From NCBI RefSeq assembly GCF_001577755.1, contig NZ_CP010776.1, positions 3,100,001 to 3,164,000 on the forward strand: a stretch of DNA of 64,000 bases, read 5' to 3'. The DNA is from Rufibacter sp. DG15C (lineage in GTDB: Bacteria > Bacteroidota > Bacteroidia > Cytophagales > Hymenobacteraceae). The notes below the pieces were generated by a model. That model saw only the letters and a program-made list of their open reading frames with translations. It was not told the DNA's origin and ran no database searches. Each line of letters opens with the position of its first letter. Position 1 is the stretch's first letter. This document shows positions 1 to 64,000 of this stretch, piece by piece. The translations under genes were made by a program, and so were the position numbers.

Positions 1-1011
1 ATTCACCTCGGGTGTGAGCGTGATACCGAACTTCTCCTGCACCGAGTGGATGATTTCATAGGCCAGTTCTTTGACCTCATTGCCGGTGGCGCCGCCGTAG
101 TTCACTAGCACCAAGGCTTGGTCTTTGTGCACACCGTGTTGGCCCAGGACTTTGCCCTTCCAACCGCATTGCTCAATCATCCAGCCGGCAGGTACTTTCA
201 CGGTGAACTCGCTCACCGGATAGCCGGGCATGTTGGGGTATTGCGCTTTCAACAGCTCAAACTGGGCGATAGGAATCTCGGGGTTTTTGAAGAAGGAACC
301 GGCGTTGCCAATCTTGGCCGGGTCTGGAAGCTTGCTTCTTCTAATATGAATCACTGCGTCACTGATGGCCTTCAAGCTCAACTCTTTCACCTGCATCTCT
401 TCCAGCGTCTGACTTATCGCCCCATAAGAGGTGTTGAAGGTGGGTTTGCGGGTAAGTTGCAGAGTAACTGAGGTGACGATGTATTTGCCTTTGGCGTCTT
501 TCTTGAAAATGCTTTCGCGATAGCCAAAGTTGCACTGGTCTTTGGTGAAGGTGATAAGCTTGCCCGTCTCCATCTCCACAGCCTCTAAAGAGTAGAACGT
601 GTCTTTCAATTCTACCCCGTAGGCCCCAATGTTCTGCAAAGGCGCCGCGCCCACCGTGCCCGGTATTAAAGACAGATTCTCGATGCCGCCCAGGTGATGC
701 TCGATGGAATACAGCACCAGGTCATGCCACGTCTCGCCGCTACCAGATGTCACCAGTACATGCTCGCCGTCGGGTTGGTCTTCCTGGGTGATGCCTTTGA
801 TGCGGTTCAACAGCACGGCCGCCTCCACGTCCTGGGTGAAGAGCACGTTGCTTCCGCCGCCGAGAATCAGTTTAGGCAGGGGTTTGATGGCGGAATGCTG
901 CAAGATGTCCTGAAGTTCCTGGGTAGTGGAAAACTCGGCCAATAAGCTGGCCTTGGCATCTATTCCAAACGTGTTGTAGGGCTTAAGAGAGACCTCTTTC
1001 TTGATTTGCAT
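1..1011 (-). CDS. murB: UDP-N-acetylenolpyruvoylglucosamine reductase, partial (3' end beyond the left edge)
   Basis: Reduces UDP-N-acetylglucosamine-enolpyruvate to UDP-MurNAc with NADPH and FAD, the second committed step of peptidoglycan synthesis in the cytoplasm. Starting at the ATG at 1009-1011 (protein begins MQIKKEVSLKPYNTFGI) 337 codons are open to the edge. Recognisable MurB features: the N-terminal NTFGI segment and LGGGSNVLF of the FAD-binding domain, then PGTVGAAPLQNIGAYG, YRESIFK, and the NAGSFFKNP motif holding the catalytic Ser that donates a proton. These spacings fit the longer type I MurB (E. coli-like). The gene is monocistronic at its 5' end as far as can be seen and diverges from the methyltransferase at 1210. 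murA lies 7 kb away on the same strand but not in the same operon. Confidence 0.95.
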   Translation of the reverse strand, partial: MQIKKEVSLKPYNTFGIDAKASLLAEFSTTQELQDILQHSAIKPLPKLILGGGSNVLFTQDVEAAVLLNRIKGITQEDQPDGEHVLVTSGSGETWHDLVLYSIEHHLGGIENLSLIPGTVGAAPLQNIGAYGVELKDTFYSLEAVEMETGKLITFTKDQCNFGYRESIFKKDAKGKYIVTSVTLQLTRKPTFNTSYGAISQTLEEMQVKELSLKAISDAVIHIRRSKLPDPAKIGNAGSFFKNPEIPIAQFELLKAQYPNMPGYPVSEFTVKVPAGWMIEQCGWKGKVLGQHGVHKDQALVLVNYGGATGNEVKELAYEIIHSVQEKFGITLTPEVN

Positions 1012-1209
1012 GGGCAAAGGTGCTAATCTGGTGCGAGGTAAAATTACGGAAACGTATTGGGATTGGTAAGGCCTGCAGGTCAAACCTGCGAGAATCTTTT
1101 GAGAACCAGCCGGTCTTTGCGGGAGAATGCAACAGACGTGGGCTTTTTTTCTGAACTTGCGCCTATAAAACGCACCTGCGCTTTCATCATCCACCCAACC
1201 AATTTGTCT

Positions 1210-2385
1210 ATGGCCAAAGCTACCAAACCCGAAACCTTTAACATGACCGCCACCACTTTGGCCGGGTTGGAAGAAGTGCTGGCCCAGGAGTTGACGGATT
1301 TAGGGGCGAAGTTTGTGAAAGTGGGCGTACGTGCCGTGACCTTCTCTGGTGACCAACGACTGCTGTACAGCGCCAATCTTTGGTGCCGCACCGCCATCCG
1401 CATTCTCAAGCCCTTCGCGCAGTTCAAGGCCCGGGACGAGAAGGAACTGTACCTGAAAGTGCGGGAACAGGACTGGACCAGGTACCTAACCGTAGACAGC
1501 ACCTTTGCCATAAATGCCGTAGTGGCCCGCTCCACCTTTGAGCACTCGCTGTTCGTCTCGCAATTGACTAAAGATGCCATTGTAGACCAGTTCAGGGATA
1601 ATACCGGCAAGCGCCCCAGCGTAGACGTGGCCACGCCAGATGTGCGTATCAACCTGCACATGCATGAGAACATCGTCACGTTAGCCCTAGATGCCTCTGG
1701 TGATTCTCTGCACCGCCGCGGGTACCGTCAGCAGACCAATGTGGCGCCTTTGAACGAGGTACTAGCCGCCGGTATTTTGATGCTCTCAGGTTGGGATAGA
1801 AAGTCGCCGTTGTATGACCCCATGTGCGGCTCCGGTACCATCCTCGCCGAGGCCGCCATGATGGCCCATAACATTGCCCCCGGCGTGTACCGCCGGGACT
1901 ATGGCTTCATGCGCTGGCCCGACTACAACGCCGAGCTTTACAAGGAAGTCTATCAAGCCGCTTTGGCGCAGGAAGACAAAGAGGTTGAAGTGGAAATTTT
2001 TGGCTCTGACATTGACCCGGACTTTGTGGAGGCCGCGTTCCAAAACCTGGAGTACGCCGAGCTGGACGAATACGTGCGCATCAAAGAACTCAACTTCGCG
2101 GAGGCTACCAAACCCGCAGATAAAGGCACCATTGTAGTAAACCCGCCCTACGGCGAGCGCATTGGGGACGACCGTGAAATGAATGACCTCTACAAGATGA
2201 TAGGGGACACGCTTAAAAGTAATTTCCAGGACTGGGACGCTTTCATCTTTACTGGCAATTTGGAGGCCGCCAAGCACATCGGCTTAAAGCCTTCGCGTAG
2301 GATTGTATTGTATAATGGGCCTATTGAATGCCGCCTTTTCAAATATGAGTTGTACCGTGGCAGTAGGAGAGAACCGGTTGTATAA
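1210..2385 (+). CDS. THUMP-domain class I SAM-dependent rRNA methyltransferase (RlmL N-terminal-half-like)
   Basis: Predicted to methylate a guanine N2 in 23S rRNA; the closest characterised relative by architecture is the m2G2445 methyltransferase half of RlmL. The 391-residue protein (from MAKATKPETFNMTATT) has a THUMP RNA-binding domain at about 50-160 and a Rossmann methyltransferase domain with DPMCGSGTILAEAA (SAM binding) and NPPYGER (the catalytic N-P-P-Y tetrad). I chose the ATG at 1210 because homologues begin close to 'FNMTATTLAGLEEVLAQEL'; the frame is open further upstream to an ATG at 1057 but that extension looks like untranslated leader. It is followed by a dispersed palindrome at 2428 and faces the broken DUF4349 gene. 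Exact target base is inferred from family only. Confidence 0.88.
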   Translation: MAKATKPETFNMTATTLAGLEEVLAQELTDLGAKFVKVGVRAVTFSGDQRLLYSANLWCRTAIRILKPFAQFKARDEKELYLKVREQDWTRYLTVDSTFAINAVVARSTFEHSLFVSQLTKDAIVDQFRDNTGKRPSVDVATPDVRINLHMHENIVTLALDASGDSLHRRGYRQQTNVAPLNEVLAAGILMLSGWDRKSPLYDPMCGSGTILAEAAMMAHNIAPGVYRRDYGFMRWPDYNAELYKEVYQAALAQEDKEVEVEIFGSDIDPDFVEAAFQNLEYAELDEYVRIKELNFAEATKPADKGTIVVNPPYGERIGDDREMNDLYKMIGDTLKSNFQDWDAFIFTGNLEAAKHIGLKPSRRIVLYNGPIECRLFKYELYRGSRREPVV

Positions 2386-2427
2386 TTACTTAACTATATC
2401 GTAAAACCAAAAGAGCCCAAAGACTTT

Positions 2428-2465
2428 CGTTTTTGGGTTCTTTTGGTGAAAACTGGTCAAAAATG
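2428..2465. repeat. Dispersed palindrome copy 1
   Basis: Imperfect inverted repeat, arms CGTTTTTGGGTTCTTTT and AAAACTGGTCAAAAATG, lying between the convergent methyltransferase and DUF4349 reading frames. Member of the window-wide palindrome family. Confidence 0.65.
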
Positions 2466-2467
2466 AT

Positions 2468-3285
2468 TTACACCAAGCCTTTTCTTCTAAGGAATAAAAT
2501 GCCAGCCAGGACCAGCCAAAGCGGCCAGATGTAGCAAAGCCCCACCAACAAAGACAGGAATAACTGCCAGCCCGTCCCGAAGGCATTGTAGAAACGGGTA
2601 CCCAAGCCAATGCGCTCAGAGAAGCTCATGGGTACAACCTGGTAAATGCTCAACCGAATGGTGCTGTAAGCAGTCTGGTCTTTCAGGAAACGGAGGCGGG
2701 CCTCGGCGCTTTCAATTTCTTCCCGAATGCTATCGAGGTATTGCTCCACCTCCAGAATCTCCTTGATGGTATTCGCCTGCGTCAACAAGGCCATATACCT
2801 AGCCTCTATGAGCGCTTGGCCTTGATTCTGGCCTGCACATCCACGTACTCCATGGCTACGTTGTCAGAACCCAGATTCTTAAAGTCCAACTTCACGCTTT
2901 CTTTTTGCAATTGGTCTAGCAGGGGTTGAAACTGATTTGGCTGTACTCTAATGACAAAGTCAGTGGAGAGTTCGTCTTCTTGGCTGTTTTGAGAGGTATT
3001 AGACACCAAGGCGTTGGCCTGCTTAACGGCCGCCTCAATGCGCTGTGTACTCGCCACCATGTCCTTCACTTGAAACCGGACATCAGCCTCCTTGATTACC
3101 AGTTGCGAAGGTGTTTTCTCAGAATTGGAAGTGCTTTCATCATCTTTGGTAGGAGCGGCGGCATCTGTAGCGGCTACCTCTGGTTTAGAAGAAACGGCCG
3201 AATTTTGTGATGATTCACAGCTGTGCAAAAGGAAAGCGAGACAGCAGCAAACTAGTAATAGGATAGGGTTTGTTGGCGTTTTCAT
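2468..3285 (-). pseudogene. DUF4349 lipoprotein, split by a one-base frameshift
   Basis: The 5' part (3285 down to a TAG at 2806-2808) encodes a lipoprotein signal peptide (lipobox ending LLHSC), a Ser/Thr/Asp-rich linker and the first half of a DUF4349 domain ending in VDVQARIKAKR. The remaining half lies in another frame: read from about 2813 it gives LIEARYMALLTQANTI followed by a coiled coil (EILEVEQYLDSIREEI), the AYSTIRLSIYQ strand, and two hydrophobic C-terminal stretches ending in positively charged RRKG at about 2470. Joining KR to LIEAR restores a continuous DUF4349 protein of about 272 residues, so a single base (one C after AAGCGC on the coding strand) appears to be missing. DUF4349 proteins are envelope proteins of unknown function. 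Either a real inactivation, programmed shift or sequencing error. Confidence 0.82.
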
Positions 3286-3365
3286 AGGCGTTAGGGTTTG
3301 TCCTTAATCCCTTCTGCCTCAAGAAGGTAACCCGAAAAATGAAAACAATAAAAAGCATAGTTCGT

Positions 3366-3403
3366 CGTTTTTAGCCTCTTTTAATGAAAACAGCCTAAAA
3401 ACG
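3366..3403. repeat. Dispersed palindrome copy 2
   Basis: Arms CGTTTTTAGCCTCTTTT and AAAACAGCCTAAAAACG around AATG; two mismatches. Lies 20 bases 3' of the PAP2 phosphatase gene on the minus strand. Confidence 0.75.
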
Positions 3404-3422
3404 ATTTGCCAATGGTTAATAT

Positions 3423-4283
3423 TTAAAACGTTACCGAAGCTGTGAAGGAGGCAGACGAAAATCCCACCTGCGGAGCCAGCGTAAAACGCCTCTTACGATT
3501 GCTTAATTTACTTTCGGCCAGATTGTAAAAGAGCAAAGAGCCTTTAGCAGACAAATACCCCAAAGCGACGCCCGCCATGACGTCCGTGGCCCAATGCGCA
3601 TTGTCATTGATGCGTGAAAGACCCACAAGTGTGGCCATACCATATGCCAAGGGTGAAACGATTCTATATTCTTTTCCATACACAGAGGATACAGAGGTAG
3701 CCACGGCGAAGGCCACCGTGGTATGCGAGGAGGGGAAAGAGGTATTCTCTGACACGTCCATGCCCCAGTCATAAAAATGGTTCTCATTGGTGCCGCTGGG
3801 CCGGTAGCGGTGTACCTGGTTTTTGATAAAGCCAGTGACGCCACCACTAATGAGAAGGCTGCCAAATGATACTGTTCCTGCTTTTCTTAGGTTGGGATCA
3901 CCCAGGGCAAATCCTATCACCGCCAAGGTACCCGTGGCGGGCAGGAACAGCCTCTGCCGCCCCATCGGCTCCACTACTTTCGCTAGCTCATCTAGTGGTT
4001 TGGTTCTGTGGGATTGCATGTATTTTTGAAGCGGTTCGTCTACCCAAGCATAGGTAGCCGTCCAAACCGCAGCCCCGGCCAAAACCGCTCCCATCACTTT
4101 AACGGCGGGTGACAACCTGGGCTTTGGAGACTCTGTCCGCGTAGAGTCTGCTAGGGAAACCGAAGTGGATAAAGTATCTCTTAATGCTAAACTGGGCGGT
4201 CCTATCTGGGTTGTTTGGGCCTGGGTAGAGATGTTGACAGCCCAAAGCAACAGAAAGGTTATTCTACTAACGGCCAGTTTCAT
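3423..4283 (-). CDS. PAP2-family phosphatase
   Basis: Membrane-associated acid phosphatase of the PAP2 superfamily, probably acting on lipid phosphates (phosphatidate, undecaprenyl pyrophosphate or lipid A; the substrate cannot be told). The 286-residue protein starts with a signal peptide (MKLAVSRITFLLLWAVN...TQAQ). The three catalytic motifs are intact: KNQVHRYRP (K-x6-RP), FPSSHT (PSGH-like with Ser-Ser-His), and SRINDNAHWATDVMAG (SR-x5-H-x3-D with the nucleophilic His region). Hydrophobic helices surround the motifs. The N-terminal 60 residues, Pro/Ser/Thr rich, are a periplasmic linker. The gene stands alone, with its own 3' palindrome; DUF3570 upstream at 4340 ends only 56 bases before its start, so readthrough from that operon is possible. 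Confidence 0.9.
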   Translation of the reverse strand: MKLAVSRITFLLLWAVNISTQAQTTQIGPPSLALRDTLSTSVSLADSTRTESPKPRLSPAVKVMGAVLAGAAVWTATYAWVDEPLQKYMQSHRTKPLDELAKVVEPMGRQRLFLPATGTLAVIGFALGDPNLRKAGTVSFGSLLISGGVTGFIKNQVHRYRPSGTNENHFYDWGMDVSENTSFPSSHTTVAFAVATSVSSVYGKEYRIVSPLAYGMATLVGLSRINDNAHWATDVMAGVALGYLSAKGSLLFYNLAESKLSNRKRRFTLAPQVGFSSASFTASVTF

Positions 4284-4339
4284 GGTTTGCCTATCAATGC
4301 CATGGATGTGTCAAAATGCAGGCTTCAAACAAAGCCAAA

Positions 4340-5551
4340 TTATTTTAAAGTCACCGCCAACGCCACGGCATCCGCCACCAAGCCCGTGTCACGGTTGTAA
4401 TGGTCATAGCGTACCTCCAGGGTGTTCAGTTTACTGATACCCAAGATGCCGTCGGCTGAATTGTATCTTACATTCAACCCGAACAAGTGGCTGGCAAACT
4501 CTGACAGGTCATAGTCGCTGGTATAGAAGTCCTTCTGAGGGGTGTGCTCCCTATATGGCGCAAAATAATCTGCCGCCGACTGGGTGTAGAACCGGTAGAA
4601 TGGCGACACCGAAAGGAACGGCGTCAGTTTGTAGGGCAGCTCTACCTCTAAGGTATGCGCGGTGATGCCCCAGTCATCTGAGTAGAACCGGTAGAAGGTC
4701 TTCACCAGGATGCGGTCGGTGGCAAAGTAGTTCAGGCGCAGGCCCACCGGGATTTTCACGCGCGAGTCGGGTAGTTTTTCTACATGTACCGAGTTGTCTG
4801 TAAAATAAACGCGCTGGTAGGGCGTGGCCAACTGCCCCGTCTGGTAGGCTAAATCTAGCATGGCAGAGGCTTGCAAGCGCTTGTTGATCACCTGCGCCAG
4901 AGAAACAGACGCGTTATAGGAATTGCGAGGATTGGTGCCGCCCGCGTCTGGGTTGTCTACCGGGCCAGAAGGTGTCTCCAGTGTTCTCAGCTCAATGGGA
5001 TAGATCATGCTCCAGGAGTCCAGGAAGGCGCTCAAAGACAAGCCCACCTCACGGTTTCTATCTTTGGAGAACTTTGCGAAGTTCACGTTCACGCCTTTGG
5101 AGAAGTAGTCATACTCTGTAGAGACAGAAACATCGGCGCCCATGGAGTATCCTTTTTCATCATCCTGCATGGCCCAGGAAAGCGAAGGATAAATGCGGTT
5201 GTCTGCCGCGCTCGCAGAAGAGATGGTGGTAGGGTCAATCAGGTCTGAGGACGCCGAGGAATAATGGTCAAAACCCACCTCCAACCTGAAGGAATGCAGC
5301 CGGTTTCTGGCGTCTCCTTTGGCCATGGTAATGTCAAAGGTGGTGGCCACGTCCGTAAGCTCCTCGGTGCCAATGCCACCCGTCACGGCAGAGTTATTCC
5401 CGTCCTGGGTGTAATAGCTAGATACGAAATTGATCTCCTGGGTCTTGAGCTTCCGGCTTTTGAAAACGGTGCTGTCTGGTTTGGTGGTCTGGCCAAAGGA
5501 ACTGAGAATGGTCAGGAAGAAAAGGGAGGCGTGCAAGTAGATTTTCTGCAT
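4340..5551 (-). CDS. DUF3570 outer-membrane beta-barrel protein
   Basis: A 403-residue exported protein of the uncharacterised DUF3570 family. It begins with a signal peptide (MQKIYLHASLFFLTILSSFGQ) and continues as alternating amphipathic strands rich in Tyr/Asp (for example YYTQDGNN, WSMIYPIELRTLE, FYRFYSDDWGITAHTLEVELPY), ending in a C-terminal strand of barrel type; no enzyme motif is visible. Last gene of a four-gene operon thioredoxin-ApbE-DUF4266-DUF3570, 12 bases after DUF4266. DUF4266 and DUF3570 commonly occur together beside apbE in other bacteria, so I infer it is the outer-membrane part of an exported redox module. Function unknown. Confidence 0.85.
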   Translation of the reverse strand: MQKIYLHASLFFLTILSSFGQTTKPDSTVFKSRKLKTQEINFVSSYYTQDGNNSAVTGGIGTEELTDVATTFDITMAKGDARNRLHSFRLEVGFDHYSSASSDLIDPTTISSASAADNRIYPSLSWAMQDDEKGYSMGADVSVSTEYDYFSKGVNVNFAKFSKDRNREVGLSLSAFLDSWSMIYPIELRTLETPSGPVDNPDAGGTNPRNSYNASVSLAQVINKRLQASAMLDLAYQTGQLATPYQRVYFTDNSVHVEKLPDSRVKIPVGLRLNYFATDRILVKTFYRFYSDDWGITAHTLEVELPYKLTPFLSVSPFYRFYTQSAADYFAPYREHTPQKDFYTSDYDLSEFASHLFGLNVRYNSADGILGISKLNTLEVRYDHYNRDTGLVADAVALAVTLK

Positions 5552-5563
5552 CTTTTTAGCTTT

Positions 5564-5791
5564 TTAGTTACAGCCGCAGCCACCTCCGGTCTTGCCGCCG
5601 TTGGCCCCCGAGGCTCCTTCGCGGTACAGCAAGAAATTCAGTTCGGTCTTCTGCACCTTGCGGGCGTTCAAGACCATTTCGGCGTCATTCAAATACATCT
5701 TGTTGTATTCCTGCACCGTCTGGCAAGAAAAAAGGCTCCCTGCCATGAACAGCAATAAGAGCCTTGCGCAGTTTCTGGATGTAGCATTCAT
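5564..5791 (-). CDS. DUF4266 small lipoprotein; candidate substrate of the adjacent flavin transferase
   Basis: A 75-residue lipoprotein (signal MNATSRNCARLLLLFMAGSLFSC, lipidated Cys about 23). After a short charged helix it ends in a Gly/Cys tail: YREGASGANGGKTGGGCGCN. This tail is the family hallmark. Residues 58-64 (E-G-A-S-G-A-N) resemble the D-x-x-S/T-G-A-S/T site at which ApbE enzymes attach FMN to Ser/Thr, with Ser61 the candidate acceptor; that reading is my inference. Its start codon overlaps the apbE stop (ATGA), so the two are translationally coupled. It precedes the DUF3570 barrel gene. No other domain is recognisable. Confidence 0.8.
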   Translation of the reverse strand: MNATSRNCARLLLLFMAGSLFSCQTVQEYNKMYLNDAEMVLNARKVQKTELNFLLYREGASGANGGKTGGGCGCN

Positions 5792-6747
5792 TCCTTTAGG
5801 CGTATGTTTTTGGAACTGTGTACGCGGTTAACATCATCTACTATTAGGCAGGCAATGTCCCTCATCTGGTTGATGAGTTCCAAGCCCACTTGTACGCCCA
5901 TGACCATCACGGGCGTAGCCATGGCGTCTGCCAACTCCGCATTGGGGCAAAGGATGGTAACGCTCTTAATACCTGTAACGGGCAATCCTGTTTTTGGATT
6001 AATGGTATGGCTGTATTTTTTACCGTCAATGATGGCAAACTTCTCATAGTTGCCCGAAGTAGCCACCGCCATATTTGAGATGTTGAGCTGAGAGAAAGGC
6101 TGGTGCTTGGAATTGGGGTCTGCAATGCCAATGGTCCAAGGCTGGCCATTGGGTTGTAAGCCCCAGGCGCTTAAATCTCCGGCGGCATTCACTATGCCGC
6201 TCTGCACGCCCAGTTGCTGCAAAACGTGTTTTGCCCGCTCAGCGGCATAGCCTTTGCCAATGCCGCCAAAGCCAATACGCATGCCCTGGTGCTTTAAGAA
6301 CACGCTTTTGTCTTTGGGATTGAGCAGGATGTTTTGATAATTAACCAATCGCACAGAGGCCTGGGCTACTTCTTTGGAGGGTAGCGCCGTCATGGTGGGG
6401 TCAAAGTTCCAAAGGCTCTTGTCTACCCCGCCGTAGGTGATGTCAAAGGCGCCCTGGGTCAGGTTTGAGATGCGGATAGACCGCTGGATGAGGTCATAGA
6501 CCTCGGGAGAAGGGGTAAACGGGGCAATACCCGCGTTGGCATTTATCTGATAAGTCTCACTGGTGTCTGAGAACGTAGTGAGCAGTTTTTCAATGCGCTG
6601 AATTTCTGCAATGGCCGCGTCCATTACGGTATCTGCCTCCTGTTGGGTAGGGCTGGCCACCGTCAATTCAAACCGATTCCCCATCAGCTTCTGTACCCGT
6701 CTAAACAACTGCGGCACGTTGGCTGGTAGGGAATCTGAGTGGTTCAC
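5788..6747 (-). CDS. apbE: FAD:protein FMN transferase (ApbE family)
   Basis: ApbE enzymes move FMN from FAD onto a Ser/Thr of exported redox proteins, using Mg2+. The 319-residue protein shows the family pattern: LMGNRFELTV at the start of the domain, SGAFD-like QGAFDITYG, GGIGKGYAAERA, GIVNAAGDLSAWG (nucleotide binding), MAVATSGNYEKF, KYSHTINPKTGLPV (the H-x-I-N-P motif) and ADAMATPVMVMG. I keep the GTG at 6745-6747, which directly follows the thioredoxin stop codon; an internal ATG (LMGNRF) would cut the domain edge. No signal peptide is visible with this start, which is odd because the likely substrates are exported. Overlaps DUF4266 by four bases. Confidence 0.9.
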   Translation of the reverse strand: MNHSDSLPANVPQLFRRVQKLMGNRFELTVASPTQQEADTVMDAAIAEIQRIEKLLTTFSDTSETYQINANAGIAPFTPSPEVYDLIQRSIRISNLTQGAFDITYGGVDKSLWNFDPTMTALPSKEVAQASVRLVNYQNILLNPKDKSVFLKHQGMRIGFGGIGKGYAAERAKHVLQQLGVQSGIVNAAGDLSAWGLQPNGQPWTIGIADPNSKHQPFSQLNISNMAVATSGNYEKFAIIDGKKYSHTINPKTGLPVTGIKSVTILCPNAELADAMATPVMVMGVQVGLELINQMRDIACLIVDDVNRVHSSKNIRLKE

Positions 6748-7176
6748 TTATTTTGTCGTTTTCAGTTGCGCTATAAAGGCCGGGGCGTCTTTAGCAGGAA
6801 TGCCTTCCCACTTCTTCACCACTTTGCCGTTTTCGTCTAAAAGCAATGTTAAAGGAAAAATACCGCTTTTGTTATACTGTTCGGCTAGTTTTTCATTAAG
6901 GCCCATTTGTGCCTTGTCCAGCTGGTTCTTCTTCAATCTAGGGAAGTCAGCATTCACCAGCACCAGGTTCTCAGAGGCGAACTCCTGAAACTGCGGGTTC
7001 TCAAAAATCTGCTTTTCCAGCTTAATACAAGGGCCGCACCAGTCTGAGCCAGAGAAGTTGACCAAGATGTACTTGTGGGTTTCATGGGAGACTTTCTTGG
7101 CCTGCTCCATGTCTTTCAGCCAAGTTGGGTTTGCCGACAAGGACCACGCACTCAGGAATACAAATAGTAAGTTCAT
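6748..7176 (-). CDS. Exported thioredoxin-fold protein (WCGPC)
   Basis: A 142-residue protein with a short signal-like N-terminus (MNLLFVFLSAWSLSA) and a thioredoxin domain carrying the redox motif DWCGPC at about residues 45-50, followed by LEKQIFENPQFQEFA and the cis-Pro region GIFPLTLLLDENGKVV. It resembles the thioredoxin_7/DsbD-gamma-like proteins that keep periplasmic disulfides or cofactors reduced. First gene of the operon with apbE, DUF4266 and DUF3570, whose Cys-containing tail (GGGCGCN) is a plausible partner; that link is inferred from position only. Its stop codon is immediately followed by the apbE GTG. Confidence 0.85.
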   Translation of the reverse strand: MNLLFVFLSAWSLSANPTWLKDMEQAKKVSHETHKYILVNFSGSDWCGPCIKLEKQIFENPQFQEFASENLVLVNADFPRLKKNQLDKAQMGLNEKLAEQYNKSGIFPLTLLLDENGKVVKKWEGIPAKDAPAFIAQLKTTK

Positions 7177-7365
7177 AATTGTAAGGTTAGCAGTAGGACT
7201 GAAATTGGAAAGTAACCGGTATATCTATAAGACAACAACCATGCCTTACTTGGTTCCTGCTAGGTAGTGGTGTAGTCTTTCTTGTAAAACCGAATATAAA
7301 TAAGTTGAGTTGATTTTGTGATGAAATTGCCAAAAACGACTTTTAACAGATATGCTACGCTTTGG

Positions 7366-7404
7366 CCGTTTTTGGGTTCTTTTCTAGAAAATAGGCTAAA
7401 AGTG
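7366..7404. repeat. Dispersed palindrome copy 3
   Basis: Arms CCGTTTTTGGGTTCTTTTC and AAAATAGGCTAAAAGTG around TAG; imperfect pairing. Upstream of the thioredoxin operon, downstream of murA and its separate terminator hairpin. Confidence 0.65.
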
Positions 7405-7435
7405 CAGGTTGCTCTTTAACTAAGAGGTAACAAAA

Positions 7436-7464
7436 AAAGAGGAAGCCCTAAAAGCTTCCTCTTT
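7436..7464 (-). terminator. Intrinsic terminator of murA
   Basis: Stem AAAGAGGAAGC / GCTTCCTCTTT (11 bp, perfect) with a 7-base loop; on the minus strand it is followed by a run of T (the A-run at 7432-7438 on the plus strand). Lies 26 bases past the murA stop. Confidence 0.85.
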
Positions 7465-7489
7465 ATAAAAAATATTATGTAGATACTGC

Positions 7490-8794
7490 TTAGATGCGCG
7501 TGATAGATGCACCAATGGCGTTCAAACGGCCGTCAATGTTCTGGTAACCACGGTCAATTTGTTCAATGTTATGGATGACGCTGCGGCCTTCGGCAGAAAG
7601 GGCAGCCAGTAGTAAGGCAACACCCGCTCTGATGTCTGGAGACGTCATGTCAATACCACGCAATGGCACCTGCTTGTTCTGGCCGATCACGGTGGCGCGA
7701 TGCGGGTCACATAAGATAATTTGCGCGCCCATGTCAATGAGTTTGTCTACAAAAAACAGGCGGCTTTCAAACATCTTCTGGTGAATCAACACTGTTCCTT
7801 TGGCTTGGGTAGCTACCACTAAGGCTACGCTCAGCAAGTCAGGAGTGAAGCCCGGCCAAGTATGGTCAGAAACGGTCAGGATAGAGCCGTCAATGTACGT
7901 GTCAATCTCGTAGCTGTCCTGCGCCGGAATAAAGATGTCATCGCCTCTAAACTCCATGTTGATGCCCAATCTCCGGAACGTGTCAGGGATTAAGCCCAGC
8001 TCATGGATCTGCGCGTTTTTGATGGTGATTTCAGAACCGGTCATGCCTGCCAATCCAATGAAAGAGCCAATCTCAATCATATCTGGCAACATGCGGTGTT
8101 CGGTGCCACCCAATTTTTCCACGCCTTCAATGATGAGCATGTTAGACCCGATGCCGGAGATCTTGGCACCCATGCGGTTCAACATCTTGCACAGCTGCTG
8201 CAAATACGGCTCACAGGCGGCGTTGTAGATGGTGGTGATGCCCTCGGCTAGAACCGCTGCCATGGCAATGTTGGCCGTACCCGTCACCGAAGCCTCATCT
8301 AAGAGCATGTAGGTGCCCTTCAGGTTTTTGCCCTCTAAATGGTAAAAGCTGTCCTGGGCGTCATATTGGAAGGTGGCGCCCAGTTTCTCAAACCCGATGA
8401 AGTGGGTGTCCAGCCTTCTACGACCAATCTTGTCTCCGCCGGGCTTAGGTAGTTTGGCCATGCCAAAGCGTGCCAACAAAGGACCCATGATCATCACAGA
8501 TCCTCTAATGGCTCTGGCCTGGTCCACAAACTGCGGCGTAGTCAGGTAATCCAAATTTACATCAACGGCTTTGAACGTGTAGGTGTCTGGCGCATTCTGC
8601 TCCACTTGCACCCCCATGTCACGCAACAGCTCAATGAGTTTGTTGACGTCCCTAATGTTAGGAATATTGGTAATAGTCACAGGCTCAGGTGTCAAGAGCA
8701 CTGCGCAAAGAATCTGTAAGGCCTCGTTCTTCGCCCCTTGCGGGATAATCTCGCCGTTTAATGGGCGGCCACCCAATACTTCAAAAGAAGCCAT
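7490..8794 (-). CDS. murA: UDP-N-acetylglucosamine 1-carboxyvinyltransferase, fosfomycin-insensitive type
   Basis: Transfers enolpyruvate from PEP to UDP-GlcNAc, the first committed step of peptidoglycan synthesis. At 434 residues it is near the usual MurA length (about 419-435) and has the EPSP-synthase-like two-domain fold: GAKNEALQILCAVLL near the N-terminus (Lys22-Asn23 of the active site), RAIRGSVMIMGPLLARFG, and the flexible loop LPKPGGDKIGRRRLD. In E. coli the loop position is Cys115 in GGC; here it is Asp121 (GGD). The Cys-to-Asp change is known to keep activity and abolish fosfomycin alkylation. Upstream DUF4290 ends 6 bases before its start, so both are one operon from the DUF4290 promoter. 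Has its own terminator. Confidence 0.97.
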   Translation of the reverse strand: MASFEVLGGRPLNGEIIPQGAKNEALQILCAVLLTPEPVTITNIPNIRDVNKLIELLRDMGVQVEQNAPDTYTFKAVDVNLDYLTTPQFVDQARAIRGSVMIMGPLLARFGMAKLPKPGGDKIGRRRLDTHFIGFEKLGATFQYDAQDSFYHLEGKNLKGTYMLLDEASVTGTANIAMAAVLAEGITTIYNAACEPYLQQLCKMLNRMGAKISGIGSNMLIIEGVEKLGGTEHRMLPDMIEIGSFIGLAGMTGSEITIKNAQIHELGLIPDTFRRLGINMEFRGDDIFIPAQDSYEIDTYIDGSILTVSDHTWPGFTPDLLSVALVVATQAKGTVLIHQKMFESRLFFVDKLIDMGAQIILCDPHRATVIGQNKQVPLRGIDMTSPDIRAGVALLLAALSAEGRSVIHNIEQIDRGYQNIDGRLNAIGASITRI

Positions 8795-8800
8795 GCGTAC

Positions 8801-9463
8801 TTATTTATTCTTACGATTATTCTGATACTTATTCTGCTGTCCGCCCTTGTTGTTCTTCTGGTTGCTACTATTGCTATAGTTGTTGCCAGGTCCCTGTGAC
8901 GTTTTGATGGTGCTGTCAAACAATCCACCTTTCTCTAGTAGTGCGGCGTCCAAATCCAGCTGTCCTTTAGACAAGTCTCTCAGGTTCTCTAAGATGACCT
9001 GGTCAGACACGCTATCCTTGTTGTAAGTGCGGTACAACACTTTCATGAGCTTGCCCACCGAAATGATGGCCGCCTCTTTCTCTACCGGGTCCTGAATCTG
9101 GGTGGCCTTTTCAATGAGACTTTCCAGGTTAGAGCCGTAATGCATATACTTGGGCGTGTTCTTAGGATAGTCTACGCGCTGCGGCTTGTCATTGAGGTAG
9201 TCCATGGCGCTCAAGGTGAACGGCGCGTCTACATCCAGCTTGCCATCGGCCATCACGTACAAGTGGTTCCAGAGAGTCTGCTGCGCGTCTTGGATGTCCT
9301 TCACGTTGGGGTTAAGCCTGCCCATGAGGTTCACCAGCAGCTGGGCCAACTGGGTGCGCTTGGTACGGTCTTCTACGGTCAAGATGTACTGCACAATGTT
9401 CTGGACGTTGCGGCCGTACTCTCTCAATAAAAGCTCTTGTTTAAATGTAGAACTGGCTACCAT
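8801..9463 (-). CDS. DUF4290 protein
   Basis: A 220-residue cytoplasmic protein of the DUF4290 family, which is confined to Bacteroidota as far as I know and has no assigned function. The first 180 residues form a conserved predicted helical domain (LLLREYGRNVQNIVQYIL, LVNLMGRLNPNVKDIQD, WNHLYVMADGKLDVDAPF). The C-terminus is a low-complexity tail rich in Asn, Gln, Lys and Gly (NNYSNSSNQKNNKGGQQ onward), probably disordered and basic, suggesting nucleic-acid contact. It is followed six bases later by murA; the same pairing is frequent in relatives, hinting at a role near cell-wall synthesis, but this is inference. Confidence 0.85.
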   Translation of the reverse strand: MVASSTFKQELLLREYGRNVQNIVQYILTVEDRTKRTQLAQLLVNLMGRLNPNVKDIQDAQQTLWNHLYVMADGKLDVDAPFTLSAMDYLNDKPQRVDYPKNTPKYMHYGSNLESLIEKATQIQDPVEKEAAIISVGKLMKVLYRTYNKDSVSDQVILENLRDLSKGQLDLDAALLEKGGLFDSTIKTSQGPGNNYSNSSNQKNNKGGQQNKYQNNRKNK

Positions 9464-9486
9464 GTTGATGGGATGAATTGCTTGGT

Positions 9487-9494
9487 CAAAATTA
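9487..9494 (-). promoter_or_regulatory. -7 promoter element for DUF4290-murA
   Basis: Minus-strand TAATTTTG fits the Bacteroidota -7 consensus TAnnTTTG and lies 23 bases before the DUF4290 ATG. A TTG 23 bases further upstream falls within the heptamer array; that spacing is a little long. Confidence 0.4.
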
Positions 9495-9511
9495 GGAATT
9501 TATACTGAGGT

Positions 9512-9546
9512 AAGTCGCAAGACACAGGACATAAGACACAAGATAA
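9512..9546 (-). repeat. Heptamer array, minus orientation
   Basis: Read on the minus strand it is ATCTTGT, GTCTTAT, GTCCTGT, GTCTTGC, GACTT: a strict 7-base period with consensus GTCTTRN. It is the mirror partner of the array at 9623-9654, with palindrome copy 4 between. Confidence 0.7.
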
Positions 9547-9567
9547 TATGCCTATGCACAATAATCT

Positions 9568-9611
9568 ATCCGTTTTTGTGCTGTTTTCATGAAAACAGCA
9601 CAAAAACGGAT
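9568..9611. repeat. Dispersed palindrome copy 4 (perfect)
   Basis: Perfect 22 + 22 base palindrome; half ATCCGTTTTTGTGCTGTTTT then CATG-type centre. The inner stem is GTGCTG/CAGCAC instead of the common GGCCTG/CAGGCC, so both arms changed together. Sits 3' of the helicase gene. Confidence 0.9.
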
Positions 9612-9622
9612 ACAAAAAGAAA

Positions 9623-9654
9623 GTCTTATGTCTTAAATCTAGCGTCTTAAATCT
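9623..9654 (+). repeat. Heptamer array, plus orientation
   Basis: GTCTTAT, GTCTTAA, ATCTAGC, GTCTTAA, ATCT: 7-base period. Ends four bases before the helicase stop codon. Confidence 0.7.
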
Positions 9655-9657
9655 ATT

Positions 9658-11895
9658 TTAAGCGTGCACCTTAAGCTTGGCAAAACTCAGAAGCAGGGTT
9701 TTTTCACCTACGCCTTCAAACTCAATGATGGCTTTAGTAGAGTTGCCCTGGGTGTCCATTTTAGTAACGGTGCCAAACCCGAATTTAGGATGCTCTACGC
9801 GCATACCCGCCTGTAGGTTAGACGTGTCACTAGGCGTAAAGTCTGGTGACGGGGTATAATTAGGCGCAGCGGCAGGTTTTTTGGCGGGTGTGATGAGCTG
9901 GCTCACCGGTGTTTTGCGCTGCAGCACTTTCTCAAACGGTCCGCGCTCATCGCCAAACTTGAAGTTCAGGTAGCTTGGGTCAATCTCGTCAATGAAACGG
10001 CTTTTCTCTGCGGCACGCAGGTTTCCCCATTGGTAGCGACTGGTGGCATAGGAGAGGGTCAGCTTCTTTTCGGCGCGGGTGATGGCCACGTAGAACAGAC
10101 GGCGTTCCTCCTCCAAATCAGCGCGCGACGACAGCATCATCTGGCTGGGGAATAGGTTCTCCTCCATACCCACAATGAACACGTTCCTAAACTCCAAACC
10201 CTTAGCCGAGTGAATGGTCATCATGGTCACGTATTCGCCTTCCTCTTCCTTCTTGGTGTCTGCGTCTGTTAACAACGCAATGTCTTGAAGAAATGCAGGC
10301 AGGCTTTTGTCTTCTTTCTCGGGGTCGTCTACAAACTCCTTGATGGCGTTTAAGAGCTCCTGAATGTTCTCATAGCGGGCCAGACCCTCCACGGTCTTGT
10401 CTGAGTACAAGTCGTCTACCAAACCCGAGTGCTTGGCAATGTAGGTAGCGGCCTCAAAGGCGTCTTTCTGCTCAGCTACAATGGCAAAGCTTTTGATTTT
10501 AGTCGCGAACTCGTCAATAGCCACGCCGGCGCGGCCCATGCCTAACTGAGAGGCGTGGCTTACTACTTCCCAAATGCTGTGGTTGGTGTCATTGGCCGTC
10601 ACAATCAGTTTCTCTACCGTGGTATCGCCAATCCCGCGCTTAGGGTAGTTGATGATGCGGCGCAAGGCCTGCTCATCATTGTGGTTGATGGACAGACGCA
10701 GATAAGAAATAAGGTCCTTAATCTCTTTACGCTGGTAGAACGACAAGCCCCCTACAATGCGGTACTTGATGTTCATCTTGCGCAAGGCCTCTTCCATGGC
10801 TCTTGACTGCGCATTGGTGCGGTACAAGATGGCGAAGTCCTCATAGGAGAGGTGCTGGTTCATCTTCTCCTCAAAAATGGCGTGTGCCACCAGCTTGCCT
10901 TCCTCGTTGTCAGAGCTGGCTTTAATCACGTCAACTAGATTGCCTTCTTCGTTCTCAGAGAAAACGTCCTTGCGCAACTGGGCCTTGTTGTTCTTGATGA
11001 CGCTGTTGGCCGCCTTTACAATATGCTGGGTAGAGCGGTAGTTCTGCTCCAGCTTGAACACCGCCAATTCTGGGTAATCACGTTCAAAATTGAGGATGTT
11101 GGTGATATCAGCACCCCTGAACGCATAGATACTCTGGGCATCATCACCCACCACGCAGATGTTGCGGTCTTTGGCGGCAAGTTTTCTGGTAATCAGGTAT
11201 TGGCTGTAGTTGGTATCCTGGTACTCATCCACCATCACGTACTTGAAGATGTTCTGGTACTTGTTCAAGACATCCACGTGGTCTCTAAAGAGTACGTTGG
11301 TATTGAAGAGCAAATCGTCAAAGTCCATGGCGCCCGCCTTAAAGCAACGCTCCTGGTAGGTTTTAAAAATCTGCCCAATCTTAGGTCTTAAGGCCGCCTC
11401 GTCGTCTGCCTGAATAGATGCATCGCGCAGGTACTGGGCCACTGAGATGAGTTTGTTCTTCGCGCCAGAAATTCTGCCCAGTACTACGTTGGGTTTGTAA
11501 AGCTTGTCGTCCAGGTTCATTTCCTTTACAATGTTCCTGATGAGCGTTTTAGAGTCGTCAGAATCATAGATGGTGAAGTGGCTAGGGTAACCTATTTTGG
11601 TGGCCTCGGCACGCAGAATACGGGAGAAAACGGAGTGAAAGGTACCCATCCATAGGTTCTTGGCCTCGGGGCCCACCACTTTCTCAATACGGCCGCGCAT
11701 CTCTTTAGCCGCCCGGTTGGTAAAGGTTAAAGACAGGATGTTGAACGGGTCCACGCCCTTTTCCAGCAAATGCGCAATGCGGTAGGTTAGCACCCGGGTC
11801 TTGCCCGAGCCCGCCCCGGCAATGATCATACAAGGGCCTTCGGTATTTAAAACAGCGGCGCGCTGTGACTCATTCAGGAGTTTGAGATAATCCAT
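9658..11895 (-). CDS. pcrA: PcrA/UvrD-type superfamily 1 DNA helicase
   Basis: ATP-dependent 3'-5' DNA helicase used in nucleotide excision and mismatch repair and in removing RecA or stalled RNA polymerase. From the ATG at 11895 (MDYLKLLNESQRAAV) it has 745 residues, usual for PcrA. Visible helicase motifs: LNESQRAAV (Q motif), AGAGSGKTRV (Walker A), VMVDEYQDTN (Walker B), GDDAQSIYAFRGA (III), LEQNYRST (IV), MTIHSAKGLEF (V) and YVAITRAEKKLTLSY (VI). The C-terminal MRVEHPKFGFGTV segment is the Tudor-like RNA-polymerase-binding domain of PcrA. I reject the upstream in-frame ATG at 11928 because it overlaps the -7 promoter element. Confidence 0.95.
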   Translation of the reverse strand: MDYLKLLNESQRAAVLNTEGPCMIIAGAGSGKTRVLTYRIAHLLEKGVDPFNILSLTFTNRAAKEMRGRIEKVVGPEAKNLWMGTFHSVFSRILRAEATKIGYPSHFTIYDSDDSKTLIRNIVKEMNLDDKLYKPNVVLGRISGAKNKLISVAQYLRDASIQADDEAALRPKIGQIFKTYQERCFKAGAMDFDDLLFNTNVLFRDHVDVLNKYQNIFKYVMVDEYQDTNYSQYLITRKLAAKDRNICVVGDDAQSIYAFRGADITNILNFERDYPELAVFKLEQNYRSTQHIVKAANSVIKNNKAQLRKDVFSENEEGNLVDVIKASSDNEEGKLVAHAIFEEKMNQHLSYEDFAILYRTNAQSRAMEEALRKMNIKYRIVGGLSFYQRKEIKDLISYLRLSINHNDEQALRRIINYPKRGIGDTTVEKLIVTANDTNHSIWEVVSHASQLGMGRAGVAIDEFATKIKSFAIVAEQKDAFEAATYIAKHSGLVDDLYSDKTVEGLARYENIQELLNAIKEFVDDPEKEDKSLPAFLQDIALLTDADTKKEEEGEYVTMMTIHSAKGLEFRNVFIVGMEENLFPSQMMLSSRADLEEERRLFYVAITRAEKKLTLSYATSRYQWGNLRAAEKSRFIDEIDPSYLNFKFGDERGPFEKVLQRKTPVSQLITPAKKPAAAPNYTPSPDFTPSDTSNLQAGMRVEHPKFGFGTVTKMDTQGNSTKAIIEFEGVGEKTLLLSFAKLKVHA

Positions 11896-11927
11896 GCTCA
11901 CAATTAATCTTTCTATCTGGGAGAACA

Positions 11928-11935
11928 CAAAAATA
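11928..11935 (-). promoter_or_regulatory. -7 promoter element for pcrA
   Basis: Minus-strand TATTTTTG matches TAnnTTTG, 32 bases ahead of the ATG at 11895. No TTG at the expected -33 position. Confidence 0.4.
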
Positions 11936-12165
11936 CAGATAAAAGATCACACTTCTTTGGACATTGGCTAAGGTCTTTAGCCAGAAATAGATGGTCGCGG
12001 CCATAAAGGCTTTATTTGCTTAGAATGGATAAATTCCTGGTAAAGCCTCATTATGAGAGGTGGCTTTAATGGTTTGTCGTATCATGGATGTAAATAAAAT
12101 AGCTGGATAAGCTGAGAAAGGACTCAAAAACATACCTTTGGATTTCATGTTTGTACACTGATGCG

Positions 12166-12173
12166 TATTTTTG
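12166..12173 (+). promoter_or_regulatory. -7 promoter element for the STAS-like gene
   Basis: TATTTTTG matches TAnnTTTG, 52 bases before the ATG at 12226; TTTG motifs at 12137 and 12150 are not at standard spacing. Confidence 0.3.
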
Positions 12174-12225
12174 CGCTTACCGTGAATAAATTAAAAGGCT
12201 TAGAAGCCAGTTCGGGGGAACAACC

Positions 12226-12624
12226 ATGATTTATTTCAAGAACAATATCATCACCATCCAGTATGAGGAGGCGCGTCAACTGGTGTACACTGAGTGGCAT
12301 GATTTTGCCAACAGCGAAGAATACCGAAGCGTCTTAAACATTTACTTGCAATTGGTGCAGGAGCAGCCCGTGAGGTTCTGGATTGGCAACAACACCAAGG
12401 CCAAAGCCATTCGGCCGGCTGACCAGGAATGGACGGCCAAGGAATGGGCACCCCAATTTGCCAAGACCGGGCAGTTGCGCAAGATGGCCGTGGTGGTGGC
12501 AGAGGATCTTTTCAATAAAATGGCGGTGGAAAACATGTTCATTAAAGCCGCCGGGATGATTCCTTTTGATACCAAGTATTTTCATACGGTACCAGACGCC
12601 GAGGCATGGGTGCTGGAAGTCTAA
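12226..12624 (+). CDS. Stand-alone STAS/SpoIIAA-like protein
   Basis: A 132-residue soluble protein with no signal peptide. The pattern, two N-terminal strands (MIYFKNNIITIQYEEARQLV) with a W-H-DFANSEEYRSVLNIYL helix, a WIGNNTKAKAI strand-loop, QEWTAKEWAPQF, then a KMAVVVAEDLFNKMAVEN helix and the closing FHTVPDAEAWVLEV, fits the SpoIIAA-like/STAS fold of small Bacteroidota proteins annotated hypothetical. The classical phosphorylatable Ser of anti-anti-sigma factors is not evident, so it is unlikely to be part of a partner-switching sigma module. Single gene with its own promoter-like element and a palindrome starting two bases after the stop. Function unknown. Confidence 0.6.
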   Translation: MIYFKNNIITIQYEEARQLVYTEWHDFANSEEYRSVLNIYLQLVQEQPVRFWIGNNTKAKAIRPADQEWTAKEWAPQFAKTGQLRKMAVVVAEDLFNKMAVENMFIKAAGMIPFDTKYFHTVPDAEAWVLEV

Positions 12625-12625
12625 T

Positions 12626-12663
12626 CGTTTTTCGCCTATTTTCTGAAAAGCAGCCCAAAAACG
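12626..12663. repeat. Dispersed palindrome copy 5
   Basis: Arms CGTTTTTCGCCTATTTTC and AAAAGCAGCCCAAAAACG; begins two bases after the STAS-like stop codon. Confidence 0.7.
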
Positions 12664-12704
12664 GCTGCTTTTCTTATTGGTGATTAGGCGGTCAATGCTC
12701 TGGA

Positions 12705-12736
12705 TTTGTTGTCGAACTTAATTACCGGTACTTTTG
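12705..12736 (+). promoter_or_regulatory. Bacteroidota-type promoter of the DUF3109 gene
   Basis: -33 TTTG at 12705-12708, 20-base spacer, -7 TACTTTTG at 12729-12736: a full match to TTTG-N19/20-TAnnTTTG. The ATG lies 24 bases further at 12761. Confidence 0.6.
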
Positions 12737-12760
12737 TCCTTCTCCTGAAATTGACTTGTA

Positions 12761-13336
12761 ATGATAGTACTGCAAAATACCGTCCTCTCTGACGACCTGA
12801 AAGATAAGTTCTTTGTCTGCAACCTGGACAAATGCAAAGGCGCCTGCTGCGTGGAAGGTGACCTGGGTGCTCCGCTGGAGAAGGAGGAGCTTTCTGTTCT
12901 ATCCGAGGTGTATGAGCACGTAAAGCCTTACATGTCTGCGGAAGGCGTGAAGGCCATTGAGGAGCAGGGCTTGTACGTTGAGGAATTTGACGGAGACTTT
13001 AGCACCACCACTATTGGCAACCGTGAGTGCGCCTACGCCATCTATGATGAGAACCTTACCTTGAAATGTGCGATTGAGGCCGCCTACCTGGACGGAAAAA
13101 TATCCTGGAAGAAACCCATCTCGTGCCATTTGTATCCCATCAGAATCACCAAGTACGATGGTTTTGAGGCTTTGAACTATGACCGCTGGGAAATCTGCAA
13201 TCCTGCCTGTTCCTTCGGGGCTGAGTTGGGCGTGCCGGTCTATAAGTTCTTGCGCGAACCTTTGATCAGAAGATACGGAGAGGAGTGGTTCAATGAATTG
13301 GATGCCATGGTGGCGAGTGAGGCGCTAGCTAAATAG
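12761..13336 (+). CDS. DUF3109 protein (YkgJ-like cysteine cluster)
   Basis: A 191-residue cytoplasmic protein of the DUF3109 family, related to the zinc/iron-chelating YkgJ cluster proteins. Eight cysteines are placed as in the family: [11 protein letters not shown] near the N-terminus (residues about 20-30), REC and KCAIEAAY in the middle, [10 protein letters not shown] and [10 protein letters not shown] towards the end. Such an arrangement suggests a bound metal or Fe-S cluster; no reaction is established. The start is the ATG 24 bases after a good promoter. It is monocistronic and is followed by a palindrome and by a large hairpin shared with accC. Confidence 0.88.
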
Positions 13337-13359
13337 TTTGTTAGAAGTTATAGAGAAAT

Positions 13360-13399
13360 CCGTTTTTGGCCTGTTTTCAGGAAAACAGGCCAAAAGCGG
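13360..13399. repeat. Dispersed palindrome copy 6
   Basis: Nearly perfect: CCGTTTTTGGCCTGTTTTC and GAAAACAGGCCAAAAGCGG around AG, one mismatch. Close to the family consensus. 3' of DUF3109. Confidence 0.9.
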
Positions 13400-13425
13400 C
13401 TTTCTCATTATTAGCAGACTGCAAA

Positions 13426-13489
13426 AAGAATTGACCAAAAGAAAAGGCCCACAAACTAAGTTGTGGGCCTTTTCTTTTGGTCAATTCTT
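13426..13489. terminator. 64-base perfect palindrome, bidirectional terminator
   Basis: Two perfect 29-base arms (left begins AAGAATTGACCAAAAGAAAA) around the loop ACTAAG. It lies between the DUF3109 and accC stop codons, ending 4 bases from the latter. The stem core GGCCCACAA/TTGTGGGCC is flanked by A/T-rich ends giving a T-tract in either direction. Confidence 0.85.
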
Positions 13490-13493
13490 AAGA

Positions 13494-14837
13494 TTACAAT
13501 TTCGTGAAATCGTAGTTGTCTAGGTAGCTAGTCGTGAACTCACCAGATTTGAATCCTTCATCGTCCATCATGGCCAAATGGAAAGGAATGGTGGTTTTCA
13601 CGCCTTCAATCACAAACTCACTTAAAGCACGCTTCATTTTCACCAAAGCCTCTTCGCGCGTTTGGGCGCTAACAATCAGCTTGGCAATCATGGAGTCATA
13701 GTTGGCCGGAATAGTGTAACCTGCATACACGTGCGTGTCTACGCGTACCCCGTGACCACCTGGTATGTGCAACGTAGTGATCTTGCCCGGGCTAGGACGG
13801 AAGCCTGCCTTGGGGTCCTCGGCGTTGATTCGGCACTCAATGGCGTGCATCTGTGGGTAGTAGTTCTTGCCAGAGATTGGAATACCAGCGGCTACCTTGA
13901 TCTGTTCTTTAATCAAGTCATAGTTCACTACTTCTTCAGTGATAGGATGCTCCACCTGAATACGGGTGTTCATCTCCATGAAGTAGAAATCCTTGTGCTT
14001 GTCTACCAGGAACTCAATGGTACCCACACCTTCATAATTGATGGCGGCGGCACCGGCAATGGCGGCCTGGCCCATACGCTCGCGCAATTCATCATCAATG
14101 AATGGCGAAGGCGTCTCCTCAATCAATTTCTGGTGACGGCGCTGGATAGAGCAATCACGCTCAGACAAGTGACAAACCTTGCCAAACTGGTCGCCTACAA
14201 TCTGGATCTCAATGTGGCGGGGCTCCTCCACAAATTTCTCCAGGTACATGCCGTCGTTCCCGAAAGCCGCTTTGGCTTCCTGGCGGGCATCGTTCCAGGC
14301 TTTGTCAAAGTCTTCCTCTGCCTTGATAATGCGCATACCGCGTCCACCACCACCAGCCGTGGCTTTGATGATGACCGGGTATTTAATTTTAGCGGCCAGC
14401 TTTTTGCCTTGCTCGGCAGAATCCAACAGACCATCAGAACCAGGAATGGTAGGCACACCAGCTCTTTTCATGTACTCCTTAGCCGATGATTTGTCGCCCA
14501 TGGAGTTGATCATCTCTGGGGCGGCGCCAATGAACTTGATGCCGTTTTCGGCACAGATTCTGGAGAACTCCGCGTTTTCAGAAAGGAAGCCGTAGCCTGG
14601 GTGAATGGCATCTGCGTTGGTAATCTCAGCAGCGGCAATCAAGCTTGGCATGTTTAGGTAAGAAAGGGGGCTGGGAGCCGGTCCAATGCATACGGCCTCA
14701 TCTGCGAAGCGCACGTGCAGGCTTTCCTTGTCAGCGGTAGAGTAAACGGCCACCGTCTTAATGCCCATCTCTTTGCAGGTACGGATAATCCGCAACGCAA
14801 TCTCGCCCCGGTTAGCGATTAGTATTTTTTTGAACAT
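13494..14837 (-). CDS. accC: Acetyl-CoA carboxylase, biotin carboxylase subunit
   Basis: Carboxylates the biotin on AccB with bicarbonate and ATP, the first half of malonyl-CoA formation. The 447 residues are the standard length. Motifs: [20 protein letters not shown] at the N-terminus, [16 protein letters not shown], the ATP-grasp Gly loop [38 protein letters not shown], and [16 protein letters not shown] with metal-binding Glu and Asn. It is the last gene of the run DUF177-rpmF-plsX-fabH-efp-accB-accC. The 116-base gap before it contains an inverted pair of 8-base-period arrays. The carboxyltransferase subunits are not in the window. Confidence 0.97.
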
Positions 14838-14846
14838 TGTTGTCTA

Positions 14847-14881
14847 ATTTGGAGATTTGAAGATTTGGAGATGTGAAGATG
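14847..14881 (+). repeat. Octamer array, plus orientation
   Basis: ATTTGGAG, ATTTGAAG, ATTTGGAG, ATGTGAAG, ATG: 8-base period, consensus ATTTGRAG. Lies in the accB-accC gap, ten bases upstream of the accC ATG (which is on the minus strand). Confidence 0.7.
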
Positions 14882-14908
14882 CAATGAAGAAAAAGGAGAC
14901 GCGGTTGG

Positions 14909-14952
14909 CATCTCCATTTTCAAATCATCTCATTTTCAAATTTTCAAATTTG
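14909..14952 (-). repeat. Octamer array, minus orientation
   Basis: On the minus strand ATTTGAAA units (two in tandem, then ATGAG, ATG, ATTTGAAA, ATGGAG, ATG). Inverted relative to the array at 14847; touches the accB stop codon. Confidence 0.65.
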
Positions 14953-14953
14953 A

Positions 14954-15442
14954 TTAACTAGGATCTACCAAGAACAGAGGCTGGTCGTACTCAACAGGCG
15001 TTGCGTTGTCTGTCAAGACTTTCACGATTTTACCAGATACCTCAGACTCAATCTCATTGAACAGCTTCATGGCCTCAATGATACAGATCACTTGTCCTTT
15101 TTTGATTTCATCGCCTACGTTCACAAACGCCGGGGACTCTGGGTTGGCTGAGCGGTACAAGGTGCCAATCATAGGAGCCTTGATGGTTACGTAACGGCTG
15201 CTGTCATCTACCGGAGCCGCAGGCGCTGCCGGGGCTGCGGGAGCAGGGGCAGAGATTTGCGGAGCGGCCTGTGCAGGAGCTGGGGCTGCCTGTTGGGCTG
15301 GAGCGTTACCGGTTACGTAGGTTACCTTTTGGTTGGGCTCACGCTGAATAGCGATTTTGAATTCTTCTGTTTCAATGTCTACTTTGTTCAGACCAGATTT
15401 CGCGATGAAATCAATGAGTTCTTGTAGTTCCTTAGCTTTCAT
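14954..15442 (-). CDS. accB: Acetyl-CoA carboxylase biotin carboxyl carrier protein
   Basis: Carries the biotin that shuttles CO2 between AccC and the carboxyltransferase. The 162-residue protein has an N-terminal helix (MKAKELQELIDFIAKSGLNK), a flexible Ala/Pro linker at about 50-85 (APAQQAAPAPAQAAPQ), and a C-terminal biotinyl domain with the biotinylation motif EAMKLFNEIE, Lys at about 124. Overall size and order match AccB of fatty acid synthesis rather than a decarboxylase subunit. Its ATG is four bases after the efp stop, and accC follows; all are read from the same strand. Confidence 0.96.
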   Translation of the reverse strand: MKAKELQELIDFIAKSGLNKVDIETEEFKIAIQREPNQKVTYVTGNAPAQQAAPAPAQAAPQISAPAPAAPAAPAAPVDDSSRYVTIKAPMIGTLYRSANPESPAFVNVGDEIKKGQVICIIEAMKLFNEIESEVSGKIVKVLTDNATPVEYDQPLFLVDPS

Positions 15443-15446
15443 AGGG

Positions 15447-16010
15447 TTATTTTACTCGTTCGGCGTATGAATAGGTACGCGTGTCTACCTTTATTTTTTC
15501 ATCCATTCCAATAAACAAAGGAACGGTAATGCTGGCTCCTGTTTCTACAATGGCAGGTTTAGAAGCGTTGGTGGCGGTGTCTCCTTTGATACCAGGCTCT
15601 GTATACGTAACCATCAGTTCAACATACGTAGGAAGCTCTGCCGTCAAGGGTGTTTCTGTCTCTGCGTGGAACAAGATAGTCACTTCCTGGCCTTCTTTCA
15701 TTAAATCTGCAAAAGGCACCAACTTTTCATTCAAGGTCACCTGCTCAAAGGTGTTCATGTCCATGAAGTTGTAGCCATAGTCATCTTTGAAGATGAATTG
15801 GTGAGGGCGTTGCTCTACGCGGGCAGTGGTCACTTTAATACCGGCGGTGAAGGTGTTGTCCACCACTTTGCCGGTTTTGATGTTCTTTAATTTAGTGCGA
15901 ACGAAAGCTGGGCCCTTGCCTGGTTTCACGTGTTGAAACTCAGAGATGAGCCACAAATCGCCGTTGAACTCAATGCATAGCCCGTTGCGAAAATCAGCGG
16001 TAGTTGCCAT
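15447..16010 (-). CDS. efp: Translation elongation factor P
   Basis: EF-P relieves ribosomes stalled at polyproline by binding near the E site. The 187 residues form the usual three domains: the KOW-like domain I with the tip loop HVKPGKGPAFVR, domain II with FKDDYGYNFMDMNTFEQV, and the C-terminal OB domain with the family signature KIKVDTRTYSYAERV. The tip residue is Lys32, the position modified with beta-lysine in E. coli; no EpmA/EpmB genes occur in the window. It sits between fabH and accB, a common Bacteroidota arrangement; a terminator-like hairpin at 16068 separates it from fabH. Confidence 0.96.
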   Translation of the reverse strand: MATTADFRNGLCIEFNGDLWLISEFQHVKPGKGPAFVRTKLKNIKTGKVVDNTFTAGIKVTTARVEQRPHQFIFKDDYGYNFMDMNTFEQVTLNEKLVPFADLMKEGQEVTILFHAETETPLTAELPTYVELMVTYTEPGIKGDTATNASKPAIVETGASITVPLFIGMDEKIKVDTRTYSYAERVK

Positions 16011-16067
16011 AGTAATGGGTTATTTTCAAAAAATGGGAAGCCCAATAGCTTCGTATTTACACAAAAA

Positions 16068-16093
16068 AAATTCGGCCAAAGATAGCCGAATTT
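16068..16093 (-). terminator. Terminator-like hairpin between fabH and efp
   Basis: Stem AAATTCGGC / GCCGAATTT with loop CAAAGATA; on the minus strand it is followed by an eight-base T-run (A-run at 16063-16070). May attenuate readthrough into efp-accB-accC. Confidence 0.7.
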
Positions 16094-16133
16094 CTTGATT
16101 TATATAGGAAAACCCAATAAAAACAGTGAGTTG

Positions 16134-17132
16134 TTACTTAGGATCATATGCCCACTTCAAATAGATAGCGCCCCAGGTAAAGCCGCCGCCAAAAGCTGCT
16201 AGAATAAGGTTGTCGCCTTTCTTTAACTGCGGCTCATACTCCCAAAGACATAAAGGAATGGTGCCGCTGGTGGTATTGCCGTACTTTTGAATGTTAAGCA
16301 TCACCTTTTCAGAACCTACGCCCATGCGGTTGGCCGTAGCGTCAATGATGCGTTTGTTAGCTTGATGCGGCACCAACCAGGCCACGTCATCGGCGGTTAG
16401 GTTGTTACGCTCCATTACTTCGGCAGATACGTCAGCCATGCCCTTTACGGCAAACTTGAATACTTGCTGGCCTTCTTGGTATGCGTAGTGCTCACGGGCG
16501 GCCACTGTTTCTGCCGTAGCAGGTTTGCGGCTACCACCGGCTTTCATGTGCAGGAATTGAGCACCAGAGCCATCAGACTTCAAGATGCTGTCCTGAATGC
16601 CCAGGCCTTCTGTGTTAGGCTCCAGCATCACCGCGCCGCCGCCATCCCCGAAGATGATGCAGGTGGCACGGTCTGTATAGTCTACAATAGCGGACATCTT
16701 ATCTGCGCCCACTATGATTATTTTCTTGTATTTACCCGTTTCAATGAACTGGGCGCCGGTGGCCAAAGCGAACAAAAATCCAGAGCAGGCCGCCTGGATG
16801 TCATAGCCAAATGCATTCACCAAACCGGTCTCTGCGGTAATGATGTTGGCCGTGGCCGGGAACACCATGTCTGGGGTGGTGGTGGCACAGATAAGCAGTT
16901 CTACTTCCTCTGGCTTGGTGTTGGTTTTTTTGAGAAGGTCCAGTACGGCTGGTATGGCAATGGCAGAGGTGCCTTTATTCTCACCTTTCAGAATGCGTCG
17001 CTCGCTGATACCGGTCCTGCTGACAATCCATTCATCATTGGTGTCTACCATGGTCTCCAACTCCTGGTTGGTCAGGATATAATCAGGGGCATAGCCGCTT
17101 ACGCCCGTAATTGCAGCGGTTATCTTACTCAT
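16134..17132 (-). CDS. fabH: Beta-ketoacyl-ACP synthase III
   Basis: Condenses an acyl-CoA primer with malonyl-ACP to start fatty acid synthesis. The 332-residue thiolase-fold protein has the catalytic triad in place: Cys116 in [11 protein letters not shown], His in [11 protein letters not shown] and Asn in [11 protein letters not shown]; the C-terminal [11 protein letters not shown] is typical. Branched primers are usual in this group, but specificity cannot be read from sequence. Thirty bases downstream of plsX on the same strand; a hairpin follows its stop. Confidence 0.96.
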
Positions 17133-17162
17133 AATCTTCTGAGGCTTGAAATGGGAGTGCGC

Positions 17163-18107
17163 TTATTGGGCGCTAAAACTTTTTTTGAGTCTCTCTGCTA
17201 TTTTGGCTTCGGCCATTCTGTTAGCTAGGTGTACCATGTTGCAGATAGCGGTAGGGGTGGAGACGCCGTGGCCAATGATGGCATTGCCATTCACGCCCAG
17301 GATAGGACTGCCGCCCACCGCCTCATAGTTGAAACGGTCAAAGAATGGGTCAGAGATTTTCTTCTCATGGATGATGTCATAGATAGACTCCGCCATTTTG
17401 AGGATAACGTTACCAGTAAAGCCGTCACAGACAATCACGTCTGCTTTGTCATTGAACAGGTCGCGCCCTTCAATGTTCCCGATAAAGTTGATGGATTTGT
17501 TTTCTTTGAGGAGTTTGTAGGTAGGTTGGGTAAGCATGGTGCCTTTCCCTTCTTCTTCCCCTAGGTTCATTAGGCCTACGCGTGGTTTGTCTATGTTGAA
17601 GACATACTCTGCATACAGGGAGCCAATCAATCCAAACTGGTCCAGAATCTCTGGCTTGCAGTCTGCAATGGCGCCCACGTCTAGCATGATGCCGTAGCCG
17701 CCAGACATTTTTGGGATAAAGCTGGCAAGGGCAGGGCGTAATATCCCTTCCACTTGCTTTACGCTAAACACAGCGCCCACCAGCATAGCCCCGGTGTTAC
17801 CGGCGCTGCAGAAGGCGTCTGCTTTTTTGGAGGCGAGCATGCCATACCCCACGGCAATGCTCGAATCCGGTTTTTGTGTCAACGCTTTGGTAGGGTGCTC
17901 ACCCATCTCAATTACTTGAGACGCGTGTACTACCTTAATTCTGGAGCCGGTATACCCGTGCTTTTGCAGGAGAGGGTGAATAAGGTCTTCTTTTCCTATA
18001 AGGATAATCTGTACCTCGTCATTCAGTGTCTCAGCGGCTAAAATGGCGCCTTCTACAACAGCTTCGGGGGCAAAGTCGCCGCCCATCGCATCCAGAGCTA
18101 TTTTCAT
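17163..18107 (-). CDS. plsX: Phosphate acyltransferase
   Basis: Makes acyl-phosphate from acyl-ACP, feeding PlsY for the first acylation of glycerol-3-phosphate in phospholipid synthesis. The 314 residues start [19 protein letters not shown], the highly conserved PlsX N-terminus, and include [43 protein letters not shown] and [16 protein letters not shown]. Length is a little short of the 330-350 typical. Placed between rpmF and fabH as in most bacteria, so ribosomal protein L32 and lipid synthesis are co-transcribed. Confidence 0.96.
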
Positions 18108-18171
18108 GTAAAGGGTATTTGCGTAACTATCCTACAAGTAACTAAAATAAAGCCTGAAAAGACAAGCTTTA

Positions 18172-18366
18172 TTAAGCAACAGAGGCGTAATTTTTAATAG
18201 CCACTTTACCGTTGTGGTATAAGTCACCGTCCACTACATAGGCTCTGTGGTATTGGTGAACCTCACCCGTGGTAGGGCAGGTAGCAATAGCCTTTTCAGT
18301 AAGCTTGTCGTGCGTTCTTCTCTTATCTCTTCTGGTTTTGGAGATTTTTCGCTTAGGATGTGCCAT
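18172..18366 (-). CDS. rpmF: 50S ribosomal protein L32
   Basis: Small structural protein of the large ribosomal subunit, 64 residues. The basic N-terminus [20 protein letters not shown] and the middle [18 protein letters not shown] match bacterial L32. Only one Cys of the possible zinc-knuckle is kept, so this is the zinc-independent form. Lies 37 bases after DUF177 and 64 bases before plsX in the usual order. Confidence 0.97.
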
Positions 18367-18403
18367 CTCAGGTAATTATTACAAAATTGGTTTAAAAACT
18401 TAT

Positions 18404-18952
18404 TTACTTAATCTTTCGCAGGGCTTCAAAACGAGGGTCCACCGGACCATCTACGTCATCGTCGTCCTCTTCTTCATCTGCTGTGCCAGTGGTGTAGATT
18501 AAGAGTCCTTCTGACTCATCCTCTTCGTCCTCATCTGTCTCCTCAATAAAGCGAGGGTGCAGTTTCTTCATGGGTACTGCCAAGCCTATGAAATCATAGA
18601 GGTGCTGGGCAATATTTATGAACTGAGTCTCTGGCACTATCTGTAATACGTTCTCGTCCATTTCTAAATCTTCTGGACCAAAGCGCACCAACAGGACTCT
18701 TTCTATGTCTAGAGGAAGGTTGAACTCCTCCAGGCTGCGGTCACAAGTAACACGTACCTCACCGGTGATGTAGAAAGTGAAATGCAGTAAAAGCTCCGAC
18801 TTCTTCAGCACTACGCGCGCCTTCAAGTTGCCGCCGTGAATCAATTCCTGGCTGAACATCTCAAAGAACGGGTTACCCAATTCAAACTCATACTCATGCG
18901 TCTTGTTGCTGAGTTTGGTCAAATGGATATCGTACTTCTTTATCTCCTTCAC
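18404..18952 (-). CDS. DUF177 (YceD) protein
   Basis: YceD/DUF177 proteins are encoded beside rpmF almost everywhere and are thought to act in 23S rRNA or large-subunit maturation. The conserved region is residues about 25-125 (LSNKTHEYEFELGNPFF, GEVRVTCDRSLEEFNLPL, VLLVRFGPEDLE); the last 50 residues form a very acidic tail (ETDEDEEDESEG, TADEEEDDDDVDG). I place the start at the GTG at 18952 because an in-frame ATG at 18988 lies upstream of the -7 promoter element and codes an atypical extension. The Cys pair usual in proteobacterial YceD is reduced to one Cys in TCDRSLE. First gene of the operon with rpmF. Confidence 0.85.
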   Translation of the reverse strand: MKEIKKYDIHLTKLSNKTHEYEFELGNPFFEMFSQELIHGGNLKARVVLKKSELLLHFTFYITGEVRVTCDRSLEEFNLPLDIERVLLVRFGPEDLEMDENVLQIVPETQFINIAQHLYDFIGLAVPMKKLHPRFIEETDEDEEDESEGLLIYTTGTADEEEDDDDVDGPVDPRFEALRKIK

Positions 18953-18976
18953 GTTGCAGACTTTTTTTGCAAGTCG

Positions 18977-18984
18977 CAAAATTA
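18977..18984 (-). promoter_or_regulatory. -7 promoter element for DUF177-rpmF-plsX-fabH
   Basis: Minus-strand TAATTTTG, a match to TAnnTTTG, 24 bases before the GTG at 18952. The -33 region is T-rich but has no TTG. Confidence 0.45.
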
Positions 18985-19041
18985 GCAAGAATATTCGTAT
19001 AATAAAATACAGATGCCTTTTTTGCGATGATTAGTTATTGT

Positions 19042-19080
19042 CGTTTTTGGGGTGTTTTGCTGGAAACAGACCAAAAACGG
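19042..19080. repeat. Dispersed palindrome copy 7
   Basis: Arms CGTTTTTGGGGTGTTTTGC and GGAAACAGACCAAAAACGG; 12 bases 3' of pdxA and upstream of the DUF177 promoter. Confidence 0.7.
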
Positions 19081-19092
19081 TACTAGTTCATT

Positions 19093-20103
19093 CTACGCTA
19101 ACGGCGTACGCGCCTTCAAGATGTCCAAAGCCGCAAACAAGGCTTCTCTAAATGAAGTCTCATCTGCTTTGTTCTGCCCGGCAATGTTGTAAGCCGTGCC
19201 ATGGTCTGGTGAGGTGCGCACCACGGGCAAACCGGCGGTAAAGTTCACGCCGCGCTCAAAGGCCAGGGTTTTGAATGGAATCAGGCCTTGGTCATGGTAC
19301 AAGGCCAGCGTGGCATCAAACTTCTCATAACTGCGCGTGCCAAAGAAACCGTCTGCCGGAAAAGGCCCAAACACCAGGTTGCCTTTAGTTTTGAGTTGCT
19401 CTATGACCGGTGCAATGATTTCTGCTTCTTCCGTTCCCAACAATCCATTCTCACCGGCATGTGGGTTTAGCCCTAGCACGGCAATCTTAGGTTTCTGAAT
19501 GCCAAAGTCCTTGCGGAGCGAGCTGTCCAGAATGGTCAACTTTCTGATGAGTAGTTCTGGCGTGATCCGCGAAGCTACCTCTTTAAGGGGCATATGCCCG
19601 GTTGCCGTGGCCACCCGCAACTTGTCTGCCACTAAGAACATAAGGCTCTCTGGGGCATCAAAGTAGTGCGTGAAGAACTCGGTGTGGCCCGGGAACTGGA
19701 AGCCCTCGCCTTGGATGTTGTCCTTGTCAATGGGCGCGGTGACGATGGCCTGTATCAAGCCGGCCTTCAAATCTTCGGCGGCTTTGAACAGGGCCAGTCT
19801 GGCCAGCGTGCCCGTGGCTGCGCTTGGCTTGCCTGGGGTGAATTCTAGTTCCTCTTCTTGGCAGTTGAGCACGTTGACCTTGCGTGGTTGGGCCTGGTCT
19901 GCAGAAGAAATCACCTGAAAGCTGAAGTTCTCCAGCGCCAGTTGTTTGCGGTAAAAGTTGACCGCCCCGGCCGTGCCGTAGATGACGGGCGTACAGTAAT
20001 GCAAGACGCGGTTGTCTGCCAAGGTTTTCAAAATCACCTCGGGGCCAATGCCGCTTACATCACCAATGGTAATGCCTATCCTTACTTTGTTCTTTTGCTC
20101 CAT
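19093..20103 (-). CDS. pdxA: 4-hydroxythreonine-4-phosphate dehydrogenase
   Basis: Oxidises and decarboxylates 4-phosphohydroxy-L-threonine with NAD+ in DXP-dependent pyridoxal phosphate synthesis. At 336 residues it has the PdxA set: GITIGDVSGIGPEVILKTL at the N-terminus, TAPIDKDNIQ, FPGHTEFFTHYF (metal His), TGHMPLKEV (His), LNPHAGENGLLG and LYHDQGLIPFK (metal His). The ATG is three bases after the pepA stop, so both are probably one mRNA. Ends near a dispersed palindrome. Confidence 0.95.
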   Translation of the reverse strand: MEQKNKVRIGITIGDVSGIGPEVILKTLADNRVLHYCTPVIYGTAGAVNFYRKQLALENFSFQVISSADQAQPRKVNVLNCQEEELEFTPGKPSAATGTLARLALFKAAEDLKAGLIQAIVTAPIDKDNIQGEGFQFPGHTEFFTHYFDAPESLMFLVADKLRVATATGHMPLKEVASRITPELLIRKLTILDSSLRKDFGIQKPKIAVLGLNPHAGENGLLGTEEAEIIAPVIEQLKTKGNLVFGPFPADGFFGTRSYEKFDATLALYHDQGLIPFKTLAFERGVNFTAGLPVVRTSPDHGTAYNIAGQNKADETSFREALFAALDILKARTPLA

Positions 20104-20106
20104 AGA

Positions 20107-21543
20107 TTAGGCCGTAGCCAGAGACGTTAGGAAATGATACAACAAGCGCACGCTGGTACCGGTGGCGTTCTTGCCGCGGTAACTGTCTGGGCTTAGCAAA
20201 TAAGCGGTACCCGCAATGTCCAGGTGCACCCATGGGTAATTGGTGAAGAACTCCAGAAACTTGCCCGCCGAGATGGCACCGGCCTCGGCGCCGCCAATGT
20301 TCTTCAGGTCCGCAATATCAGATTTCAAGTGGTCCTGGTACTCCTCCCACAGCGGGAATTCCACCAGACGCTCGTGCGCCAGCTCACCGGCCAGTTTCAA
20401 ATCTGTTTTTATTACATGGTCTGCCGTACCCATCATGACAATGCCTTCGCGGCCAATGGCTCTGGCGGCGGCACCGGTTAGGGTGGCAATGTCAATCACC
20501 AGTGACGGGTTGTATTTCTTAGCGAAGTGCAAGGCATCTGCCAGAATCAAGCGACCCTCGGCGTCGGTGTTCAACACCTCTACGGTATGGCCGCTGTGCA
20601 TGGTAATTACGTCACCCGGCGCGAAGCCTTTGCCACTGATTAAGTTGTCGGTGGCCGGAATCAAGCCTATCACGTGCAAGGGCACTTTGTTTTTGGCCAG
20701 TGCGGTGATGGTTCCTGCCACGGCTGCGGCACCTGACATGTCTGACTTCATGTAGTCCATGGAGTTAGGCGTAGGCTTCAGGCTCAACCCGCCGGTGTCA
20801 TACACCACGCCTTTGCCCACCAATACTACCGGTTGCTCGTTGGTGGCTTTCTCGGGTTTCCACTCCAAAATGGAGAAGGTAGGGGATTCATCACTGGCCT
20901 GGCTGACGCTGAGCAATCCACCCATTTTCAGGGACTGGATTTGTACCTCGTCCAGAATCTCCACCTTCACGCCCGTGCCGTCCAGCATCTCCTGAATCTG
21001 CTCTGTGAGCAAGGTGGCCGTCTGCTGGTTGTGCGGGGTGTTGATGAGGTCGCGGGTCTGGTACACGGCGTGCAGCAGGTTGGCGGTCTCTTGGATTTGG
21101 GCCTGGGAGTAGCTCTCACCGGTCACGGTCACCTTCTGCAAGGTGGGCGGCGTGGCTTTCTCGGTTTTATATTTCAAAAAAGAGTAATTGCTCAACACCA
21201 AGCCTTCGGCTGCAAAAATGGCGGCGTCAGCGTTGGTTGTATCTATGAGGGCAATGTGCTCTACTTTATCTGCTTGCAGGCGCTGCTGCAGGGCATGGCC
21301 CGCTTTGCGCCAGGCCTCGTTGGTGTCGGTTTGCTTGTTTTTAGCCTCGGTGTTGACCAAATACAGCTGGTGCGTGTATCTGTTGATGGTCACCACGTTG
21401 TTTTTGAGCTCCAATTGCCGCTGGATGAAGGTGAGTTCATCTGCAGAAAATTGCTCTTGGGGGAGTTGGTCACGGCCTGAAACCAATAAAGCCTTGCTGG
21501 TGGGCTCGGCTAATGTTGCGGAGTATGTCAGTTCTGTGCGCAT
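20107..21543 (-). CDS. pepA: Leucyl aminopeptidase (M17 family)
   Basis: Cytoplasmic dizinc exopeptidase removing N-terminal residues, mainly Leu. The 478-residue protein has an N-terminal macro-like domain and the C-terminal catalytic domain with VGKGVVYDTGGLSLKP (Lys and Asp metal ligands), MKSDMSGAAAVAGT and the family signature NTDAEGRLILADAL. The N-terminal domain diverges strongly from E. coli PepA, as usual in Bacteroidota. Divergent from rsmA with only 54 bases between the starts; followed by pdxA. Confidence 0.93.
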   Translation of the reverse strand: MRTELTYSATLAEPTSKALLVSGRDQLPQEQFSADELTFIQRQLELKNNVVTINRYTHQLYLVNTEAKNKQTDTNEAWRKAGHALQQRLQADKVEHIALIDTTNADAAIFAAEGLVLSNYSFLKYKTEKATPPTLQKVTVTGESYSQAQIQETANLLHAVYQTRDLINTPHNQQTATLLTEQIQEMLDGTGVKVEILDEVQIQSLKMGGLLSVSQASDESPTFSILEWKPEKATNEQPVVLVGKGVVYDTGGLSLKPTPNSMDYMKSDMSGAAAVAGTITALAKNKVPLHVIGLIPATDNLISGKGFAPGDVITMHSGHTVEVLNTDAEGRLILADALHFAKKYNPSLVIDIATLTGAAARAIGREGIVMMGTADHVIKTDLKLAGELAHERLVEFPLWEEYQDHLKSDIADLKNIGGAEAGAISAGKFLEFFTNYPWVHLDIAGTAYLLSPDSYRGKNATGTSVRLLYHFLTSLATA

Positions 21544-21551
21544 AAGATGTG

Positions 21552-21559
21552 TATCTTTG
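21552..21559 (+). promoter_or_regulatory. -7 promoter element for rsmA
   Basis: TATCTTTG matches TAnnTTTG. A transcript from here would start near 21566, after the in-frame ATG at 21547, which supports the GTG at 21598 as the rsmA start. Confidence 0.45.
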
Positions 21560-21597
21560 GCTGCAATATAGCCTTAACAAACGGAAACCGAAAGCCA

Positions 21598-22380
21598 GTG
21601 AAGCCCGTCCAGCCCAAGAAACACCTAGGTCAGCATTTTCTCACCGACCTCAAGATAGCACAAGATATTGTGGAGGCCCTGCGCTTGCCCAATGGCGTCA
21701 AACAGGTGCTGGAGGTAGGACCCGGCATGGGCGTGCTCACGCAGTTTCTCATTCAGCACCCAGAATACCAGACCACCATCGTGGACATTGACCGCGAGTC
21801 CATTGCCTGGCTCAATGAGCATTTTCCGCAGTTGGAGGGCCGCGTACTTTTAGCCGATTTCCTGAAAACCGACCTAAAAACGCTTTTTGACGGACCTTTC
21901 TCCGTGATTGGTAACTTCCCTTATAATATCTCTACCCAGATTCTTTTCAAGGTACTGGACCACAGAAACCAGGTGCCCGAAGTGGTGGGCATGCTGCAGA
22001 AAGAAGTGGCCGAGCGTATTGCGGCCCCGCACGGGTCCAAGACCTACGGCATCATGAGCGTTCTTCTGCAGGCCTTCTATGACATTGAGTACCTGTTCAC
22101 GGTGCATGAGAACGTATTCAACCCGCCGCCCAAGGTAAAGTCGGCGGTGATTAGGTTGACGCGTAACAAGGTAGAAACCTTGCCCGTGGACGAGAAGTTG
22201 TTTGTAAAGGTAGTAAAGGCCAGCTTTGCCACTCGTCGCAAGACGCTCAGAAACTGCCTGAAGCCGTTTAATCTGCCAGAGGATATGACCAAGCAGCCTT
22301 TGTTTGACAAGCGCGCCGAGCAGTTGTCTGTGCAGGATTTCATTCAACTCACCCATCAGATCCAGCACCATGCAGTCTGA
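21598..22380 (+). CDS. rsmA: 16S rRNA (adenine1518/1519-N6) dimethyltransferase
   Basis: Dimethylates two adjacent adenines in helix 45 of 16S rRNA late in 30S assembly (KsgA). The 260-residue protein starts, with the GTG I chose, MKPVQPKKHLGQHFLTD, the normal N-terminus. Motifs: EVGPGMGVLTQFL (SAM loop), VDIDRESIAWL, ADFLKTDLKTL and the catalytic IGNFPYNIST. The frame is also open to an ATG at 21547 but that lies upstream of the promoter element. Its last 11 bases overlap the start of mgtE, so the two are coupled. Confidence 0.95.
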   Translation: MKPVQPKKHLGQHFLTDLKIAQDIVEALRLPNGVKQVLEVGPGMGVLTQFLIQHPEYQTTIVDIDRESIAWLNEHFPQLEGRVLLADFLKTDLKTLFDGPFSVIGNFPYNISTQILFKVLDHRNQVPEVVGMLQKEVAERIAAPHGSKTYGIMSVLLQAFYDIEYLFTVHENVFNPPPKVKSAVIRLTRNKVETLPVDEKLFVKVVKASFATRRKTLRNCLKPFNLPEDMTKQPLFDKRAEQLSVQDFIQLTHQIQHHAV

Positions 22381-23722
22381 GATTACCCGCGAGTTCATTG
22401 ACCAGATTGAGGACGCCATAGAGCGCCGCGACGCGGACTTCATCCTCTCCAACATGGAGGAGATGTACGCCGCCGACATCACCACGGTCCTTTATGAACT
22501 CAACACCGAGCAGAGCAAGTACGTCATTGACATCCTGCCCTCAGACGTGGGCGCCGAGATTCTCTCTGACCTGGACTCTGACGTGCGCACCAGCTTCCTG
22601 AAAAACTTCACCACCGAGGAGATTGCCCGCTACCTGGGCCAGATGGACTCTGATGATGCCGTGGATTTGCTCAACGAGCAGCCCGTGCAGCGCAAAGAGG
22701 AAATCATCGCCTTGCTGGAGGACCAGGAGCAGGTAGCCGACATTGTGGACCTCTTGCACTATGACGAAGACTGTGCCGGCGGTCTCATGGCCAAGGAGTT
22801 AATTAAGGTCAACATCAACTGGCGGGTAGGGCAGTGCATTGAGGAGATAAGACGCCAGGCCGAGGAAGTGGAGAAGGTCTATGCCATTTACGTGGTAGAC
22901 GACCGTGACAAGTTGGTGGGCCGACTTGGTATGAAAACCCTCATCCTCACCAATGACAATACGCCCATCTCCCAGATTTATGACGCAGATGTCATCTCCA
23001 TTGAGTCGTATAAAGATGAGCAAGAAGTGGCCACCGTCATGCAGAAATATGACCTGGACGCCATTCCGGTGGTAAACATACAAGGCCGCTTATTAGGCCG
23101 TATCACCATTGACGACGTCATTGACGTGATTCAGGAGCAGGCCGAGTTGAGCCGTCAGTTGATGACCGGTATCACCGAAAGCATTGAGGAGGATGACAGC
23201 GTGCTCAGGTTGTCCCGGGCGCGTTTGCCTTGGCTGATGGTGGGCATGGTAGGTGGTTTGCTGGGTGCCAAGTTCATCGGGTTGTTTGAAGGCGACATTG
23301 CCATCATCCCGGCCTTGGCCATGTTCACACCCCTCATCACTGCTACCGGCGGAAACGTGGGTATTCAATCCTCATCCATCATCATTCAAACGCTGGCCAG
23401 CAAGACGGTGGTGTTTGACAACTTCGCGCAACGGATTGTGAAAGTGCTGCTGGTAGCAATTATTAATGGATTGGTGATGTCTGGTCTGGTAATGGGATTC
23501 AACTTGTTGTTCAATGTTGATTTTACGCTGTCCATTGTGGTATCCGTGGCGCTGTTTAGCGTGGTATTACTGTCCTCTTTTATGGGCACCGTCACGCCCA
23601 TGATCCTGGACCGGTTTGGGGTGAACCCTGCTGTGGCCGCCGGGCCTTTCATCACCACTGCCAATGACTTGCTGGGCTTAGCCGTATACTTTATGGTGGC
23701 GCACATGCTGTATAACCTTTAG
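22370..23722 (+). CDS. mgtE: Magnesium transporter
   Basis: MgtE channel gated by cytoplasmic Mg2+. The 450-residue protein (from MQSEITREFIDQIEDAIE) has the superhelical N domain (LPSDVGAEILSDLDSDV, MDSDDAVDLLNEQPVQ), two CBS domains at about 130-250 (VYAIYVVDDRDKLVGRL; DLDAIPVVNIQGRLLGRI) and five C-terminal membrane helices starting at RLPWLMVGMVGGLLGA, with the pore-lining TPLITATGGNVGIQSSS and FITTANDLLGLAVYF. The ATG overlaps the end of rsmA; homologues begin here and not at the earlier in-frame ATG at 22304. Confidence 0.95.
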   Translation: MQSEITREFIDQIEDAIERRDADFILSNMEEMYAADITTVLYELNTEQSKYVIDILPSDVGAEILSDLDSDVRTSFLKNFTTEEIARYLGQMDSDDAVDLLNEQPVQRKEEIIALLEDQEQVADIVDLLHYDEDCAGGLMAKELIKVNINWRVGQCIEEIRRQAEEVEKVYAIYVVDDRDKLVGRLGMKTLILTNDNTPISQIYDADVISIESYKDEQEVATVMQKYDLDAIPVVNIQGRLLGRITIDDVIDVIQEQAELSRQLMTGITESIEEDDSVLRLSRARLPWLMVGMVGGLLGAKFIGLFEGDIAIIPALAMFTPLITATGGNVGIQSSSIIIQTLASKTVVFDNFAQRIVKVLLVAIINGLVMSGLVMGFNLLFNVDFTLSIVVSVALFSVVLLSSFMGTVTPMILDRFGVNPAVAAGPFITTANDLLGLAVYFMVAHMLYNL

Positions 23723-23727
23723 TTTTT

Positions 23728-24693
23728 ATGCTTACTTCTTCTTCCGCTAAGTTTCGTTGTCTCATTGTTGACCTCATGCATGAGAGCCTCTTGCCCATGC
23801 TGGAGAACATGGCCGTGGAAGTAACCTACGTACCCCACATCAAGAAGGACCAGGTAGCAGAGTTGTTGCCGTTCTATGACATGCTCATGGTGCGCAGCAA
23901 ACTAAGAGTCACCGAAGAATTGGTAGCCGCCGCCCCACGCCTGAAGGTGGTGGCCAGAGCAGGTGCCGGGGTAGACAACATTGACGACGGCGTACTAGAG
24001 AGACACAACATCACGCTACTCAATGCCCCGGAAGGAAACCGAGACGCCGTGGGCGAGCATACCCTGGGTCTGCTGCTGACTTTGTTCCGGAAGATAAATT
24101 CAGGAGATGCTGAAGTAAGAAAAGGCTTGTGGCTACGCGAGGAAAACAGGGGCGAGGAGATCGGCGGCAAGACCGTTGGCATCATTGGCTATGGAAACAT
24201 GGGCAAAGCCTTCGCCAAGCGGTTAGCGGGGTTTGACTGCGAGGTTTTGGCTTATGATGTACAGGCTGTCACTAAACCCTTTTCTTATGTTAAGCTGTGT
24301 GTACTGGAGGAAATCCAGGAACGAGCAGACGTACTGAGTTTGCATATTCCCTTTACTAAGAACAACCGCCATCTGGTAAGTGAGGCCTTCATTGATAGGT
24401 TTCAGAATCCGTTCTGGCTGCTCAACACCGCCAGGGGAGAGGTGGTGGACCACGCCGCGCTGGTAAAAGGGCTGAAGCACGGCAAGATACTAGGTGCCGC
24501 ATTAGACGTACTAGAGAACGAAAAGCTCTCCACTCTGTCACTGGACCAACAAAAGCGGCTTCAGTTTCTGTATGACCACCCGCGGGTGGTGCTTACGCCG
24601 CACATTGCCGGCTGGACGCATGAATCCTACCAACGCATCAATGAGGTCTTGGTCCAGAAACTGACCGCCTACCTACACGCGTTAAGCAAATAG
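23728..24693 (+). CDS. D-isomer-specific 2-hydroxyacid dehydrogenase (SerA-like)
   Basis: NAD-dependent oxidoreductase of the D-2-hydroxyacid dehydrogenase family, 321 residues. The Rossmann Gly motif is GIIGYGNMGKAFAKRL; the catalytic Arg lies in LLNTARGEVVDHAAL, the Glu in LDVLENEK and the His in LTPHIAGWTHES. It lacks the C-terminal ACT regulatory domain of full SerA, so phosphoglycerate dehydrogenase is possible but other hydroxyacids cannot be excluded. Five bases after mgtE, so likely the third gene of that operon. Its stop codon abuts a palindrome, then a strong hairpin. Confidence 0.88.
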   Translation: MLTSSSAKFRCLIVDLMHESLLPMLENMAVEVTYVPHIKKDQVAELLPFYDMLMVRSKLRVTEELVAAAPRLKVVARAGAGVDNIDDGVLERHNITLLNAPEGNRDAVGEHTLGLLLTLFRKINSGDAEVRKGLWLREENRGEEIGGKTVGIIGYGNMGKAFAKRLAGFDCEVLAYDVQAVTKPFSYVKLCVLEEIQERADVLSLHIPFTKNNRHLVSEAFIDRFQNPFWLLNTARGEVVDHAALVKGLKHGKILGAALDVLENEKLSTLSLDQQKRLQFLYDHPRVVLTPHIAGWTHESYQRINEVLVQKLTAYLHALSK

Positions 24694-24733
24694 CCGTTTT
24701 TGGCCTGGTTTCTAGGAAACAGGGCAAAAAAGG
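24694..24733. repeat. Dispersed palindrome copy 8
   Basis: Arms CCGTTTTTGGCCTGGTTTC and GGAAACAGGGCAAAAAAGG; begins at the very base after the dehydrogenase stop codon. Confidence 0.8.
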
Positions 24734-24739
24734 ACCTGC

Positions 24740-24792
24740 CATACAACCAGAAGCGCCTCCCATTCTAAAAGGGAGGCGCTTCTGGTTGTATG
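24740..24792. terminator. Bidirectional intrinsic terminator
   Basis: Perfect 22-base arms (CATACAACCAGAAGCGCCTC...) around ATTCTAAAA, between two convergent stop codons (24693 and 24794). Very stable GC-rich core CGCCTCCC/GGGAGGCG. Confidence 0.8.
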
Positions 24793-24793
24793 T

Positions 24794-26152
24794 TTACCGC
24801 TGAGGATTGACCTGAACAGTAGCGTACCCAATGATCAAATCAGCACGGGTTCCAGGCGGGCGGTAATAGACCAGCACGTCATACACGTTTTCTGTAGCGA
24901 AGTGGCTGCCTTCAAAAAACTTGGCATCTGGCTGCCCATTGGCGCCCTTCACCGCGAAGTAGTAGTTGTAATAGCCCTGTTTCAAGAGCGCCGCACCGGT
25001 ATACAATTGCTTGGCGGCATCATAGGTCAGTTTGAAGGGCTCCTGTAAAGCCCAGTCACTTAATCCGCCAAACACATACACCGGGCCGGGTGCCGGCTCT
25101 GGGGCATGCAATTGGAAAATGACCTGCTGATAATCAGCATTGAGAGGCGCGTTGCCGTACTCGCGGCTTCCGTAGAGGAACTTGCCGTTGGCGTCTGGCT
25201 GCGTGCTGTAGGCTTCCCGGGCGCGTGATTTTCCGGTTTGGGCGTATACTTTGTCCGGGGAGGAGGAAATGTCCCTGCGCTCTACGCCTACGCCACTAAA
25301 CTGCTCGCTTCTGGTGTCCAGAGCCCTGAACTCGCTCAAGCCTAGAAAGGCCTGGTCCACGTCAAACAGTTGGTACTCCAAGCGGCGCTGGGCTTCCTGA
25401 ATGAAGGTAGGACGGTTGAACTGTTTGGCGTTGTCCCAGCGGTGATTCTGGCGCATGACCACCTTCACCTCCTGGCTGGGGTTCACCAAAGGGTACTGCG
25501 CATAAAAGATGTTGAAGTCCAGTTGTTGGCGCTCCAGGCGGTCACCGGCGCCAGGCGTGGCAGTAGGCCGAAGCCCCACGTTAACCAATTCTTCATACAC
25601 CACAAAGCGCCTGCTCAACAACAAACCGCCGCCTTCCTGAGACACTTCAAGCAAGTAATTACCGCTAATTTTTACCGGCGGCACTTGAAAGCGGTAATGC
25701 CAGTAGGGGACTTTGGTGGCCGTAGACGCGTTCATGTCCCGGATAAAGAACTCATTGAAATCCTGCAGATATTGCAAAGAGGCCAGCTGAGAGGGTTGCC
25801 AGTTCACGTCACAGTGATGGATTTTGACCACCACGCGGCTTCCGGTAGCGTTGAGCCGGTCAAACTCAAGAATCAGCGGTGAGGCCTGGGCTAGAGAAAC
25901 CACCGCCGGGGCCAGCACATCGGCGGCGTTATAGCTCTGCGTGTACAACTGCACCGACTTTACATCTGGGGCATACACCGCGTCTTCATACCGCAAAATA
26001 GCGGTGTCTGAACTCCCTGAAACCGCAGCAGCCCCAGAACCGGATGATTCTACGGGCACGCAATTTGTCAGAAAGGTGGCGCTAAAAAGGGAGATAAGCA
26101 GGGTTGATTTCCAGGAAGAAGTGAGTTTCACTTGAAGCGTATCTAACATCAT
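24794..26152 (-). CDS. Type IX secretion system Plug protein (DUF5103)
   Basis: The Plug protein closes the periplasmic side of the SprA translocon in the type IX system, the Bacteroidota route for outer-membrane secretion. The 452-residue protein begins with a signal peptide (about residues 1-33, SLFSATFLTNCVP, a lipobox-like Cys) and carries the DUF5103 body: RYEDAVYAPDVKSVQLY, VVKIHHCDVNWQPSQL, FNEFFIRDMNAS, FNIFYAQYPLVNPSQEV, ending GYATVQVNPQR. The T9SS link is from published structures of the family; the gene here stands alone. Start could be ATG at 26152 or 26149. gldA-F-G at the right edge and the PorE-like protein fit a gliding/T9SS organism. Confidence 0.88.
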   Translation of the reverse strand: MMLDTLQVKLTSSWKSTLLISLFSATFLTNCVPVESSGSGAAAVSGSSDTAILRYEDAVYAPDVKSVQLYTQSYNAADVLAPAVVSLAQASPLILEFDRLNATGSRVVVKIHHCDVNWQPSQLASLQYLQDFNEFFIRDMNASTATKVPYWHYRFQVPPVKISGNYLLEVSQEGGGLLLSRRFVVYEELVNVGLRPTATPGAGDRLERQQLDFNIFYAQYPLVNPSQEVKVVMRQNHRWDNAKQFNRPTFIQEAQRRLEYQLFDVDQAFLGLSEFRALDTRSEQFSGVGVERRDISSSPDKVYAQTGKSRAREAYSTQPDANGKFLYGSREYGNAPLNADYQQVIFQLHAPEPAPGPVYVFGGLSDWALQEPFKLTYDAAKQLYTGAALLKQGYYNYYFAVKGANGQPDAKFFEGSHFATENVYDVLVYYRPPGTRADLIIGYATVQVNPQR

Positions 26153-26199
26153 GTCTTTGTGTCTTAAGATGACCCTATCTGAGTCTCTACTAACTCAAA

Positions 26200-26239
26200 C
26201 CGTTTTTGGCCTGATTTCCTAAAAGTAGCCCAAAAACGG
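26200..26239. repeat. Dispersed palindrome copy 9
   Basis: Arms CCGTTTTTGGCCTGATTTCC and AAAGTAGCCCAAAAACGG; between the Plug gene's start and the ABC-F gene's stop. Confidence 0.75.
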
Positions 26240-26240
26240 A

Positions 26241-26275
26241 AAAACCTCACCACTCTTTTAGGATGGTGAGGTTTT
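26241..26275 (-). terminator. Terminator of the ABC-F gene
   Basis: AAAACCTCACCA / TGGTGAGGTTTT stem with an 11-base loop, eight bases past the ABC-F stop codon; adjoins palindrome copy 9. Confidence 0.75.
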
Positions 26276-26282
26276 GCAGAGA

Positions 26283-28211
26283 CTAGCTCAATTTATTTTC
26301 GATGGTTTCTACCTGTTCCATGAGCTGTTCCCAGATGGCCTGTTCCTTGTCCAACTGGCCTTTGATTTTCTCAAACTGCTGGGTGGCCTCATGCAAGGCG
26401 TTGGGGTCAGAGTAGGTGCTGGGCAGGGCCAATTTATTTTCGCAGTTCTTGAGTTTGCCCTCTAAGTCCAAGACCAGACCTTCTACTTGCTTCAGCTTCT
26501 GGTTGGCTTTCTTGAGCTCCTGTTCCAGGTTTTGGCGTTCGCTGGCCGTGGCCTGTACTTTGGGCGCGACCTTTGGCGCTGAGGCCTGCGTCTGCACGGT
26601 GCGCTTGACGTCACGATCGCGCTGTTCCTGCCAGTACTCGTACTCATGGTAGGTGCCCGGGTATTCCTTCAGGACGTGGTCCTCAATGTACCAGATTTTG
26701 TTGGCCACATTTTCCACGAAATATCTATCGTGGGAAATCACCACAAACGTACCTTCGTACTGCTCTAGGGCTTGGATGAGGATATTCACCGATTGCATGT
26801 CCAAGTGGTTGGTTGGCTCATCCAGGAGTAGGAAGTTGGCTTCTGAGATCAGCGTTTTGGCCAGGGCCACGCGGCTTTTCTCACCTCCAGACAAGACCTT
26901 GATTTTCTTGAACACGGTGTCTCCGGTGAACAGGAAAGAGCCTAAGACGCCGCGCAACTCCATCTCGGTGCGGCGGCTGCCGGCCTGGACCATTTCCTGC
27001 AGAATTTCGTTTTCCACCGTCAGACTCTCCAACTGGTGCTGAGCATAGAAGGCCATGATGACGTTATGACCCAACTGACGGTCGCCCTGGATGGGCTCGT
27101 CCCCGGAAATGATGCGCATGAGCGTAGACTTACCTTTACCGTTGGCGCCAATGAGGGCAATCTTGTCGCCGCGCTCAATGTTGACGTTGGTGTTCTTGAA
27201 GATGAGCTTGTCGCCGTAGCTTTTGCTCACATTCTCCAAGCGTAGGATGTTTCTACCTGGCTGTACCGTGAACTGGAACTTGAAGTTGACCACCGGCGCA
27301 TCGCCGGCTACGTCTTCAATACGCTCCATTTTGTCCAAGGCTTTCATGCGGCTTTGGGCCTGCTTGGCCTTGGTAGCCTTGGCCTTAAAGCGGGCAATGA
27401 ACTGCTCGGCTTGCTTTATTTGCTGCTGCTGGTTCTCGTAAGCACCTTTCTGGATTTCGTTTCTGAGCTCTTTTTCCTCCAGATAGAAGCTATAGTTACC
27501 GGCATAGACGTTCAACTTCTGGCCAGATACTTCTACCGTCATGTTGGTGGTCTTGTCTAAGAACTCCCTATCATGGGATACAATCACTACGGCTCCCTCA
27601 TAGGCACTTAGGTACGTCTCCAGCCACTTGATGGACGGTAAGTCCAAGTGGTTGGTAGGCTCATCCAAAAGTAGAAGGGAAGGTTTCTGCAAGAGGATTT
27701 TGGCCAGCATCACGCGCATGCGCCAGCCTCCTGAGAAGGTGCGCAAGGGTTGCTGCAATTCCTCGGTAGTGAAGCCCAGGCCTTCCAGAATCTCCTCGGC
27801 TTTTACTTGTATGTTATAGCCATCCAAGGCCTCAAACTGCTCCTGGAGTTTGGCCAACTTGTCAATGTGCTCGTCCTGGTAGTCAGTTTCCATGGCATGC
27901 AGCACCTCGTCAATCTTGTGCTGCACCTGTATGGCCTCCTCAAACGCCTGCATGGCCACCTTCAAGATGCTCTCGTGGGTGTCATAGGACAGCAAATCTT
28001 GGTTCAGGAAGCCCAGGGTGGTGTCGCGGCTCATCTGGATGCTGCCGCGGTCAGGCTTGTACTCGCCCACCAATAGACGCAGCAGCGTGGATTTTCCGGT
28101 TCCATTCAATCCCACCAAACCAATCTGGTCCTTCGGCTTGATGTGCAGGTTGGCGTCTTCGTACAGGGTGCGGCTCCCGAAGTGGAAGTCAAGGTTATTA
28201 ATGGAAATCAT
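26283..28211 (-). CDS. ABC-F family ATPase (Uup/YbiT-like)
   Basis: Soluble ABC protein with two nucleotide-binding domains and no membrane part; ABC-F proteins act on ribosomes to modulate translation. The 642 residues include Walker A GLNGTGKSTLL and GANGKGKSTLM, signature LRTFSGGWRMRVMLAK and VLSGGEKSRVALAK, and Walker B LLLLDEPTNHLDL / FLLLDEPTNHLDM. Between the domains lies the P-site tRNA-interaction linker (residues about 245-320, KAKATKAKQAQSRMKAL). The C-terminal 80 residues are a coiled coil (ERQNLEQELKKANQKLK). I use the ATG at 28211 (MISINNLDFHFG); the upstream ATG at 28244 precedes the promoter element. Confidence 0.93.
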   Translation of the reverse strand: MISINNLDFHFGSRTLYEDANLHIKPKDQIGLVGLNGTGKSTLLRLLVGEYKPDRGSIQMSRDTTLGFLNQDLLSYDTHESILKVAMQAFEEAIQVQHKIDEVLHAMETDYQDEHIDKLAKLQEQFEALDGYNIQVKAEEILEGLGFTTEELQQPLRTFSGGWRMRVMLAKILLQKPSLLLLDEPTNHLDLPSIKWLETYLSAYEGAVVIVSHDREFLDKTTNMTVEVSGQKLNVYAGNYSFYLEEKELRNEIQKGAYENQQQQIKQAEQFIARFKAKATKAKQAQSRMKALDKMERIEDVAGDAPVVNFKFQFTVQPGRNILRLENVSKSYGDKLIFKNTNVNIERGDKIALIGANGKGKSTLMRIISGDEPIQGDRQLGHNVIMAFYAQHQLESLTVENEILQEMVQAGSRRTEMELRGVLGSFLFTGDTVFKKIKVLSGGEKSRVALAKTLISEANFLLLDEPTNHLDMQSVNILIQALEQYEGTFVVISHDRYFVENVANKIWYIEDHVLKEYPGTYHEYEYWQEQRDRDVKRTVQTQASAPKVAPKVQATASERQNLEQELKKANQKLKQVEGLVLDLEGKLKNCENKLALPSTYSDPNALHEATQQFEKIKGQLDKEQAIWEQLMEQVETIENKLS

Positions 28212-28231
28212 GAAGCAAGGCGAATAAGCCG

Positions 28232-28239
28232 CAAAGATA
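28232..28239 (-). promoter_or_regulatory. -7 promoter element of the ABC-F gene
   Basis: Minus-strand TATCTTTG, matching TAnnTTTG, 20 bases before the ATG at 28211; a TTTG lies 16 bases further upstream, slightly close. Confidence 0.45.
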
Positions 28240-28368
28240 CGCAAATTCTAACGGGCAAAGAGAGGCCTTTCAACAAGAGCCTCTAGGAACAGAGTGCGCC
28301 AGAATTTAAGCTGGAAAATTTAATCTGCGCTTGCGCTGGTAGGGTGAAGAAGAACCCTTACCTTTTCT

Positions 28369-28407
28369 CCGTTTTCGGGCTCTTTTCCAGGAATCAGCCC
28401 AAAAATG
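28369..28407. repeat. Dispersed palindrome copy 10
   Basis: Arms CCGTTTTCGGGCTCTTTTCC and GGAATCAGCCCAAAAATG. In the divergent gap between ABC-F and the 2H phosphoesterase gene. Confidence 0.7.
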
Positions 28408-28488
28408 AAGCAATGGGCCTAGGCTGAAAAGATACGACCTAATTTTACATCACATTCAAGAATGCTTCGTTAGTAAGAGGCAAGGTTT

Positions 28489-28528
28489 TTGTTTTTGGCT
28501 AACTTGGCCAAAACAGGCTAAAAACGAA
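28489..28528. repeat. Dispersed palindrome copy 11 (degenerate)
   Basis: Left arm decayed (TTTTTGGCTAACTTGG), right arm CCAAAACAGGCTAAAAACG recognisable. Ends 12 bases before the ligT-like start codon. Confidence 0.5.
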
Positions 28529-28540
28529 TTAAAGGTAACT

Positions 28541-29116
28541 ATGGTAGCTATTGTTTCTTTGTTAGATGAAATGCATACCGCCCGTATGAACCATCTAATT
28601 TTCCTTTTAGAGCAGGAATTCGGCTTAAAAGGAGTGCAGACAACGCCAGACCCCCATCTTACCTGGTTAACCGCCAGTGATGCCAGTTTGACGCACCTGA
28701 AAAAAGCCTTAAACAAGGCGGCAGGTCTTTGCTGTAGCTTGCGAGTGAAAACAACTGGGCTGGGGATTTTCCCCGGTGAGAAGCCAGTTTTGTACATACC
28801 GGTCATCAGGACCCCCGCCATTAATCAGTTCCAGGGGCATCTGTTTGAAGCCATCAGGGACATTAGCCAGGAGATAGGACCCAACTACCAGCCAGACTTC
28901 TGGCTGCCGCATTTAACGCTGGCCTTGTCAGACACCACCCCGGCGCTGGTAGCGCAGGCTGTCCAGTTCCTCAACTCCCTCAATTTTAACTGGGAAATTA
29001 AACTGGACAACTTGTCACTGCTCACCAAAGTGGATGATAAGTTCTTACGAGAGAGTTATTTTATGCTGGAAGACTCTAAAAAAGGAAAGCCGGTTAAAAT
29101 CTTCGATAAAAATTAA
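28541..29116 (+). CDS. 2H phosphoesterase / 2'-5' RNA ligase family protein
   Basis: A 191-residue cytoplasmic protein with the two H-x-T catalytic motifs of the 2H superfamily: DPHLTWLTAS at about residue 42 and LPHLTLALSD at about 125. Relatives act on RNA 2'-5' links, 2',3'-cyclic phosphates or ADP-ribose cyclic phosphates; which one cannot be told. The spacing of about 83 residues between motifs fits LigT-like proteins. The gene is monocistronic, with palindrome copy 11 just before the start, and it converges with a PLP decarboxylase, the two stop codons being one base apart with no terminator between. Confidence 0.8.
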   Translation: MVAIVSLLDEMHTARMNHLIFLLEQEFGLKGVQTTPDPHLTWLTASDASLTHLKKALNKAAGLCCSLRVKTTGLGIFPGEKPVLYIPVIRTPAINQFQGHLFEAIRDISQEIGPNYQPDFWLPHLTLALSDTTPALVAQAVQFLNSLNFNWEIKLDNLSLLTKVDDKFLRESYFMLEDSKKGKPVKIFDKN

Positions 29117-29117
29117 C

Positions 29118-30584
29118 CTACGCCCAGGCCGCTTCCAGCGCTTGGGCTTTTTCTTGCAGGATCTCCAAGGCCAGGTCCAGGGTGGCTTTGTGCGTCCTGA
29201 AGGAGAGGATGGCAAACCGGATCATGAACTTGCCCTCCAAGAGGGTGGAGGACAGAAACACCCGACCGTCTAGCTGCACCGCATGAATAAGCTTTTGGTT
29301 GAAGGCATTCGCATCTACGCCATCCTTGGGCACATACCTGAAGATGACCACGGACAGATCTGGCACTACCGGTACCTCAAACCCAGGCAAGGTACTCAGC
29401 TTTTGATACGTGTATTGGGCCAACAGGAGCTTTTCTTCCAGGGCACTTCTAAAGGTGGCCACGCCGTGCAACTTTAAAGGCAGCCAAATCCGCAGTCCCC
29501 TAAAGTGCTTGCTCAACTCCGGCGACAAATCTGCTGGAGAGGCCTCGCCAGTCACTGAAAGCGTGTCCTGCATGTAGCTGGCTTGGTAATGATGACTCTC
29601 TGCCAGTTGCTTCTGGTTTTTGATAAGCACCGCGCCAGAACCATAGGGAATGAACAGCCCCTTGTGCGGGTCCATCACCACCGAATCTGCCTGTTCAATC
29701 CCTTTCAATTTTTCTTTACCGACTGAGCACAAAGCAAAGAAACCACCGTAGGCCGCGTCTACGTGGTACCAAAGCTGGTTCTGCTGGGCAATGGCAGCCA
29801 GTTCTGACAGAGGATCTACCGCACCCACGTCTGTGGTCCCAGCCGAAGCGATCAGGAGCCAGGGCTTAAGGCCAGCAGTTTTATCTTGTTGTATTACTTG
29901 GGCCAAAGCCAATGGGTCCATTCTGTACTGGGCATCCATGGGCACGTGGCGCAATTGGCATTCGCCTAGGCCGGCAATGCGAAGGGCCTTGTCCAGGCAG
30001 TGGTGCGTGTGCGAGGTGCAGTAGATAACGCTGTCTGGAATGATGCGGCAGGTAATGTTCTGGGCGTCCCGGGCGGTGACCAAGGCAATGAGGCTGGCAA
30101 TGCTTCCGCCGGAGGTCAAGTTGCCCGCCGTGTCTGCGGGGAAGCCAATCTCCTGGGCCATCCACCTAATGAGCATGTTCTCCATGCGCACCGCCCCCGG
30201 TGAGGAATAGAAAATGCCCGCGTACCGGTTGGTCACCGCCGCCAGATAATCCCCTAAACCTGAGTAGTACAAGCCACCCCCCGGAATATAGCCCATGTGT
30301 CCGCCAGAGGCCGGGTTGATGCCGGGCGTGTCCACGTGCATTTGCAACAGAGAAAGCGCCTCTTGTACAGGCATGCCCGTCTCCTGAATGGGGCTTTCCA
30401 GCAGGCCGGCGCCTTTGTCAGGCGTGACTACAAAGACAGGTAGTTGCGGAAGTTCTTCCAGGAACGTTTGGGCATACTGCTCCACCGCCTGCTGTACTGG
30501 TAGCCGGTCTTGTGTGGTTGGTTCTAAGAGAAGGGTCTGTTGCTCCAGTTCCTGGAGCCGCTGTTCAAGTGCCTGTACGTCCAT
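29118..30584 (-). CDS. PLP-dependent amino acid decarboxylase (aromatic/group II type)
   Basis: A 488-residue fold-type I PLP enzyme resembling aromatic-L-amino-acid decarboxylases. Motifs: NPASGGHMGYIPGGGLYYSG near the N-terminus, GNLTSGGSIASLIAL (phosphate binding), YCTSHTHHCLDKA (the His stacking on PLP), ASAGTTDVGAVDPL, WYHVDAAYGGFFAL (Asp pairing with the pyridine N) and SVVMDPHKGLFIPYG with the Schiff-base Lys. Substrate (Tyr, Trp, Dopa, or another acid) cannot be assigned. A possible operon with the DUF4136 gene upstream (gap 46 bases). Confidence 0.85.
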   Translation of the reverse strand: MDVQALEQRLQELEQQTLLLEPTTQDRLPVQQAVEQYAQTFLEELPQLPVFVVTPDKGAGLLESPIQETGMPVQEALSLLQMHVDTPGINPASGGHMGYIPGGGLYYSGLGDYLAAVTNRYAGIFYSSPGAVRMENMLIRWMAQEIGFPADTAGNLTSGGSIASLIALVTARDAQNITCRIIPDSVIYCTSHTHHCLDKALRIAGLGECQLRHVPMDAQYRMDPLALAQVIQQDKTAGLKPWLLIASAGTTDVGAVDPLSELAAIAQQNQLWYHVDAAYGGFFALCSVGKEKLKGIEQADSVVMDPHKGLFIPYGSGAVLIKNQKQLAESHHYQASYMQDTLSVTGEASPADLSPELSKHFRGLRIWLPLKLHGVATFRSALEEKLLLAQYTYQKLSTLPGFEVPVVPDLSVVIFRYVPKDGVDANAFNQKLIHAVQLDGRVFLSSTLLEGKFMIRFAILSFRTHKATLDLALEILQEKAQALEAAWA

Positions 30585-30630
30585 GTTCCTCGGGTTTCAA
30601 TCCCCGAAGGTACACATTGGCCCGAATACT

Positions 30631-31233
30631 TTAGTTATGGTTATACGACTCGCGCAGGTAGCCTTGCCTGAACACGCGGTACTGGTCAAAGATGGTGCGT
30701 ACGGCTCTGTTGAGGTACACCGTGGTCTCGGTGTTTTTATCGGCCATGACCCCAGACGTATAGCCCTGCCATACCGCATTTTGGCGCTTGTTGTCTAGCA
30801 AGGTGACCATAAGCGTGCCCTGGCTCATGTAGATTTTGATGGGTTTGTAGGGGTCTTTGGACTTTACGCCTTCACCGTTGTCGGCGTTTTCGGCTAGCCA
30901 AATGTCAAATTCTTCTTGCTCATAGCCTTTCATGTTAAGGTCGTCAAAGAAGATGAAATAGCTTACCAGGAGGTCTGGTTTTTTTTCGGTGTAGGTATAG
31001 CCTTGCACCTCTAGGCGCTCCCTGATATATTTCTTGAGCACTTCGTAGCTTTTGAGGGTGGTGCTGTCCTCATTGGAGGCGTGGGTGATGAAGCCAAACG
31101 TCTTGTACTTGTTAAACATGCCCGAGTAACTGTAGTCAGAACCGTATTTCTGCTTATTGAAGATCATACAGCCACTCAGTAGCAAGGCCAAGGGCACTAA
31201 CATCAATTGGGTGAAAACGTATTTGTTTTTCAT
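30631..31233 (-). CDS. DUF4136 lipoprotein
   Basis: A 200-residue lipoprotein: signal MKNKYVFTQLMLVPLALLLSGC with lipidated Cys at 22. The rest is a DUF4136 domain, a common Bacteroidota envelope domain of unknown role: YKTFGFITHA, then an LKKYIRERLEVQGYTYTEKKPDLLVSY unit and a WQGYTSGVMADKNTE segment, with the C-terminal helix RAVRTIFDQYRV. No enzyme motif. Placed upstream of the decarboxylase on the same strand, so co-transcription is possible. Confidence 0.85.
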   Translation of the reverse strand: MKNKYVFTQLMLVPLALLLSGCMIFNKQKYGSDYSYSGMFNKYKTFGFITHASNEDSTTLKSYEVLKKYIRERLEVQGYTYTEKKPDLLVSYFIFFDDLNMKGYEQEEFDIWLAENADNGEGVKSKDPYKPIKIYMSQGTLMVTLLDNKRQNAVWQGYTSGVMADKNTETTVYLNRAVRTIFDQYRVFRQGYLRESYNHN

Positions 31234-31418
31234 TTCATTCGCGCTCTAAGTAAAACTCTATAACTCTTTTACTTACGATGTCCGGCCCCGCAAGGATTCT
31301 ATGGGTTTATAAGAATCGTTAAAATTCTTGTTTAAGCAGATTTCTAAAGGAAATGCGCTCTAACTGACAATTTAGACCTAGTGCTTACAGATGGATTCTG
31401 ATGAAAAGGGGCACAAAA

Positions 31419-31446
31419 AAAGGGAGCGGTGGTTTCCGCTCCCTTT
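31419..31446 (-). terminator. Terminator of the deoxyhypusine-synthase-like gene
   Basis: AAAGGGAGCGG / CCGCTCCCTTT stem with six-base loop, 36 bases past the stop; the plus-strand A-run at 31415-31421 gives the minus-strand T-tract. Confidence 0.8.
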
Positions 31447-31468
31447 CCAGAAAATAGCCTAAAATCGG
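31443..31468. repeat. Half copy of the dispersed palindrome
   Basis: Only the centre and right arm remain (TTTCCAGAAAATAGCC then TAAAATCGG); overlaps the preceding hairpin. Confidence 0.45.
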
Positions 31469-31481
31469 CTACTTAATGTTC

Positions 31482-32453
31482 TTAGTAATCTAACACGATG
31501 GCGAAGATCAAAGGCGCCACAATGGTAGCATCTGACTCAATCACATACTTAGGTGTGTCTACGCCCAGTTTACCCCAGGTAATTTTCTCATTGGGCACAG
31601 CGCCCGAGTAAGACCCATAGCTGGTGGTAGAGTCAGAAATCTGAGCGAAGTAGCCCCACAATGGAACGCCCGTACGCTGCAGGTCTTGGTGTAGCATAGG
31701 CACTACGCAGATAGGGAAGTCACCGGCAATACCGCCGCCAATCTGGAAGAAGCCAATGGTTGACTCGTCCGTGGCAGTTTGGGTGTACCACTCGGCCAGT
31801 TCCATCATGTACTGGATACCCGTGCGCATGGTGTGCACGTTCTTGATGTCACCAGAGATTACGTGGCCGGTGTAGATGTTACCCAGCGTAGAGTCTTCCC
31901 AGCCTGGTACAAAAATAGGCAGGTTCTTCTTAGCGGCCTCTAGCATCCAGCTGTTCTTCGGGTCAATCTGGTAATACTGCTCCAACTCGCCAGACAACAG
32001 AATCTGGTAGAAGAACTGGTGCGGGAAATAGGCTTCACCGGCTTGGTCGGCTTTCTGCCAGTATTTCAAGACCACGTGCTCCAGACGGCGCATTGCCTCT
32101 TCCTCTGGAATACAGGTATCGGTTACGCGGTTCAAGTGACGGTCCAACAGGTCTTGCTCGTCCTGGGGTGTCAGGTCGCGGTAGTTAGGGATGCGCTCGT
32201 AGAAATCATGGGCCACCAGGTTGAAGATGTCTTCTTCCAGGTTGGCACCGGTACAGGTGATGGCCTGCACCTTGTCCTGACGAATCATTTCTGCCAGGAT
32301 GATACCCAGCTCGGCGGTACTCATGGCACCTGCCAGGGTAATCATCATTTTACCACCGTTGGTTAGGTGGAGTTTGTATCCTTCAGCGGCGTCAATGACG
32401 GCGGCCGCGTTAAAATGCTTATAATGGTCTTTCAGGAACTGCGTTACCTTCAT
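31482..32453 (-). CDS. Deoxyhypusine synthase-like protein
   Basis: A 323-residue homologue of eukaryotic/archaeal deoxyhypusine synthase, which transfers the aminobutyl group of spermidine to a Lys of eIF5A using NAD. Motifs: TLAGAMSTAELGIIL (NAD/spermidine), TCTGANLEEDIF, FQIGGGIAGDFPICVVPML, SYSGAVPNEKITWGKLGVD with the catalytic-type Lys in WGKL, and SDATIVAPLIFA. Bacteria have no eIF5A, and some bacterial relatives act as homospermidine synthases, so a polyamine role is the better guess; EF-P 16 kb away is not a known substrate. Monocistronic with a recognisable promoter. Confidence 0.85.
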   Translation of the reverse strand: MKVTQFLKDHYKHFNAAAVIDAAEGYKLHLTNGGKMMITLAGAMSTAELGIILAEMIRQDKVQAITCTGANLEEDIFNLVAHDFYERIPNYRDLTPQDEQDLLDRHLNRVTDTCIPEEEAMRRLEHVVLKYWQKADQAGEAYFPHQFFYQILLSGELEQYYQIDPKNSWMLEAAKKNLPIFVPGWEDSTLGNIYTGHVISGDIKNVHTMRTGIQYMMELAEWYTQTATDESTIGFFQIGGGIAGDFPICVVPMLHQDLQRTGVPLWGYFAQISDSTTSYGSYSGAVPNEKITWGKLGVDTPKYVIESDATIVAPLIFAIVLDY

Positions 32454-32485
32454 ATCGTTACTGTTCTTTAAAAAGCGTGTGAAAC

Positions 32486-32515
32486 AAAATTTATGTTGCT
32501 TTTACGAGGCCCCAA
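32486..32515 (-). promoter_or_regulatory. Promoter of the deoxyhypusine-synthase-like gene
   Basis: On the minus strand: -33 TTG (plus coordinates 32513-32515), 19-base spacer, -7 TAAATTTT (32486-32493; one mismatch to TAnnTTTG), 32 bases before the ATG. Confidence 0.45.
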
Positions 32516-32559
32516 CACCTAAGATGCCAAACCGAAAAGCAAACCACTCAACCGTACAG

Positions 32560-33099
32560 TTAAATGGGTTTTTCAATAATGAGATTGTGGTTAGTGTATA
32601 TGCAAATATCTGCGGCAATGGTCAAGGCCTCGCGTACCATTTCCTCTGCCGTTAGATGCGGCGCGTGCTTCTTTAAGGCCAGGGCCGCCGACTGCGCGTA
32701 GGTGCTCCCTGAGCCGATGGCGGCAATCTGGTGGTCGGGTTCCAGCACGTCGCCGGTGCCCGAGATAATCAGGAGCTCTTCTTTATTAGCCACCACCATC
32801 ATAGCCTCTAGCTTGCGCAGGTACTGGTCTTTGCGCCAGTCCTTGGCCAGTTCAATGGCGGCGCGCTTCATGTTGTTGCCGTAGGCGTTGAGCTTCTCTT
32901 CAAAGCGCTCCAGCAGAGTGAAGGCGTCGGCGGTGGAACCGGCGAAGCCCGTCACAATCTTGCCGTCCTGCAGCACGCGCACCTTGCGCACGTTGCTCTT
33001 GGCAATGTATTTATCCATGGTAGCCTGCCCATCTGCCCCCAAGGCTACTTCGCCGTTGTGGTAGATGCCCAGCACCGTGGTAGAACGTATTTTAGCCAT
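32560..33099 (-). CDS. hslV: ATP-dependent protease proteolytic subunit HslV
   Basis: Threonine peptidase of the HslUV (ClpQY) protease. The 179-residue protein has the proteasome-like start STTVLGIYHNGEVALGADGQATMDK, catalytic Thr at position 7 or 8 after removal of the leader, followed by VRKVRVLQDGKIVTGFAGSTADAFTL and GSGSTYAQSAALAL. The leader of about six residues is slightly longer than in E. coli. The unfoldase HslU is not adjacent and not in the window, unlike the usual hslVU operon. Monocistronic. Confidence 0.95.
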   Translation of the reverse strand: MAKIRSTTVLGIYHNGEVALGADGQATMDKYIAKSNVRKVRVLQDGKIVTGFAGSTADAFTLLERFEEKLNAYGNNMKRAAIELAKDWRKDQYLRKLEAMMVVANKEELLIISGTGDVLEPDHQIAAIGSGSTYAQSAALALKKHAPHLTAEEMVREALTIAADICIYTNHNLIIEKPI

Positions 33100-33232
33100 A
33101 TTTTCTAATTCGATTTGTTCTCCCTTACGGAATCAGCCGCGAAACTACGACAATCTTTCCATAATGCCACGCCTGCGCATTTCTTGGCAGTAGACGCGGC
33201 GGGCACGCTAGGTATACGCAGGAATTGGTTTT

Positions 33233-33270
33233 CGTTTTTGGCCCGTTTTCTGAGAAATAGACCAAAAACG
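33233..33270. repeat. Dispersed palindrome copy 12
   Basis: Arms CGTTTTTGGCCCGTTTTC and AGAAATAGACCAAAAACG; between hslV and the pdhC terminator hairpin. Confidence 0.8.
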
Positions 33271-33304
33271 AAGAGAGCCGCCAGATTTCTCCGGCGACTC
33301 TCTT
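33271..33304 (-). terminator. Terminator of the dihydrolipoamide acetyltransferase gene
   Basis: AAGAGAGCCGCC / GGCGACTCTCTT stem, one mismatch, eight-base loop, 22 bases past the stop; abuts palindrome copy 12. Confidence 0.7.
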
Positions 33305-33325
33305 TTATAAAGATATGCTAAGTAC

Positions 33326-35059
33326 TTACACTAACATTCTCACCGGGTCTTCCAGGAAGCCTTTCAAGGTCTGCAGGAAGGCAGAGCCCACGGCGCCGTC
33401 CACCACTCGGTGGTCACAGGACAAGGTCACTTTCATAATGTTGCCAATTTGAATCTGACCGTTCTTCACCACCGGCGTCTGCTTGATGCCACCCACGGCC
33501 AGGATGCACGCATCTGGTGGGTTGATGATGGCGGTGAACTCTTCAATGCCAAACATGCCTAGGTTAGAGATGGTGAAGGTGTTGCCTTCCCAGTCTGACG
33601 GCTGAAGTTTCTTGCTCTTGGCTTTTCCGCCCAGGTCCTTCACTTCCGCAGAGATAGCAGAAAGAGTCTTTTGGTCAGCGTTGCGAACCACTGGTACTAA
33701 AAGACCATCTTCTACCGCTACCGCCACGCCAATGTTGATGACGTTGTTGTAACGGATCTTATCGCCTAACCACGATGAGTTCACGGCAGGGTGCTTGCGC
33801 AAAGCGGCGGCGGCGGCTTTAATGACCAGATCATTGAACGACACTTTCACCGGAGACACTTCATTGATACTCACGCGGGCTTCCATGGCTCTGTCCATGT
33901 CAATCTCCATGGTCAGGTAGAAGTGCGGCGCAGAGAATTTGCTTTCGGCTAGACGTTTAGCAATGATTTTGCGCATCTGAGACACCAGCACCTCTGAATA
34001 GGCTTCGCCTGGCGCAGCTACCGGAGCGGCAGGCGTAGCAGGGGCAGAAGCCACTGGTGCTTGTGTTCTAGGTGCAGCGGCAGATGGGGTAAAGTTCTCC
34101 ACGTCGCGCAATACAATACGGCCATTCTCGCCAGAGCCTTTTACGTCTGTTAGGCTAATGCCTTTCTCCTGGGCTACCTTCTTTGCCAACGGCGATGCCA
34201 GTACACGTCCCTGGTTGCCAGTGGCTGGGGCAGCGCCAGAAGCCGCAGGGGCCGGAGTAGGCAAGCTTGAGGCCTGGCCAACGCCGTCGCCAGACTGCGA
34301 CTGGGCTTCGGTTTTATGTTCTTCTAAGCGGGTGGCTTGTTCTTGGGTAGGGGCAGTGGCCGGGTTGGCGTTTCCGCCACTTTGCGCGCCGCCGTTCAAT
34401 AAGGCTTGGTAGTCAGCGCCGGCTTCACCTATGATGCAAAGAACACCGTCTACGGCTACTGAGGCCCCAGCTTCTACACCGATATATAATAGCGTGCCGT
34501 CTTCGTAAGACTCCAACTCCATAGTGGCTTTGTCAGTCTCTACTTCGGCTAGCAGGTCGCCAGATTTTACTTTGTCGCCCACTTTTTTGTGCCAGGCCAC
34601 AATGGTGCCATCGGTCATGGTGTCGCTCATCTTGGGCATGCGCACAATCTCGGCGTTCACATTGGCGGTAGGAGCAGCAGCGGCTGGTTGCGGGGCGGGA
34701 GCGGCTTCTTCCTTCTTAGGCTCTTCCTTGGGCGCTTCGGCTTTGGGGGCCTCTTCTGCCTTTGGGGCAGGGGCTGCGCCGCCGCCGTTCACCTCGGCCA
34801 TGAGGCCAGAAATATCTTCGCCTTCTTTTCCAATAATGGCCAGAACGCCGTCTACCGGAACTGACTCACCATTTTTGGGGCCAATATATAATAAGGTTCC
34901 GTCTTCGTAAGACTCTAGTTCCATGGTCGCCTTGTCGGTTTCCACTTCGGCGAGAACGTCCCCAGATTTCACAGAATCACCAACTTTCTTTAACCAACTG
35001 GCAATCACGCCGTCGGTCATAGTGTCGCTCATCTTGGGCATTCGGATGATTTCAGCCAT
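33326..35059 (-). CDS. Pyruvate dehydrogenase E2 (dihydrolipoyl acetyltransferase)
   Basis: Transfers the acetyl group from lipoate to CoA in the pyruvate dehydrogenase complex. At 577 residues it has two N-terminal lipoyl domains, each with the lipoylated Lys in VETDKATMELES (residues about 43 and 177), Ala/Pro/Glu-rich linkers, a peripheral subunit-binding domain (VLASPLAKKVAQEKGISL), another Ala/Pro linker, and the catalytic domain ending with SCDHRVVDGAVGSAFL, which holds the active His and Asp. The two lipoyl regions are closely similar, a likely internal duplication. E1 and E3 genes are not adjacent. Confidence 0.93.
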   Translation of the reverse strand: MAEIIRMPKMSDTMTDGVIASWLKKVGDSVKSGDVLAEVETDKATMELESYEDGTLLYIGPKNGESVPVDGVLAIIGKEGEDISGLMAEVNGGGAAPAPKAEEAPKAEAPKEEPKKEEAAPAPQPAAAAPTANVNAEIVRMPKMSDTMTDGTIVAWHKKVGDKVKSGDLLAEVETDKATMELESYEDGTLLYIGVEAGASVAVDGVLCIIGEAGADYQALLNGGAQSGGNANPATAPTQEQATRLEEHKTEAQSQSGDGVGQASSLPTPAPAASGAAPATGNQGRVLASPLAKKVAQEKGISLTDVKGSGENGRIVLRDVENFTPSAAAPRTQAPVASAPATPAAPVAAPGEAYSEVLVSQMRKIIAKRLAESKFSAPHFYLTMEIDMDRAMEARVSINEVSPVKVSFNDLVIKAAAAALRKHPAVNSSWLGDKIRYNNVINIGVAVAVEDGLLVPVVRNADQKTLSAISAEVKDLGGKAKSKKLQPSDWEGNTFTISNLGMFGIEEFTAIINPPDACILAVGGIKQTPVVKNGQIQIGNIMKVTLSCDHRVVDGAVGSAFLQTLKGFLEDPVRMLV

Positions 35060-35138
35060 ATTCTTTGCTCGGTTTTAGAACCTCAAAAATAGAGGCAAAA
35101 TTGGTGTAATACAAATACGCGGGGAATTGATTCTCCAT

Positions 35139-35178
35139 CCGTTTTTGGGCTTCTTTCCGGAAAACAGGCCAAAAACGG
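35139..35178. repeat. Dispersed palindrome copy 13
   Basis: Arms CCGTTTTTGGGCTTCTTTCC and GGAAAACAGGCCAAAAACGG; 15 bases 3' of the histidine phosphatase stop. Confidence 0.8.
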
Positions 35179-35193
35179 AAAACCAAGCATTTG

Positions 35194-35808
35194 TTAGGAC
35201 AGGTGGGACACGTCTGCAAACTTCTCTACCCACAGCATACTTCCCGTAAAGTTGAGCTGGTACAGGCACAGGTTGTAATGGATAAACCGGTCCATCTGGC
35301 TCAAGGGGTAATGCAGCAACTGCGAGAGGAAAACGCGCATGGCCCGGCCGTGCATGCAAATGAGAATGGTTTCCTCCTCGGGCCGGGACAGAATCAAATC
35401 AATGACCGGCTTTTGACGCTCGGCCACCTGCACAGGGCTTTCGCCGCCTTCAATGGGTAGGTCAATCTCGCCTTTCTGCCAACGGCCCAGCACCTCATAG
35501 TAATAGGCGTCCTCTTCGGGAGATATTTTAGTGCCTTCGCGCCAGCCCCAGCAAATCTCATTCAGGCCGGCGTGCGCCTCATGCGGCAGGCCCAGGTCCA
35601 GAAACCCTTGCACGGATTGTTGCGCGCGTTGCAGGGTGGAGGTGTAGACCTTGTCAAATTGGATGTGCCGGTAGGCGTCAAAGAATTTCTCGGCCTGCCA
35701 CCTGCCGGTCTCATTCAAAGGAGAGTCCACACCGCTTCCCTGAACAATGCCTTGCAGGTTCAGGTCGGTTTGGCCGTGCCGGATGAGGTAGATTTTTTTG
35801 AGGCTCAA
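35194..35808 (-). CDS. Histidine phosphatase superfamily protein
   Basis: A 204-residue phosphoglycerate-mutase-like phosphatase. The phospho-acceptor motif is IYLIRHGQTDLN at residues 6-17 and the second His lies in ICMHGRAMRVFL; the pocket Glu is in LNEICWGWREG. Substrate unknown (sugar phosphate, nucleotide or cobalamin intermediate are all possible). The only in-frame start able to include the RHG motif is a TTG at 35806-35808, upstream of which the frame closes at a TAG. Divergent from the thioesterase at 35862, 53 bases apart. Confidence 0.85.
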   Translation of the reverse strand: MSLKKIYLIRHGQTDLNLQGIVQGSGVDSPLNETGRWQAEKFFDAYRHIQFDKVYTSTLQRAQQSVQGFLDLGLPHEAHAGLNEICWGWREGTKISPEEDAYYYEVLGRWQKGEIDLPIEGGESPVQVAERQKPVIDLILSRPEEETILICMHGRAMRVFLSQLLHYPLSQMDRFIHYNLCLYQLNFTGSMLWVEKFADVSHLS

Positions 35809-35861
35809 TTTTACGCTAATTTGCAGGCCCTAAAGGTAGGGGATAAATACGAAAAGTAGCC

Positions 35862-36284
35862 ATGAAAAGACGCGCTGACGTTTCTTTAGAGCAGTTAAAC
35901 GCCTGGAACAAAAACACCATGGGCGAGCACATTGGCATAGAATACACTGAGATTGGCGACGATTACCTGGTTGGCAAAATGCCCGTGGACCATCGCACCC
36001 ATCAGCCCATGGGCCTGTTGCACGGCGGCGCCTCTGTGGCTTTGGCCGAAACCTTGGGAAGCGTGGGTGCCACCATGTTTCTGGATTTAGAAAAGCAGTT
36101 CTGCGTGGGATTGGAAATCAATGCCAACCATATCAAGAGTGCGCGTAGCGGGTATGTGTATGGCAGGGCCACGGCGGTGCACATTGGAAGAAAGACCCAA
36201 GTCTGGGAAATCCGTATCACCACAGAATCCGGTGATTTGGTGTGCATCAGTCGCATCACCATGGCCGTTTTGGATAAGGGGTAG
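35862..36284 (+). CDS. menI: Hotdog-fold thioesterase, probable 1,4-dihydroxy-2-naphthoyl-CoA hydrolase
   Basis: A 140-residue single hotdog protein of the PaaI/4HBT-II type: NKNTMGEHIGIEYTEIGDDYLVGKMPVD, then the helix segment QPMGLLHGGASVALAETLGS with the catalytic Glu, and GLEINANHIKSARSGYVYG. Such thioesterases include MenI, which frees 1,4-dihydroxy-2-naphthoate before prenylation. The position just before menF-menD supports that role; the assignment is from context and family, and a general acyl-CoA role is possible. Confidence 0.7.
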   Translation: MKRRADVSLEQLNAWNKNTMGEHIGIEYTEIGDDYLVGKMPVDHRTHQPMGLLHGGASVALAETLGSVGATMFLDLEKQFCVGLEINANHIKSARSGYVYGRATAVHIGRKTQVWEIRITTESGDLVCISRITMAVLDKG

Positions 36285-36344
36285 AACCTATTTTTACGCC
36301 TCATTATTAGTAAGAACTAGCTGTAGTAGCTTAATTATAATTGA

Positions 36345-37568
36345 ATGCCAGACGATAGTACTTCGGTCTACCCTTTGCCGGAAGCCTTGCCATTAGACAT
36401 TGCCCATTCGCTTTTCTTAGCGGGGGTAGAGACGCAATTACCGTCCGTGCTTTGGCGCCTTCCCAATCAAACCGAGGTACAGGTGTTGGTAGCCACCTCT
36501 GGCAGCCAAACCTCGCTTCCGCCTTTAGAGGGACCCGTCCCTGGTTTTGCCTTCTGCCCATTTGAAGCCTCTGTAACGGCGCCCAATCAGTTTCTACCCG
36601 CAGATATCTACTATTGCGGCAAAGGCTCGACACAGATTCAATTAAATACAACAGGGACCCCTGACCGTTTTTGGCCTCTTTTCCAGGAAATAGCCCAAAA
36701 AGGACAACACCATCAACTAAAAGAGTGGCCGGTTCACCCTGAAGGACAAACCTCGCAAATAGACAGAGAAGACTTTGAGGAGACGGTTACCACCGCCGTC
36801 AACGCCATGCAAGCGGGTTGTTTAGAGAAAGTGGTCTTGTCGCGCACCAAAACCTTGCCCTTAGCGAAGGAGATAGACATCCTACAACAGTTCACCCAAC
36901 TGACCCAATTGTACCCGACGGCGTTCATTTCTTTGGTGGCCATTCCGGGGGTAGGGACTTGGCTGGGGGCAACGCCAGAATTATTGGTGCAGATAGACAA
37001 GCACAAGGTGTTCAGGACGGTGGCATTGGCCGGCACACAGCCGTTGACCGATGGACTCACGCCCGCCGATGCTATCTGGCGCCAGAAGGAGATTGAGGAA
37101 CAGGCCCTGGTGCAACGCTACATTGTGAGCTGTTTCCGGCATTTACGCCTGCGCGAATACGTGGAGATGGGTCCGCGTACCATTTTGGCCGGTAACCTTT
37201 TGCATTTGCGCACCGACTTTAGCGCGGCCATGGACGAAGTAGGCTTCCCGAAGCTGGGAACGCAGATGTTGGAGTTGTTGCACCCCACTTCGGCAGTAGG
37301 CGGCATGCCCAGGGCCGCAGCCTTGAAGATGATTAGCCAGCTGGAGCCGCACCAACGACGGTACTACAGCGGGTATCTGGGCCCGGTGCAGATAGAAGGG
37401 GAGACCAACCTGTTTGTGAATCTGCGCTGCGTGGAGCTAGGCAAAGACACCGTGACCGCCTACGCTGGGGCAGGCATGACCCCTGACTCAAACCCGGCCA
37501 AAGAGTGGCTGGAAACCGAACTGAAGATGCAGACCGTTCTGCGTCTTTTCCAAGACCTTGATTCATGA
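36345..37568 (+). CDS. menF: Isochorismate synthase
   Basis: Converts chorismate to isochorismate, the entry to menaquinone synthesis. The 407-residue protein has the chorismate-binding domain in the C-terminal two thirds: LEKVVLSRTKTLPL, LGATPELLVQID, VALAGTQPL, EEQALVQRYIVSCF, LLHPTSAVGGMPRAAAL and the end YAGAGMTPDSNPAKEWLETELK with Mg2+ ligands. The N-terminal third is poorly conserved and contains a complete dispersed palindrome (36665-36703) in frame, coding RFWPLFQEIAQKG in the linker before the catalytic core. The stop overlaps the menD start (ATGA). Confidence 0.9.
   Translation: MPDDSTSVYPLPEALPLDIAHSLFLAGVETQLPSVLWRLPNQTEVQVLVATSGSQTSLPPLEGPVPGFAFCPFEASVTAPNQFLPADIYYCGKGSTQIQLNTTGTPDRFWPLFQEIAQKGQHHQLKEWPVHPEGQTSQIDREDFEETVTTAVNAMQAGCLEKVVLSRTKTLPLAKEIDILQQFTQLTQLYPTAFISLVAIPGVGTWLGATPELLVQIDKHKVFRTVALAGTQPLTDGLTPADAIWRQKEIEEQALVQRYIVSCFRHLRLREYVEMGPRTILAGNLLHLRTDFSAAMDEVGFPKLGTQMLELLHPTSAVGGMPRAAALKMISQLEPHQRRYYSGYLGPVQIEGETNLFVNLRCVELGKDTVTAYAGAGMTPDSNPAKEWLETELKMQTVLRLFQDLDS
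36665..36703. repeat. Dispersed palindrome copy 14, inside the menF reading frame
   Basis: Arms CCGTTTTTGGCCTCTTTTCC and GGAAATAGCCCAAAAAGG. Same family as the intergenic copies, but here translated as part of MenF without breaking the frame. Confidence 0.85.
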
Positions 37569-39301
37569 TTTTACAATCTGTCATTGACATAGCTGAAATC
37601 TGCGCCCGCAAAGGCGTGCAAGACATTGTCTTGTCGCCGGGCTCACGGTGTGCGCCTTTGGTGCTGGCCTTTGCGCGTCATCCGCAGCTACGCGTGCGCA
37701 CCGTGTCAGATGAGCGTAGCGCCGCATTCATTGGCTTAGGCATTGCCCAGCAGACTCAGAAACCGGTGGTGTTGGTATGCACTTCGGGCACGGCAGCCTA
37801 CAATTACGCGCCTGCCGTGGCCGAGGCATTTTACCAGCACATCCCCTTATTGGTGTTGACCGCAGACCGTCCGCCGGAATGGGTTGACCAACTGGACGGA
37901 CAGACCATCAAGCAATCGCACATTTACGGCGGTCACGTGAAGCGAAGCCTGGATTTTCCGGTGGAGACCAGTCATGCAGACTCGCAATGGCACGCCACTC
38001 GGCTTATCAATGAGGCACTCAATGAAACCGTGGCGTTTCCAAAAGGTCCTGTGCATATCAATATTCCTTTGCGTGAGCCTTTTTACCCTGAGGAAGGGGA
38101 GACGTTTGCCTACGGCGCATATGTAAAAATCATTGAGGAGTTCCCTTCCTCGGGGCAACTGTCACAGGACGTTGTCACAACCTTACAAGACGAGTTAAAA
38201 GGCTTCAAACGCATCTTGGTAGTGGCCGGCCAAGGAAGGAAAGACCAAGCCTTGCAAGAGGCGGTATGGCATTTTTGCCAGTCCACGGGCGCTGTGTTCG
38301 TGACGGACACCATCAGCAACCAACAGGTAGAAGGCGAGACCATCAGCTACCATGATGTGTTCCTAGCGGCAAAATCTGCGAAAACGGAACCGGCCATTCA
38401 GCCCGACTTGCTCCTCACCTTCCATAAGTCGCTCATCTCCAAAAACCTGAAGCTGTACCTGCGCGGCCAGCAGAACATGCAGCACTGGCACGTGCAACCC
38501 GCCGGCCAAGTGGCAGACACCTTTCAGGCCTTGACGCGCATCATCCGGGCAGAGCCGAAGGTGTTTTTCCAACAAGTCACTTTAAATGAGACGAACGCAA
38601 AAGTTGCTCCCAACTTTGCTAATGCCTGGTTTGAATTGAACGCGCAAGGCAAATCAGTTTTGGAGAGATTCCAGGAAAATAGCCCGTTTTCGGAGTTCAA
38701 GGTGTGTCATCAAGTGCTCAGAAGTCTGCCAACCAACAGCATCTTGCATTTGGCCAACAGTATGAGCGTACGCTACGCCAACCTGATTGGGGTTTCTGCC
38801 TTAGAAAATGTAGAAGTGATGGCCAACCGAGGCACCAGCGGCATTGACGGAAGCACCAGTACCGCCGTGGGTGCCGCCCTCAGCACCGACAAACTGGTAA
38901 CCCTGCTCACCGGCGACATGGCCTTCTTGTATGACCGCAACGCGCTCTGGCACAATTACCTTCCGCAGAATTTAAGGATAATGGTCTTGAACAACCACGG
39001 CGGTGGCATCTTCAGGATGATAGAAGGACCGCGCAGCCAGCCAGAACTTGGTCCTTTCTTTGAAACCGACCAACGCCAGACCGCCCAGAAAACCGCCGAA
39101 GACATGGGCCTGACCTACTTAAAAGTCACCGATGGGAATGCCTTAGCAGAAGCATTGCCTAAATTCTTCGACCTTTCTGCCGGGCCTCAGTTATTAGAGG
39201 TGGAGACGAGCAGCCCTGAGAATTACCAGGTGTTTGCGGCCTACAGGGAAATGGTGCAGCAGGAAATCTCGCTTGGGAAGAATTCAACTTCTCAACTATA
39301 G
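37565..39301 (+). CDS. menD: 2-succinyl-5-enolpyruvyl-6-hydroxy-3-cyclohexene-1-carboxylate synthase
   Basis: ThDP-dependent enzyme joining 2-oxoglutarate and isochorismate in menaquinone synthesis. The 578-residue protein shows DIVLSPGSRCAPLVLAFARH and DERSAAFIGLGIAQ (the pyrimidine-binding Glu region) at the N-terminus, TADRPPEWVDQLDGQTI, and the ThDP/Mg motif GTSGIDGSTSTAVGAAL with LLTGDMAFLYDRNALW and LNNHGGGIFRMIEG. Its ATG overlaps the menF stop by four bases. An 81-base gap separates it from the DoxX gene. Confidence 0.95.
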   Translation: MILQSVIDIAEICARKGVQDIVLSPGSRCAPLVLAFARHPQLRVRTVSDERSAAFIGLGIAQQTQKPVVLVCTSGTAAYNYAPAVAEAFYQHIPLLVLTADRPPEWVDQLDGQTIKQSHIYGGHVKRSLDFPVETSHADSQWHATRLINEALNETVAFPKGPVHINIPLREPFYPEEGETFAYGAYVKIIEEFPSSGQLSQDVVTTLQDELKGFKRILVVAGQGRKDQALQEAVWHFCQSTGAVFVTDTISNQQVEGETISYHDVFLAAKSAKTEPAIQPDLLLTFHKSLISKNLKLYLRGQQNMQHWHVQPAGQVADTFQALTRIIRAEPKVFFQQVTLNETNAKVAPNFANAWFELNAQGKSVLERFQENSPFSEFKVCHQVLRSLPTNSILHLANSMSVRYANLIGVSALENVEVMANRGTSGIDGSTSTAVGAALSTDKLVTLLTGDMAFLYDRNALWHNYLPQNLRIMVLNNHGGGIFRMIEGPRSQPELGPFFETDQRQTAQKTAEDMGLTYLKVTDGNALAEALPKFFDLSAGPQLLEVETSSPENYQVFAAYREMVQQEISLGKNSTSQL

Positions 39302-39382
39302 CAATATTCGCTTTTTGTCATTGCATCTTTTTGAGTACCAACGTATAAGGAGGTAGGGCGCTACAGTAAAAGCGTAATTAAA

Positions 39383-39856
39383 ATGGCATGGACAAATGAA
39401 GTTGATTCCTGGCAATCCAAACATCACCCTGTGTTGTATGACATAGGAAGGGTTGCCTTGGGCTTGTTCCTTTTGTACAAGGGCTTGATGTTTATCTCAG
39501 ACACGTCGGCACTGGCACAGATCATGGAGAAAAGCCAGTTTGAGTTTGTGGCCTTTGGATTGGCCCATATGGTGGCATTCGCTCACTTGGTAGGCGGTCC
39601 CATGATTGCCCTGGGCCTTAAAACCAGGTTTGCGGCGGCGGTGCAGATTCCCATTCTGGTGGGCGCGGTGTTGTTTGTGAACCCTAACCGCGGCTTTTAT
39701 TCAGAAAACACCGAGCTGTGGGTTTCTATCGTGGTCTTGATGGTACTGGTGGTCTACCTGATTGGCGGCTCTGGGTATTACTCCTTAGACCGTAAGATGG
39801 ACGAGCACGCCACTAGAACAGATCCTTTGTGGCACCATGACACCCACAGTTATTAA
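39383..39856 (+). CDS. DoxX-family membrane protein
   Basis: A 157-residue protein with four predicted membrane helices (about VLYDIGRVALGLFLLYKGLMF, FVAFGLAHMVAFAHLVGG, AVQIPILVGAVLFV, WVSIVVLMVLVVYLIGGSG), matching the DoxX family of small quinol-related or membrane-redox proteins. It is set between menD and menB, suggesting it is co-inherited with quinone synthesis, although the family role is unsettled. The C-terminal tail is polar and His-rich (DEHATRTDPLWHHDTHSY). Palindrome copy 15 follows. Confidence 0.8.
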   Translation: MAWTNEVDSWQSKHHPVLYDIGRVALGLFLLYKGLMFISDTSALAQIMEKSQFEFVAFGLAHMVAFAHLVGGPMIALGLKTRFAAAVQIPILVGAVLFVNPNRGFYSENTELWVSIVVLMVLVVYLIGGSGYYSLDRKMDEHATRTDPLWHHDTHSY

Positions 39857-39883
39857 TACTTGGTTTAAACGCTAATCAAAAGT

Positions 39884-39921
39884 CCGTTTTTGGCTTGGTT
39901 TCTGGAAAACAGGCCAAAAAC
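39884..39921. repeat. Dispersed palindrome copy 15
   Basis: Arms CCGTTTTTGGCTTGGTTTC and GGAAAACAGGCCAAAAAC; 3' of the DoxX gene, before the menB promoter. Confidence 0.75.
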
Positions 39922-39998
39922 AACCAGTAAAACTTCGCGCTAAAAAAAGCGTATTCCTATTTCCTGAAGGCATCCTACGCCGCTTACTTAGAAAGTCC

Positions 39999-40030
39999 TT
40001 GCATTCACGTGCCAGGACTTTCTACCTTTA
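39999..40030 (+). promoter_or_regulatory. Promoter of menB
   Basis: -33 TTG at 39999-40001, 21-base spacer, -7 TACCTTTA at 40023-40030 (one mismatch to TAnnTTTG), 31 bases before the ATG. So menB is transcribed apart from menF-menD. Confidence 0.5.
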
Positions 40031-40061
40031 CGGCTGTATTGTTTTACTAACGTAAGATTTC

Positions 40062-40886
40062 ATGAACAGCAACTACAACTGGTCTACCCTTAAAGAATAC
40101 AAAGAAATCCTTTTCCAATTTTATAACGGCATCGCCAAAATCAGCATTAACCGTCCGCAGGTGCACAACGCGTTTACGCCCCGCACCGTCGCTGAGATGA
40201 TTGATGCCATGAACATCTGCCGTGACAACTCAGACATTGGCGTGATCATCCTGACCGGCGAAGGTGGCAAGGCTTTCTGCTCAGGTGGCGACCAGAGCGT
40301 GCGTGGCCACGGCGGCTACATTGGCGAGGACACCGTGCCACGGTTGAACGTGTTAGATCTGCAGATGCAGATTAGACGCATTCCTAAACCGGTGATTGCC
40401 ATGGTGGCCGGTTGGGCCATTGGCGGCGGACACGTTTTGCACGTGGTGTGTGATTTGTCTATTGCGGCTCACAACGCTAAGTTTGGTCAGACGGGACCTA
40501 AGGTTGGTTCGTTTGACGGTGGTTTTGGCGCTTCTTACCTGGCCCGCGTGGTAGGTCAGAAGAAAGCCCGCGAAATCTGGTACCTCTGCGACCAGTACAA
40601 CGCGCAAGACGCGCTGGACATGGGCCTGGTGAACAAGGTTGTGCCGTTGGAGCAACTAGAGGAAACCACCGTAGCCTGGTGTGAAAAAATCCTGGAGAAA
40701 AGCCCGCTGGCCCTGCGCATGCTCAAAGCCTCTTTCAACGCCGAGTTGGACGGACAGTCCGGTATTCAGCAGTTGGCTGGGGATGCTACCTTGTTGTATT
40801 ACCTCTCAGACGAAGCCAAAGAAGGCAAGAACGCCTTTCTGGAAAAGCGCAAGCCAGACTTCTCCAAGTATCCTAAGTTCCCATGA
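40062..40886 (+). CDS. menB: 1,4-dihydroxy-2-naphthoyl-CoA synthase
   Basis: Crotonase-fold enzyme closing the naphthoquinone ring from o-succinylbenzoyl-CoA. The 274-residue protein is typical of Men[54 protein letters not shown] (oxyanion Gly), [19 protein letters not shown] with the active-site Asp, and the closing [14 protein letters not shown]. It follows its own promoter and is ended by a strong hairpin, so it forms a single-gene unit within the men region. Confidence 0.96.
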
Positions 40887-40895
40887 TTTTGCTAT

Positions 40896-40927
40896 AGACA
40901 CAAGACGCAGGATTTAAGACACAAGAC
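40896..40927 (-). repeat. Heptamer array, minus orientation
   Basis: On the minus strand GTCTTGT, GTCTTAA, ATCCTGC, GTCTTGT, GTCT: 7-base period. Starts nine bases after the menB stop; inverted partner of the array at 41021. Confidence 0.75.
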
Positions 40928-40933
40928 TTTTTC

Positions 40934-40967
40934 AAAAGAGGTAGCTTTTACAAAAGCTACCTCTTTT
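40934..40967 (+). terminator. Terminator of menB
   Basis: Perfect 16-base arms AAAAGAGGTAGCTTTT / AAAAGCTACCTCTTTT with a two-base loop, followed by T's to 40970. Confidence 0.85.
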
Positions 40968-41020
40968 TTTCTATCATATCTTTGGACCAGTAAGGTCAAT
41001 AAACGCGCATAAATTTTAAA

Positions 41021-41069
41021 GTCTTGAATCTTATGTCTTGTGTCTTACGTCCAACACGTGTCTTACGTC
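41021..41069 (+). repeat. Heptamer array, plus orientation
   Basis: GTCTTGA, ATCTTAT, GTCTTGT, GTCTTAC, GTCCAAC, then GTGTCTTACGTC. Same unit as at 9512/9623. Ends 21 bases before the menE start. It contains an ATG in the menE frame (41040) that I do not accept as the start. Confidence 0.75.
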
Positions 41070-41090
41070 AAATGCTCAAACGCCACATCT

Positions 41091-42185
41091 ATGCCTGACC
41101 ACCTGCTGTTAAATGGAAAGAAGTTTTTTCTGGATGAAGTGCAAGAGTACTCTTACCGGGAGAGTATTCCCTTGGACGGCTATGAGATCAAGACGCTGGA
41201 GTTCTGCAAGAACTGGCTGCTGGGCGTGCAGGAGTTTCCAGTGATGACCTCGGGCAGTACTGGTACGCCCAAAGTAATTACCTTGACGCGGGAGCAGATG
41301 GAGGCTAGCGCCCAACGCACGCTTCGTATTTTTAATCTTCAGCCCGAGGACAAAGTGCTGGTCTGCCTCAACACTGAATACATTGCCGGTATGATGATGC
41401 TGGTGCGTGGGTTGGTGGGGCAGCTACACATGACCATAATAGAACCAATCGGGAATCCCTTGGCCAACGTAGACGCAGACGCCTCTTTTGACTTCGTGGC
41501 CATGGTACCCTTGCAATTGCAGATGCTTTTAGAGCAGACGCCTGAGAAGGTAGACCAACTCAATCAAATGAAAGCGGTGCTCTTAGGCGGGGCCGCCATT
41601 CACAGAAATTTAGAAGAAGCAGTCCAAAGCCTGCAAGTGCCCGTTTACCAAAGCTATGGCATGACCGAGACCGTCTCGCATGTGGCAGTGCGCCAGTTGA
41701 ACGGCAAAGACCGAAGCGAGTATTACGTGGCTCCCCAGGAAGTGATCTTGGGACAAGACGAAAGAGGTTGCCTCACCATCTCCGCAGAGGTCACCAACCA
41801 TGAGATACTGGTGACCAATGACCTGGTAGAGTTACGCGACGCCCATTCCTTTAAATGGCTGGGCCGTGCGGATAATATCATCAATTCTGGCGGCGTAAAA
41901 GTGCAGCTAGAGAAAGTAGAACAGGCTTTGGGAGATGCTATGTCTAACTTAGGAATGAACCGCCGGTTTTTTGCCGCGGCTCTGCCAGACGAGGCTTTGG
42001 GGGAACGCTTAATCGCCGTTTTGGAGGGTTCACCGCTTGCCGAAGAAGAAGAGAAAAACTTGAAAGGAATGCTGAATGAGACCTTAAGCAAGTATGAGAT
42101 TCCCAAGCAATTCGGGTACCTGCCCAGGCTACCAGAAACCGCTACAGGCAAGGTAGACCGAAGAGGCGGCATGGCTTTATTGTAA
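41091..42185 (+). CDS. menE: o-Succinylbenzoate-CoA ligase
   Basis: Acyl-CoA synthetase of the ANL superfamily that activates o-succinylbenzoate with ATP and CoA. The 364-residue protein (from MPDHLLLNGKKFF) is short compared with Bacillus MenE (about 480), as is usual in Bacteroidota. Motifs: VMTSGSTGTPKVITLTREQ (P-loop), AVLLGGAAIHRNLEE, YQSYGMTETVSHVA, KWLGRADNIINSGGVKVQLEKVE and the terminal ETATGKVDRR with the catalytic Lys. An ATG at 41040 is in frame but would translate the heptamer array. menC and menA, often neighbours of menE, are absent here. Confidence 0.92.
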   Translation: MPDHLLLNGKKFFLDEVQEYSYRESIPLDGYEIKTLEFCKNWLLGVQEFPVMTSGSTGTPKVITLTREQMEASAQRTLRIFNLQPEDKVLVCLNTEYIAGMMMLVRGLVGQLHMTIIEPIGNPLANVDADASFDFVAMVPLQLQMLLEQTPEKVDQLNQMKAVLLGGAAIHRNLEEAVQSLQVPVYQSYGMTETVSHVAVRQLNGKDRSEYYVAPQEVILGQDERGCLTISAEVTNHEILVTNDLVELRDAHSFKWLGRADNIINSGGVKVQLEKVEQALGDAMSNLGMNRRFFAAALPDEALGERLIAVLEGSPLAEEEEKNLKGMLNETLSKYEIPKQFGYLPRLPETATGKVDRRGGMALL

Positions 42186-42225
42186 CCGTTTTCGGGCTGT
42201 TTTCTGGAAAACAGCCCGAAAACGG
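42186..42225. repeat. Dispersed palindrome copy 16 (perfect)
   Basis: Perfect 19-base arms CCGTTTTCGGGCTGTTTTC / GAAAACAGCCCGAAAACGG around TG, starting at the base after the menE stop. Core bases differ from the consensus on both arms together. Between convergent genes. Confidence 0.9.
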
Positions 42226-42231
42226 AAAGAG

Positions 42232-42906
42232 CTATTTATCGTTTTGTTTCGATCTATTGTATTCTAAGAGCGCTTCGTAGGGACTTTCTTTTTTTAGGAT
42301 GCTCTTCGCTTTTTCATTGTCGTGCATCATCATTAATAAAGAATCTTGTTGAAGAATCTGCAGTCTGCCATCACCTTTCTGGAAGAATTTGAAATAACCA
42401 CTATTGACAGCTGAAGGGTTTTGTGGAAGTGGTAGATAGGTGTACCCATTGATTTTACCTTCCACCGACTTAAACAACCAACAACTGTCTGCTGCTAAAC
42501 CAGGAACTGACTGCTTTTTGTTAGTAAAGACCTTGGTAATAGAGCGGGTGTTTTTTGGATAGATTTTTAGATTGCGCGCAGGGTCACTCATTTTTTTTGA
42601 CAGGTCGAGTGTCTCTAGATAACTCTTGTTAAATACATCAAACTTAATCTTGCCTTGAACTTGCCTAACGGTGCTGTCCTCCATCACGACAATGTAATTG
42701 GATAATGGGTTTTTTAAGGTGGTACTTCTACTTCCCATAGACATAATGTGTAGCATATGCATCTGATGACTCATTTGCATATTCATCTGCATATTCTGGT
42801 TGGCAATGACTCTGGCAGCTTGAGCCTGGTAGGTTTGTCCAAATGTGGTTGAGACAGAAGCAATAAAGCTTGTTGTCAAGAGTGCCAGAAATAAAGTCTT
42901 TTTCAT
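42232..42906 (-). CDS. Secreted protein of unknown function with a Met-rich segment
   Basis: I do not recognise a family. From the ATG at 42906 it has 224 residues and a signal peptide (MKKTLFLALLTTSFIASVSTTFGQ); an ATG at 42996 in the same frame would put a second hydrophobic stretch before it and is less likely. Right after the signal comes NQNMQMNMQMSHQMHMLHIM, very rich in Met and His, resembling Cu(I)-binding 'Mets' motifs. The rest is a soluble domain (SNYIVVMEDSTVRQVQGKIKFDVF; RSITKVFTNKKQSVPG) followed by a charged helix. Stands alone between menE and pyc. Confidence 0.6.
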   Translation of the reverse strand: MKKTLFLALLTTSFIASVSTTFGQTYQAQAARVIANQNMQMNMQMSHQMHMLHIMSMGSRSTTLKNPLSNYIVVMEDSTVRQVQGKIKFDVFNKSYLETLDLSKKMSDPARNLKIYPKNTRSITKVFTNKKQSVPGLAADSCWLFKSVEGKINGYTYLPLPQNPSAVNSGYFKFFQKGDGRLQILQQDSLLMMMHDNEKAKSILKKESPYEALLEYNRSKQNDK

Positions 42907-43339
42907 GGGATGCTGCGCCAAGAGTAGATGCCGAAAGTTATTTAAAAGATAGCTTAAAGTTAATATTAATAGCCATCCGAAGCAGTAGGTAAGCACTCAT
43001 CTGAACAAAATATCTCCCACTATTTAAAGTTGGTAAAAGTATTTTCATCGGGCCGTTTTTAGCCTGTTTTGCCGGAAAGAGGTGAAAATTGGGTTAGAGA
43101 AATCGATTGAACCCCAAGTCTAAAGCTATTCTTGTGTTTTGCACATTCAGAAAAATATTGGTTGAAACACCCCCTTTGGTTATGAAAAGTGCAATAGAAA
43201 AATAAGATTATTGCCAAAATGAATACTTTGGGGCCACTTTTACGTATCGGGAGGAATCTAGCCAGACATTCCCTAAAGCGCTACCCGTAGGTTGCCAAGC
43301 GGGGCTGGCCTGTTCAAGTTCTCCACTACCAAACGCCCC
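42907..43339. other. Divergent gene-free stretch, 433 bases
   Basis: Between the Met-rich protein and pyruvate carboxylase. It holds the degenerate palindrome copy 17 (43053-43090) and is A/T-rich from about 43000 to 43240. No full TAnnTTTG element found on either strand; TACTTTGG at 43225-43232 is the nearest for pyc. No gene seen. Confidence 0.6.
43053..43090. repeat. Dispersed palindrome copy 17 (degenerate)
   Basis: Good left arm CCGTTTTTAGCCTGTTTTGC, decayed right arm GGAAAGAGGTGAAAATTGG. Upstream of both flanking genes. Confidence 0.55.
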
Positions 43340-46300
43340 ATGAAGATTAAAAAACTGTTAGTCGCCAACCGCGGCGAAATCGCTATTCGTGTACTAAGAG
43401 CCTGTAATGAGCTGGGCATCCAGACGGTGGCTGTCTATACCTATGAAGACCGGTATTCGCTGCACCGCTACAAAGCAGACGAAGCCTACCAGATAGGCAA
43501 GGAAAACCAGCCGCTTCAGCCCTACCTCAACATTGAAGAAATCATCAGAATAGCCAAAGACAGCGGCGTAGACGCCATTCACCCAGGCTATGGCTTCCTC
43601 TCAGAAAACAAATACTTCTCCCAGGCTTGCGCCGACAACGGCATCCAGTTCATTGGGCCTAAGCCTCAGGCCATGGCCGCGTTGGGGGACAAGATTGCCG
43701 CCAAGAAAGTAGCCTTGGGGCAGGGCGTACCGCTCATCCAAAGCAATGAAGTAGACCTCACCGACAAAGACATTGCCCTGTGTGAAGCGCACCGCATTGG
43801 CTACCCGGTCATGCTGAAAGCCGCCGCCGGTGGTGGGGGACGTGGGATGCGCGTGATTAGGGATGATGAGCAGTTGGAAAGAGGCTTTTTTGAGGCGAAG
43901 AACGAGGCTGCAAAGGCCTTCGGGGATGATACTTTGTTCTTGGAGAAGTTTGTGGAGCGCCCCAAGCACATTGAGGTGCAGATAGTAGCCGATAACCATG
44001 GCAACATTACTCACCTTTTTGAGCGCGACTGCTCGGTGCAGCGGCGCTTCCAGAAAGTGGTAGAGGTGGCCCCCGCCTTGGGCTTGTCAGATGGAGTAAA
44101 GCAGGAGCTGTATGACTATTCGCTGCGCATCTGTAAGGCGGTCAATTACACCAACGTGGGAACCGTGGAGTTTCTGGTGAACCCAGAAAACGAAGAGATT
44201 TACTTTATTGAGGTGAATCCGCGCATTCAGGTGGAGCATACCGTCACGGAGATGGTGACGGGTGTGGACTTGATTAAAACCCAGATTTACATAGCGGACG
44301 GCTACAACCTCTCAGACCCAGAAATCAATTTGGGCCCAGACCGCATCATTGCCCCAACCGGCTTTGCCATCCAGTGCCGCGTGACCACTGAAGATCCCGA
44401 AAACGACTTCAAACCTGACTATGGTACAATAATAGCCTATCGCAGTGCCGGAGGTTTTGGAATACGTCTAGACCAAGGAAGCGTGTACCAGGGTGCCAAA
44501 GTGAGTCCATTCTTTGATTCACTGTTGGTGAAGGTTTCTGCGCATGACAATACTTTGCAGGGCGCGGCTGTCAAGATGCAACGGACCCTGGACGAGTTCA
44601 GGTTGCGCGGCGTGCGGCACAACATGGCCTTCTTGCACAACATTGTGAGCCACCCGGTGTTTGTGAGCGGCAACGCGACGGTAGACTTCGTGAAGGACCA
44701 TCCAGAGCTGTTCAAGTTCCAGAAAAGCCAGGATCGGGCCACACGCTTGCTCAGCTTTGTGGCAGACACTATCGTGAACGGCAACCCAGACATCAAAATC
44801 AAACCGCCTTACCGCAACCTGGAGAAACCGCACATTCCGGCCTACCCTAAATACGGCGAGTATCCCAAAGGCACCAAAGACCTGCTCACCGAGATGGGCC
44901 CCGAGAAGTTCTCGCAGTGGCTCCGCAACGAAAAGCAGATTCATTACACAGACACTACATTCCGGGATGCGCACCAAAGCCTATTGGCTACGCGTATGCG
45001 CACGTTTGACTTGATGAAAGTGGCCGAAGGTTACGCCAAAATGCACCCGCAGACCTTCAGTATGGAAGTTTGGGGCGGTGCCACCTTTGACGTCTGCCTG
45101 CGCTTTTTGCAGGAAGACCCGTGGGATAGATTGCGCCAACTCCGCCAGGCCATCCCGAACATCCTGCTGCAAATGCTCATCAGGGGTTCAAACGGGGTGG
45201 GGTACAAGGCGTATCCAGACAATTTGATTGAGGCCTTTGTGGAGAAAAGCTGGGAGACGGGCGTGGACATCTTCCGCATTTTTGACTCGCTAAACTGGAT
45301 GCCGGGCATGGAGTCGTGTATCAACTTTGTGCGCAAGCGTACCCAGGGCCTAGCGGAGAGCTCCATCTGCTACACCGGCGACATCCTCAACCCGAAGAAG
45401 ACCAAGTATACGCTTGATTATTACTTGCGCTTAGGTAAACAGTTAGAGGACGCTGGTGCGCACATCATCGCGATCAAAGACATGGCAGGCCTGCTCAAGC
45501 CTTACGCCGCCAAAGAACTGGTCACTGCCTTGCGTGATACTGTTAAGTTGCCCGTCCATTTACATACGCATGACACAGCCTCCATCCAGGCGGCTACTTA
45601 CCTCAAAGCCATTGAAGCCGATGTGGACGTGATTGACGTATGCTTGGGCTCCATGTCGGGGTTGACCTCGCAGCCTAACTTTAACTCGGTGGTGGAGATG
45701 ATGAAGTTCCAGGACCGCCACCGCGACTTCGACATGAAAAGCTTAAACGAGTTCTCCAACTATTGGGAAACCGTGCGGGAGTACTATTATCCGTTTGAAA
45801 GCGGCTTGATGGCAGGTACCGCCGAGGTTTACCAGCATGAGATTCCGGGTGGTCAGTACTCCAACTTGCGTCCGCAGGCCCAGGCGCTGGGCTTAGGAGA
45901 TAAGTGGGAAGAAATTAAAGAAACCTACACTGAGGTGAACCAGCTCTTCGGGGATGTTATCAAAGTGACTCCTAGCTCTAAAGTGGTAGGGGATATGGCT
46001 TTGTACCTGGTGAGCAACAACCTGACTACGGTAGACGTGCTGGAGAAAGGCGACCAGATTTCGTTCCCAGAAAGCGTGCAGTCCTTCTTTAAAGGCGACA
46101 TTGGCCAACCCGAAGGCGGCTTCCCGAAGAAACTGCAGAAACTGGTCTTGAAGGATGAACAACCTTATACCGGCCGTCCAAACGACCACATTCCGCCGCT
46201 GGATATTGACGCCACTTATGAGGCGTTCAGGGAGAAATTCGGACGTGACAGAAGCTTCTTAGATTACCTGTCTTACCAACTCTACCCTAAAGTGTGGGAA

Positions 46301-46783
46301 GGTTACTGCCAGCATGAGGCGCAGTACGGCGATGTGTCCAAACTGCCCACCCGCGTGTTCTTCTACGGCATGCGCCAAGGCGAGGAGTATATCATTGACA
46401 TGGCCAAGGGCAAGTCCATCATTGTGCAATACATGTCCATGACCGACCCAGATGATAATGGCAATAGAACCGTGTTCTTCAAGCTCAACGGGCAGACGCG
46501 TAACATTGAAGTGCGTGACAAGTCTATTAAAGTAGAAAGCCGCGAAAACCGCAAAATTGAGAAGGGCAACGCCAAGCAGATGGGTGCGCCGCTACAAGGC
46601 ATGCTGTCCAAAGTGTTGGTGCAGAAAGACCAACAGGTCAAGCGCAATACGCCTTTGTTCATCATTGAGGCCATGAAGATGGAAACCACCATTACGGCGC
46701 CAGATGACTTGGTGGTGGCAGACATCCACTTAACGGACGGCACCTTGGTGCAGGCAGATGATTTGGTGATAAGCTTGAATTAA
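43340..46783 (+). CDS. pyc: Pyruvate carboxylase
   Basis: Carboxylates pyruvate to oxaloacetate with biotin and ATP, an anaplerotic step. The 1147-residue single-chain enzyme has the N-terminal biotin carboxylase ([50 protein letters not shown]), the central carboxyltransferase TIM barrel (TFRDAHQSLLATRMRTFDL; IKDMAGLLKPYAAKEL; LHTHDTASIQAATYLKA) and the C-terminal biotinyl domain with IIEAMKMETTI. All key residues are present. The chosen ATG (MKIKKLLVANRGE) is 48 bases inside a longer open frame. Single gene. Confidence 0.96.
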   Translation: MKIKKLLVANRGEIAIRVLRACNELGIQTVAVYTYEDRYSLHRYKADEAYQIGKENQPLQPYLNIEEIIRIAKDSGVDAIHPGYGFLSENKYFSQACADNGIQFIGPKPQAMAALGDKIAAKKVALGQGVPLIQSNEVDLTDKDIALCEAHRIGYPVMLKAAAGGGGRGMRVIRDDEQLERGFFEAKNEAAKAFGDDTLFLEKFVERPKHIEVQIVADNHGNITHLFERDCSVQRRFQKVVEVAPALGLSDGVKQELYDYSLRICKAVNYTNVGTVEFLVNPENEEIYFIEVNPRIQVEHTVTEMVTGVDLIKTQIYIADGYNLSDPEINLGPDRIIAPTGFAIQCRVTTEDPENDFKPDYGTIIAYRSAGGFGIRLDQGSVYQGAKVSPFFDSLLVKVSAHDNTLQGAAVKMQRTLDEFRLRGVRHNMAFLHNIVSHPVFVSGNATVDFVKDHPELFKFQKSQDRATRLLSFVADTIVNGNPDIKIKPPYRNLEKPHIPAYPKYGEYPKGTKDLLTEMGPEKFSQWLRNEKQIHYTDTTFRDAHQSLLATRMRTFDLMKVAEGYAKMHPQTFSMEVWGGATFDVCLRFLQEDPWDRLRQLRQAIPNILLQMLIRGSNGVGYKAYPDNLIEAFVEKSWETGVDIFRIFDSLNWMPGMESCINFVRKRTQGLAESSICYTGDILNPKKTKYTLDYYLRLGKQLEDAGAHIIAIKDMAGLLKPYAAKELVTALRDTVKLPVHLHTHDTASIQAATYLKAIEADVDVIDVCLGSMSGLTSQPNFNSVVEMMKFQDRHRDFDMKSLNEFSNYWETVREYYYPFESGLMAGTAEVYQHEIPGGQYSNLRPQAQALGLGDKWEEIKETYTEVNQLFGDVIKVTPSSKVVGDMALYLVSNNLTTVDVLEKGDQISFPESVQSFFKGDIGQPEGGFPKKLQKLVLKDEQPYTGRPNDHIPPLDIDATYEAFREKFGRDRSFLDYLSYQLYPKVWEGYCQHEAQYGDVSKLPTRVFFYGMRQGEEYIIDMAKGKSIIVQYMSMTDPDDNGNRTVFFKLNGQTRNIEVRDKSIKVESRENRKIEKGNAKQMGAPLQGMLSKVLVQKDQQVKRNTPLFIIEAMKMETTITAPDDLVVADIHLTDGTLVQADDLVISLN

Positions 46784-46808
46784 CGCTGTTTGACCAAAGG
46801 TTTATCTT

Positions 46809-46832
46809 CCGTTTTTGCCTAGTCCATAGGGG
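46809..46832. repeat. Half copy of the dispersed palindrome
   Basis: Left arm CCGTTTTTGCCTAG only; the right arm is lost. In the short gap between pyc and the beta-barrel gene. Confidence 0.3.
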
Positions 46833-46878
46833 ACCCATGCGCGTAAAAAGTCTTATAGATCAAGCAAATATGATTCCT

Positions 46879-47481
46879 ATGAAAAAGACTTTCTTATTGT
46901 TTGTGGTTTTTTTGGCGGCATTAAGTTCAGCGCAGGCTCAGTTTGCTTTGGGCTTGAAAGCTGGTATAAGTTCTTCTACCATAGACATTAAAAATGCGTC
47001 CAGCAACACGGAGCAGTTTAAAGAAGAGGACAACATCACGGGTTTCCATGCCGGGGCCTTCGCCCGAGTGCAATTGGGAGGATTTTTTGTGCAGCCAGAG
47101 GGAGTGTTCTCGGCTTCGGGTGGAAAAGTGGAAATACAGGAAGCCGTGTCTGGCAATAAAACGATAGAGGAGATGGGCTTTTCTCATTTAGACGTACCGG
47201 TGTTGGTTGGCTATAACTTTATGAAAGTGGCCAGAGTATACGCCGGCCTGGTAGCCTCCATCATGATTAATAGTGATTTTAGGGATGAAGAAGTGGACAA
47301 ATACTTTGATTCTGCTGACTGGGGTTACCAAATAGGCGCAGGCCTTGATATCTCTAAACTCACCTTAGATGTACGGTATGAACGGTTAACGCGCACTTAC
47401 GCAGATGATGCCGCCAACAAGTTTGATGTGGCTGGTAAGCAAATTATCTTCAGCTTGGGTTATAAGTTTATTGGTAACTAA
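46879..47481 (+). CDS. Outer-membrane beta-barrel (porin-family) protein
   Basis: A 200-residue exported protein: signal MKKTFLLFVVFLAALSSAQAQ, then the PorT/OMP_b-brl type pattern FALGLKAGISSSTIDIKN, FHAGAFARVQLGGFFVQPEG, LDVPVLVGYNFMKVARVYAG, DWGYQIGAGLDISKLTLDVRYE and a C-terminal strand ending FSLGYKFIGN. Eight strands are likely. PorT is a type IX component, but this short form is common as a general outer-membrane protein, so no specific role is claimed. I use the ATG at 46879; ATGs at 46837 and 46870 are also in frame. Confidence 0.8.
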   Translation: MKKTFLLFVVFLAALSSAQAQFALGLKAGISSSTIDIKNASSNTEQFKEEDNITGFHAGAFARVQLGGFFVQPEGVFSASGGKVEIQEAVSGNKTIEEMGFSHLDVPVLVGYNFMKVARVYAGLVASIMINSDFRDEEVDKYFDSADWGYQIGAGLDISKLTLDVRYERLTRTYADDAANKFDVAGKQIIFSLGYKFIGN

Positions 47482-47510
47482 GTATCATCAGCCAAAATAT
47501 TACTCTCTTG

Positions 47511-47547
47511 AAAAGGTAATGACCGCCACTTAGCGTCTTTACCTTTT
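47511..47547 (+). terminator. Terminator of the beta-barrel gene
   Basis: AAAAGGTAA / TTACCTTTT with an inner GAC/GTC pair, followed by T's; 30 bases past the stop. Confidence 0.65.
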
Positions 47548-47651
47548 TTTATGCTTCCTTAAGCTATATGAGAAGCCAATGCAACTATTAAAATCAATTA
47601 AACCCAATTTTAAATAAATAGTATACAGTACTTTGCGCCTAATAGTGGCTA

Positions 47652-47681
47652 TTGTCTATATTCAATTAAGTCGTAATTTTG
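47652..47681 (+). promoter_or_regulatory. Promoter of the TPR-PorE-like operon
   Basis: -33 TTG at 47652-47654, 19-base spacer, -7 TAATTTTG at 47674-47681: full match to the Bacteroidota consensus. It implies a leader of about 200 bases before the TPR gene at 47892. Confidence 0.5.
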
Positions 47682-47891
47682 TCAAGCTGATCAAAGGATC
47701 GTCGGCTGCAATACCTTTACCTCTTCTGCACCCCTAAGAAGAGAATTTTAATACCTCTGCTTCTTGATTGCCTTTCTGTAGCAAGCAGAGCCTTTCTTAT
47801 GTTTCTGAGTTTGTGAAGTTGGTTGTATGTGGGTTGGGCGGCAGTTTGTCTCCTCTGTTTCTTTGTTTCTCCTTTCTTAAATAAGCATTCT

Positions 47892-48977
47892 ATGATGAAA
47901 AGACTACTTTTCCTCTTTTTGGGCTGTGCCGGCTGGTTCACCAGCAACGCGCAATTAGCCCAGGCAACGGCGCCCGTTGCCAAAGACAGCCTGGAAATGG
48001 CCAAAGCCAATGAGCTGGCACTGGTGGCAGACAAACTCTACAAAAGCGGACTTGAGTATTTAAGCCAGAAAGAATACCGCACCGCCGTCATTGATTTAGA
48101 CTCGGTGATTGCCTTGCGTCCAGAATTTGAGCAGGCCTACATGGGCCGCGCCGCAGCGTACCTGGAGCTGAAAGAAGTGCAGCGCGCCATTGACGATTAC
48201 AGCAAAGTAGCGGCGCTTAACAGCAAGAATGCGCAGGCCTTGTTCAATCGTGGCAAAGCCAAGTATCTGCTAAAAGACAAAACCGGCGCCGCCGCAGATT
48301 ATACCCAAACCCTGGAAGCGGATCCAAACTATTACCAGGCCCTGTACCAAAGAGGCGGTTTGCATTTTGAGAATGGAGACTACAAAACTGCCATGGAGGA
48401 TTACTCAGCAGTCATTAAAATAAGTCCTAGAAACGGGTACGCCTACCATGACCGCGGGACTGCCAAACGCCAATTAAATGACATGGAGGGTGCCTTGGCA
48501 GACTATAGAAAAGCCATTGAGGTAAACCCAGACATTGCCATGGCCTATTTCAGTTTGGGGAATTATAAACTGGGTAAGAAAGACTACACCGGCGCTGCAG
48601 AGGAGTTCTCTAAAGCCATTGAACGCAACAAGGACTACTATCTGGCTTACAACAGCCGCGGCAGGGCAAAATACGAAGCCGGTGATTATGAAGGCGCCCT
48701 GGCAGATTTCACCAAAGCAGTGCAGTTGAATCCGCAGTATGCTTTTGCCTTCAACAATCGGGCGGCCGCTAAATACAAACTGCAGGATTTTAAAGGAGCA
48801 CTGGAGGACTGCAACTTCGCGCTGCAAATAAATCCAGACTACGGCTATGCGTATTTCAACAGAGGCAATGCCAAAGAAATGCTGCGGGATGCCAGCGCCT
48901 GCCAGGACTGGGAGAAGGCGGTCAGCCTAAATGTGCCGGCTGCTAAGGCCTATCTGTTGTATTGTCAAGAAAAATAG
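47892..48977 (+). CDS. Exported tetratricopeptide-repeat protein
   Basis: A 361-residue protein with a signal peptide (MMKRLLFLFLGCAGWFTSNA) and about nine consecutive 34-residue TPR units from residue about 40 to the end (for example YRTAVIDLDSVIALRPEFEQAYMGRAA and the repeated pattern GDYEGALADFTKAVQLNPQYAFAFNNRAAAKY). TPR superhelices are protein-binding scaffolds; the partner is unknown. The next gene, PorE-like, starts 25 bases after its stop, so the two probably function together at the envelope. I place the start at the first ATG of the doublet before KRLLFLF, because the frame before it is leader. Confidence 0.85.
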   Translation: MMKRLLFLFLGCAGWFTSNAQLAQATAPVAKDSLEMAKANELALVADKLYKSGLEYLSQKEYRTAVIDLDSVIALRPEFEQAYMGRAAAYLELKEVQRAIDDYSKVAALNSKNAQALFNRGKAKYLLKDKTGAAADYTQTLEADPNYYQALYQRGGLHFENGDYKTAMEDYSAVIKISPRNGYAYHDRGTAKRQLNDMEGALADYRKAIEVNPDIAMAYFSLGNYKLGKKDYTGAAEEFSKAIERNKDYYLAYNSRGRAKYEAGDYEGALADFTKAVQLNPQYAFAFNNRAAAKYKLQDFKGALEDCNFALQINPDYGYAYFNRGNAKEMLRDASACQDWEKAVSLNVPAAKAYLLYCQEK

Positions 48978-49002
48978 ACTTCCAGCTCTTAAAGAATATA
49001 AT

Positions 49003-51078
49003 ATGGATATGAAAAAATTAGGCTTGGTGCTGGGTTGCTCTTTAAGCATGAGCCTAGCCATGGGCCAGAATGTGGAGTTTGTTAAAGAGAATTTCGCGCA
49101 GAATAAAGAAGGCTTTAAAGAGGCCAAAAAACGGTTGGATGAAGGCAATGATATTTTTGCAGCCACCTCTAAGAAAACCGATGACGCCTACCGTAAGAAA
49201 TTTTACAAAGAGGCCATAGCGCCCTACCTGGATGCCTATGCGGTTAACCCCAACAATGCTCTGTTAAACTACCGCCTAGGGGTGGCCTATTTGTTCTCTG
49301 ATCAGAAAGCCAAGTCCTTGCCTTATCTGGAGAAAGCCAAAAAACTGAATCCGGCCATTGACCCAGAACTGGGTTTCTATTTAGCCAGAGCCTACCAGAT
49401 GAACATGGAGTGGCAGAAAGCGGTCTCTGACTACAAAAAGTATTTGGCCACCTTGTCCACGGATAAGGGAAGGGCCAAGGCAGATGTAGTTAACAAATAC
49501 ATCAGGGAAAGTCTGTCTGGAGAGAAGCTGCAGAAGAAACCGGTGCGCGTGTTTTTTGACAACGCCGGCGACCTCATCAACTCTAGGTTCACAGATACCC
49601 AGCCGGTAGTAAATGCAGATGAGATGGTGATGCTGTTCTCCTCGCGCCGGGTTGTTTTGCCAGACGGAAAAGCTCAGCCCGACAAAGACAAACTCGCCCA
49701 TGATGACATTTACATCTCTACTAAGGTTAATGGTCAGTGGACGGTTGCCAAGGCTTTAGACAAAAACATTAACACAGAGAAAAACGAAGTGGTTGTGGCT
49801 ATCTCGCCAGACGGTCAGCGCTTTTTGTTTACCGGAGATGAGGGTGATGGTAACCTCTATGAATGCGTCTTGAAAGGCAATGAATGGAGCAAGCCAGATG
49901 AACTGTCCAAAGAAATCAACTCCAGCGCCCGGGAAACATCGGCTACGTACTCTTATGACGGCAAGACCCTCTACTTTGTAAGTGACCGCGAGAACGGCAT
50001 TGGCCAGGGAGATATTTACTTTTCTGTGCAGGACGCTAAAGGTAATTGGGGCAAGGCCATGAGCGCTGGGCCAAAAATCAACACGGCCTATGATGAAGGG
50101 GCCGTGTTCTTGCTGCCAGATGGCAAGACCTTGTACTTTAGCTCTGAGGGGCACAATTCCATGGGCGGATATGACATCTTCAAAAGCGTGCTGGAAAACG
50201 GGCAATGGTCTGAACCCGAAAACCTAGGCTACCCGGTGAACACTCCAGAAGATGACAAATTCCTGAGCTTGACGGCCAACGGCCGGTATGGGTACCTTGC
50301 CTCAAGCAGGTTAGACAGAAGCCAAGGCGAAAGCGACATTTACCGCCTCACCTTTATGGGTGCTGAAAAGCACATGGTGTTGAACACAGAGGATGACTTG
50401 ATTGCCAGTACCTCCATGCAAGTGCCGCTGCCGGTCATCATGCCAGTGCTTGACTTGAAAACGCCGCAGAACATCATCGTGCAGGGCACTATTTTGGATG
50501 CTAAAACCCAGAAGCCTGTAGAAGCCAAGGTAGAAGTGATTGACAACCTTAGAAAAGAGGTGATTACCACGTTTACCTCCAACAGCGCAACGGGCAAGTA
50601 TCTGGTTTCTTTGCCGGCGGGTAAGAACTATGGCTTGGCCATCAAACGGGATGAGTATGCATTCCACTCAGAGAACTACAATCTGCCAGCTACCGCTGGT
50701 TTTAGGAAAGAGGACCGGTCCGTGACACTGCAGCCGCTAGAGGCCGGTAGCGTTTTACCGTTGCGTAATATTTTCTTTGAGGAAGGGAAGGCAAGCCTAC
50801 TGCCAGAAGCTACCTATGAGTTGAAAGCACTGGTAGCCCTGTTGAATGATAAGAAAAGCCTTCGGGCAGAAGTGGCGGGACTCACCGCCACTCAAGAGGC
50901 GAGCCAACCTCTTTCTGAAAGCCGCGCTAAAGCCGTTTTAGACTATCTGGTAGCGAATGGCATCAATGCTAAACGCCTGCAGTCCAAAGGCTACGCTTTC
51001 ACAGAGGTAAAATCTGAGGAAGCCAAAGACGGATCCACGCAAGAACATGGAATAGAAGTCCGACTTTTGGCCAAGTAG
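49003..51078 (+). CDS. PorE-like OmpA-family protein (TPR, PD40 propeller, CRD, OmpA domain)
   Basis: A 691-residue envelope protein with signal peptide MDMKKLGLVLGCSLSMSLAMG. Domain order: TPR-like helices at about 40-150 (YLDAYAVNPNNALLNYRLG), a PD40/WD40-like beta-propeller at about 185-455 (repeats like FSSRRVVLPDG, ATYSYDGKTLYFVSDREN, DGKTLYFSSEGHNSMGGYDI), a carboxypeptidase-regulatory-like domain at about 490-560 (TILDAKTQKPVEAKVEVI) and a C-terminal OmpA domain at about 585-680. The same order is described for PorE of the type IX system. In the OmpA domain the usual H-T-D-N Asp is missing (VAGLTATQEA) though LSESRAKAV keeps its Arg, so peptidoglycan binding is doubtful. Confidence 0.85.
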   Translation: MDMKKLGLVLGCSLSMSLAMGQNVEFVKENFAQNKEGFKEAKKRLDEGNDIFAATSKKTDDAYRKKFYKEAIAPYLDAYAVNPNNALLNYRLGVAYLFSDQKAKSLPYLEKAKKLNPAIDPELGFYLARAYQMNMEWQKAVSDYKKYLATLSTDKGRAKADVVNKYIRESLSGEKLQKKPVRVFFDNAGDLINSRFTDTQPVVNADEMVMLFSSRRVVLPDGKAQPDKDKLAHDDIYISTKVNGQWTVAKALDKNINTEKNEVVVAISPDGQRFLFTGDEGDGNLYECVLKGNEWSKPDELSKEINSSARETSATYSYDGKTLYFVSDRENGIGQGDIYFSVQDAKGNWGKAMSAGPKINTAYDEGAVFLLPDGKTLYFSSEGHNSMGGYDIFKSVLENGQWSEPENLGYPVNTPEDDKFLSLTANGRYGYLASSRLDRSQGESDIYRLTFMGAEKHMVLNTEDDLIASTSMQVPLPVIMPVLDLKTPQNIIVQGTILDAKTQKPVEAKVEVIDNLRKEVITTFTSNSATGKYLVSLPAGKNYGLAIKRDEYAFHSENYNLPATAGFRKEDRSVTLQPLEAGSVLPLRNIFFEEGKASLLPEATYELKALVALLNDKKSLRAEVAGLTATQEASQPLSESRAKAVLDYLVANGINAKRLQSKGYAFTEVKSEEAKDGSTQEHGIEVRLLAK

Positions 51079-51099
51079 CCAGTCTGTAAAATTCTTAAC

Positions 51100-51135
51100 A
51101 GAAAAGGCGAGCCCTGGATGGGGTTCGCCTTTTCT
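51100..51135 (+). terminator. Terminator of the PorE-like gene
   Basis: AGAAAAGGCGAGCCC / GGGTTCGCCTTTTCT, one G-T pair, six-base loop, 21 bases past the stop; overlaps the start of palindrome copy 18. Confidence 0.75.
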
Positions 51136-51173
51136 GTTTTTAGCCTATTTTATGAGAATTAACTCAAAAACGA
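51134..51173. repeat. Dispersed palindrome copy 18
   Basis: Arms TGTTTTTAGCCTATTTTA and GAATTAACTCAAAAACGA, divergent; between convergent genes. Confidence 0.55.
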
Positions 51174-51175
51174 CT

Positions 51176-51961
51176 CTATCTAGGCAGCCTTACACTTAGG
51201 CCACCACTTACAAAATAGTCCGGGGCATCTTTGCTCAGGCCCAATCCGGCAGAGGCATCTATTTGTAGATTGGACAGTAGCTTGTAAGTTAAGCCGCCGT
51301 CAAGTTGGTGTTGCCATTTTTGGTCTTGCGGCTTCTGCCCGAAAAACTCTATGAAAGCACCCAGCTTTTCTGAAAGGGCCGCGCCCAACGCCACCGTGTA
51401 AATGGTTTGTCCTAAAGCTTCGTCGGGTGCCCATTCATAGCCTACATTGTACCCTAGGCTGAAATAGTCAGACAAGGTGTGTGCCAAGGAGAATCTAAAA
51501 TCAGGCACCAAATAACTAGGTTTGAACTCGCTTTTGCCGGTGCGCAAGGTTAAATGGCCAATGAACGCCATGGCCGGCAACAAACCCTTTTCCTCGCTTA
51601 TCTTAATCTTGGTGCCAACGGCCACTGGGCCCCAACCCGAAACTTTGCCCAAGCCCACCGTTGTTTCCTTTAACTGTAAATGCTCCACCAGCAAGCGCAA
51701 TTCTAAAGCCTCCAAGAGACCATAGCGGACTAAGACAGTAGGGGATAGTTTAGAGACTAACGTATAGCCTTCCTGTTTATCTACCTGTCTAAAGTACCCT
51801 GCCTCTAACTGTAAAAAACCTTTGGGTACTAGGCTGGCGGCCTCGGTCTGGTCAGGGCGGTCGGTTTCAATGGCAGTTAAGGAGTCAGCCTCTTGGGTTT
51901 GCCCAAAGGCAAGAGAATACGCTAGTAAAGTTATAAATACGGTCGTAAAAATTCTGGACAT
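51176..51961 (-). CDS. Outer-membrane protein of the MetA-pathway-of-phenol-degradation-like family
   Basis: A 261-residue exported beta-barrel protein (signal MSRIFTTVFITLLAYSLAFG). Conserved early segment ETDRPDQTEAASLVPKGFLQLEAGY and alternating strands (VRYGLLEALELRLLVEHLQL; SGWGPVAVGTKIKI; GGLTYKLLSNLQIDASAGLGL) fit the Phenol_MetA_deg-like transporter family, which is widespread in Bacteroidota with no proven cargo. I prefer the ATG at 51961 to one at 51991. It diverges from the ABM-B12 operon across a 229-base region containing operator-like sites, so both sides may answer to the same signal. Confidence 0.75.
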   Translation of the reverse strand: MSRIFTTVFITLLAYSLAFGQTQEADSLTAIETDRPDQTEAASLVPKGFLQLEAGYFRQVDKQEGYTLVSKLSPTVLVRYGLLEALELRLLVEHLQLKETTVGLGKVSGWGPVAVGTKIKISEEKGLLPAMAFIGHLTLRTGKSEFKPSYLVPDFRFSLAHTLSDYFSLGYNVGYEWAPDEALGQTIYTVALGAALSEKLGAFIEFFGQKPQDQKWQHQLDGGLTYKLLSNLQIDASAGLGLSKDAPDYFVSGGLSVRLPR

Positions 51962-52003
51962 CCTGTATGATTTAGTAATTTGATATCGCAAATAACGTAA
52001 AAA

Positions 52004-52019
52004 TTTAGATACGTCTAAA
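52004..52019. promoter_or_regulatory. Operator-like palindrome TTTAGA-N4-TCTAAA
   Basis: Perfect 6+4+6 inverted repeat TTTAGATACGTCTAAA. A second TCTAA half-site at 52036-52040 is exactly 22 bases from the first one (52014), and a TTTAG at 51971 is 33 bases from the one at 52004, i.e. multiples of 11. It lies upstream of both the outer-membrane gene and the B12 operon. The binding protein is unknown. Confidence 0.5.
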
Positions 52020-52190
52020 AATATAAATAGGTTAGTCTAATATGATTTACCCAATTTTTTCTTGCCTAAATGGAACACAGCCCGTAAATTGCTATTCTTA
52101 ATTCTCCCGCCAAGCCAGTGAAACAATAAAATAAGCGTCTTTCTGGTGGTTTTGACCTGTGGCGGGCGTTTTCGTCTTAGCCCATTCAGA

Positions 52191-52490
52191 ATGTTTATAG
52201 CACTCAGTACTTTTACTATAGCCAATGACATGGCTCCGGCCGTGAAAGAGGCCTTCGTGAACAGACCCGGTTTGGTAGAGGGAGCCCCAGGGTTCATCCG
52301 GTTACAGGTCATCTCACCCACAGACAATCCCCAAGAGATTTGGCTCATCACCCATTGGCAGGATGAGGAAAGTTACAAAACCTGGCACCACAGCCACATG
52401 TACCATGACTCGCACAGCGGCATTCCTAAAGGATTGAAACTGGTGCCCCGGTCAGCCAAAGTACGCTTCTTTGAACATATCTGTGAATAG
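52191..52490 (+). CDS. ABM-fold monooxygenase-like protein
   Basis: A 99-residue ferredoxin-like single-domain protein of the antibiotic-biosynthesis-monooxygenase (ABM) group, which includes heme-degrading and quinol oxygenases. From MFIALSTFTIANDMAPAVKEAF it shows the pattern GLVEGAPGFIRLQVISP, EIWLITHWQDEESYKTWHHS and GLKLVPRSAKVRFFEHI. The W-W pattern (THWQDEESYKTWHHS) is typical. Reaction unknown. The start at 52191 matches homologues; the frame is open to 52146 upstream. First gene of the operon with the B12-binding protein, 16 bases ahead. Confidence 0.8.
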   Translation: MFIALSTFTIANDMAPAVKEAFVNRPGLVEGAPGFIRLQVISPTDNPQEIWLITHWQDEESYKTWHHSHMYHDSHSGIPKGLKLVPRSAKVRFFEHICE

Positions 52491-52506
52491 TCAGTAAGAA
52501 GCTGGT

Positions 52507-53559
52507 ATGTCAGAGAACAGAAGAAAGTCTGCGGCCCTTCTTAAGAAACTGGAGCCTGAGTTGGTGGAGCAAACCATTGCCTTGGTCTATGCCCAGAACC
52601 CAGACATGGAAGCCCGCTACGGGCCACAGGGGAAGGAGAAGTGCAGACAGGACACCCATTACCATTTCTCTTATTTGATTGAAGCCGTAGGTTCAGGAAG
52701 CTCTGCCCTGTTCAATGACTATGTCATCTGGGCCCAGCAAGTTCTGGAGACCCGCCACCTGCCAGCCAAAGACCTGCATGCTCATCTTGTCGCCTTGAAA
52801 GATGTGATAACGCAAAATCTGCCCATTGAGCACTATGTGCTGGTGGCCAATCACCTCAACAGCGCCTTGCAGGTTTTAGAAGACAAACATGGCTTGCCCA
52901 CTGAAACGGAGTCAGCCTTGAATGAGGTAGCCGAGAAATACCTGGATTTCCTTTTAAAAGGCAAGCGCAACCAAGCCATTGAGCTAATTATGCAAGAGGT
53001 AGAGCGTGGCGTGCCGGTCAAGGATATCTATCTAGGCGTTTTTCAGCCGGTGCAGCATCAGATTGGGCGTTTGTGGCAGAAAAATAAAATAAGCGTGGCC
53101 CAAGAGCATTTTTGCACGGCCGCCACACAGTGGGCCATGTCGCAGCTATACCCGCAGGTGTTTGGGACAGAGCGCAACGGACTTAAACTAGTGTCTACCT
53201 GCGCCACTGGTGATTTGCATGAACTGGGCGTGCGCATGGTCAGTGATTTCTTTGAAATGGAAGGCTGGGACACGTATTACTTGGGCTCAAATGTTCCCGT
53301 GCCTAGTTTGCTGAGTGCACTCAGAGACCAAAAGCCTGATTTATTACTGCTTTCAGCTACCATGACGTACCACGTGCCGGCGGTGGAGGCGGCCATCCAA
53401 GCGGTGAGAGCTGCCCAAGATTTAAAAGACCTCAAAATAATGGTGGGCGGCTATCCGTTTAATACAGCAGAAGAACTCTGGCAACAGGTGGGCGCTGACG
53501 GCTACAGCAAAGACGCACAAGAAGCCTTGGTATTAGCCAAGGAGCTGCTGGAAAAATAG
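52507..53559 (+). CDS. B12-binding photoreceptor-like protein without a DNA-binding domain
   Basis: A 350-residue soluble protein. Residues about 1-135 form an unrecognised helical domain (RYGPQGKEKCRQDTHYHFSY). Residues 145-220 match the light-sensing four-helix cap of CarH/LitR: GRLWQKNKISVAQEHF holds the W-x9-E-H signature (Trp190, Glu200, His201) that covers the adenosyl group of coenzyme B12. Residues 225-345 are a Rossmann B12-binding domain with the lower-ligand motif GDLHELG (Asp236, His238, Gly241) and GGYPFN. Unlike CarH it lacks the MerR helix-turn-helix; it is closer in plan to AerR-type antirepressors. Operon with ABM and the PAS protein. Confidence 0.85.
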   Translation: MSENRRKSAALLKKLEPELVEQTIALVYAQNPDMEARYGPQGKEKCRQDTHYHFSYLIEAVGSGSSALFNDYVIWAQQVLETRHLPAKDLHAHLVALKDVITQNLPIEHYVLVANHLNSALQVLEDKHGLPTETESALNEVAEKYLDFLLKGKRNQAIELIMQEVERGVPVKDIYLGVFQPVQHQIGRLWQKNKISVAQEHFCTAATQWAMSQLYPQVFGTERNGLKLVSTCATGDLHELGVRMVSDFFEMEGWDTYYLGSNVPVPSLLSALRDQKPDLLLLSATMTYHVPAVEAAIQAVRAAQDLKDLKIMVGGYPFNTAEELWQQVGADGYSKDAQEALVLAKELLEK

Positions 53560-53574
53560 AAGGTAAAGGAGGAG

Positions 53575-54087
53575 TTGTTGGAAAAAAGAGGCGGAATGGT
53601 GTGGCGGTGCACCTTAGAGGGAAGAGTGAGAGAAATTGTCTCCTCAGATTTCCCCGATGTACTTAACAAACCAGAGGGTAAATCTTTCCTAGATCTGCTC
53701 AACCAGACTTCTAAGGCTTTAGCCACCGCGTGGTTTCAGAAATTTCCTGCCCAAACCAGCCTGCTGCCCAACATAAGGTTGGCCAATGACCCAACCGGGC
53801 AAGTCTTTACCCTAGGTCTCACACAGGTCAAGTCTGAGATATGGCTGTTTTGGACCACCTCATCACCGGTTATATCTGCGCCACCCACTCTTTCTGGCGC
53901 TTTATCCAAAGAAGGTGAAGAAGAAAACGCTCTAGCCAACAACGTCTGGGAGCAAGACACGCAGCAAACTGACCTCCTAAATGAACTAAGCCGTGTGAAC
54001 AATGAGCTGGTGAATGCCCGTCGTGAGCTCATCAAGCAGAACATTGAGCTGCACCGCATGCACCAGAAACTAGGCAAGAAAAACTAA
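53575..54087 (+). CDS. PAS-like sensor with a terminal coiled coil and no output domain
   Basis: Read from the TTG at 53575 it is 170 residues; an ATG at 53596 (MVWRCTLEGRVREI) gives 163, and a GGAGG sits just ahead of the TTG. The first about 100 residues look like a PAS fold (GMVWRCTLEGRVREIVSS; QVFTLGLTQVKSEIWLFWT). After a low-complexity linker comes a long helix LLNELSRVNNELVNARRELI, then KQNIELHRMHQKLG, the signalling helix that normally leads into a histidine kinase. The protein ends there with KKN. It follows the B12 protein by 15 bases, so the two are a likely sensor pair. Function of a PAS-coil without effector is unknown. Confidence 0.65.
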   Translation: MLEKRGGMVWRCTLEGRVREIVSSDFPDVLNKPEGKSFLDLLNQTSKALATAWFQKFPAQTSLLPNIRLANDPTGQVFTLGLTQVKSEIWLFWTTSSPVISAPPTLSGALSKEGEEENALANNVWEQDTQQTDLLNELSRVNNELVNARRELIKQNIELHRMHQKLGKKN

Positions 54088-54094
54088 CCTAAAG

Positions 54095-54134
54095 CCGTTT
54101 TTGAGCTGTTTTCTGGAAATTAGCCCAAAAATGG
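54095..54134. repeat. Dispersed palindrome copy 19
   Basis: Arms CCGTTTTTGAGCTGTTTTC and GGAAATTAGCCCAAAAATGG; seven bases after the PAS-protein stop, between convergent genes. Confidence 0.8.
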
Positions 54135-54182
54135 CTTTAAGATATAGGTGGTGGTTAGTTGCGCTGTAGGCTAGTTCCTTAT

Positions 54183-54596
54183 TTATAAGCCCCGGTCATT
54201 CAGAATCCTCAAAACTTTTCTGCGCATGTAAAAGAGCCGTCCGGTCATTACCCCAAAAAGGATGGCATAGGTAAAGGCCGAGAGCATATCGCCGTGAATC
54301 CAGTGGCCAAAGACCCATTTCTTGCTAAACGTGAACACAAGGTAGCAAAGCAAGGTAAGGACGCTGATTCGGTCAAACCGGGCAATGATTTTACTGCTTT
54401 CCTCTTGCCACTCAATAGTAGAAAGGTTGCCCACCAGCAGACCAATCGCTTCGCCTAACACAAGCCCACCAGAGGCCAGTAAAAAGCTAATGTGCTGGGT
54501 ATAGACGTGGTACCCCACCAGCAATAGCATCAAGGTAGAGATACAGGTGAACATGAAAAGCCGCATGAGCAGTTTGCGGTGCAGGTGTCTATACAT
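54183..54596 (-). CDS. Small four-helix membrane protein, unknown
   Basis: A 137-residue protein I do not recognise. Four hydrophobic segments are visible: LFMFTCISTLMLLLVGYHVYT, ISFLLASGGLVLGEAIGLLVG, ISVLTLLCYLVFTFSKKW and AFTYAILFGVMTGRLFYM, with basic ends (MYRHLHRKLLMR and MRRKVLRILNDRG), so it is an inner-membrane protein. No catalytic motif is seen. Single gene, flanked by palindromes on both sides. Confidence 0.6.
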   Translation of the reverse strand: MYRHLHRKLLMRLFMFTCISTLMLLLVGYHVYTQHISFLLASGGLVLGEAIGLLVGNLSTIEWQEESSKIIARFDRISVLTLLCYLVFTFSKKWVFGHWIHGDMLSAFTYAILFGVMTGRLFYMRRKVLRILNDRGL

Positions 54597-54629
54597 GAAA
54601 GCGTAGGCTAAGAGAAGAAGGGGAGGCCT

Positions 54630-54668
54630 CCGTTTTTAGCCTGATTTCTGGGAAAGAAGCAAAAAACG
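54630..54668. repeat. Dispersed palindrome copy 20
   Basis: Arms CCGTTTTTAGCCTGATTTC and GGAAAGAAGCAAAAAACG; 28 bases past the TPR stop on the minus strand. Confidence 0.7.
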
Positions 54669-54696
54669 CGAAAATAGTATGCATGCCAACTAAATT

Positions 54697-55035
54697 TTAG
54701 TCATCTTCGTAATCCAAACCCATCATCTTGTTGTACGCCCCTTGGAGCTCAGAGAAGGCGTGCATCTGGCCTTGCTGGCGGCTTACCTGCATACCTTTCT
54801 GGTAAGCCTGCTGTGCCAGGTTGGGTTCGTCTAACTGTAAGTAGAGGCTGGCTACATGGTAATACGTGCCCACATAGTCTGGGTGCTCGGCCAGTAATTT
54901 CTCGTAGAAAAAACGGGCTTTCTCTACGTCAAACGCGCGGTATTCCGTAGCGATGGCGTAAAGCGTGAACGGATCCTGCGGGTCATCCTGGTAAAAGGCC
55001 AGGAGTTGAGCCAATCTGCTGTTAGACGTTTCCAT
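54697..55035 (-). CDS. Small TPR protein
   Basis: A 112-residue cytoplasmic protein with about three TPR helices pairs: FALYAIATEYRAFD-like DPFTLYAIATEYRAFDVE, KARFFYEKLLAEHPDYVGTY and LAQQAYQKGMQVSRQQG. No signal peptide. Probable scaffold or adaptor of unknown partner. It is divergent from etfB, 63 bases apart, with a TAAATTTG -7 element between. Confidence 0.75.
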   Translation of the reverse strand: METSNSRLAQLLAFYQDDPQDPFTLYAIATEYRAFDVEKARFFYEKLLAEHPDYVGTYYHVASLYLQLDEPNLAQQAYQKGMQVSRQQGQMHAFSELQGAYNKMMGLDYEDD

Positions 55036-55063
55036 TTGATGAATTATTCCTTTAAATTGCCCA

Positions 55064-55071
55064 CAAATTTA
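55064..55071 (-). promoter_or_regulatory. -7 element for the small TPR gene
   Basis: Minus-strand TAAATTTG matches TAnnTTTG, 28 bases before the ATG at 55035. No clear -33 motif. Confidence 0.35.
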
Positions 55072-55098
55072 ATGTAAAATCCACTAACCTTAAGTGAG

Positions 55099-55836
55099 AT
55101 GAAATTCTTAGTTTGCATTAGTAACGTACCAGACACCACCACCAAAATTACTTTCACGCCAGACGGGAAGGAGTTTAACACGGCCGGTGTTCAATTCGTG
55201 ATCAACCCATATGATGAGTACGCGCTTACCCGCGCCATTGAGCTGAAAGAAGCTCTGGGTGGAACCGTTACCGTTTTAAACGTAGGCGAGGCTGACGCCG
55301 AACCAAATATCCGCAAGGCCCTGGCCATTGGCGCCGATGACGCCATTAGAGTAAACATCAAACCAACCGACGCTTTCCTTGTTTCTACTCAGATAGCCCA
55401 CTACGCCAAAGAAGGCGGGTATGACCTTATCTTGATGGGCCGCGAGTCTATTGACTACAACGGTTTTCAGGTGCACGGCATGGTAGGCGAGCTGTTGGGC
55501 ATCCCCACCATTGCCCCGGCTATTAAACTGGACATCAACGGCACCACGGCTACCGTGGAGCGTGAGATTGAAGGTGGCAAGGAAATCATTGAAGTTAACC
55601 TTCCAATAGTGGTGAGCGCGCAGCAGCCCATGACGGAGCCTAGAATCCCGAACATGCGCGGTATCATGACCGCCCGTACCAAGCCTTTGCAGGTGGTAGA
55701 AGCGGTGGGACAAGAGACCAAGACGCAGGTGCAAGGCTACCAGTTGCCACCAGCCAAATCTGGCGTGAAGATGATTGACGCAGAGAATGCCGGTGACTTG
55801 ATTAAATTATTACGTAACGAAGCTAAAGTTCTATAA
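55099..55836 (+). CDS. etfB: Electron transfer flavoprotein, beta subunit
   Basis: Forms a heterodimer with EtfA that shuttles electrons from acyl-CoA dehydrogenases to the quinone pool. The 245-residue protein has the N-terminal KFLVCISNVPDTTTKITF, GVQFVINPYDEYALTRAIEL, a nucleotide-binding Rossmann region (DLILMGRESIDYNGFQVHGM) and the EtfB signature segment IVVSAQQPMTEPRIPNMRGI. AMP binding is expected. etfA begins two bases after its stop codon. Confidence 0.95.
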   Translation: MKFLVCISNVPDTTTKITFTPDGKEFNTAGVQFVINPYDEYALTRAIELKEALGGTVTVLNVGEADAEPNIRKALAIGADDAIRVNIKPTDAFLVSTQIAHYAKEGGYDLILMGRESIDYNGFQVHGMVGELLGIPTIAPAIKLDINGTTATVEREIEGGKEIIEVNLPIVVSAQQPMTEPRIPNMRGIMTARTKPLQVVEAVGQETKTQVQGYQLPPAKSGVKMIDAENAGDLIKLLRNEAKVL

Positions 55837-55838
55837 GC

Positions 55839-56813
55839 ATGTCAGTTTTAGTAGTGATAGAATGCGCGAACGGCGAAGTAAAGAAGTCTTCTTTGGAAGC
55901 AGCTTCGTACGGGAGCAAAGTAGCGTCTACCTTAGGCACCACCGCTACGGCGGTGGCCATTGGTGACGTACAGGCCAATGCATTGACTTCTTTAGGGGAG
56001 CAAGGCATTACCAAGGTGTTATTAGACAATGACAGCCGCTTGACCAATTTTGTGGGTGCTGCCTATGTAAAAGTAATTTCTGCCGCCGCTGCCCAGGAAA
56101 ACAGCAGCGTGATCATCTTGTCTAACTCCAACATTGGCGCCGCCATTGGCTCAAGATTGGCCGTGCAGTTGGGAGCTTCTTTGGCCACCAACGTGGTAGA
56201 CTACCCTGAGATTTCTGGTTCTACTTTTAAAGTGCGCCGCGGGGTATTCTCTGGCAAGGCGTTCTCTGACGTAGAATTGACCTCAGACAAGAAGATCATC
56301 CTGGTTAAGAAAAATGCAGTAGACATTGAAACTACGGCCGGTGGTACTGCCACGGTTGAGAATTTCTCTGCTTCTTTAACAGATGCTGACTTTGCCGCTG
56401 CTCCAAAAGAAACCATCAAACAGTCTGGTGACATCTTGTTAACCGAGGCAGATCTGGTAGTTTCTGGTGGTAGAGGCTTGAAAGGCCCTGAGAACTGGTT
56501 TTTAATTGAAGATTTAGCAAAAGCCTTAGGTGCCGCTACTGCCTGCTCTAAACCAGTGGCAGATGTGGGCTGGAGACCTCACCATGAGCACGTTGGCCAG
56601 ACAGGTATCACCGTGAGCCCCAACTTATACATTGCCGTGGGCATCTCTGGCGCCATCCAACACTTGGCAGGGGTTAACTCTTCTAAAGTAATTGTCGTTA
56701 TCAATAAAGATCCAGAAGCTCCGTTCTTCAAAGCCGCCGATTACGGTATTGTTGGAGACGCTACTGAGATTGTTCCAAAATTGATAGAAGCTGCCAAAGC
56801 TTTAGACAAATAG
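55839..56813 (+). CDS. etfA: Electron transfer flavoprotein, alpha subunit
   Basis: FAD-binding half of ETF. The 324 residues have the N-terminal EtfA domain and the C-terminal FAD domain with [56 protein letters not shown], all characteristic. Conserved Arg ([13 protein letters not shown]) and Ser/Thr near the flavin are present. Directly behind etfB; the BFN gene follows by 10 bases, so one operon is likely. Confidence 0.95.
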
Positions 56814-56823
56814 AAGAGATATT

Positions 56824-57447
56824 GTGAAGAAAATTGAGCTAGAGATTCTGGGTTTGTCCTCCAGCCAGTCACAATCAGGGTCGTTTGCCTTGGTGCTGGG
56901 GGAGAAAGACGGAAGCCGCCGGTTGCCCATCATCATTGGTATGTTTGAGGCGCAGTCCATTGCCATACAGATAGAGAAGATCAATCCTACCCGTCCGTTG
57001 ACGCATGATCTGTTCAAGACCTTCGCCCTGCAAATGGACGTGTCTGTGCAGGAGATCATGATCTCTGACCTAAAGGAAGGGGTGTTTTTCTCCAAGATTG
57101 TCTGCCACGCCGGAGAAAAGGAGTTTGAACTGGACGCCCGTCCCTCAGATGCCATCGCCATTGGACTGCGGTTTGGAGTGCCTATTTACACGGTTGAATC
57201 TGTACTTTCTGAGGCCGGCATCATCTTGAGTGATCTGGACGAAGAGGAGGACGAAGACGAGGAAACCGACGAAATCCAAACTTCGGCCTCTAAAGAAAGC
57301 AGTGCTTCTGCTAGTTCTTCTTCTAGCAAGGCTAAACTCACAGAGGTGTCTGTGGATGAGCTGAACAAGATGCTGAATGAGGCCCTGGAAAAGGAGGACT
57401 ATGAAAAGGCTGCCAAAATACGCGATGAGTTGAACAAGCGGAATTAA
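56824..57447 (+). CDS. Bifunctional nuclease-domain (DUF151) protein with a UVR motif
   Basis: A 207-residue protein starting with a GTG. Residues 1-140 are the BFN/DUF151 domain (VLGEKDGSRRLPIIIGMFEAQSIA; LDARPSDAIAIGLRFGVPIYT), a family with reported RNase/DNase activity in plants and bacteria of uncertain role. An acidic and then a Ser-rich linker (SSASASSSSSKAKL) leads to a C-terminal UvrB/UvrC-like (UVR) helix pair (LNKMLNEALEKEDYEKAAKI). This BFN + UVR combination is common in Bacteroidota. It is the third gene of the etf operon and ends at a terminator. Confidence 0.85.
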   Translation: MKKIELEILGLSSSQSQSGSFALVLGEKDGSRRLPIIIGMFEAQSIAIQIEKINPTRPLTHDLFKTFALQMDVSVQEIMISDLKEGVFFSKIVCHAGEKEFELDARPSDAIAIGLRFGVPIYTVESVLSEAGIILSDLDEEEDEDEETDEIQTSASKESSASASSSSSKAKLTEVSVDELNKMLNEALEKEDYEKAAKIRDELNKRN

Positions 57448-57465
57448 GCTTAAAATATTAAATAC

Positions 57466-57499
57466 AAAAAATGCCCAGAAGTGATTCTGGGCATTTTTT
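57466..57499 (+). terminator. Terminator of the etf operon
   Basis: AAAAAATGCCCAGAA / TTCTGGGCATTTTTT with a four-base loop GTGA, 19 bases past the stop. Confidence 0.85.
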
Positions 57500-57534
57500 G
57501 TATACAACTCAAAAGGATTGATTAAAAATAGAAA

Positions 57535-57580
57535 GCTTCGTTTTTGGCCTTATTTCTAGAAAAGGGATCAAAAACGAAGC
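57535..57580. repeat. Dispersed palindrome copy 21
   Basis: Outer arms GCTTCGTTTTTGGCCTTATT and GATCAAAAACGAAGC; extended perfect outer stem GCTTCG/CGAAGC. Between convergent genes, after the etf terminator. Confidence 0.75.
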
Positions 57581-57604
57581 ATTTAAAAGTAGGTGGGCAA
57601 TTGG

Positions 57605-58405
57605 TTATTCGTTGCTTTGGCGTTCTTCTTCCTGGCGCTCGTCCTCTTCAATCTGCTCCACTTTTTTGGCATCGCGCATTAAGCGGTTGGAGAAGATAAA
57701 GTCGTTGAGCTCGCGTACCTTGGTGTCCATGATCTCAGAACTGTGGCCTTCCCAGAGTTTCTTGCCCTGGTACATAAACATCACCTTGTCCCCATATTCC
57801 AGCACGGAGTTCATGTCGTGGGTCACTACAATGGTGGTGATGTCATACTCTACCGTAATCTCCTTGATCAATTCATCAATTTTAATGGCGGTTAGCGGGT
57901 CAAGACCGGAGTTGGGCTCATCACAGAAAAGGTAGGTACAGTGCGGGGCAATGGCACGGGCAATACCCACGCGTTTCTTCATACCGCCGCTCAGTTCAGA
58001 AGGCATTAATTTGCCAGCGTTCTCCAGGCCAACGCGTTTAAGACAGAATTCTACGCGATCTCTGCGTTCGGAACGGTCCATGTCGGTAAGCATCTTGAGC
58101 GGGAATTCCACGTTCTCGTTCACGTTCATGGAGTCAAACAGGGCGCTTCCTTGAAAGAGCATCCCAATCTTACGGCGTATCTCTTGGCGTATGTCCAGTT
58201 TGTTGTTGGTAAAAACGCGTCCATCATAGGTGATGCTGCCCACGTCTGGCTTCACCAGGCCCACAATGCATTTGAGTAGCACGCTTTTACCGGTACCACT
58301 GGCGCCTAAGAGCATGTTCATCTTGCCAGACTCAAAGACACCGCTAATGCCTTCCAGCACTTTTTTGCCATTGAAGGTCTTGTGGATGTTATGTATTTCA
58401 ATCAT
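57605..58405 (-). CDS. Lipid-transport ABC ATPase (MlaF-like)
   Basis: Cytoplasmic ATPase of the Mla/MCE-type phospholipid importer or exporter at the inner membrane. The 266-residue protein has Walker A GASGTGKSVLLKC, signature LSGGMKKRVGIARA, Walker B YLFCDEPNSGLDPL and H-loop VVTHDMNSVLEYGD. A charged C-terminal tail (EEDERQEEERQSNE) extends past the usual MlaF end. The permease gene is 38 bases upstream. The MCE substrate-binding protein (MlaD type) is not in the window, although it often follows in this group. Confidence 0.9.
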   Translation of the reverse strand: MIEIHNIHKTFNGKKVLEGISGVFESGKMNMLLGASGTGKSVLLKCIVGLVKPDVGSITYDGRVFTNNKLDIRQEIRRKIGMLFQGSALFDSMNVNENVEFPLKMLTDMDRSERRDRVEFCLKRVGLENAGKLMPSELSGGMKKRVGIARAIAPHCTYLFCDEPNSGLDPLTAIKIDELIKEITVEYDITTIVVTHDMNSVLEYGDKVMFMYQGKKLWEGHSSEIMDTKVRELNDFIFSNRLMRDAKKVEQIEEDERQEEERQSNE

Positions 58406-58443
58406 GTGATTCAGTTGAAGAAGTGAGGCCTCTAGTCTATGCT

Positions 58444-59172
58444 TTAAAGCAGCACTTGAGCGCAGACATAATCTGCAATTAATAAGGCAATCACGCTGTT
58501 GGTCACGGCTTTGGTACTGGATTCACCTACCTCTAAGGCCCCGCCAGTGGTAAAGTACCCTTTGTAAGAGGAGATGGAGGCAATCAGAAAGGCAAAGACT
58601 ACAGACTTAATCAACGCGAAGGTGATGTTGTACGGGATAAAGGCCGTTCTAAGCCCTGTGATGTATTCCTGACCTGTTAGGGTGTTAGTTAAAGTACCAG
58701 CCACATATCCGCCCAAGATGGAAAGAAACATGGCAATGACCACCAGCATAGGAAACACCAGAATAGAGGCAATAATCTTGGGTAGCACCAGGTAAGAGGT
58801 AGAGTTGATGCCCATCACTTCCAATGCATCTACCTGCTCGGTGATCTTCATGGTGCCCAGGCCGCCCGCAATGTTAGAACCTACCTTGCCCGCCAACACA
58901 ATGGACGTGATGGTAGGTGCCATTTCCAGGATGGTCATCTCCCGGACCATAAAGCCAATGGTAGACTTAGGGATGAGTGCGCTGGTCAGGTTATAGGAGA
59001 TTTGCACACAGGTAACCGCGCCAATGAACGTGGAGACCACGGCCACAATAAAGATAGAGTCAATGCCAATCAAGATGGCTTCGTCAATGGTTCGTTTAAA
59101 GAGAATTTTAGGAGATTCACCGCGCCTGAAGAGCGAGCCTAAAAAGAGGAGGTATGCACCAAAGTTTTTCAT
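58444..59172 (-). CDS. MlaE-family lipid-transport permease
   Basis: Inner-membrane permease partner of the ATPase at 57605. The 242-residue protein (from MKNFGAYLLFLGSLF) has the MlaE pattern: a first amphipathic/hydrophobic region, then FIVAVVSTFIGAVTCVQISYNL, VREMTILEMAPTITSIVLAG, KVGSNIAGGLGTMKITEQVDALEVMGIN (the coupling helix region), YLVLPKIIASILVFPMLVV and the C-terminal helices. An in-frame ATG at 59208 exists but homologues start here. It diverges from a short-chain dehydrogenase at 59281. Confidence 0.9.
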   Translation of the reverse strand: MKNFGAYLLFLGSLFRRGESPKILFKRTIDEAILIGIDSIFIVAVVSTFIGAVTCVQISYNLTSALIPKSTIGFMVREMTILEMAPTITSIVLAGKVGSNIAGGLGTMKITEQVDALEVMGINSTSYLVLPKIIASILVFPMLVVIAMFLSILGGYVAGTLTNTLTGQEYITGLRTAFIPYNITFALIKSVVFAFLIASISSYKGYFTTGGALEVGESSTKAVTNSVIALLIADYVCAQVLL

Positions 59173-59280
59173 GAATGGGAGCGTAGGCCGTAGAGTGTAC
59201 TGCCCCAACCAGAGCAGAAATAGGCACTTCTTGTTTTCAAATGCCTATATTACGTTGAAATAAGATAAAACATCTATCCC

Positions 59281-59988
59281 ATGCAAAAATATATAGTGGT
59301 GACCGGTGGGACCAAGGGAATTGGGCGGGCCATTGTAGATAAGTTTGCCGCCGAAGGTTTTCATATCATCACCTGCGCGCGCAATGAGAAAGATCTGCAA
59401 AAACTGAAGTTAGAGATTGAACAGGCCTACACGTTCTCCAAGGTTTTCTACCAGGCCGTGGATGTGAGCATGACCGGCGAGGTGAAACGTTTTCTGGACT
59501 ACATTCATTCCCTGAAAGTAAAAGTAGACGTGCTGGTGAACAACGCCGGCTTCTTCATTCCGGGCACCATTCATGAAGAAAGTGACACCGTGCTGCGTGA
59601 GATGATTAACACCAACCTATACAGCGCCTATGATTTGACCAAAGGCTTGGTAGGGGATATGATCAAACGCAAGGATGGCTATATTTTCACTATCTGTTCC
59701 ACGGCCAGCATCATGGCGTATACCAACGGCGGTTCTTACTGCATTGCTAAACACGCGTTGTACGGCATGACCAGAGTGCTTCGCGAAGAACTGAAAGACC
59801 ACGGCATACGCGTGACTGCCGTGATACCGGGCGCTACTTTGACTGCCAGTTGGGAGGGAGTGGATCTGCCGCATGACCGCTTCATGAAACCCGAGGACGT
59901 GGCCAACGCCATTTGGGGTGCCAACTGCCTGTCCAAGCAAACCGTAGTAGAGGAATTGTTGCTTCGGCCGCAGTTGGGTGACATATAG
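59281..59988 (+). CDS. Short-chain dehydrogenase/reductase
   Basis: A 235-residue SDR. Cofactor motif VTGGTKGIGRAI at residues 6-17, VDVLVNNAGFF, catalytic Ser in FTICSTASIMA and Y-x3-K in SYCIAKHALYG. The classic family performs NAD(P)-linked oxidation or reduction of carbonyls; the substrate is unknown. No operon partner: the second SDR starts 200 bases later with a palindrome and promoter-like element between. Closest to 3-oxoacyl-ACP reductase-like SDRs only in general. Confidence 0.85.
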   Translation: MQKYIVVTGGTKGIGRAIVDKFAAEGFHIITCARNEKDLQKLKLEIEQAYTFSKVFYQAVDVSMTGEVKRFLDYIHSLKVKVDVLVNNAGFFIPGTIHEESDTVLREMINTNLYSAYDLTKGLVGDMIKRKDGYIFTICSTASIMAYTNGGSYCIAKHALYGMTRVLREELKDHGIRVTAVIPGATLTASWEGVDLPHDRFMKPEDVANAIWGANCLSKQTVVEELLLRPQLGDI

Positions 59989-60020
59989 GTTGGTTGCTAG
60001 CCCTTGATTGTATTCTACTT

Positions 60021-60058
60021 CGTTTTTGGGCTAGTTTCCAAGAATCAGCCCAAAATCA
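60021..60058. repeat. Dispersed palindrome copy 22
   Basis: Arms CGTTTTTGGGCTAGTTTCC and AGAATCAGCCCAAAATCA, between two co-directional SDR genes. Confidence 0.65.
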
Positions 60059-60164
60059 AGAATGGAATAGTATGCATTTGCACCGAGTCATTCAAATTGT
60101 GCTGGAAGTATAGATACATTTAAATTCGTAGCATCAACCACCAAGGTCGAATAACATATTTACT

Positions 60165-60172
60165 TAAATTTG
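60165..60172 (+). promoter_or_regulatory. -7 element for the second SDR gene
   Basis: TAAATTTG matches TAnnTTTG, 15 bases before the ATG at 60188. It overlaps a possible TTG start at 60170, arguing against that codon. Confidence 0.35.
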
Positions 60173-60187
60173 AGCAAAATCTTTGAT

Positions 60188-60904
60188 ATGGAATTAGAAG
60201 GAAAAGTAGTGGTGATTACGGGTGCCAGCAGCGGCATTGGCTTGGCTGCGGCAAAGTTGTTATTAGAGCAGGGAGCCACCGTAGTGAGCTGGAGCCGATC
60301 TAAACCCAAAATCTCACACCCAGACTTTTACTATTTTGAATGCGATGTTCGACATGAGCAGTCGGTTTGGTCAGCGTATGAGCAAACGGTAGAGCGTCTT
60401 CGTCAGAATATTTCTGTGTTGATCAACAATGCCGGCTTGGGTATTGAAGGCGCCTTGGACACCATGAGCCCGAAGGACTGGCACACCATGATGGACACCA
60501 ACGTGAATGGTATCTTCTACTGCACGCGCTTGGTATTGCCTCAAATGAAGAAACAGCTGGAAGGCCACATCATCAACATATCCTCTATTGCCGGCTTGAC
60601 GGGTATTGAGAACATGAGCGGCTACTGTGCTACTAAGTTCGCGGTGCGGGGCATTTCTCATTCCTTGTTCAAAGAAGTGAGACCGCATGGCATAAAAGTG
60701 ACCTGCATTTACCCGGGCTCTACAGCCACGCACTTCTTTGACGGCTTTGAAGGCACCGGCACCGCGCCTGAGAATATGATGCAACCCGAGGATATCGCTT
60801 CCACCATTCTGCACGTTCTTCAGTCGCCGCCCAACTACCATCACGTAGACATTGAGGTGCGCCCGTTAATGCCGAAGGGCAGACCAGAGAAAAAGAAAGC
60901 CTAA
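60188..60904 (+). CDS. Short-chain dehydrogenase/reductase
   Basis: A 238-residue SDR with VVITGASSGIGLAAAKLL as the cofactor motif, ISVLINNAGLGIEG, IINISSIAGLTGIEN with the catalytic Ser and YCATKFAVRGI with Tyr and Lys. Start is the ATG at 60188 (MELEGKVVV). Similar in length and plan to the SDR just upstream, though sequences differ, so they are not a recent duplication. gldA begins nine bases after the stop, so both may be co-transcribed. Confidence 0.85.
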   Translation: MELEGKVVVITGASSGIGLAAAKLLLEQGATVVSWSRSKPKISHPDFYYFECDVRHEQSVWSAYEQTVERLRQNISVLINNAGLGIEGALDTMSPKDWHTMMDTNVNGIFYCTRLVLPQMKKQLEGHIINISSIAGLTGIENMSGYCATKFAVRGISHSLFKEVRPHGIKVTCIYPGSTATHFFDGFEGTGTAPENMMQPEDIASTILHVLQSPPNYHHVDIEVRPLMPKGRPEKKKA

Positions 60905-60913
60905 CCCAGAATA

Positions 60914-61834
60914 ATGGGAATTGAAATAAAAGATTTGACCAAAGTATATGGTCCGCAGGCAGCTGTGGACCATATCTCATTTACGGTAGGTACAGGTGAG
61001 ATCGTGGGCTTTTTAGGTCCCAACGGCGCCGGAAAATCCACTACCATGAAAATTGCCACCTGCTACCTGCCACCCACCAGCGGAACGGTATTGGTGAATG
61101 GCTTCAACGTGGTGGAAGACCCTAAACAGGTGCGCCGACAAGTAGGCTATTTACCCGAGCACAACCCACTCTACCTGGACATGTACGTGCGCGAGTACCT
61201 GCATTTTGTAGGCAAGCTGCATGGCCTGGGCGGAAGCGCCCTTCAAGCCCGCACCGAGGAGATGATCCAGCTTTGCGGCCTGGATCGAGAAAAGCACAAG
61301 AAGATTGGCGCTTTGTCCAAAGGCTATCGTCAGCGCGTGGGCTTGGCCCAAGCCATGATTCATGACCCAGCGGTTTTAATTCTAGACGAGCCTACCACCG
61401 GCCTGGACCCGAACCAGATTGTAGAAATCAGGCAATTGATCAAAACAGTAGGGCAGGCCAAAACGGTCTTGTTTTCTACGCACATCATGCAAGAAGTAAG
61501 CGCCCTCTGTGACCGCGTGCTCATCATCAACCAAGGCAAACTAGTCGCCGACAGTCCGGTGGCCGAACTCAAGAACATGGGCCGAAAAGAAACGCGCATC
61601 TTGGCTGAGTTTGAAGCCGAAGTAGACACATCGCCCATTCTCACCTTGCCCCAAGTTCAGCGCATAGAACCGGCTGGTTTGCACAAGTACAGAATAATTG
61701 CCACCTCGGGCTCAGATTTACGCTCAGCTATTTTTAGGCTGGCAGGAGAACAGGGCTGGCCTCTAGTGGGCCTTCAGCAGGAAGAAAACTCTCTGGAGAA
61801 ACTCTTCCAGGATTTAACCCAGAACAATAAGTAA
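60914..61834 (+). CDS. gldA: Gliding motility ABC transporter ATPase GldA
   Basis: ATPase of the GldA-GldF-GldG transporter needed for surface gliding in Flavobacterium. The 306-residue protein has Walker A GPNGAGKSTTMKIATC, signature GALSKGYRQRVGLAQAM, Walker B LILDEPTTGLDPNQIVEIRQ and H-loop LFSTHIMQEVSALC. The C-terminal 80 residues are the domain shared with ABC-2 type exporters. gldF follows after 99 bases containing a palindrome and a heptamer array, so GldF expression may be separately set. Confidence 0.9.
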   Translation: MGIEIKDLTKVYGPQAAVDHISFTVGTGEIVGFLGPNGAGKSTTMKIATCYLPPTSGTVLVNGFNVVEDPKQVRRQVGYLPEHNPLYLDMYVREYLHFVGKLHGLGGSALQARTEEMIQLCGLDREKHKKIGALSKGYRQRVGLAQAMIHDPAVLILDEPTTGLDPNQIVEIRQLIKTVGQAKTVLFSTHIMQEVSALCDRVLIINQGKLVADSPVAELKNMGRKETRILAEFEAEVDTSPILTLPQVQRIEPAGLHKYRIIATSGSDLRSAIFRLAGEQGWPLVGLQQEENSLEKLFQDLTQNNK

Positions 61835-61839
61835 AAACC

Positions 61840-61879
61840 ACATTTTGGCCTGTTTTCCAGAAAGTAGGCCAAAAACGGA
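61840..61879. repeat. Dispersed palindrome copy 23
   Basis: Arms CACATTTTGGCCTGTTTTCC and AAAGTAGGCCAAAAACGG; between gldA and gldF. Confidence 0.8.
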
Positions 61880-61894
61880 TAATCAAAACACAAA

Positions 61895-61929
61895 GTCTAG
61901 ATACTAGCGTCTAACATCTAGTGTCTCTC
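61895..61929 (+). repeat. Heptamer array
   Basis: GTCTAGA, TACTAGC, GTCTAAC, ATCTAGT, GTCTCTC: five units of period 7, immediately before the gldF start at 61934. No inverted partner here. Confidence 0.65.
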
Positions 61930-61933
61930 AACT

Positions 61934-62662
61934 ATGCTGGCAATCTTATCAAAAGAATTTAACTCCTACCTCAACTCGCTCATCGGCTATATAGTCATGG
62001 GGGTGTTTCTGGTGGCTACGGGCCTGTTCATGTGGGTCTTCCCAGACAGCAGTGTGCTGGACTACGGGTACGCCGATTTACAGTCCGTTTTCTCGTTGGC
62101 GCCCTGGCTGTTTCTGTTCTTGATTCCGGCCATTACCATGCGGGCCTTCGCCGAGGAGCGCAAAGCCGGTACCATGGAATTACTGCTGACCAAACCTTTG
62201 TCTGACACGCAATTACTGTTGGGCAAATACTTTGCCTGTCTGTTGTTGGCCTTGTTCGCGCTGCTGCCTACGCTGCTGTATTATGTGAGTGTTTACCTGC
62301 TGGGCGACCCAGTGGGGAACATTGACTCGGCGGCGGTGGCGGGCTCTTATATGGGCTTGATCTTCTTGGCGGCGGTGTTCGTGGCCATGGGCATCTTTGC
62401 ATCTTCGCTTACAGAGAACCAAATCGTAGCCTTCATTCTGGCGGTGTTTCTGTGCTACCTGGTGTATACCGGGTTTGATTTGCTGAGCTCTATTGACGCG
62501 TGGGGAACAGCCTCTTATTACATTGCGCAACTGGGCATTTCCTATCACTACAGTTCCATCTCAAAAGGGTTGATTGACTCCAGAGATGTGCTGTATTTCT
62601 TGAGCGTGATTACGGTGATGTTATTAGGGACTAAACTGGTATTGGAGAGCAGAAAATGGTAG
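61934..62662 (+). CDS. gldF: Gliding motility ABC transporter permease GldF
   Basis: ABC-2-type membrane permease of the GldAFG complex. The 242 residues have six predicted helices (LIGYIVMGVFLVATGLFMWV; APWLFLFLIPAITMRAFAEE; YFACLLLALFALLPTLLYYV; SYMGLIFLAAVFVAMGIFAS; QIVAFILAVFLCYLVYTGF; LYFLSVITVMLLGTKLV). The motif AFAEERKAGTMELLLTKPLS is typical of ABC-2 permeases. Its stop codon overlaps the gldG start. Confidence 0.9.
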   Translation: MLAILSKEFNSYLNSLIGYIVMGVFLVATGLFMWVFPDSSVLDYGYADLQSVFSLAPWLFLFLIPAITMRAFAEERKAGTMELLLTKPLSDTQLLLGKYFACLLLALFALLPTLLYYVSVYLLGDPVGNIDSAAVAGSYMGLIFLAAVFVAMGIFASSLTENQIVAFILAVFLCYLVYTGFDLLSSIDAWGTASYYIAQLGISYHYSSISKGLIDSRDVLYFLSVITVMLLGTKLVLESRKW

Positions 62663-64000
62663 AGCAAACGAACCCAACTCCCCAAACCACCGCAACCGTA
62701 GCTGAAAGCCGAAGACGCCAGGACTGGACCTTCTTTCTGGTGGCCGTAGGCTTGCTACTGGTGCTCAATTTTGTGGCCAGCCGCTATTTCTTCAGGGTTG
62801 ACCTCACCGAGGACCAGCGCTACACCATCTCTGACCAGACCAAAAGTTTGCTAGGCAACCTGAAAGAGCCGGTGCAGGTGACCGTGTACCTAGAGGGCGA
62901 ATTCCCGGCGGGCTTCAGGCGGTTGCAGAACTCTACCCGTGAGATGCTGGAGGAGTTCAGGCTGTACAGTGACGGAAAACTGGATTACAACTTTGTGGAC
63001 CCCAGCGCCAATACCAATGAAGAGGCCCGCAACCAGTTCTACATGCAACTGGTGCAGCAAGGGCTGCAGCCTACCAACCTGTTCGCGCAGGAAGGCGATA
63101 AGAAAGTGGAGAAGATTGTCTTCCCGGGGGCCATTGTAGCCGGTGCCGGCAAGCAGACCGCCGCCACGCTGCTCAAAGGGAACCAAGCCGCGCCGCCAGA
63201 TGAGCGCCTGAACCAATCCATTGAAGGCTTGGAATACGAACTTGCCTCGGCGGTGCGCAAAGTAGCCGCCGCCAGCAGTGGACGCATTGGCGTCTTGCAG
63301 GGCCACGGCGAGTTGTGGGTACCCAAAGCCGCCGACTTCTTGGGCACGCTTTCTGAGTATTACACCGTCAACCGCGTAGAATTGTCACAAGTGCCGGATT
63401 TGCATTCGTTTAACCTGGTGGTGATGATGAAGCCCACCCAGCCGTATTCTGAGCAGGACAAGTACAAGCTGGACCAGTTCGTGATGCGCGGCGGCAAGAT
63501 TCTATTCCTGTTGGACGGCGTGCGCGCAGAATTGGATAGCATTCGCAATGAAGGCATGCTAGCCCTGCCCAACGATGTGAACCTGCAAGACCTGTTGTTT
63601 AAGTATGGCGCACGAGTGAACCCAGACCTGGTACAGGACCTGAATGCCAGCTTCTTGCCCATGGTGACAGGCTATATGGGGAATCAGCCGCAGACCCAGC
63701 TGGTGCCGTGGCGGTACTACCCCTTGGTGAACAACTTCAGTCAATCACCCATTACGCGCAACCTGGATGCCGTGCAGACTAAGTTTGTGAGCTCTATTGA
63801 CACCGTGAAGGCGGTTGGCATTAAAAAGACGCCGTTGCTATGGTCTTCGCAGTATTCGCGGAAGCGCCCGGCACCGGTTTCCCTTTCCTTGAATGACCCT
63901 AGAATTGACCGTGACCCAAAACTGTTCAAAGAGCAGGCGGTTCCAATGGGTTATCTGTTGGAAGGAAGTTTCAAATCTCTATGGACCAACCGCCAACCAC
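62656..64000 (+). CDS. gldG: Gliding motility ABC transporter substrate-binding protein GldG, partial (runs off the right edge)
   Basis: Third member of GldAFG, with an N-terminal membrane anchor (WTFFLVAVGLLLVLNFVASR) followed by the periplasmic region: FFRVDLTEDQRYTISDQTKS, EPVQVTVYLEGEFPAGFRRL, LEEFRLYSDGKLDYNFVDPS, GRIGVLQGHGELWVPKAAD, and FVMRGGKILFLLDGVRAELD. The ATG at 62656 overlaps the gldF stop by seven bases. About 448 codons are visible; the missing C-terminal region should include another membrane helix. Confidence 0.9.
   Translation, partial: MVEQTNPTPQTTATVAESRRRQDWTFFLVAVGLLLVLNFVASRYFFRVDLTEDQRYTISDQTKSLLGNLKEPVQVTVYLEGEFPAGFRRLQNSTREMLEEFRLYSDGKLDYNFVDPSANTNEEARNQFYMQLVQQGLQPTNLFAQEGDKKVEKIVFPGAIVAGAGKQTAATLLKGNQAAPPDERLNQSIEGLEYELASAVRKVAAASSGRIGVLQGHGELWVPKAADFLGTLSEYYTVNRVELSQVPDLHSFNLVVMMKPTQPYSEQDKYKLDQFVMRGGKILFLLDGVRAELDSIRNEGMLALPNDVNLQDLLFKYGARVNPDLVQDLNASFLPMVTGYMGNQPQTQLVPWRYYPLVNNFSQSPITRNLDAVQTKFVSSIDTVKAVGIKKTPLLWSSQYSRKRPAPVSLSLNDPRIDRDPKLFKEQAVPMGYLLEGSFKSLWTNRQP

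What the first reader, a model, noticed from the sequence alone, without database searches (positions are those of the whole stretch)
2428..61879. Family of about 23 dispersed ~40-base palindromes, one per 2.8 kb
Copies at 2428, 3366, 7366, 9568, 12626, 13360, 19042, 24694, 26200, 28369, 28489, 33233, 35139, 36665, 39884, 42186, 43053, 51134, 54095, 54630, 57535, 60021 and 61840 share arms CCGTTTTTGGCCTGTTTTC and GAAAACAGGCCAAAAACGG. Most lie within about 0-60 bases of a stop codon. Several genes have a separate, classical T-tract terminator beside them (murA, ABC-F, pdhC, PorE-like, etf), so the palindromes are not simply the terminators. Unlike REP elements they are not G/C-rich and no RAYT-like transposase is in the window. 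Seen directly; no named family known to me.
Basis: partly seen in the sequence, partly recalled or inferred. Interest (0 to 1): 0.82.

Follow-up and report, generated by a model that had tools for sequence, protein, structure and literature searches.

The report
Gene-boundary DNA marks in Rufibacter
Rufibacter chromosomes carry hundreds to thousands of copies of one 40-letter, two-fold symmetric DNA mark, usually one per gap between neighbouring genes and kept in the same gaps in related species; the pattern looks like docking sites for an unknown DNA-binding protein that punctuates the genome.

Summary
All 23 listed copies exist, plus one more. The genome (4.14 Mb, genus Rufibacter) holds 1,076 core dyads, and about 1,680 elements by extrapolation. 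All 16 Rufibacter genomes held have 541-2,088 (2 mismatches allowed); 394 other genomes of the phylum have 0-5 (1 mismatch), as controls do. In the host genome the arms vary almost independently, no RNA strand is favoured and no U-tract follows, so most copies are not selected hairpins. Half-sites do not occur alone above chance and have a fixed 4-bp gap. Elements are mostly intergenic, usually one per gap (convergent > tandem > divergent), near stop codons. They stay at orthologous positions across the genus while nearby DNA diverges; core T/A positions change 0-4%. The consensus differs between species ("dialects"). Best reading: a host-maintained binding site of an unidentified dimeric DNA-binding protein at transcription-unit boundaries, probably a two-way roadblock/insulator beside intrinsic terminators, some of which borrow the element's TTTTT as U-tract. 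REP/RAYT, DNA-uptake sequences, MITEs and plain terminators each fail a tested feature; an uptake-type drive is not excluded. The protein is unknown and nothing was tested at the bench.

The parts
2427..2466 (.). element, convergent gap; its 5' arm also pairs with 2406-2424
   Evidence: 29/38 to consensus
3365..3404 (.). element, tandem gap
   Evidence: 31/38
7366..7405 (.). element, tandem gap
   Evidence: 30/38
9570..9609 (.). element, perfect palindrome; a differently spelled perfect palindrome at the same place in G013
   Evidence: 34/38
12625..12664 (.). element directly after a stop codon
   Evidence: 32/38
13360..13399 (.). element, convergent gap; found (>=25/38) in 7 of 7 relatives comparable there
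   Evidence: 37/38
13426..13489 (.). separate long hairpin next to the element at 13360
   Evidence: 29-nt perfect arms
19041..19080 (.). element, tandem gap
   Evidence: 32/38
24694..24733 (.). element, convergent gap
   Evidence: 34/38
24740..24792 (.). separate hairpin next to the element at 24694
   Evidence: 25-nt arms
26200..26239 (.). element, tandem gap
   Evidence: 33/38
28369..28408 (.). element, divergent gap
   Evidence: 30/38
28488..28527 (.). second element of the same divergent gap
   Evidence: 25/38
   Evidence: 25/38
33232..33271 (.). element, tandem gap
   Evidence: 31/38
35139..35178 (.). element, tandem gap
   Evidence: 35/38
36665..36704 (.). element inside a coding frame (chorismate-binding enzyme), upstream of its domain
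   Evidence: 32/38
39884..39923 (.). element, tandem gap; not found in G006
   Evidence: 34/38
42186..42225 (.). element, perfect palindrome, convergent gap
   Evidence: 34/38
43053..43092 (.). element, divergent gap
   Evidence: 30/38
51134..51173 (.). element whose T-run could serve as U-tract of the hairpin 51097-51138
   Evidence: 26/38
54095..54134 (.). element, convergent gap
   Evidence: 32/38
54630..54669 (.). element, tandem gap
   Evidence: 31/38
57538..57577 (.). element, convergent gap
   Evidence: 30/38
60020..60059 (.). element, tandem gap
   Evidence: 27/38
61839..61878 (.). element, tandem gap
   Evidence: 33/38

Best explanation
Each element is a double-stranded DNA recognition site for a dimeric (or dimer-of-dimers), sequence-specific DNA-binding protein that is not yet identified. 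Each 17-18-bp half carries two boxes about 11 bp apart (CGTTTTT and T..TTT); the halves are inverted with a fixed 4-bp gap, giving four contacts on about one face of the helix. The cell keeps about one such site at most longer boundaries between transcription units. The bound protein most likely acts as a two-way transcription roadblock or insulator: it stops read-through and antisense transcription from either side, or limits the spread of supercoiling. The outer T-runs give weak RNA-DNA hybrids about where polymerase would stall. Shown: dyad geometry, near-independent half-sites, position, conservation, dialects. Inferred: the protein, its occupancy, and the roadblock/insulator action.
For: Arms hardly covary in the host: Watson-Crick pairs 2,053 observed vs 2,049 expected over ten variable columns of 350 copies; GU 386 vs AC 411 in 335; an independent tool gives 83.1% paired vs 82.1% shuffled on the 24 window copies, 80 of 500 shuffles as high. 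251 of 252 arms at >=17/19 lie in dyads; spacing is 4 bp in 211 of 214 half-site pairs. Conservation is position-specific and symmetric, 49 bits. Elements stay in place: 108 orthologous gaps occupied in both G000 and G013, 154 empty in both, 7 in one only; over 8 relatives 59 shared, 3 own-only, 13 relative-only, 79 neither. T/A core columns change 0-4% against 24-48% at the variable columns. One per gap: of 556 gaps >=45 bp, 280 have one and 17 two, far fewer multiples than length-weighted chance. Convergent gaps are fullest; in tandem gaps >=120 bp the element lies towards the stop codon. Dialects run through the sampled sites of a genome. Hairpins pile up against the element edge in the host. 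Neighbouring genes score higher on a coding model.
Against: No binding protein was found and there are no functional data. Elements do not replace intrinsic terminators: terminator rate with/without an element is 0.60/0.45 in convergent gaps, p=0.33. 37 elements lie in divergent gaps, where no gene end needs terminating. 20 of 345 lie in predicted genes, one certainly coding (36665). 12 of 50 gaps >=400 bp hold two. The information content, 49 bits, far exceeds the 11.3 bits needed to pick out that many sites, unusual for a plain binding site and fitting copying or drive. Some covariation exists: near-perfect palindromes 39 vs about 16 expected; double changes between G000 and G013 82 vs 68 expected, 31 of them pair to pair; mutual information at column 7 and the centre; 8 vs 5.0 pairs changed on both sides, 23 of 500 shuffles; excess pairing in G008, 233 vs 192. 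About 7% are nested in longer unique inverted repeats. The sense-side preference of abutting hairpins is not significant (22 vs 12, p=0.12).
Confidence: 0.55

Rival explanations
1. Dyadic DNA-uptake signal: competence machinery prefers DNA carrying the element, and transformation drives the consensus to saturation in permissive gaps (as DUS/USS do).
For: Copy number, dialects and association with terminators resemble DUS (passages of PMC3630211, which also mention overlapping DUS pairs with dyad symmetry); genes beside elements score more native on a coding model; the information excess and second copies in long gaps fit drive.
Against: No excess of solitary half-sites, few in genes, mostly one per gap, spacing no more even than a random choice of gaps (CV 0.78 vs 0.79), no match to the type IV pilin N-methylation family PF07963 in the host genome.
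Confidence: 0.15
2. Selfish miniature element (REP/REPIN- or MITE-like) spread by a transposase, tolerated in gaps, with recurrent insertion into the same gaps.
For: Extragenic, high copy, palindromic; some copies nested exactly in longer inverted repeats; PF01797 proteins in 15 of 16 Rufibacter; around 18 of 20 fetched stretches with a measured background, 31 elements against roughly 19 expected from the densities.
Against: Host genome has no PF01797 match yet strong constraint; orthologous copies share arm-specific variants; no clean 40-bp insertion among the 5 of 7 one-only gaps displayed; near-independent arms; position-specific substitution rates.
Confidence: 0.1
3. RNA-level element: terminator hairpin or 3'-end protecting stem-loop.
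For: Near stop codons; two fully paired copies fold at -25 and -27 kcal/mol; 26 of 349 directly extended by flanking stems (0.8 expected), several with T-tails by eye; excess pairing in G008.
Against: Hardly any covariation in the host, no GU excess in transcription-oriented tandem gaps (GU 220, AC 263), no downstream U-tract (T 0.32-0.36), the other 6 of 8 copies folded reach only -1.9 to -18.3 kcal/mol, also present between divergent genes.
Confidence: 0.1
4. Site for chromosome architecture only (nucleoid protein or topoisomerase docking), placed in gaps because they are permissive.
For: DNA-level dyad; pyrimidine-purine step at the centre in 0.74-0.87 of copies in G000, G013 and G012.
Against: That step is in only 0.16-0.48 of copies in the other six sampled species; one per boundary and hairpin abutment point to transcription.
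Confidence: 0.1

Closest known systems
REP/BIME elements with RAYT transposases (gammaproteobacteria)
   Same: High copy, extragenic, palindromic; reported gyrase and Pol I binding and help to Rho-dependent termination (passages of PMC2817692)
   Different: No GTAG-type head (by eye); arms hardly covary, whereas that paper infers complementary mutations in REPs; no PF01797 match in the host; conserved at orthologous positions
DNA uptake sequences of Neisseriaceae and their dialects
   Same: Thousands of copies, lineage dialects, inverted pairs linked to terminators (passages of PMC3630211)
   Different: DUS are short single motifs (recalled) and common inside genes; here an obligate 36-40 bp dyad, mostly intergenic, usually one per gap, no PF07963 match
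HIP1 of cyanobacteria
   Same: Highly iterated palindrome in one clade (listing and abstract start of PMC4390886)
   Different: HIP1 is 8 bp and linked to methyltransferases; here 40 bp, at gene boundaries
Sequence-specific roadblock terminators (Reb1, TTF-I, mTERF; recalled, not tested)
   Same: Proposed mode: a DNA-bound protein stops polymerase at gene ends
   Different: Eukaryotic/mitochondrial; no protein identified here

Membership tests
REP/RAYT | Y1 transposase (PF01797) in the genome | tested here: not met
   0 matches in the host genome; present in the other 15 of 16 of the genus
REP/RAYT | Transposase gene flanked by two inverted REPs | tested here: inconclusive
   20 stretches covering 21 of 45 listed PF01797 hits: by the script's rule 6 have an element on both sides, 11 on one, 3 on none; ordinary host genes: 121 of 689 both, 329 one, 239 none
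REP/RAYT | Arms covary (palindrome preserved) | tested here: not met
   in the host; a minority of perfect copies is in excess
DUS/USS | Occurs as a single, unpaired motif | tested here: not met
   solitary half-sites at chance (9 vs 8 control at >=15/19)
DUS/USS | Common inside genes | tested here: not met
   20 of 345 in predicted genes
DUS/USS | Lineage-specific dialects | tested here: met
DUS/USS | Promotes DNA uptake | not testable with these tools
   needs a transformation assay
Intrinsic terminator | Base-paired stem under selection | tested here: not met
   for the host; excess pairing in G008 and in a minority of copies
Intrinsic terminator | U-tract directly downstream | tested here: not met
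   T 0.32-0.36 downstream of 200 tandem elements
MITE | Insertion polymorphism between close relatives | tested here: not met
   7 one-only of 115 occupied orthologous gaps; no clean insertion in the 5 displayed, 2 not viewed
MITE | Target-site duplication | not tested
   no flank-duplication test was made
Protein-binding site family | A protein that binds it | not testable with these tools
   no candidate identified

The most novel reading that the evidence does not exclude
Rufibacter has a genome-wide punctuation system: an unknown dimeric DNA-binding protein occupies well over a thousand dedicated 40-bp sites, about one per transcription-unit boundary, working as a two-way terminator/insulator, with protein and sites co-evolving into species dialects. 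It would be a bacterial counterpart of eukaryotic boundary and roadblock factors.
Probability: 0.35. Interest if true: 0.92.

Novelty: categorically new. Interest (0 to 1): 0.82.

Why it matters
Bacterial gene boundaries are normally read from RNA hairpins or Rho. A DNA-level mark at most long gene boundaries, carried by all 16 Rufibacter genomes held and respelled species by species, would be a new layer of genome organisation. Because the sites of a genome change spelling together, it is also a natural experiment on co-evolution of a protein (or an uptake machinery) with its whole set of sites, and it is directly testable by pull-down, ChIP-seq and Term-seq.

Tried and rejected
RNA hairpin or simple terminator: rejected for most copies of the host by near-absent covariation, no GU excess in tandem gaps and no U-tract; G008 does show excess pairing. 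RAYT-driven mobility: no PF01797 match in the host. Regular chromosome spacing: no. Elements substituting for terminators: no. Element arm as 3' half of an upstream terminator stem: 24 of about 690 arms vs about 12 expected at >=8 bp, a minority. Same dyad in sister genera: no such dyad topped the counts in pooled gaps, but that test also failed to show it in G008, a true carrier, so it is weak; the arm pattern (33 genomes of other genera of the family) and the core pattern (only 3 of those) were near chance. A differently spelled relative elsewhere is therefore not excluded. Viral contigs: 0 exact matches to one degenerate pattern. The binding protein was not identified: no proteome-wide comparison was possible, and joining many proteins into one query would have gone round the one-query rule, so I did not do it. 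Literature: 'Rufibacter'+'palindromic' gave 2 papers, one mention of each word, listing only; 'intergenic palindromic repeats'+'Bacteroidetes' 0; 'Hymenobacteraceae'+'inverted repeats'+'intergenic' 0; the 8 papers and the 15 of 50 listed showed no equivalent in titles or abstract starts; one search gave 0. I know of no earlier report, which rests on these searches and recall only.

Errors of mine: one search used a wrong spacer (0 in the host) and serves only as an off-register control; the first tree mixed strands and was redone; the shuffle keeps flank register, so its near-equal numbers do not test abutment, which rests; a lenient threshold (22/38) lets a few chance elements into the counts (e.g. 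382802, 24/38); the host gene map is my own hexamer-based prediction.
Full report
WHAT IS THERE. The window is G000:C1:3100001-3164000 of a 4,143,738-bp single-contig genome. The genus is Rufibacter: contigs of its members G004 and G002 have exactly the lengths of named R. hautae and R. psychrotolerans contigs (inference from identical lengths). The element reads YCGTTTTTGGCCTGTTTTC-NN-GAAAACAGGCCAAAAACGR. All 23 reported copies are present, plus 31429. In 864 kb of the host (window plus 40 stretches of 20 kb) there are 345 copies at >=26/38, or 350 by a weight matrix with 0 in the reversed control, which extrapolates to about 1,680. A dyad-core pattern with up to 1 mismatch finds 1,076 in the host and 0-5 in each of 394 other genomes of the phylum, where its reversed control finds 0-4; with up to 2 mismatches it finds 541-2,088 in all 16 Rufibacter genomes held, control 0-4. 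The single arm is found 101-1,381 times forward in the 16 Rufibacter genomes and 0-15 times forward in 63 others of the family and order. Since the spelling drifts between species (below), a differently spelled relative in other genera is not excluded.

MOSTLY A DNA SITE, NOT A HAIRPIN. In the host the two arms vary almost independently: observed Watson-Crick pairs equal those expected from independent columns (2,053 vs 2,049). This holds when copies are chosen only by invariant core letters (305 copies; column 7 z=2.6, the central column z=-4.9, the rest between -1.8 and 1.1) and with an independent tool on the 24 window copies (83.1% vs 82.1% shuffled). GU does not exceed AC in transcription-oriented tandem gaps (220 vs 263) nor overall (386 vs 411); in convergent gaps, where neither strand is privileged, it is 110 vs 78. 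Both arms are equally conserved in the transcribed orientation (p=0.80). Yet both halves are obligatory: 251 of 252 strong arms sit in dyads and the gap is 4 bp in 211 of 214. Conservation is sharply position-specific and mirror-symmetric (T4-T6 98-100%, T15-T16 97-98%, against 61-68% at positions 13-14). This is how a site for a symmetric protein behaves. Against it: near-perfect palindromes (>=17 of 18 pairs) number 39 against about 16 expected; double changes between G000 and G013 are 82 against 68 expected, 31 of them from one Watson-Crick pair to another, e.g. window 9570; mutual information between arms is clear at column 7 and at the centre (the centre because of CA/TG steps); and in smaller samples pairing exceeds expectation clearly in G008 (233 vs 192), slightly in G005 (491/468), G004 (268/256) and G006 (170/155), and is about at expectation in G013, G012, G001 and G009.

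WHERE IT SITS. 315 of 345 copies are intergenic, 20 in predicted genes, 10 at stretch edges (gene calls are my own predictions and some starts will be wrong). Window 36665 is truly inside a coding frame. Occupancy in gaps of 120-180 bp is 0.83 convergent, 0.59 tandem, 0.27 divergent; the best bins are 0.91, 0.73 and 0.50. In tandem gaps of at least 120 bp the element lies towards the stop codon (157 elements, KS p about 1e-18). Of 556 gaps of at least 45 bp, 280 hold one and 17 two, where length-weighted chance would give many multiples (convergent: 71 single, 4 double, against about 24 single and 18 multiple expected); 12 of the 17 doubles are among the 50 gaps of at least 400 bp. Spacing along the chromosome is as for a random choice of gaps. 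Genes beside an element score higher on a hexamer coding model, a proxy for native codon use, than genes beside empty gaps of at least 120 bp (tandem p=3e-5, convergent p=4e-5, divergent p=0.02).

KEPT IN PLACE, RESPELLED BY SPECIES. Between G000 and G013 (median protein identity 90%), 108 orthologous gaps have it in both, 154 in neither, 7 in one only. Of those 7, five alignments were displayed: a truncated copy in the host, a 16-bp host gap cut by the gene call, a gap 161 bp shorter in G013, one stretch not alignable, and one chance-level match; none is a clean 40-bp insertion. The other two were not viewed; there the G013 gap is longer by 405 and 639 bp. Over eight relatives: 59 shared, 3 own-only, 13 relative-only, 79 neither. 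In 89 one-to-one pairs the T/A core columns (4-6, 15-16 and mirrors) change 0-4%, variable columns 24-48%, ungapped flanks about 55%; gap sequence outside is 80% identical where aligned, with 31% gap columns. Orthologous copies share arm-specific variants, showing descent. The consensus differs by species: in G012 positions 13-14 are C93/A71 instead of G61/T68; in G005 positions 6-7 are A69/G76. The three sampled members (G004, G008, G009) of a supported seven-species clade have weak elements of 27-34 bits, against 47-55 bits in the other six sampled genomes. One ancient burst followed by decay does not respell the sites of a genome in one direction; selection through a shared trans factor, or a drive, can.

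LINK TO TERMINATION. The element does not replace intrinsic terminators: their frequency is not significantly different with and without it, and similar to sister genera (convergent gaps 0.57 in the host, 0.33-0.75 in small samples of others). But in the host, hairpins pile up against its edge so that its own TTTTT can form the U-tract (examples): 60 stems end between -10 and +9 of the element in 688 arms, against about 4 per 5-bp bin further out (other species show too few hairpins to judge). A second definition gives 72 of 668 sides in a 19-bp band against 46 in a 31-bp control band. 26 of 349 copies (0.8 expected) are directly extended by flanking inverted repeats unique to the locus, several with a T-tail by eye. 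I read these as template-switch by-products or as terminators evolved around a pre-existing site; this is inference.

MECHANISM. Four boxes on about one helical face with a fixed gap suggest a dimer whose monomers each contact two successive major grooves, or a dimer of dimers. Placed about once per boundary, between convergent, tandem and some divergent units, a tightly bound protein would act as a two-way roadblock or insulator, with the T-run weakening the RNA-DNA hybrid of a stalled polymerase. The protein, its occupancy and this action are unproven. The information excess (49 bits against 11.3 needed) is unexplained by a plain binding site.

COMPARISON. REP/RAYT: the host has no PF01797 match, the arms hardly covary, positions are conserved. 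That literature reports RAYT genes always flanked by two REPs and complementary mutations in REPs (passages of PMC2817692). Of 20 stretches around PF01797 hits in relatives, 6 have an element on both sides, 11 on one, 3 on none, against 121, 329 and 239 of 689 ordinary host genes; elements there are somewhat denser than background (33 in about 65 kb; 31 against roughly 19 expected for the 18 stretches whose species density was measured, 7 of them in one stretch). This does not decide. DUS: dialects and terminator association are alike (passages of PMC3630211), but obligate dyad, mostly intergenic placement, usually one per gap and no PF07963 match are unlike; an uptake-driven origin remains the strongest rival. 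HIP1: only the listing and abstract start of PMC4390886 were seen.

LIMITS. Copy numbers beyond the sampled 864 kb are extrapolated or pattern counts. No binding protein, expression or termination data were available.

Noticed in passing
L180-L182 (G008) and pooled Pontibacter loci L046-L052: A second dyad GCCAGTT-NNN-AACTGGC recurs (5-mer pairs counted 6 times in 60 kb of G008, 4-5 times in the Pontibacter pool), probably a shared terminator hairpin flanked by A- and T-runs.
   Followed up: no
Rufibacter genomes G003, G004, G008, G009, G010, G014, G015: A supported seven-species clade; the three members sampled (G004, G008, G009) have weak-specificity elements, as if the recognising protein had relaxed there.
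   Followed up: partly
L161, L190, L191, L193 (G005); L012, L130, L141 (G000): Some elements sit at the exact centre of longer, locus-unique inverted repeats, a possible signature of template-switch palindrome growth.
   Followed up: partly
Rufibacter genomes, 15 of 16: PF01797 (Y1 transposase) proteins in every genus member held except the window's genome, most as weak matches of 21-39 bits.
   Followed up: partly
window 36665-36704: A full element lies in frame inside a chorismate-binding-enzyme gene, upstream of the Pfam domain.
   Followed up: partly
window 24794-26152: Gene with the type 9 secretion plug domain (PF17116), in line with a Bacteroidota host.
   Followed up: no
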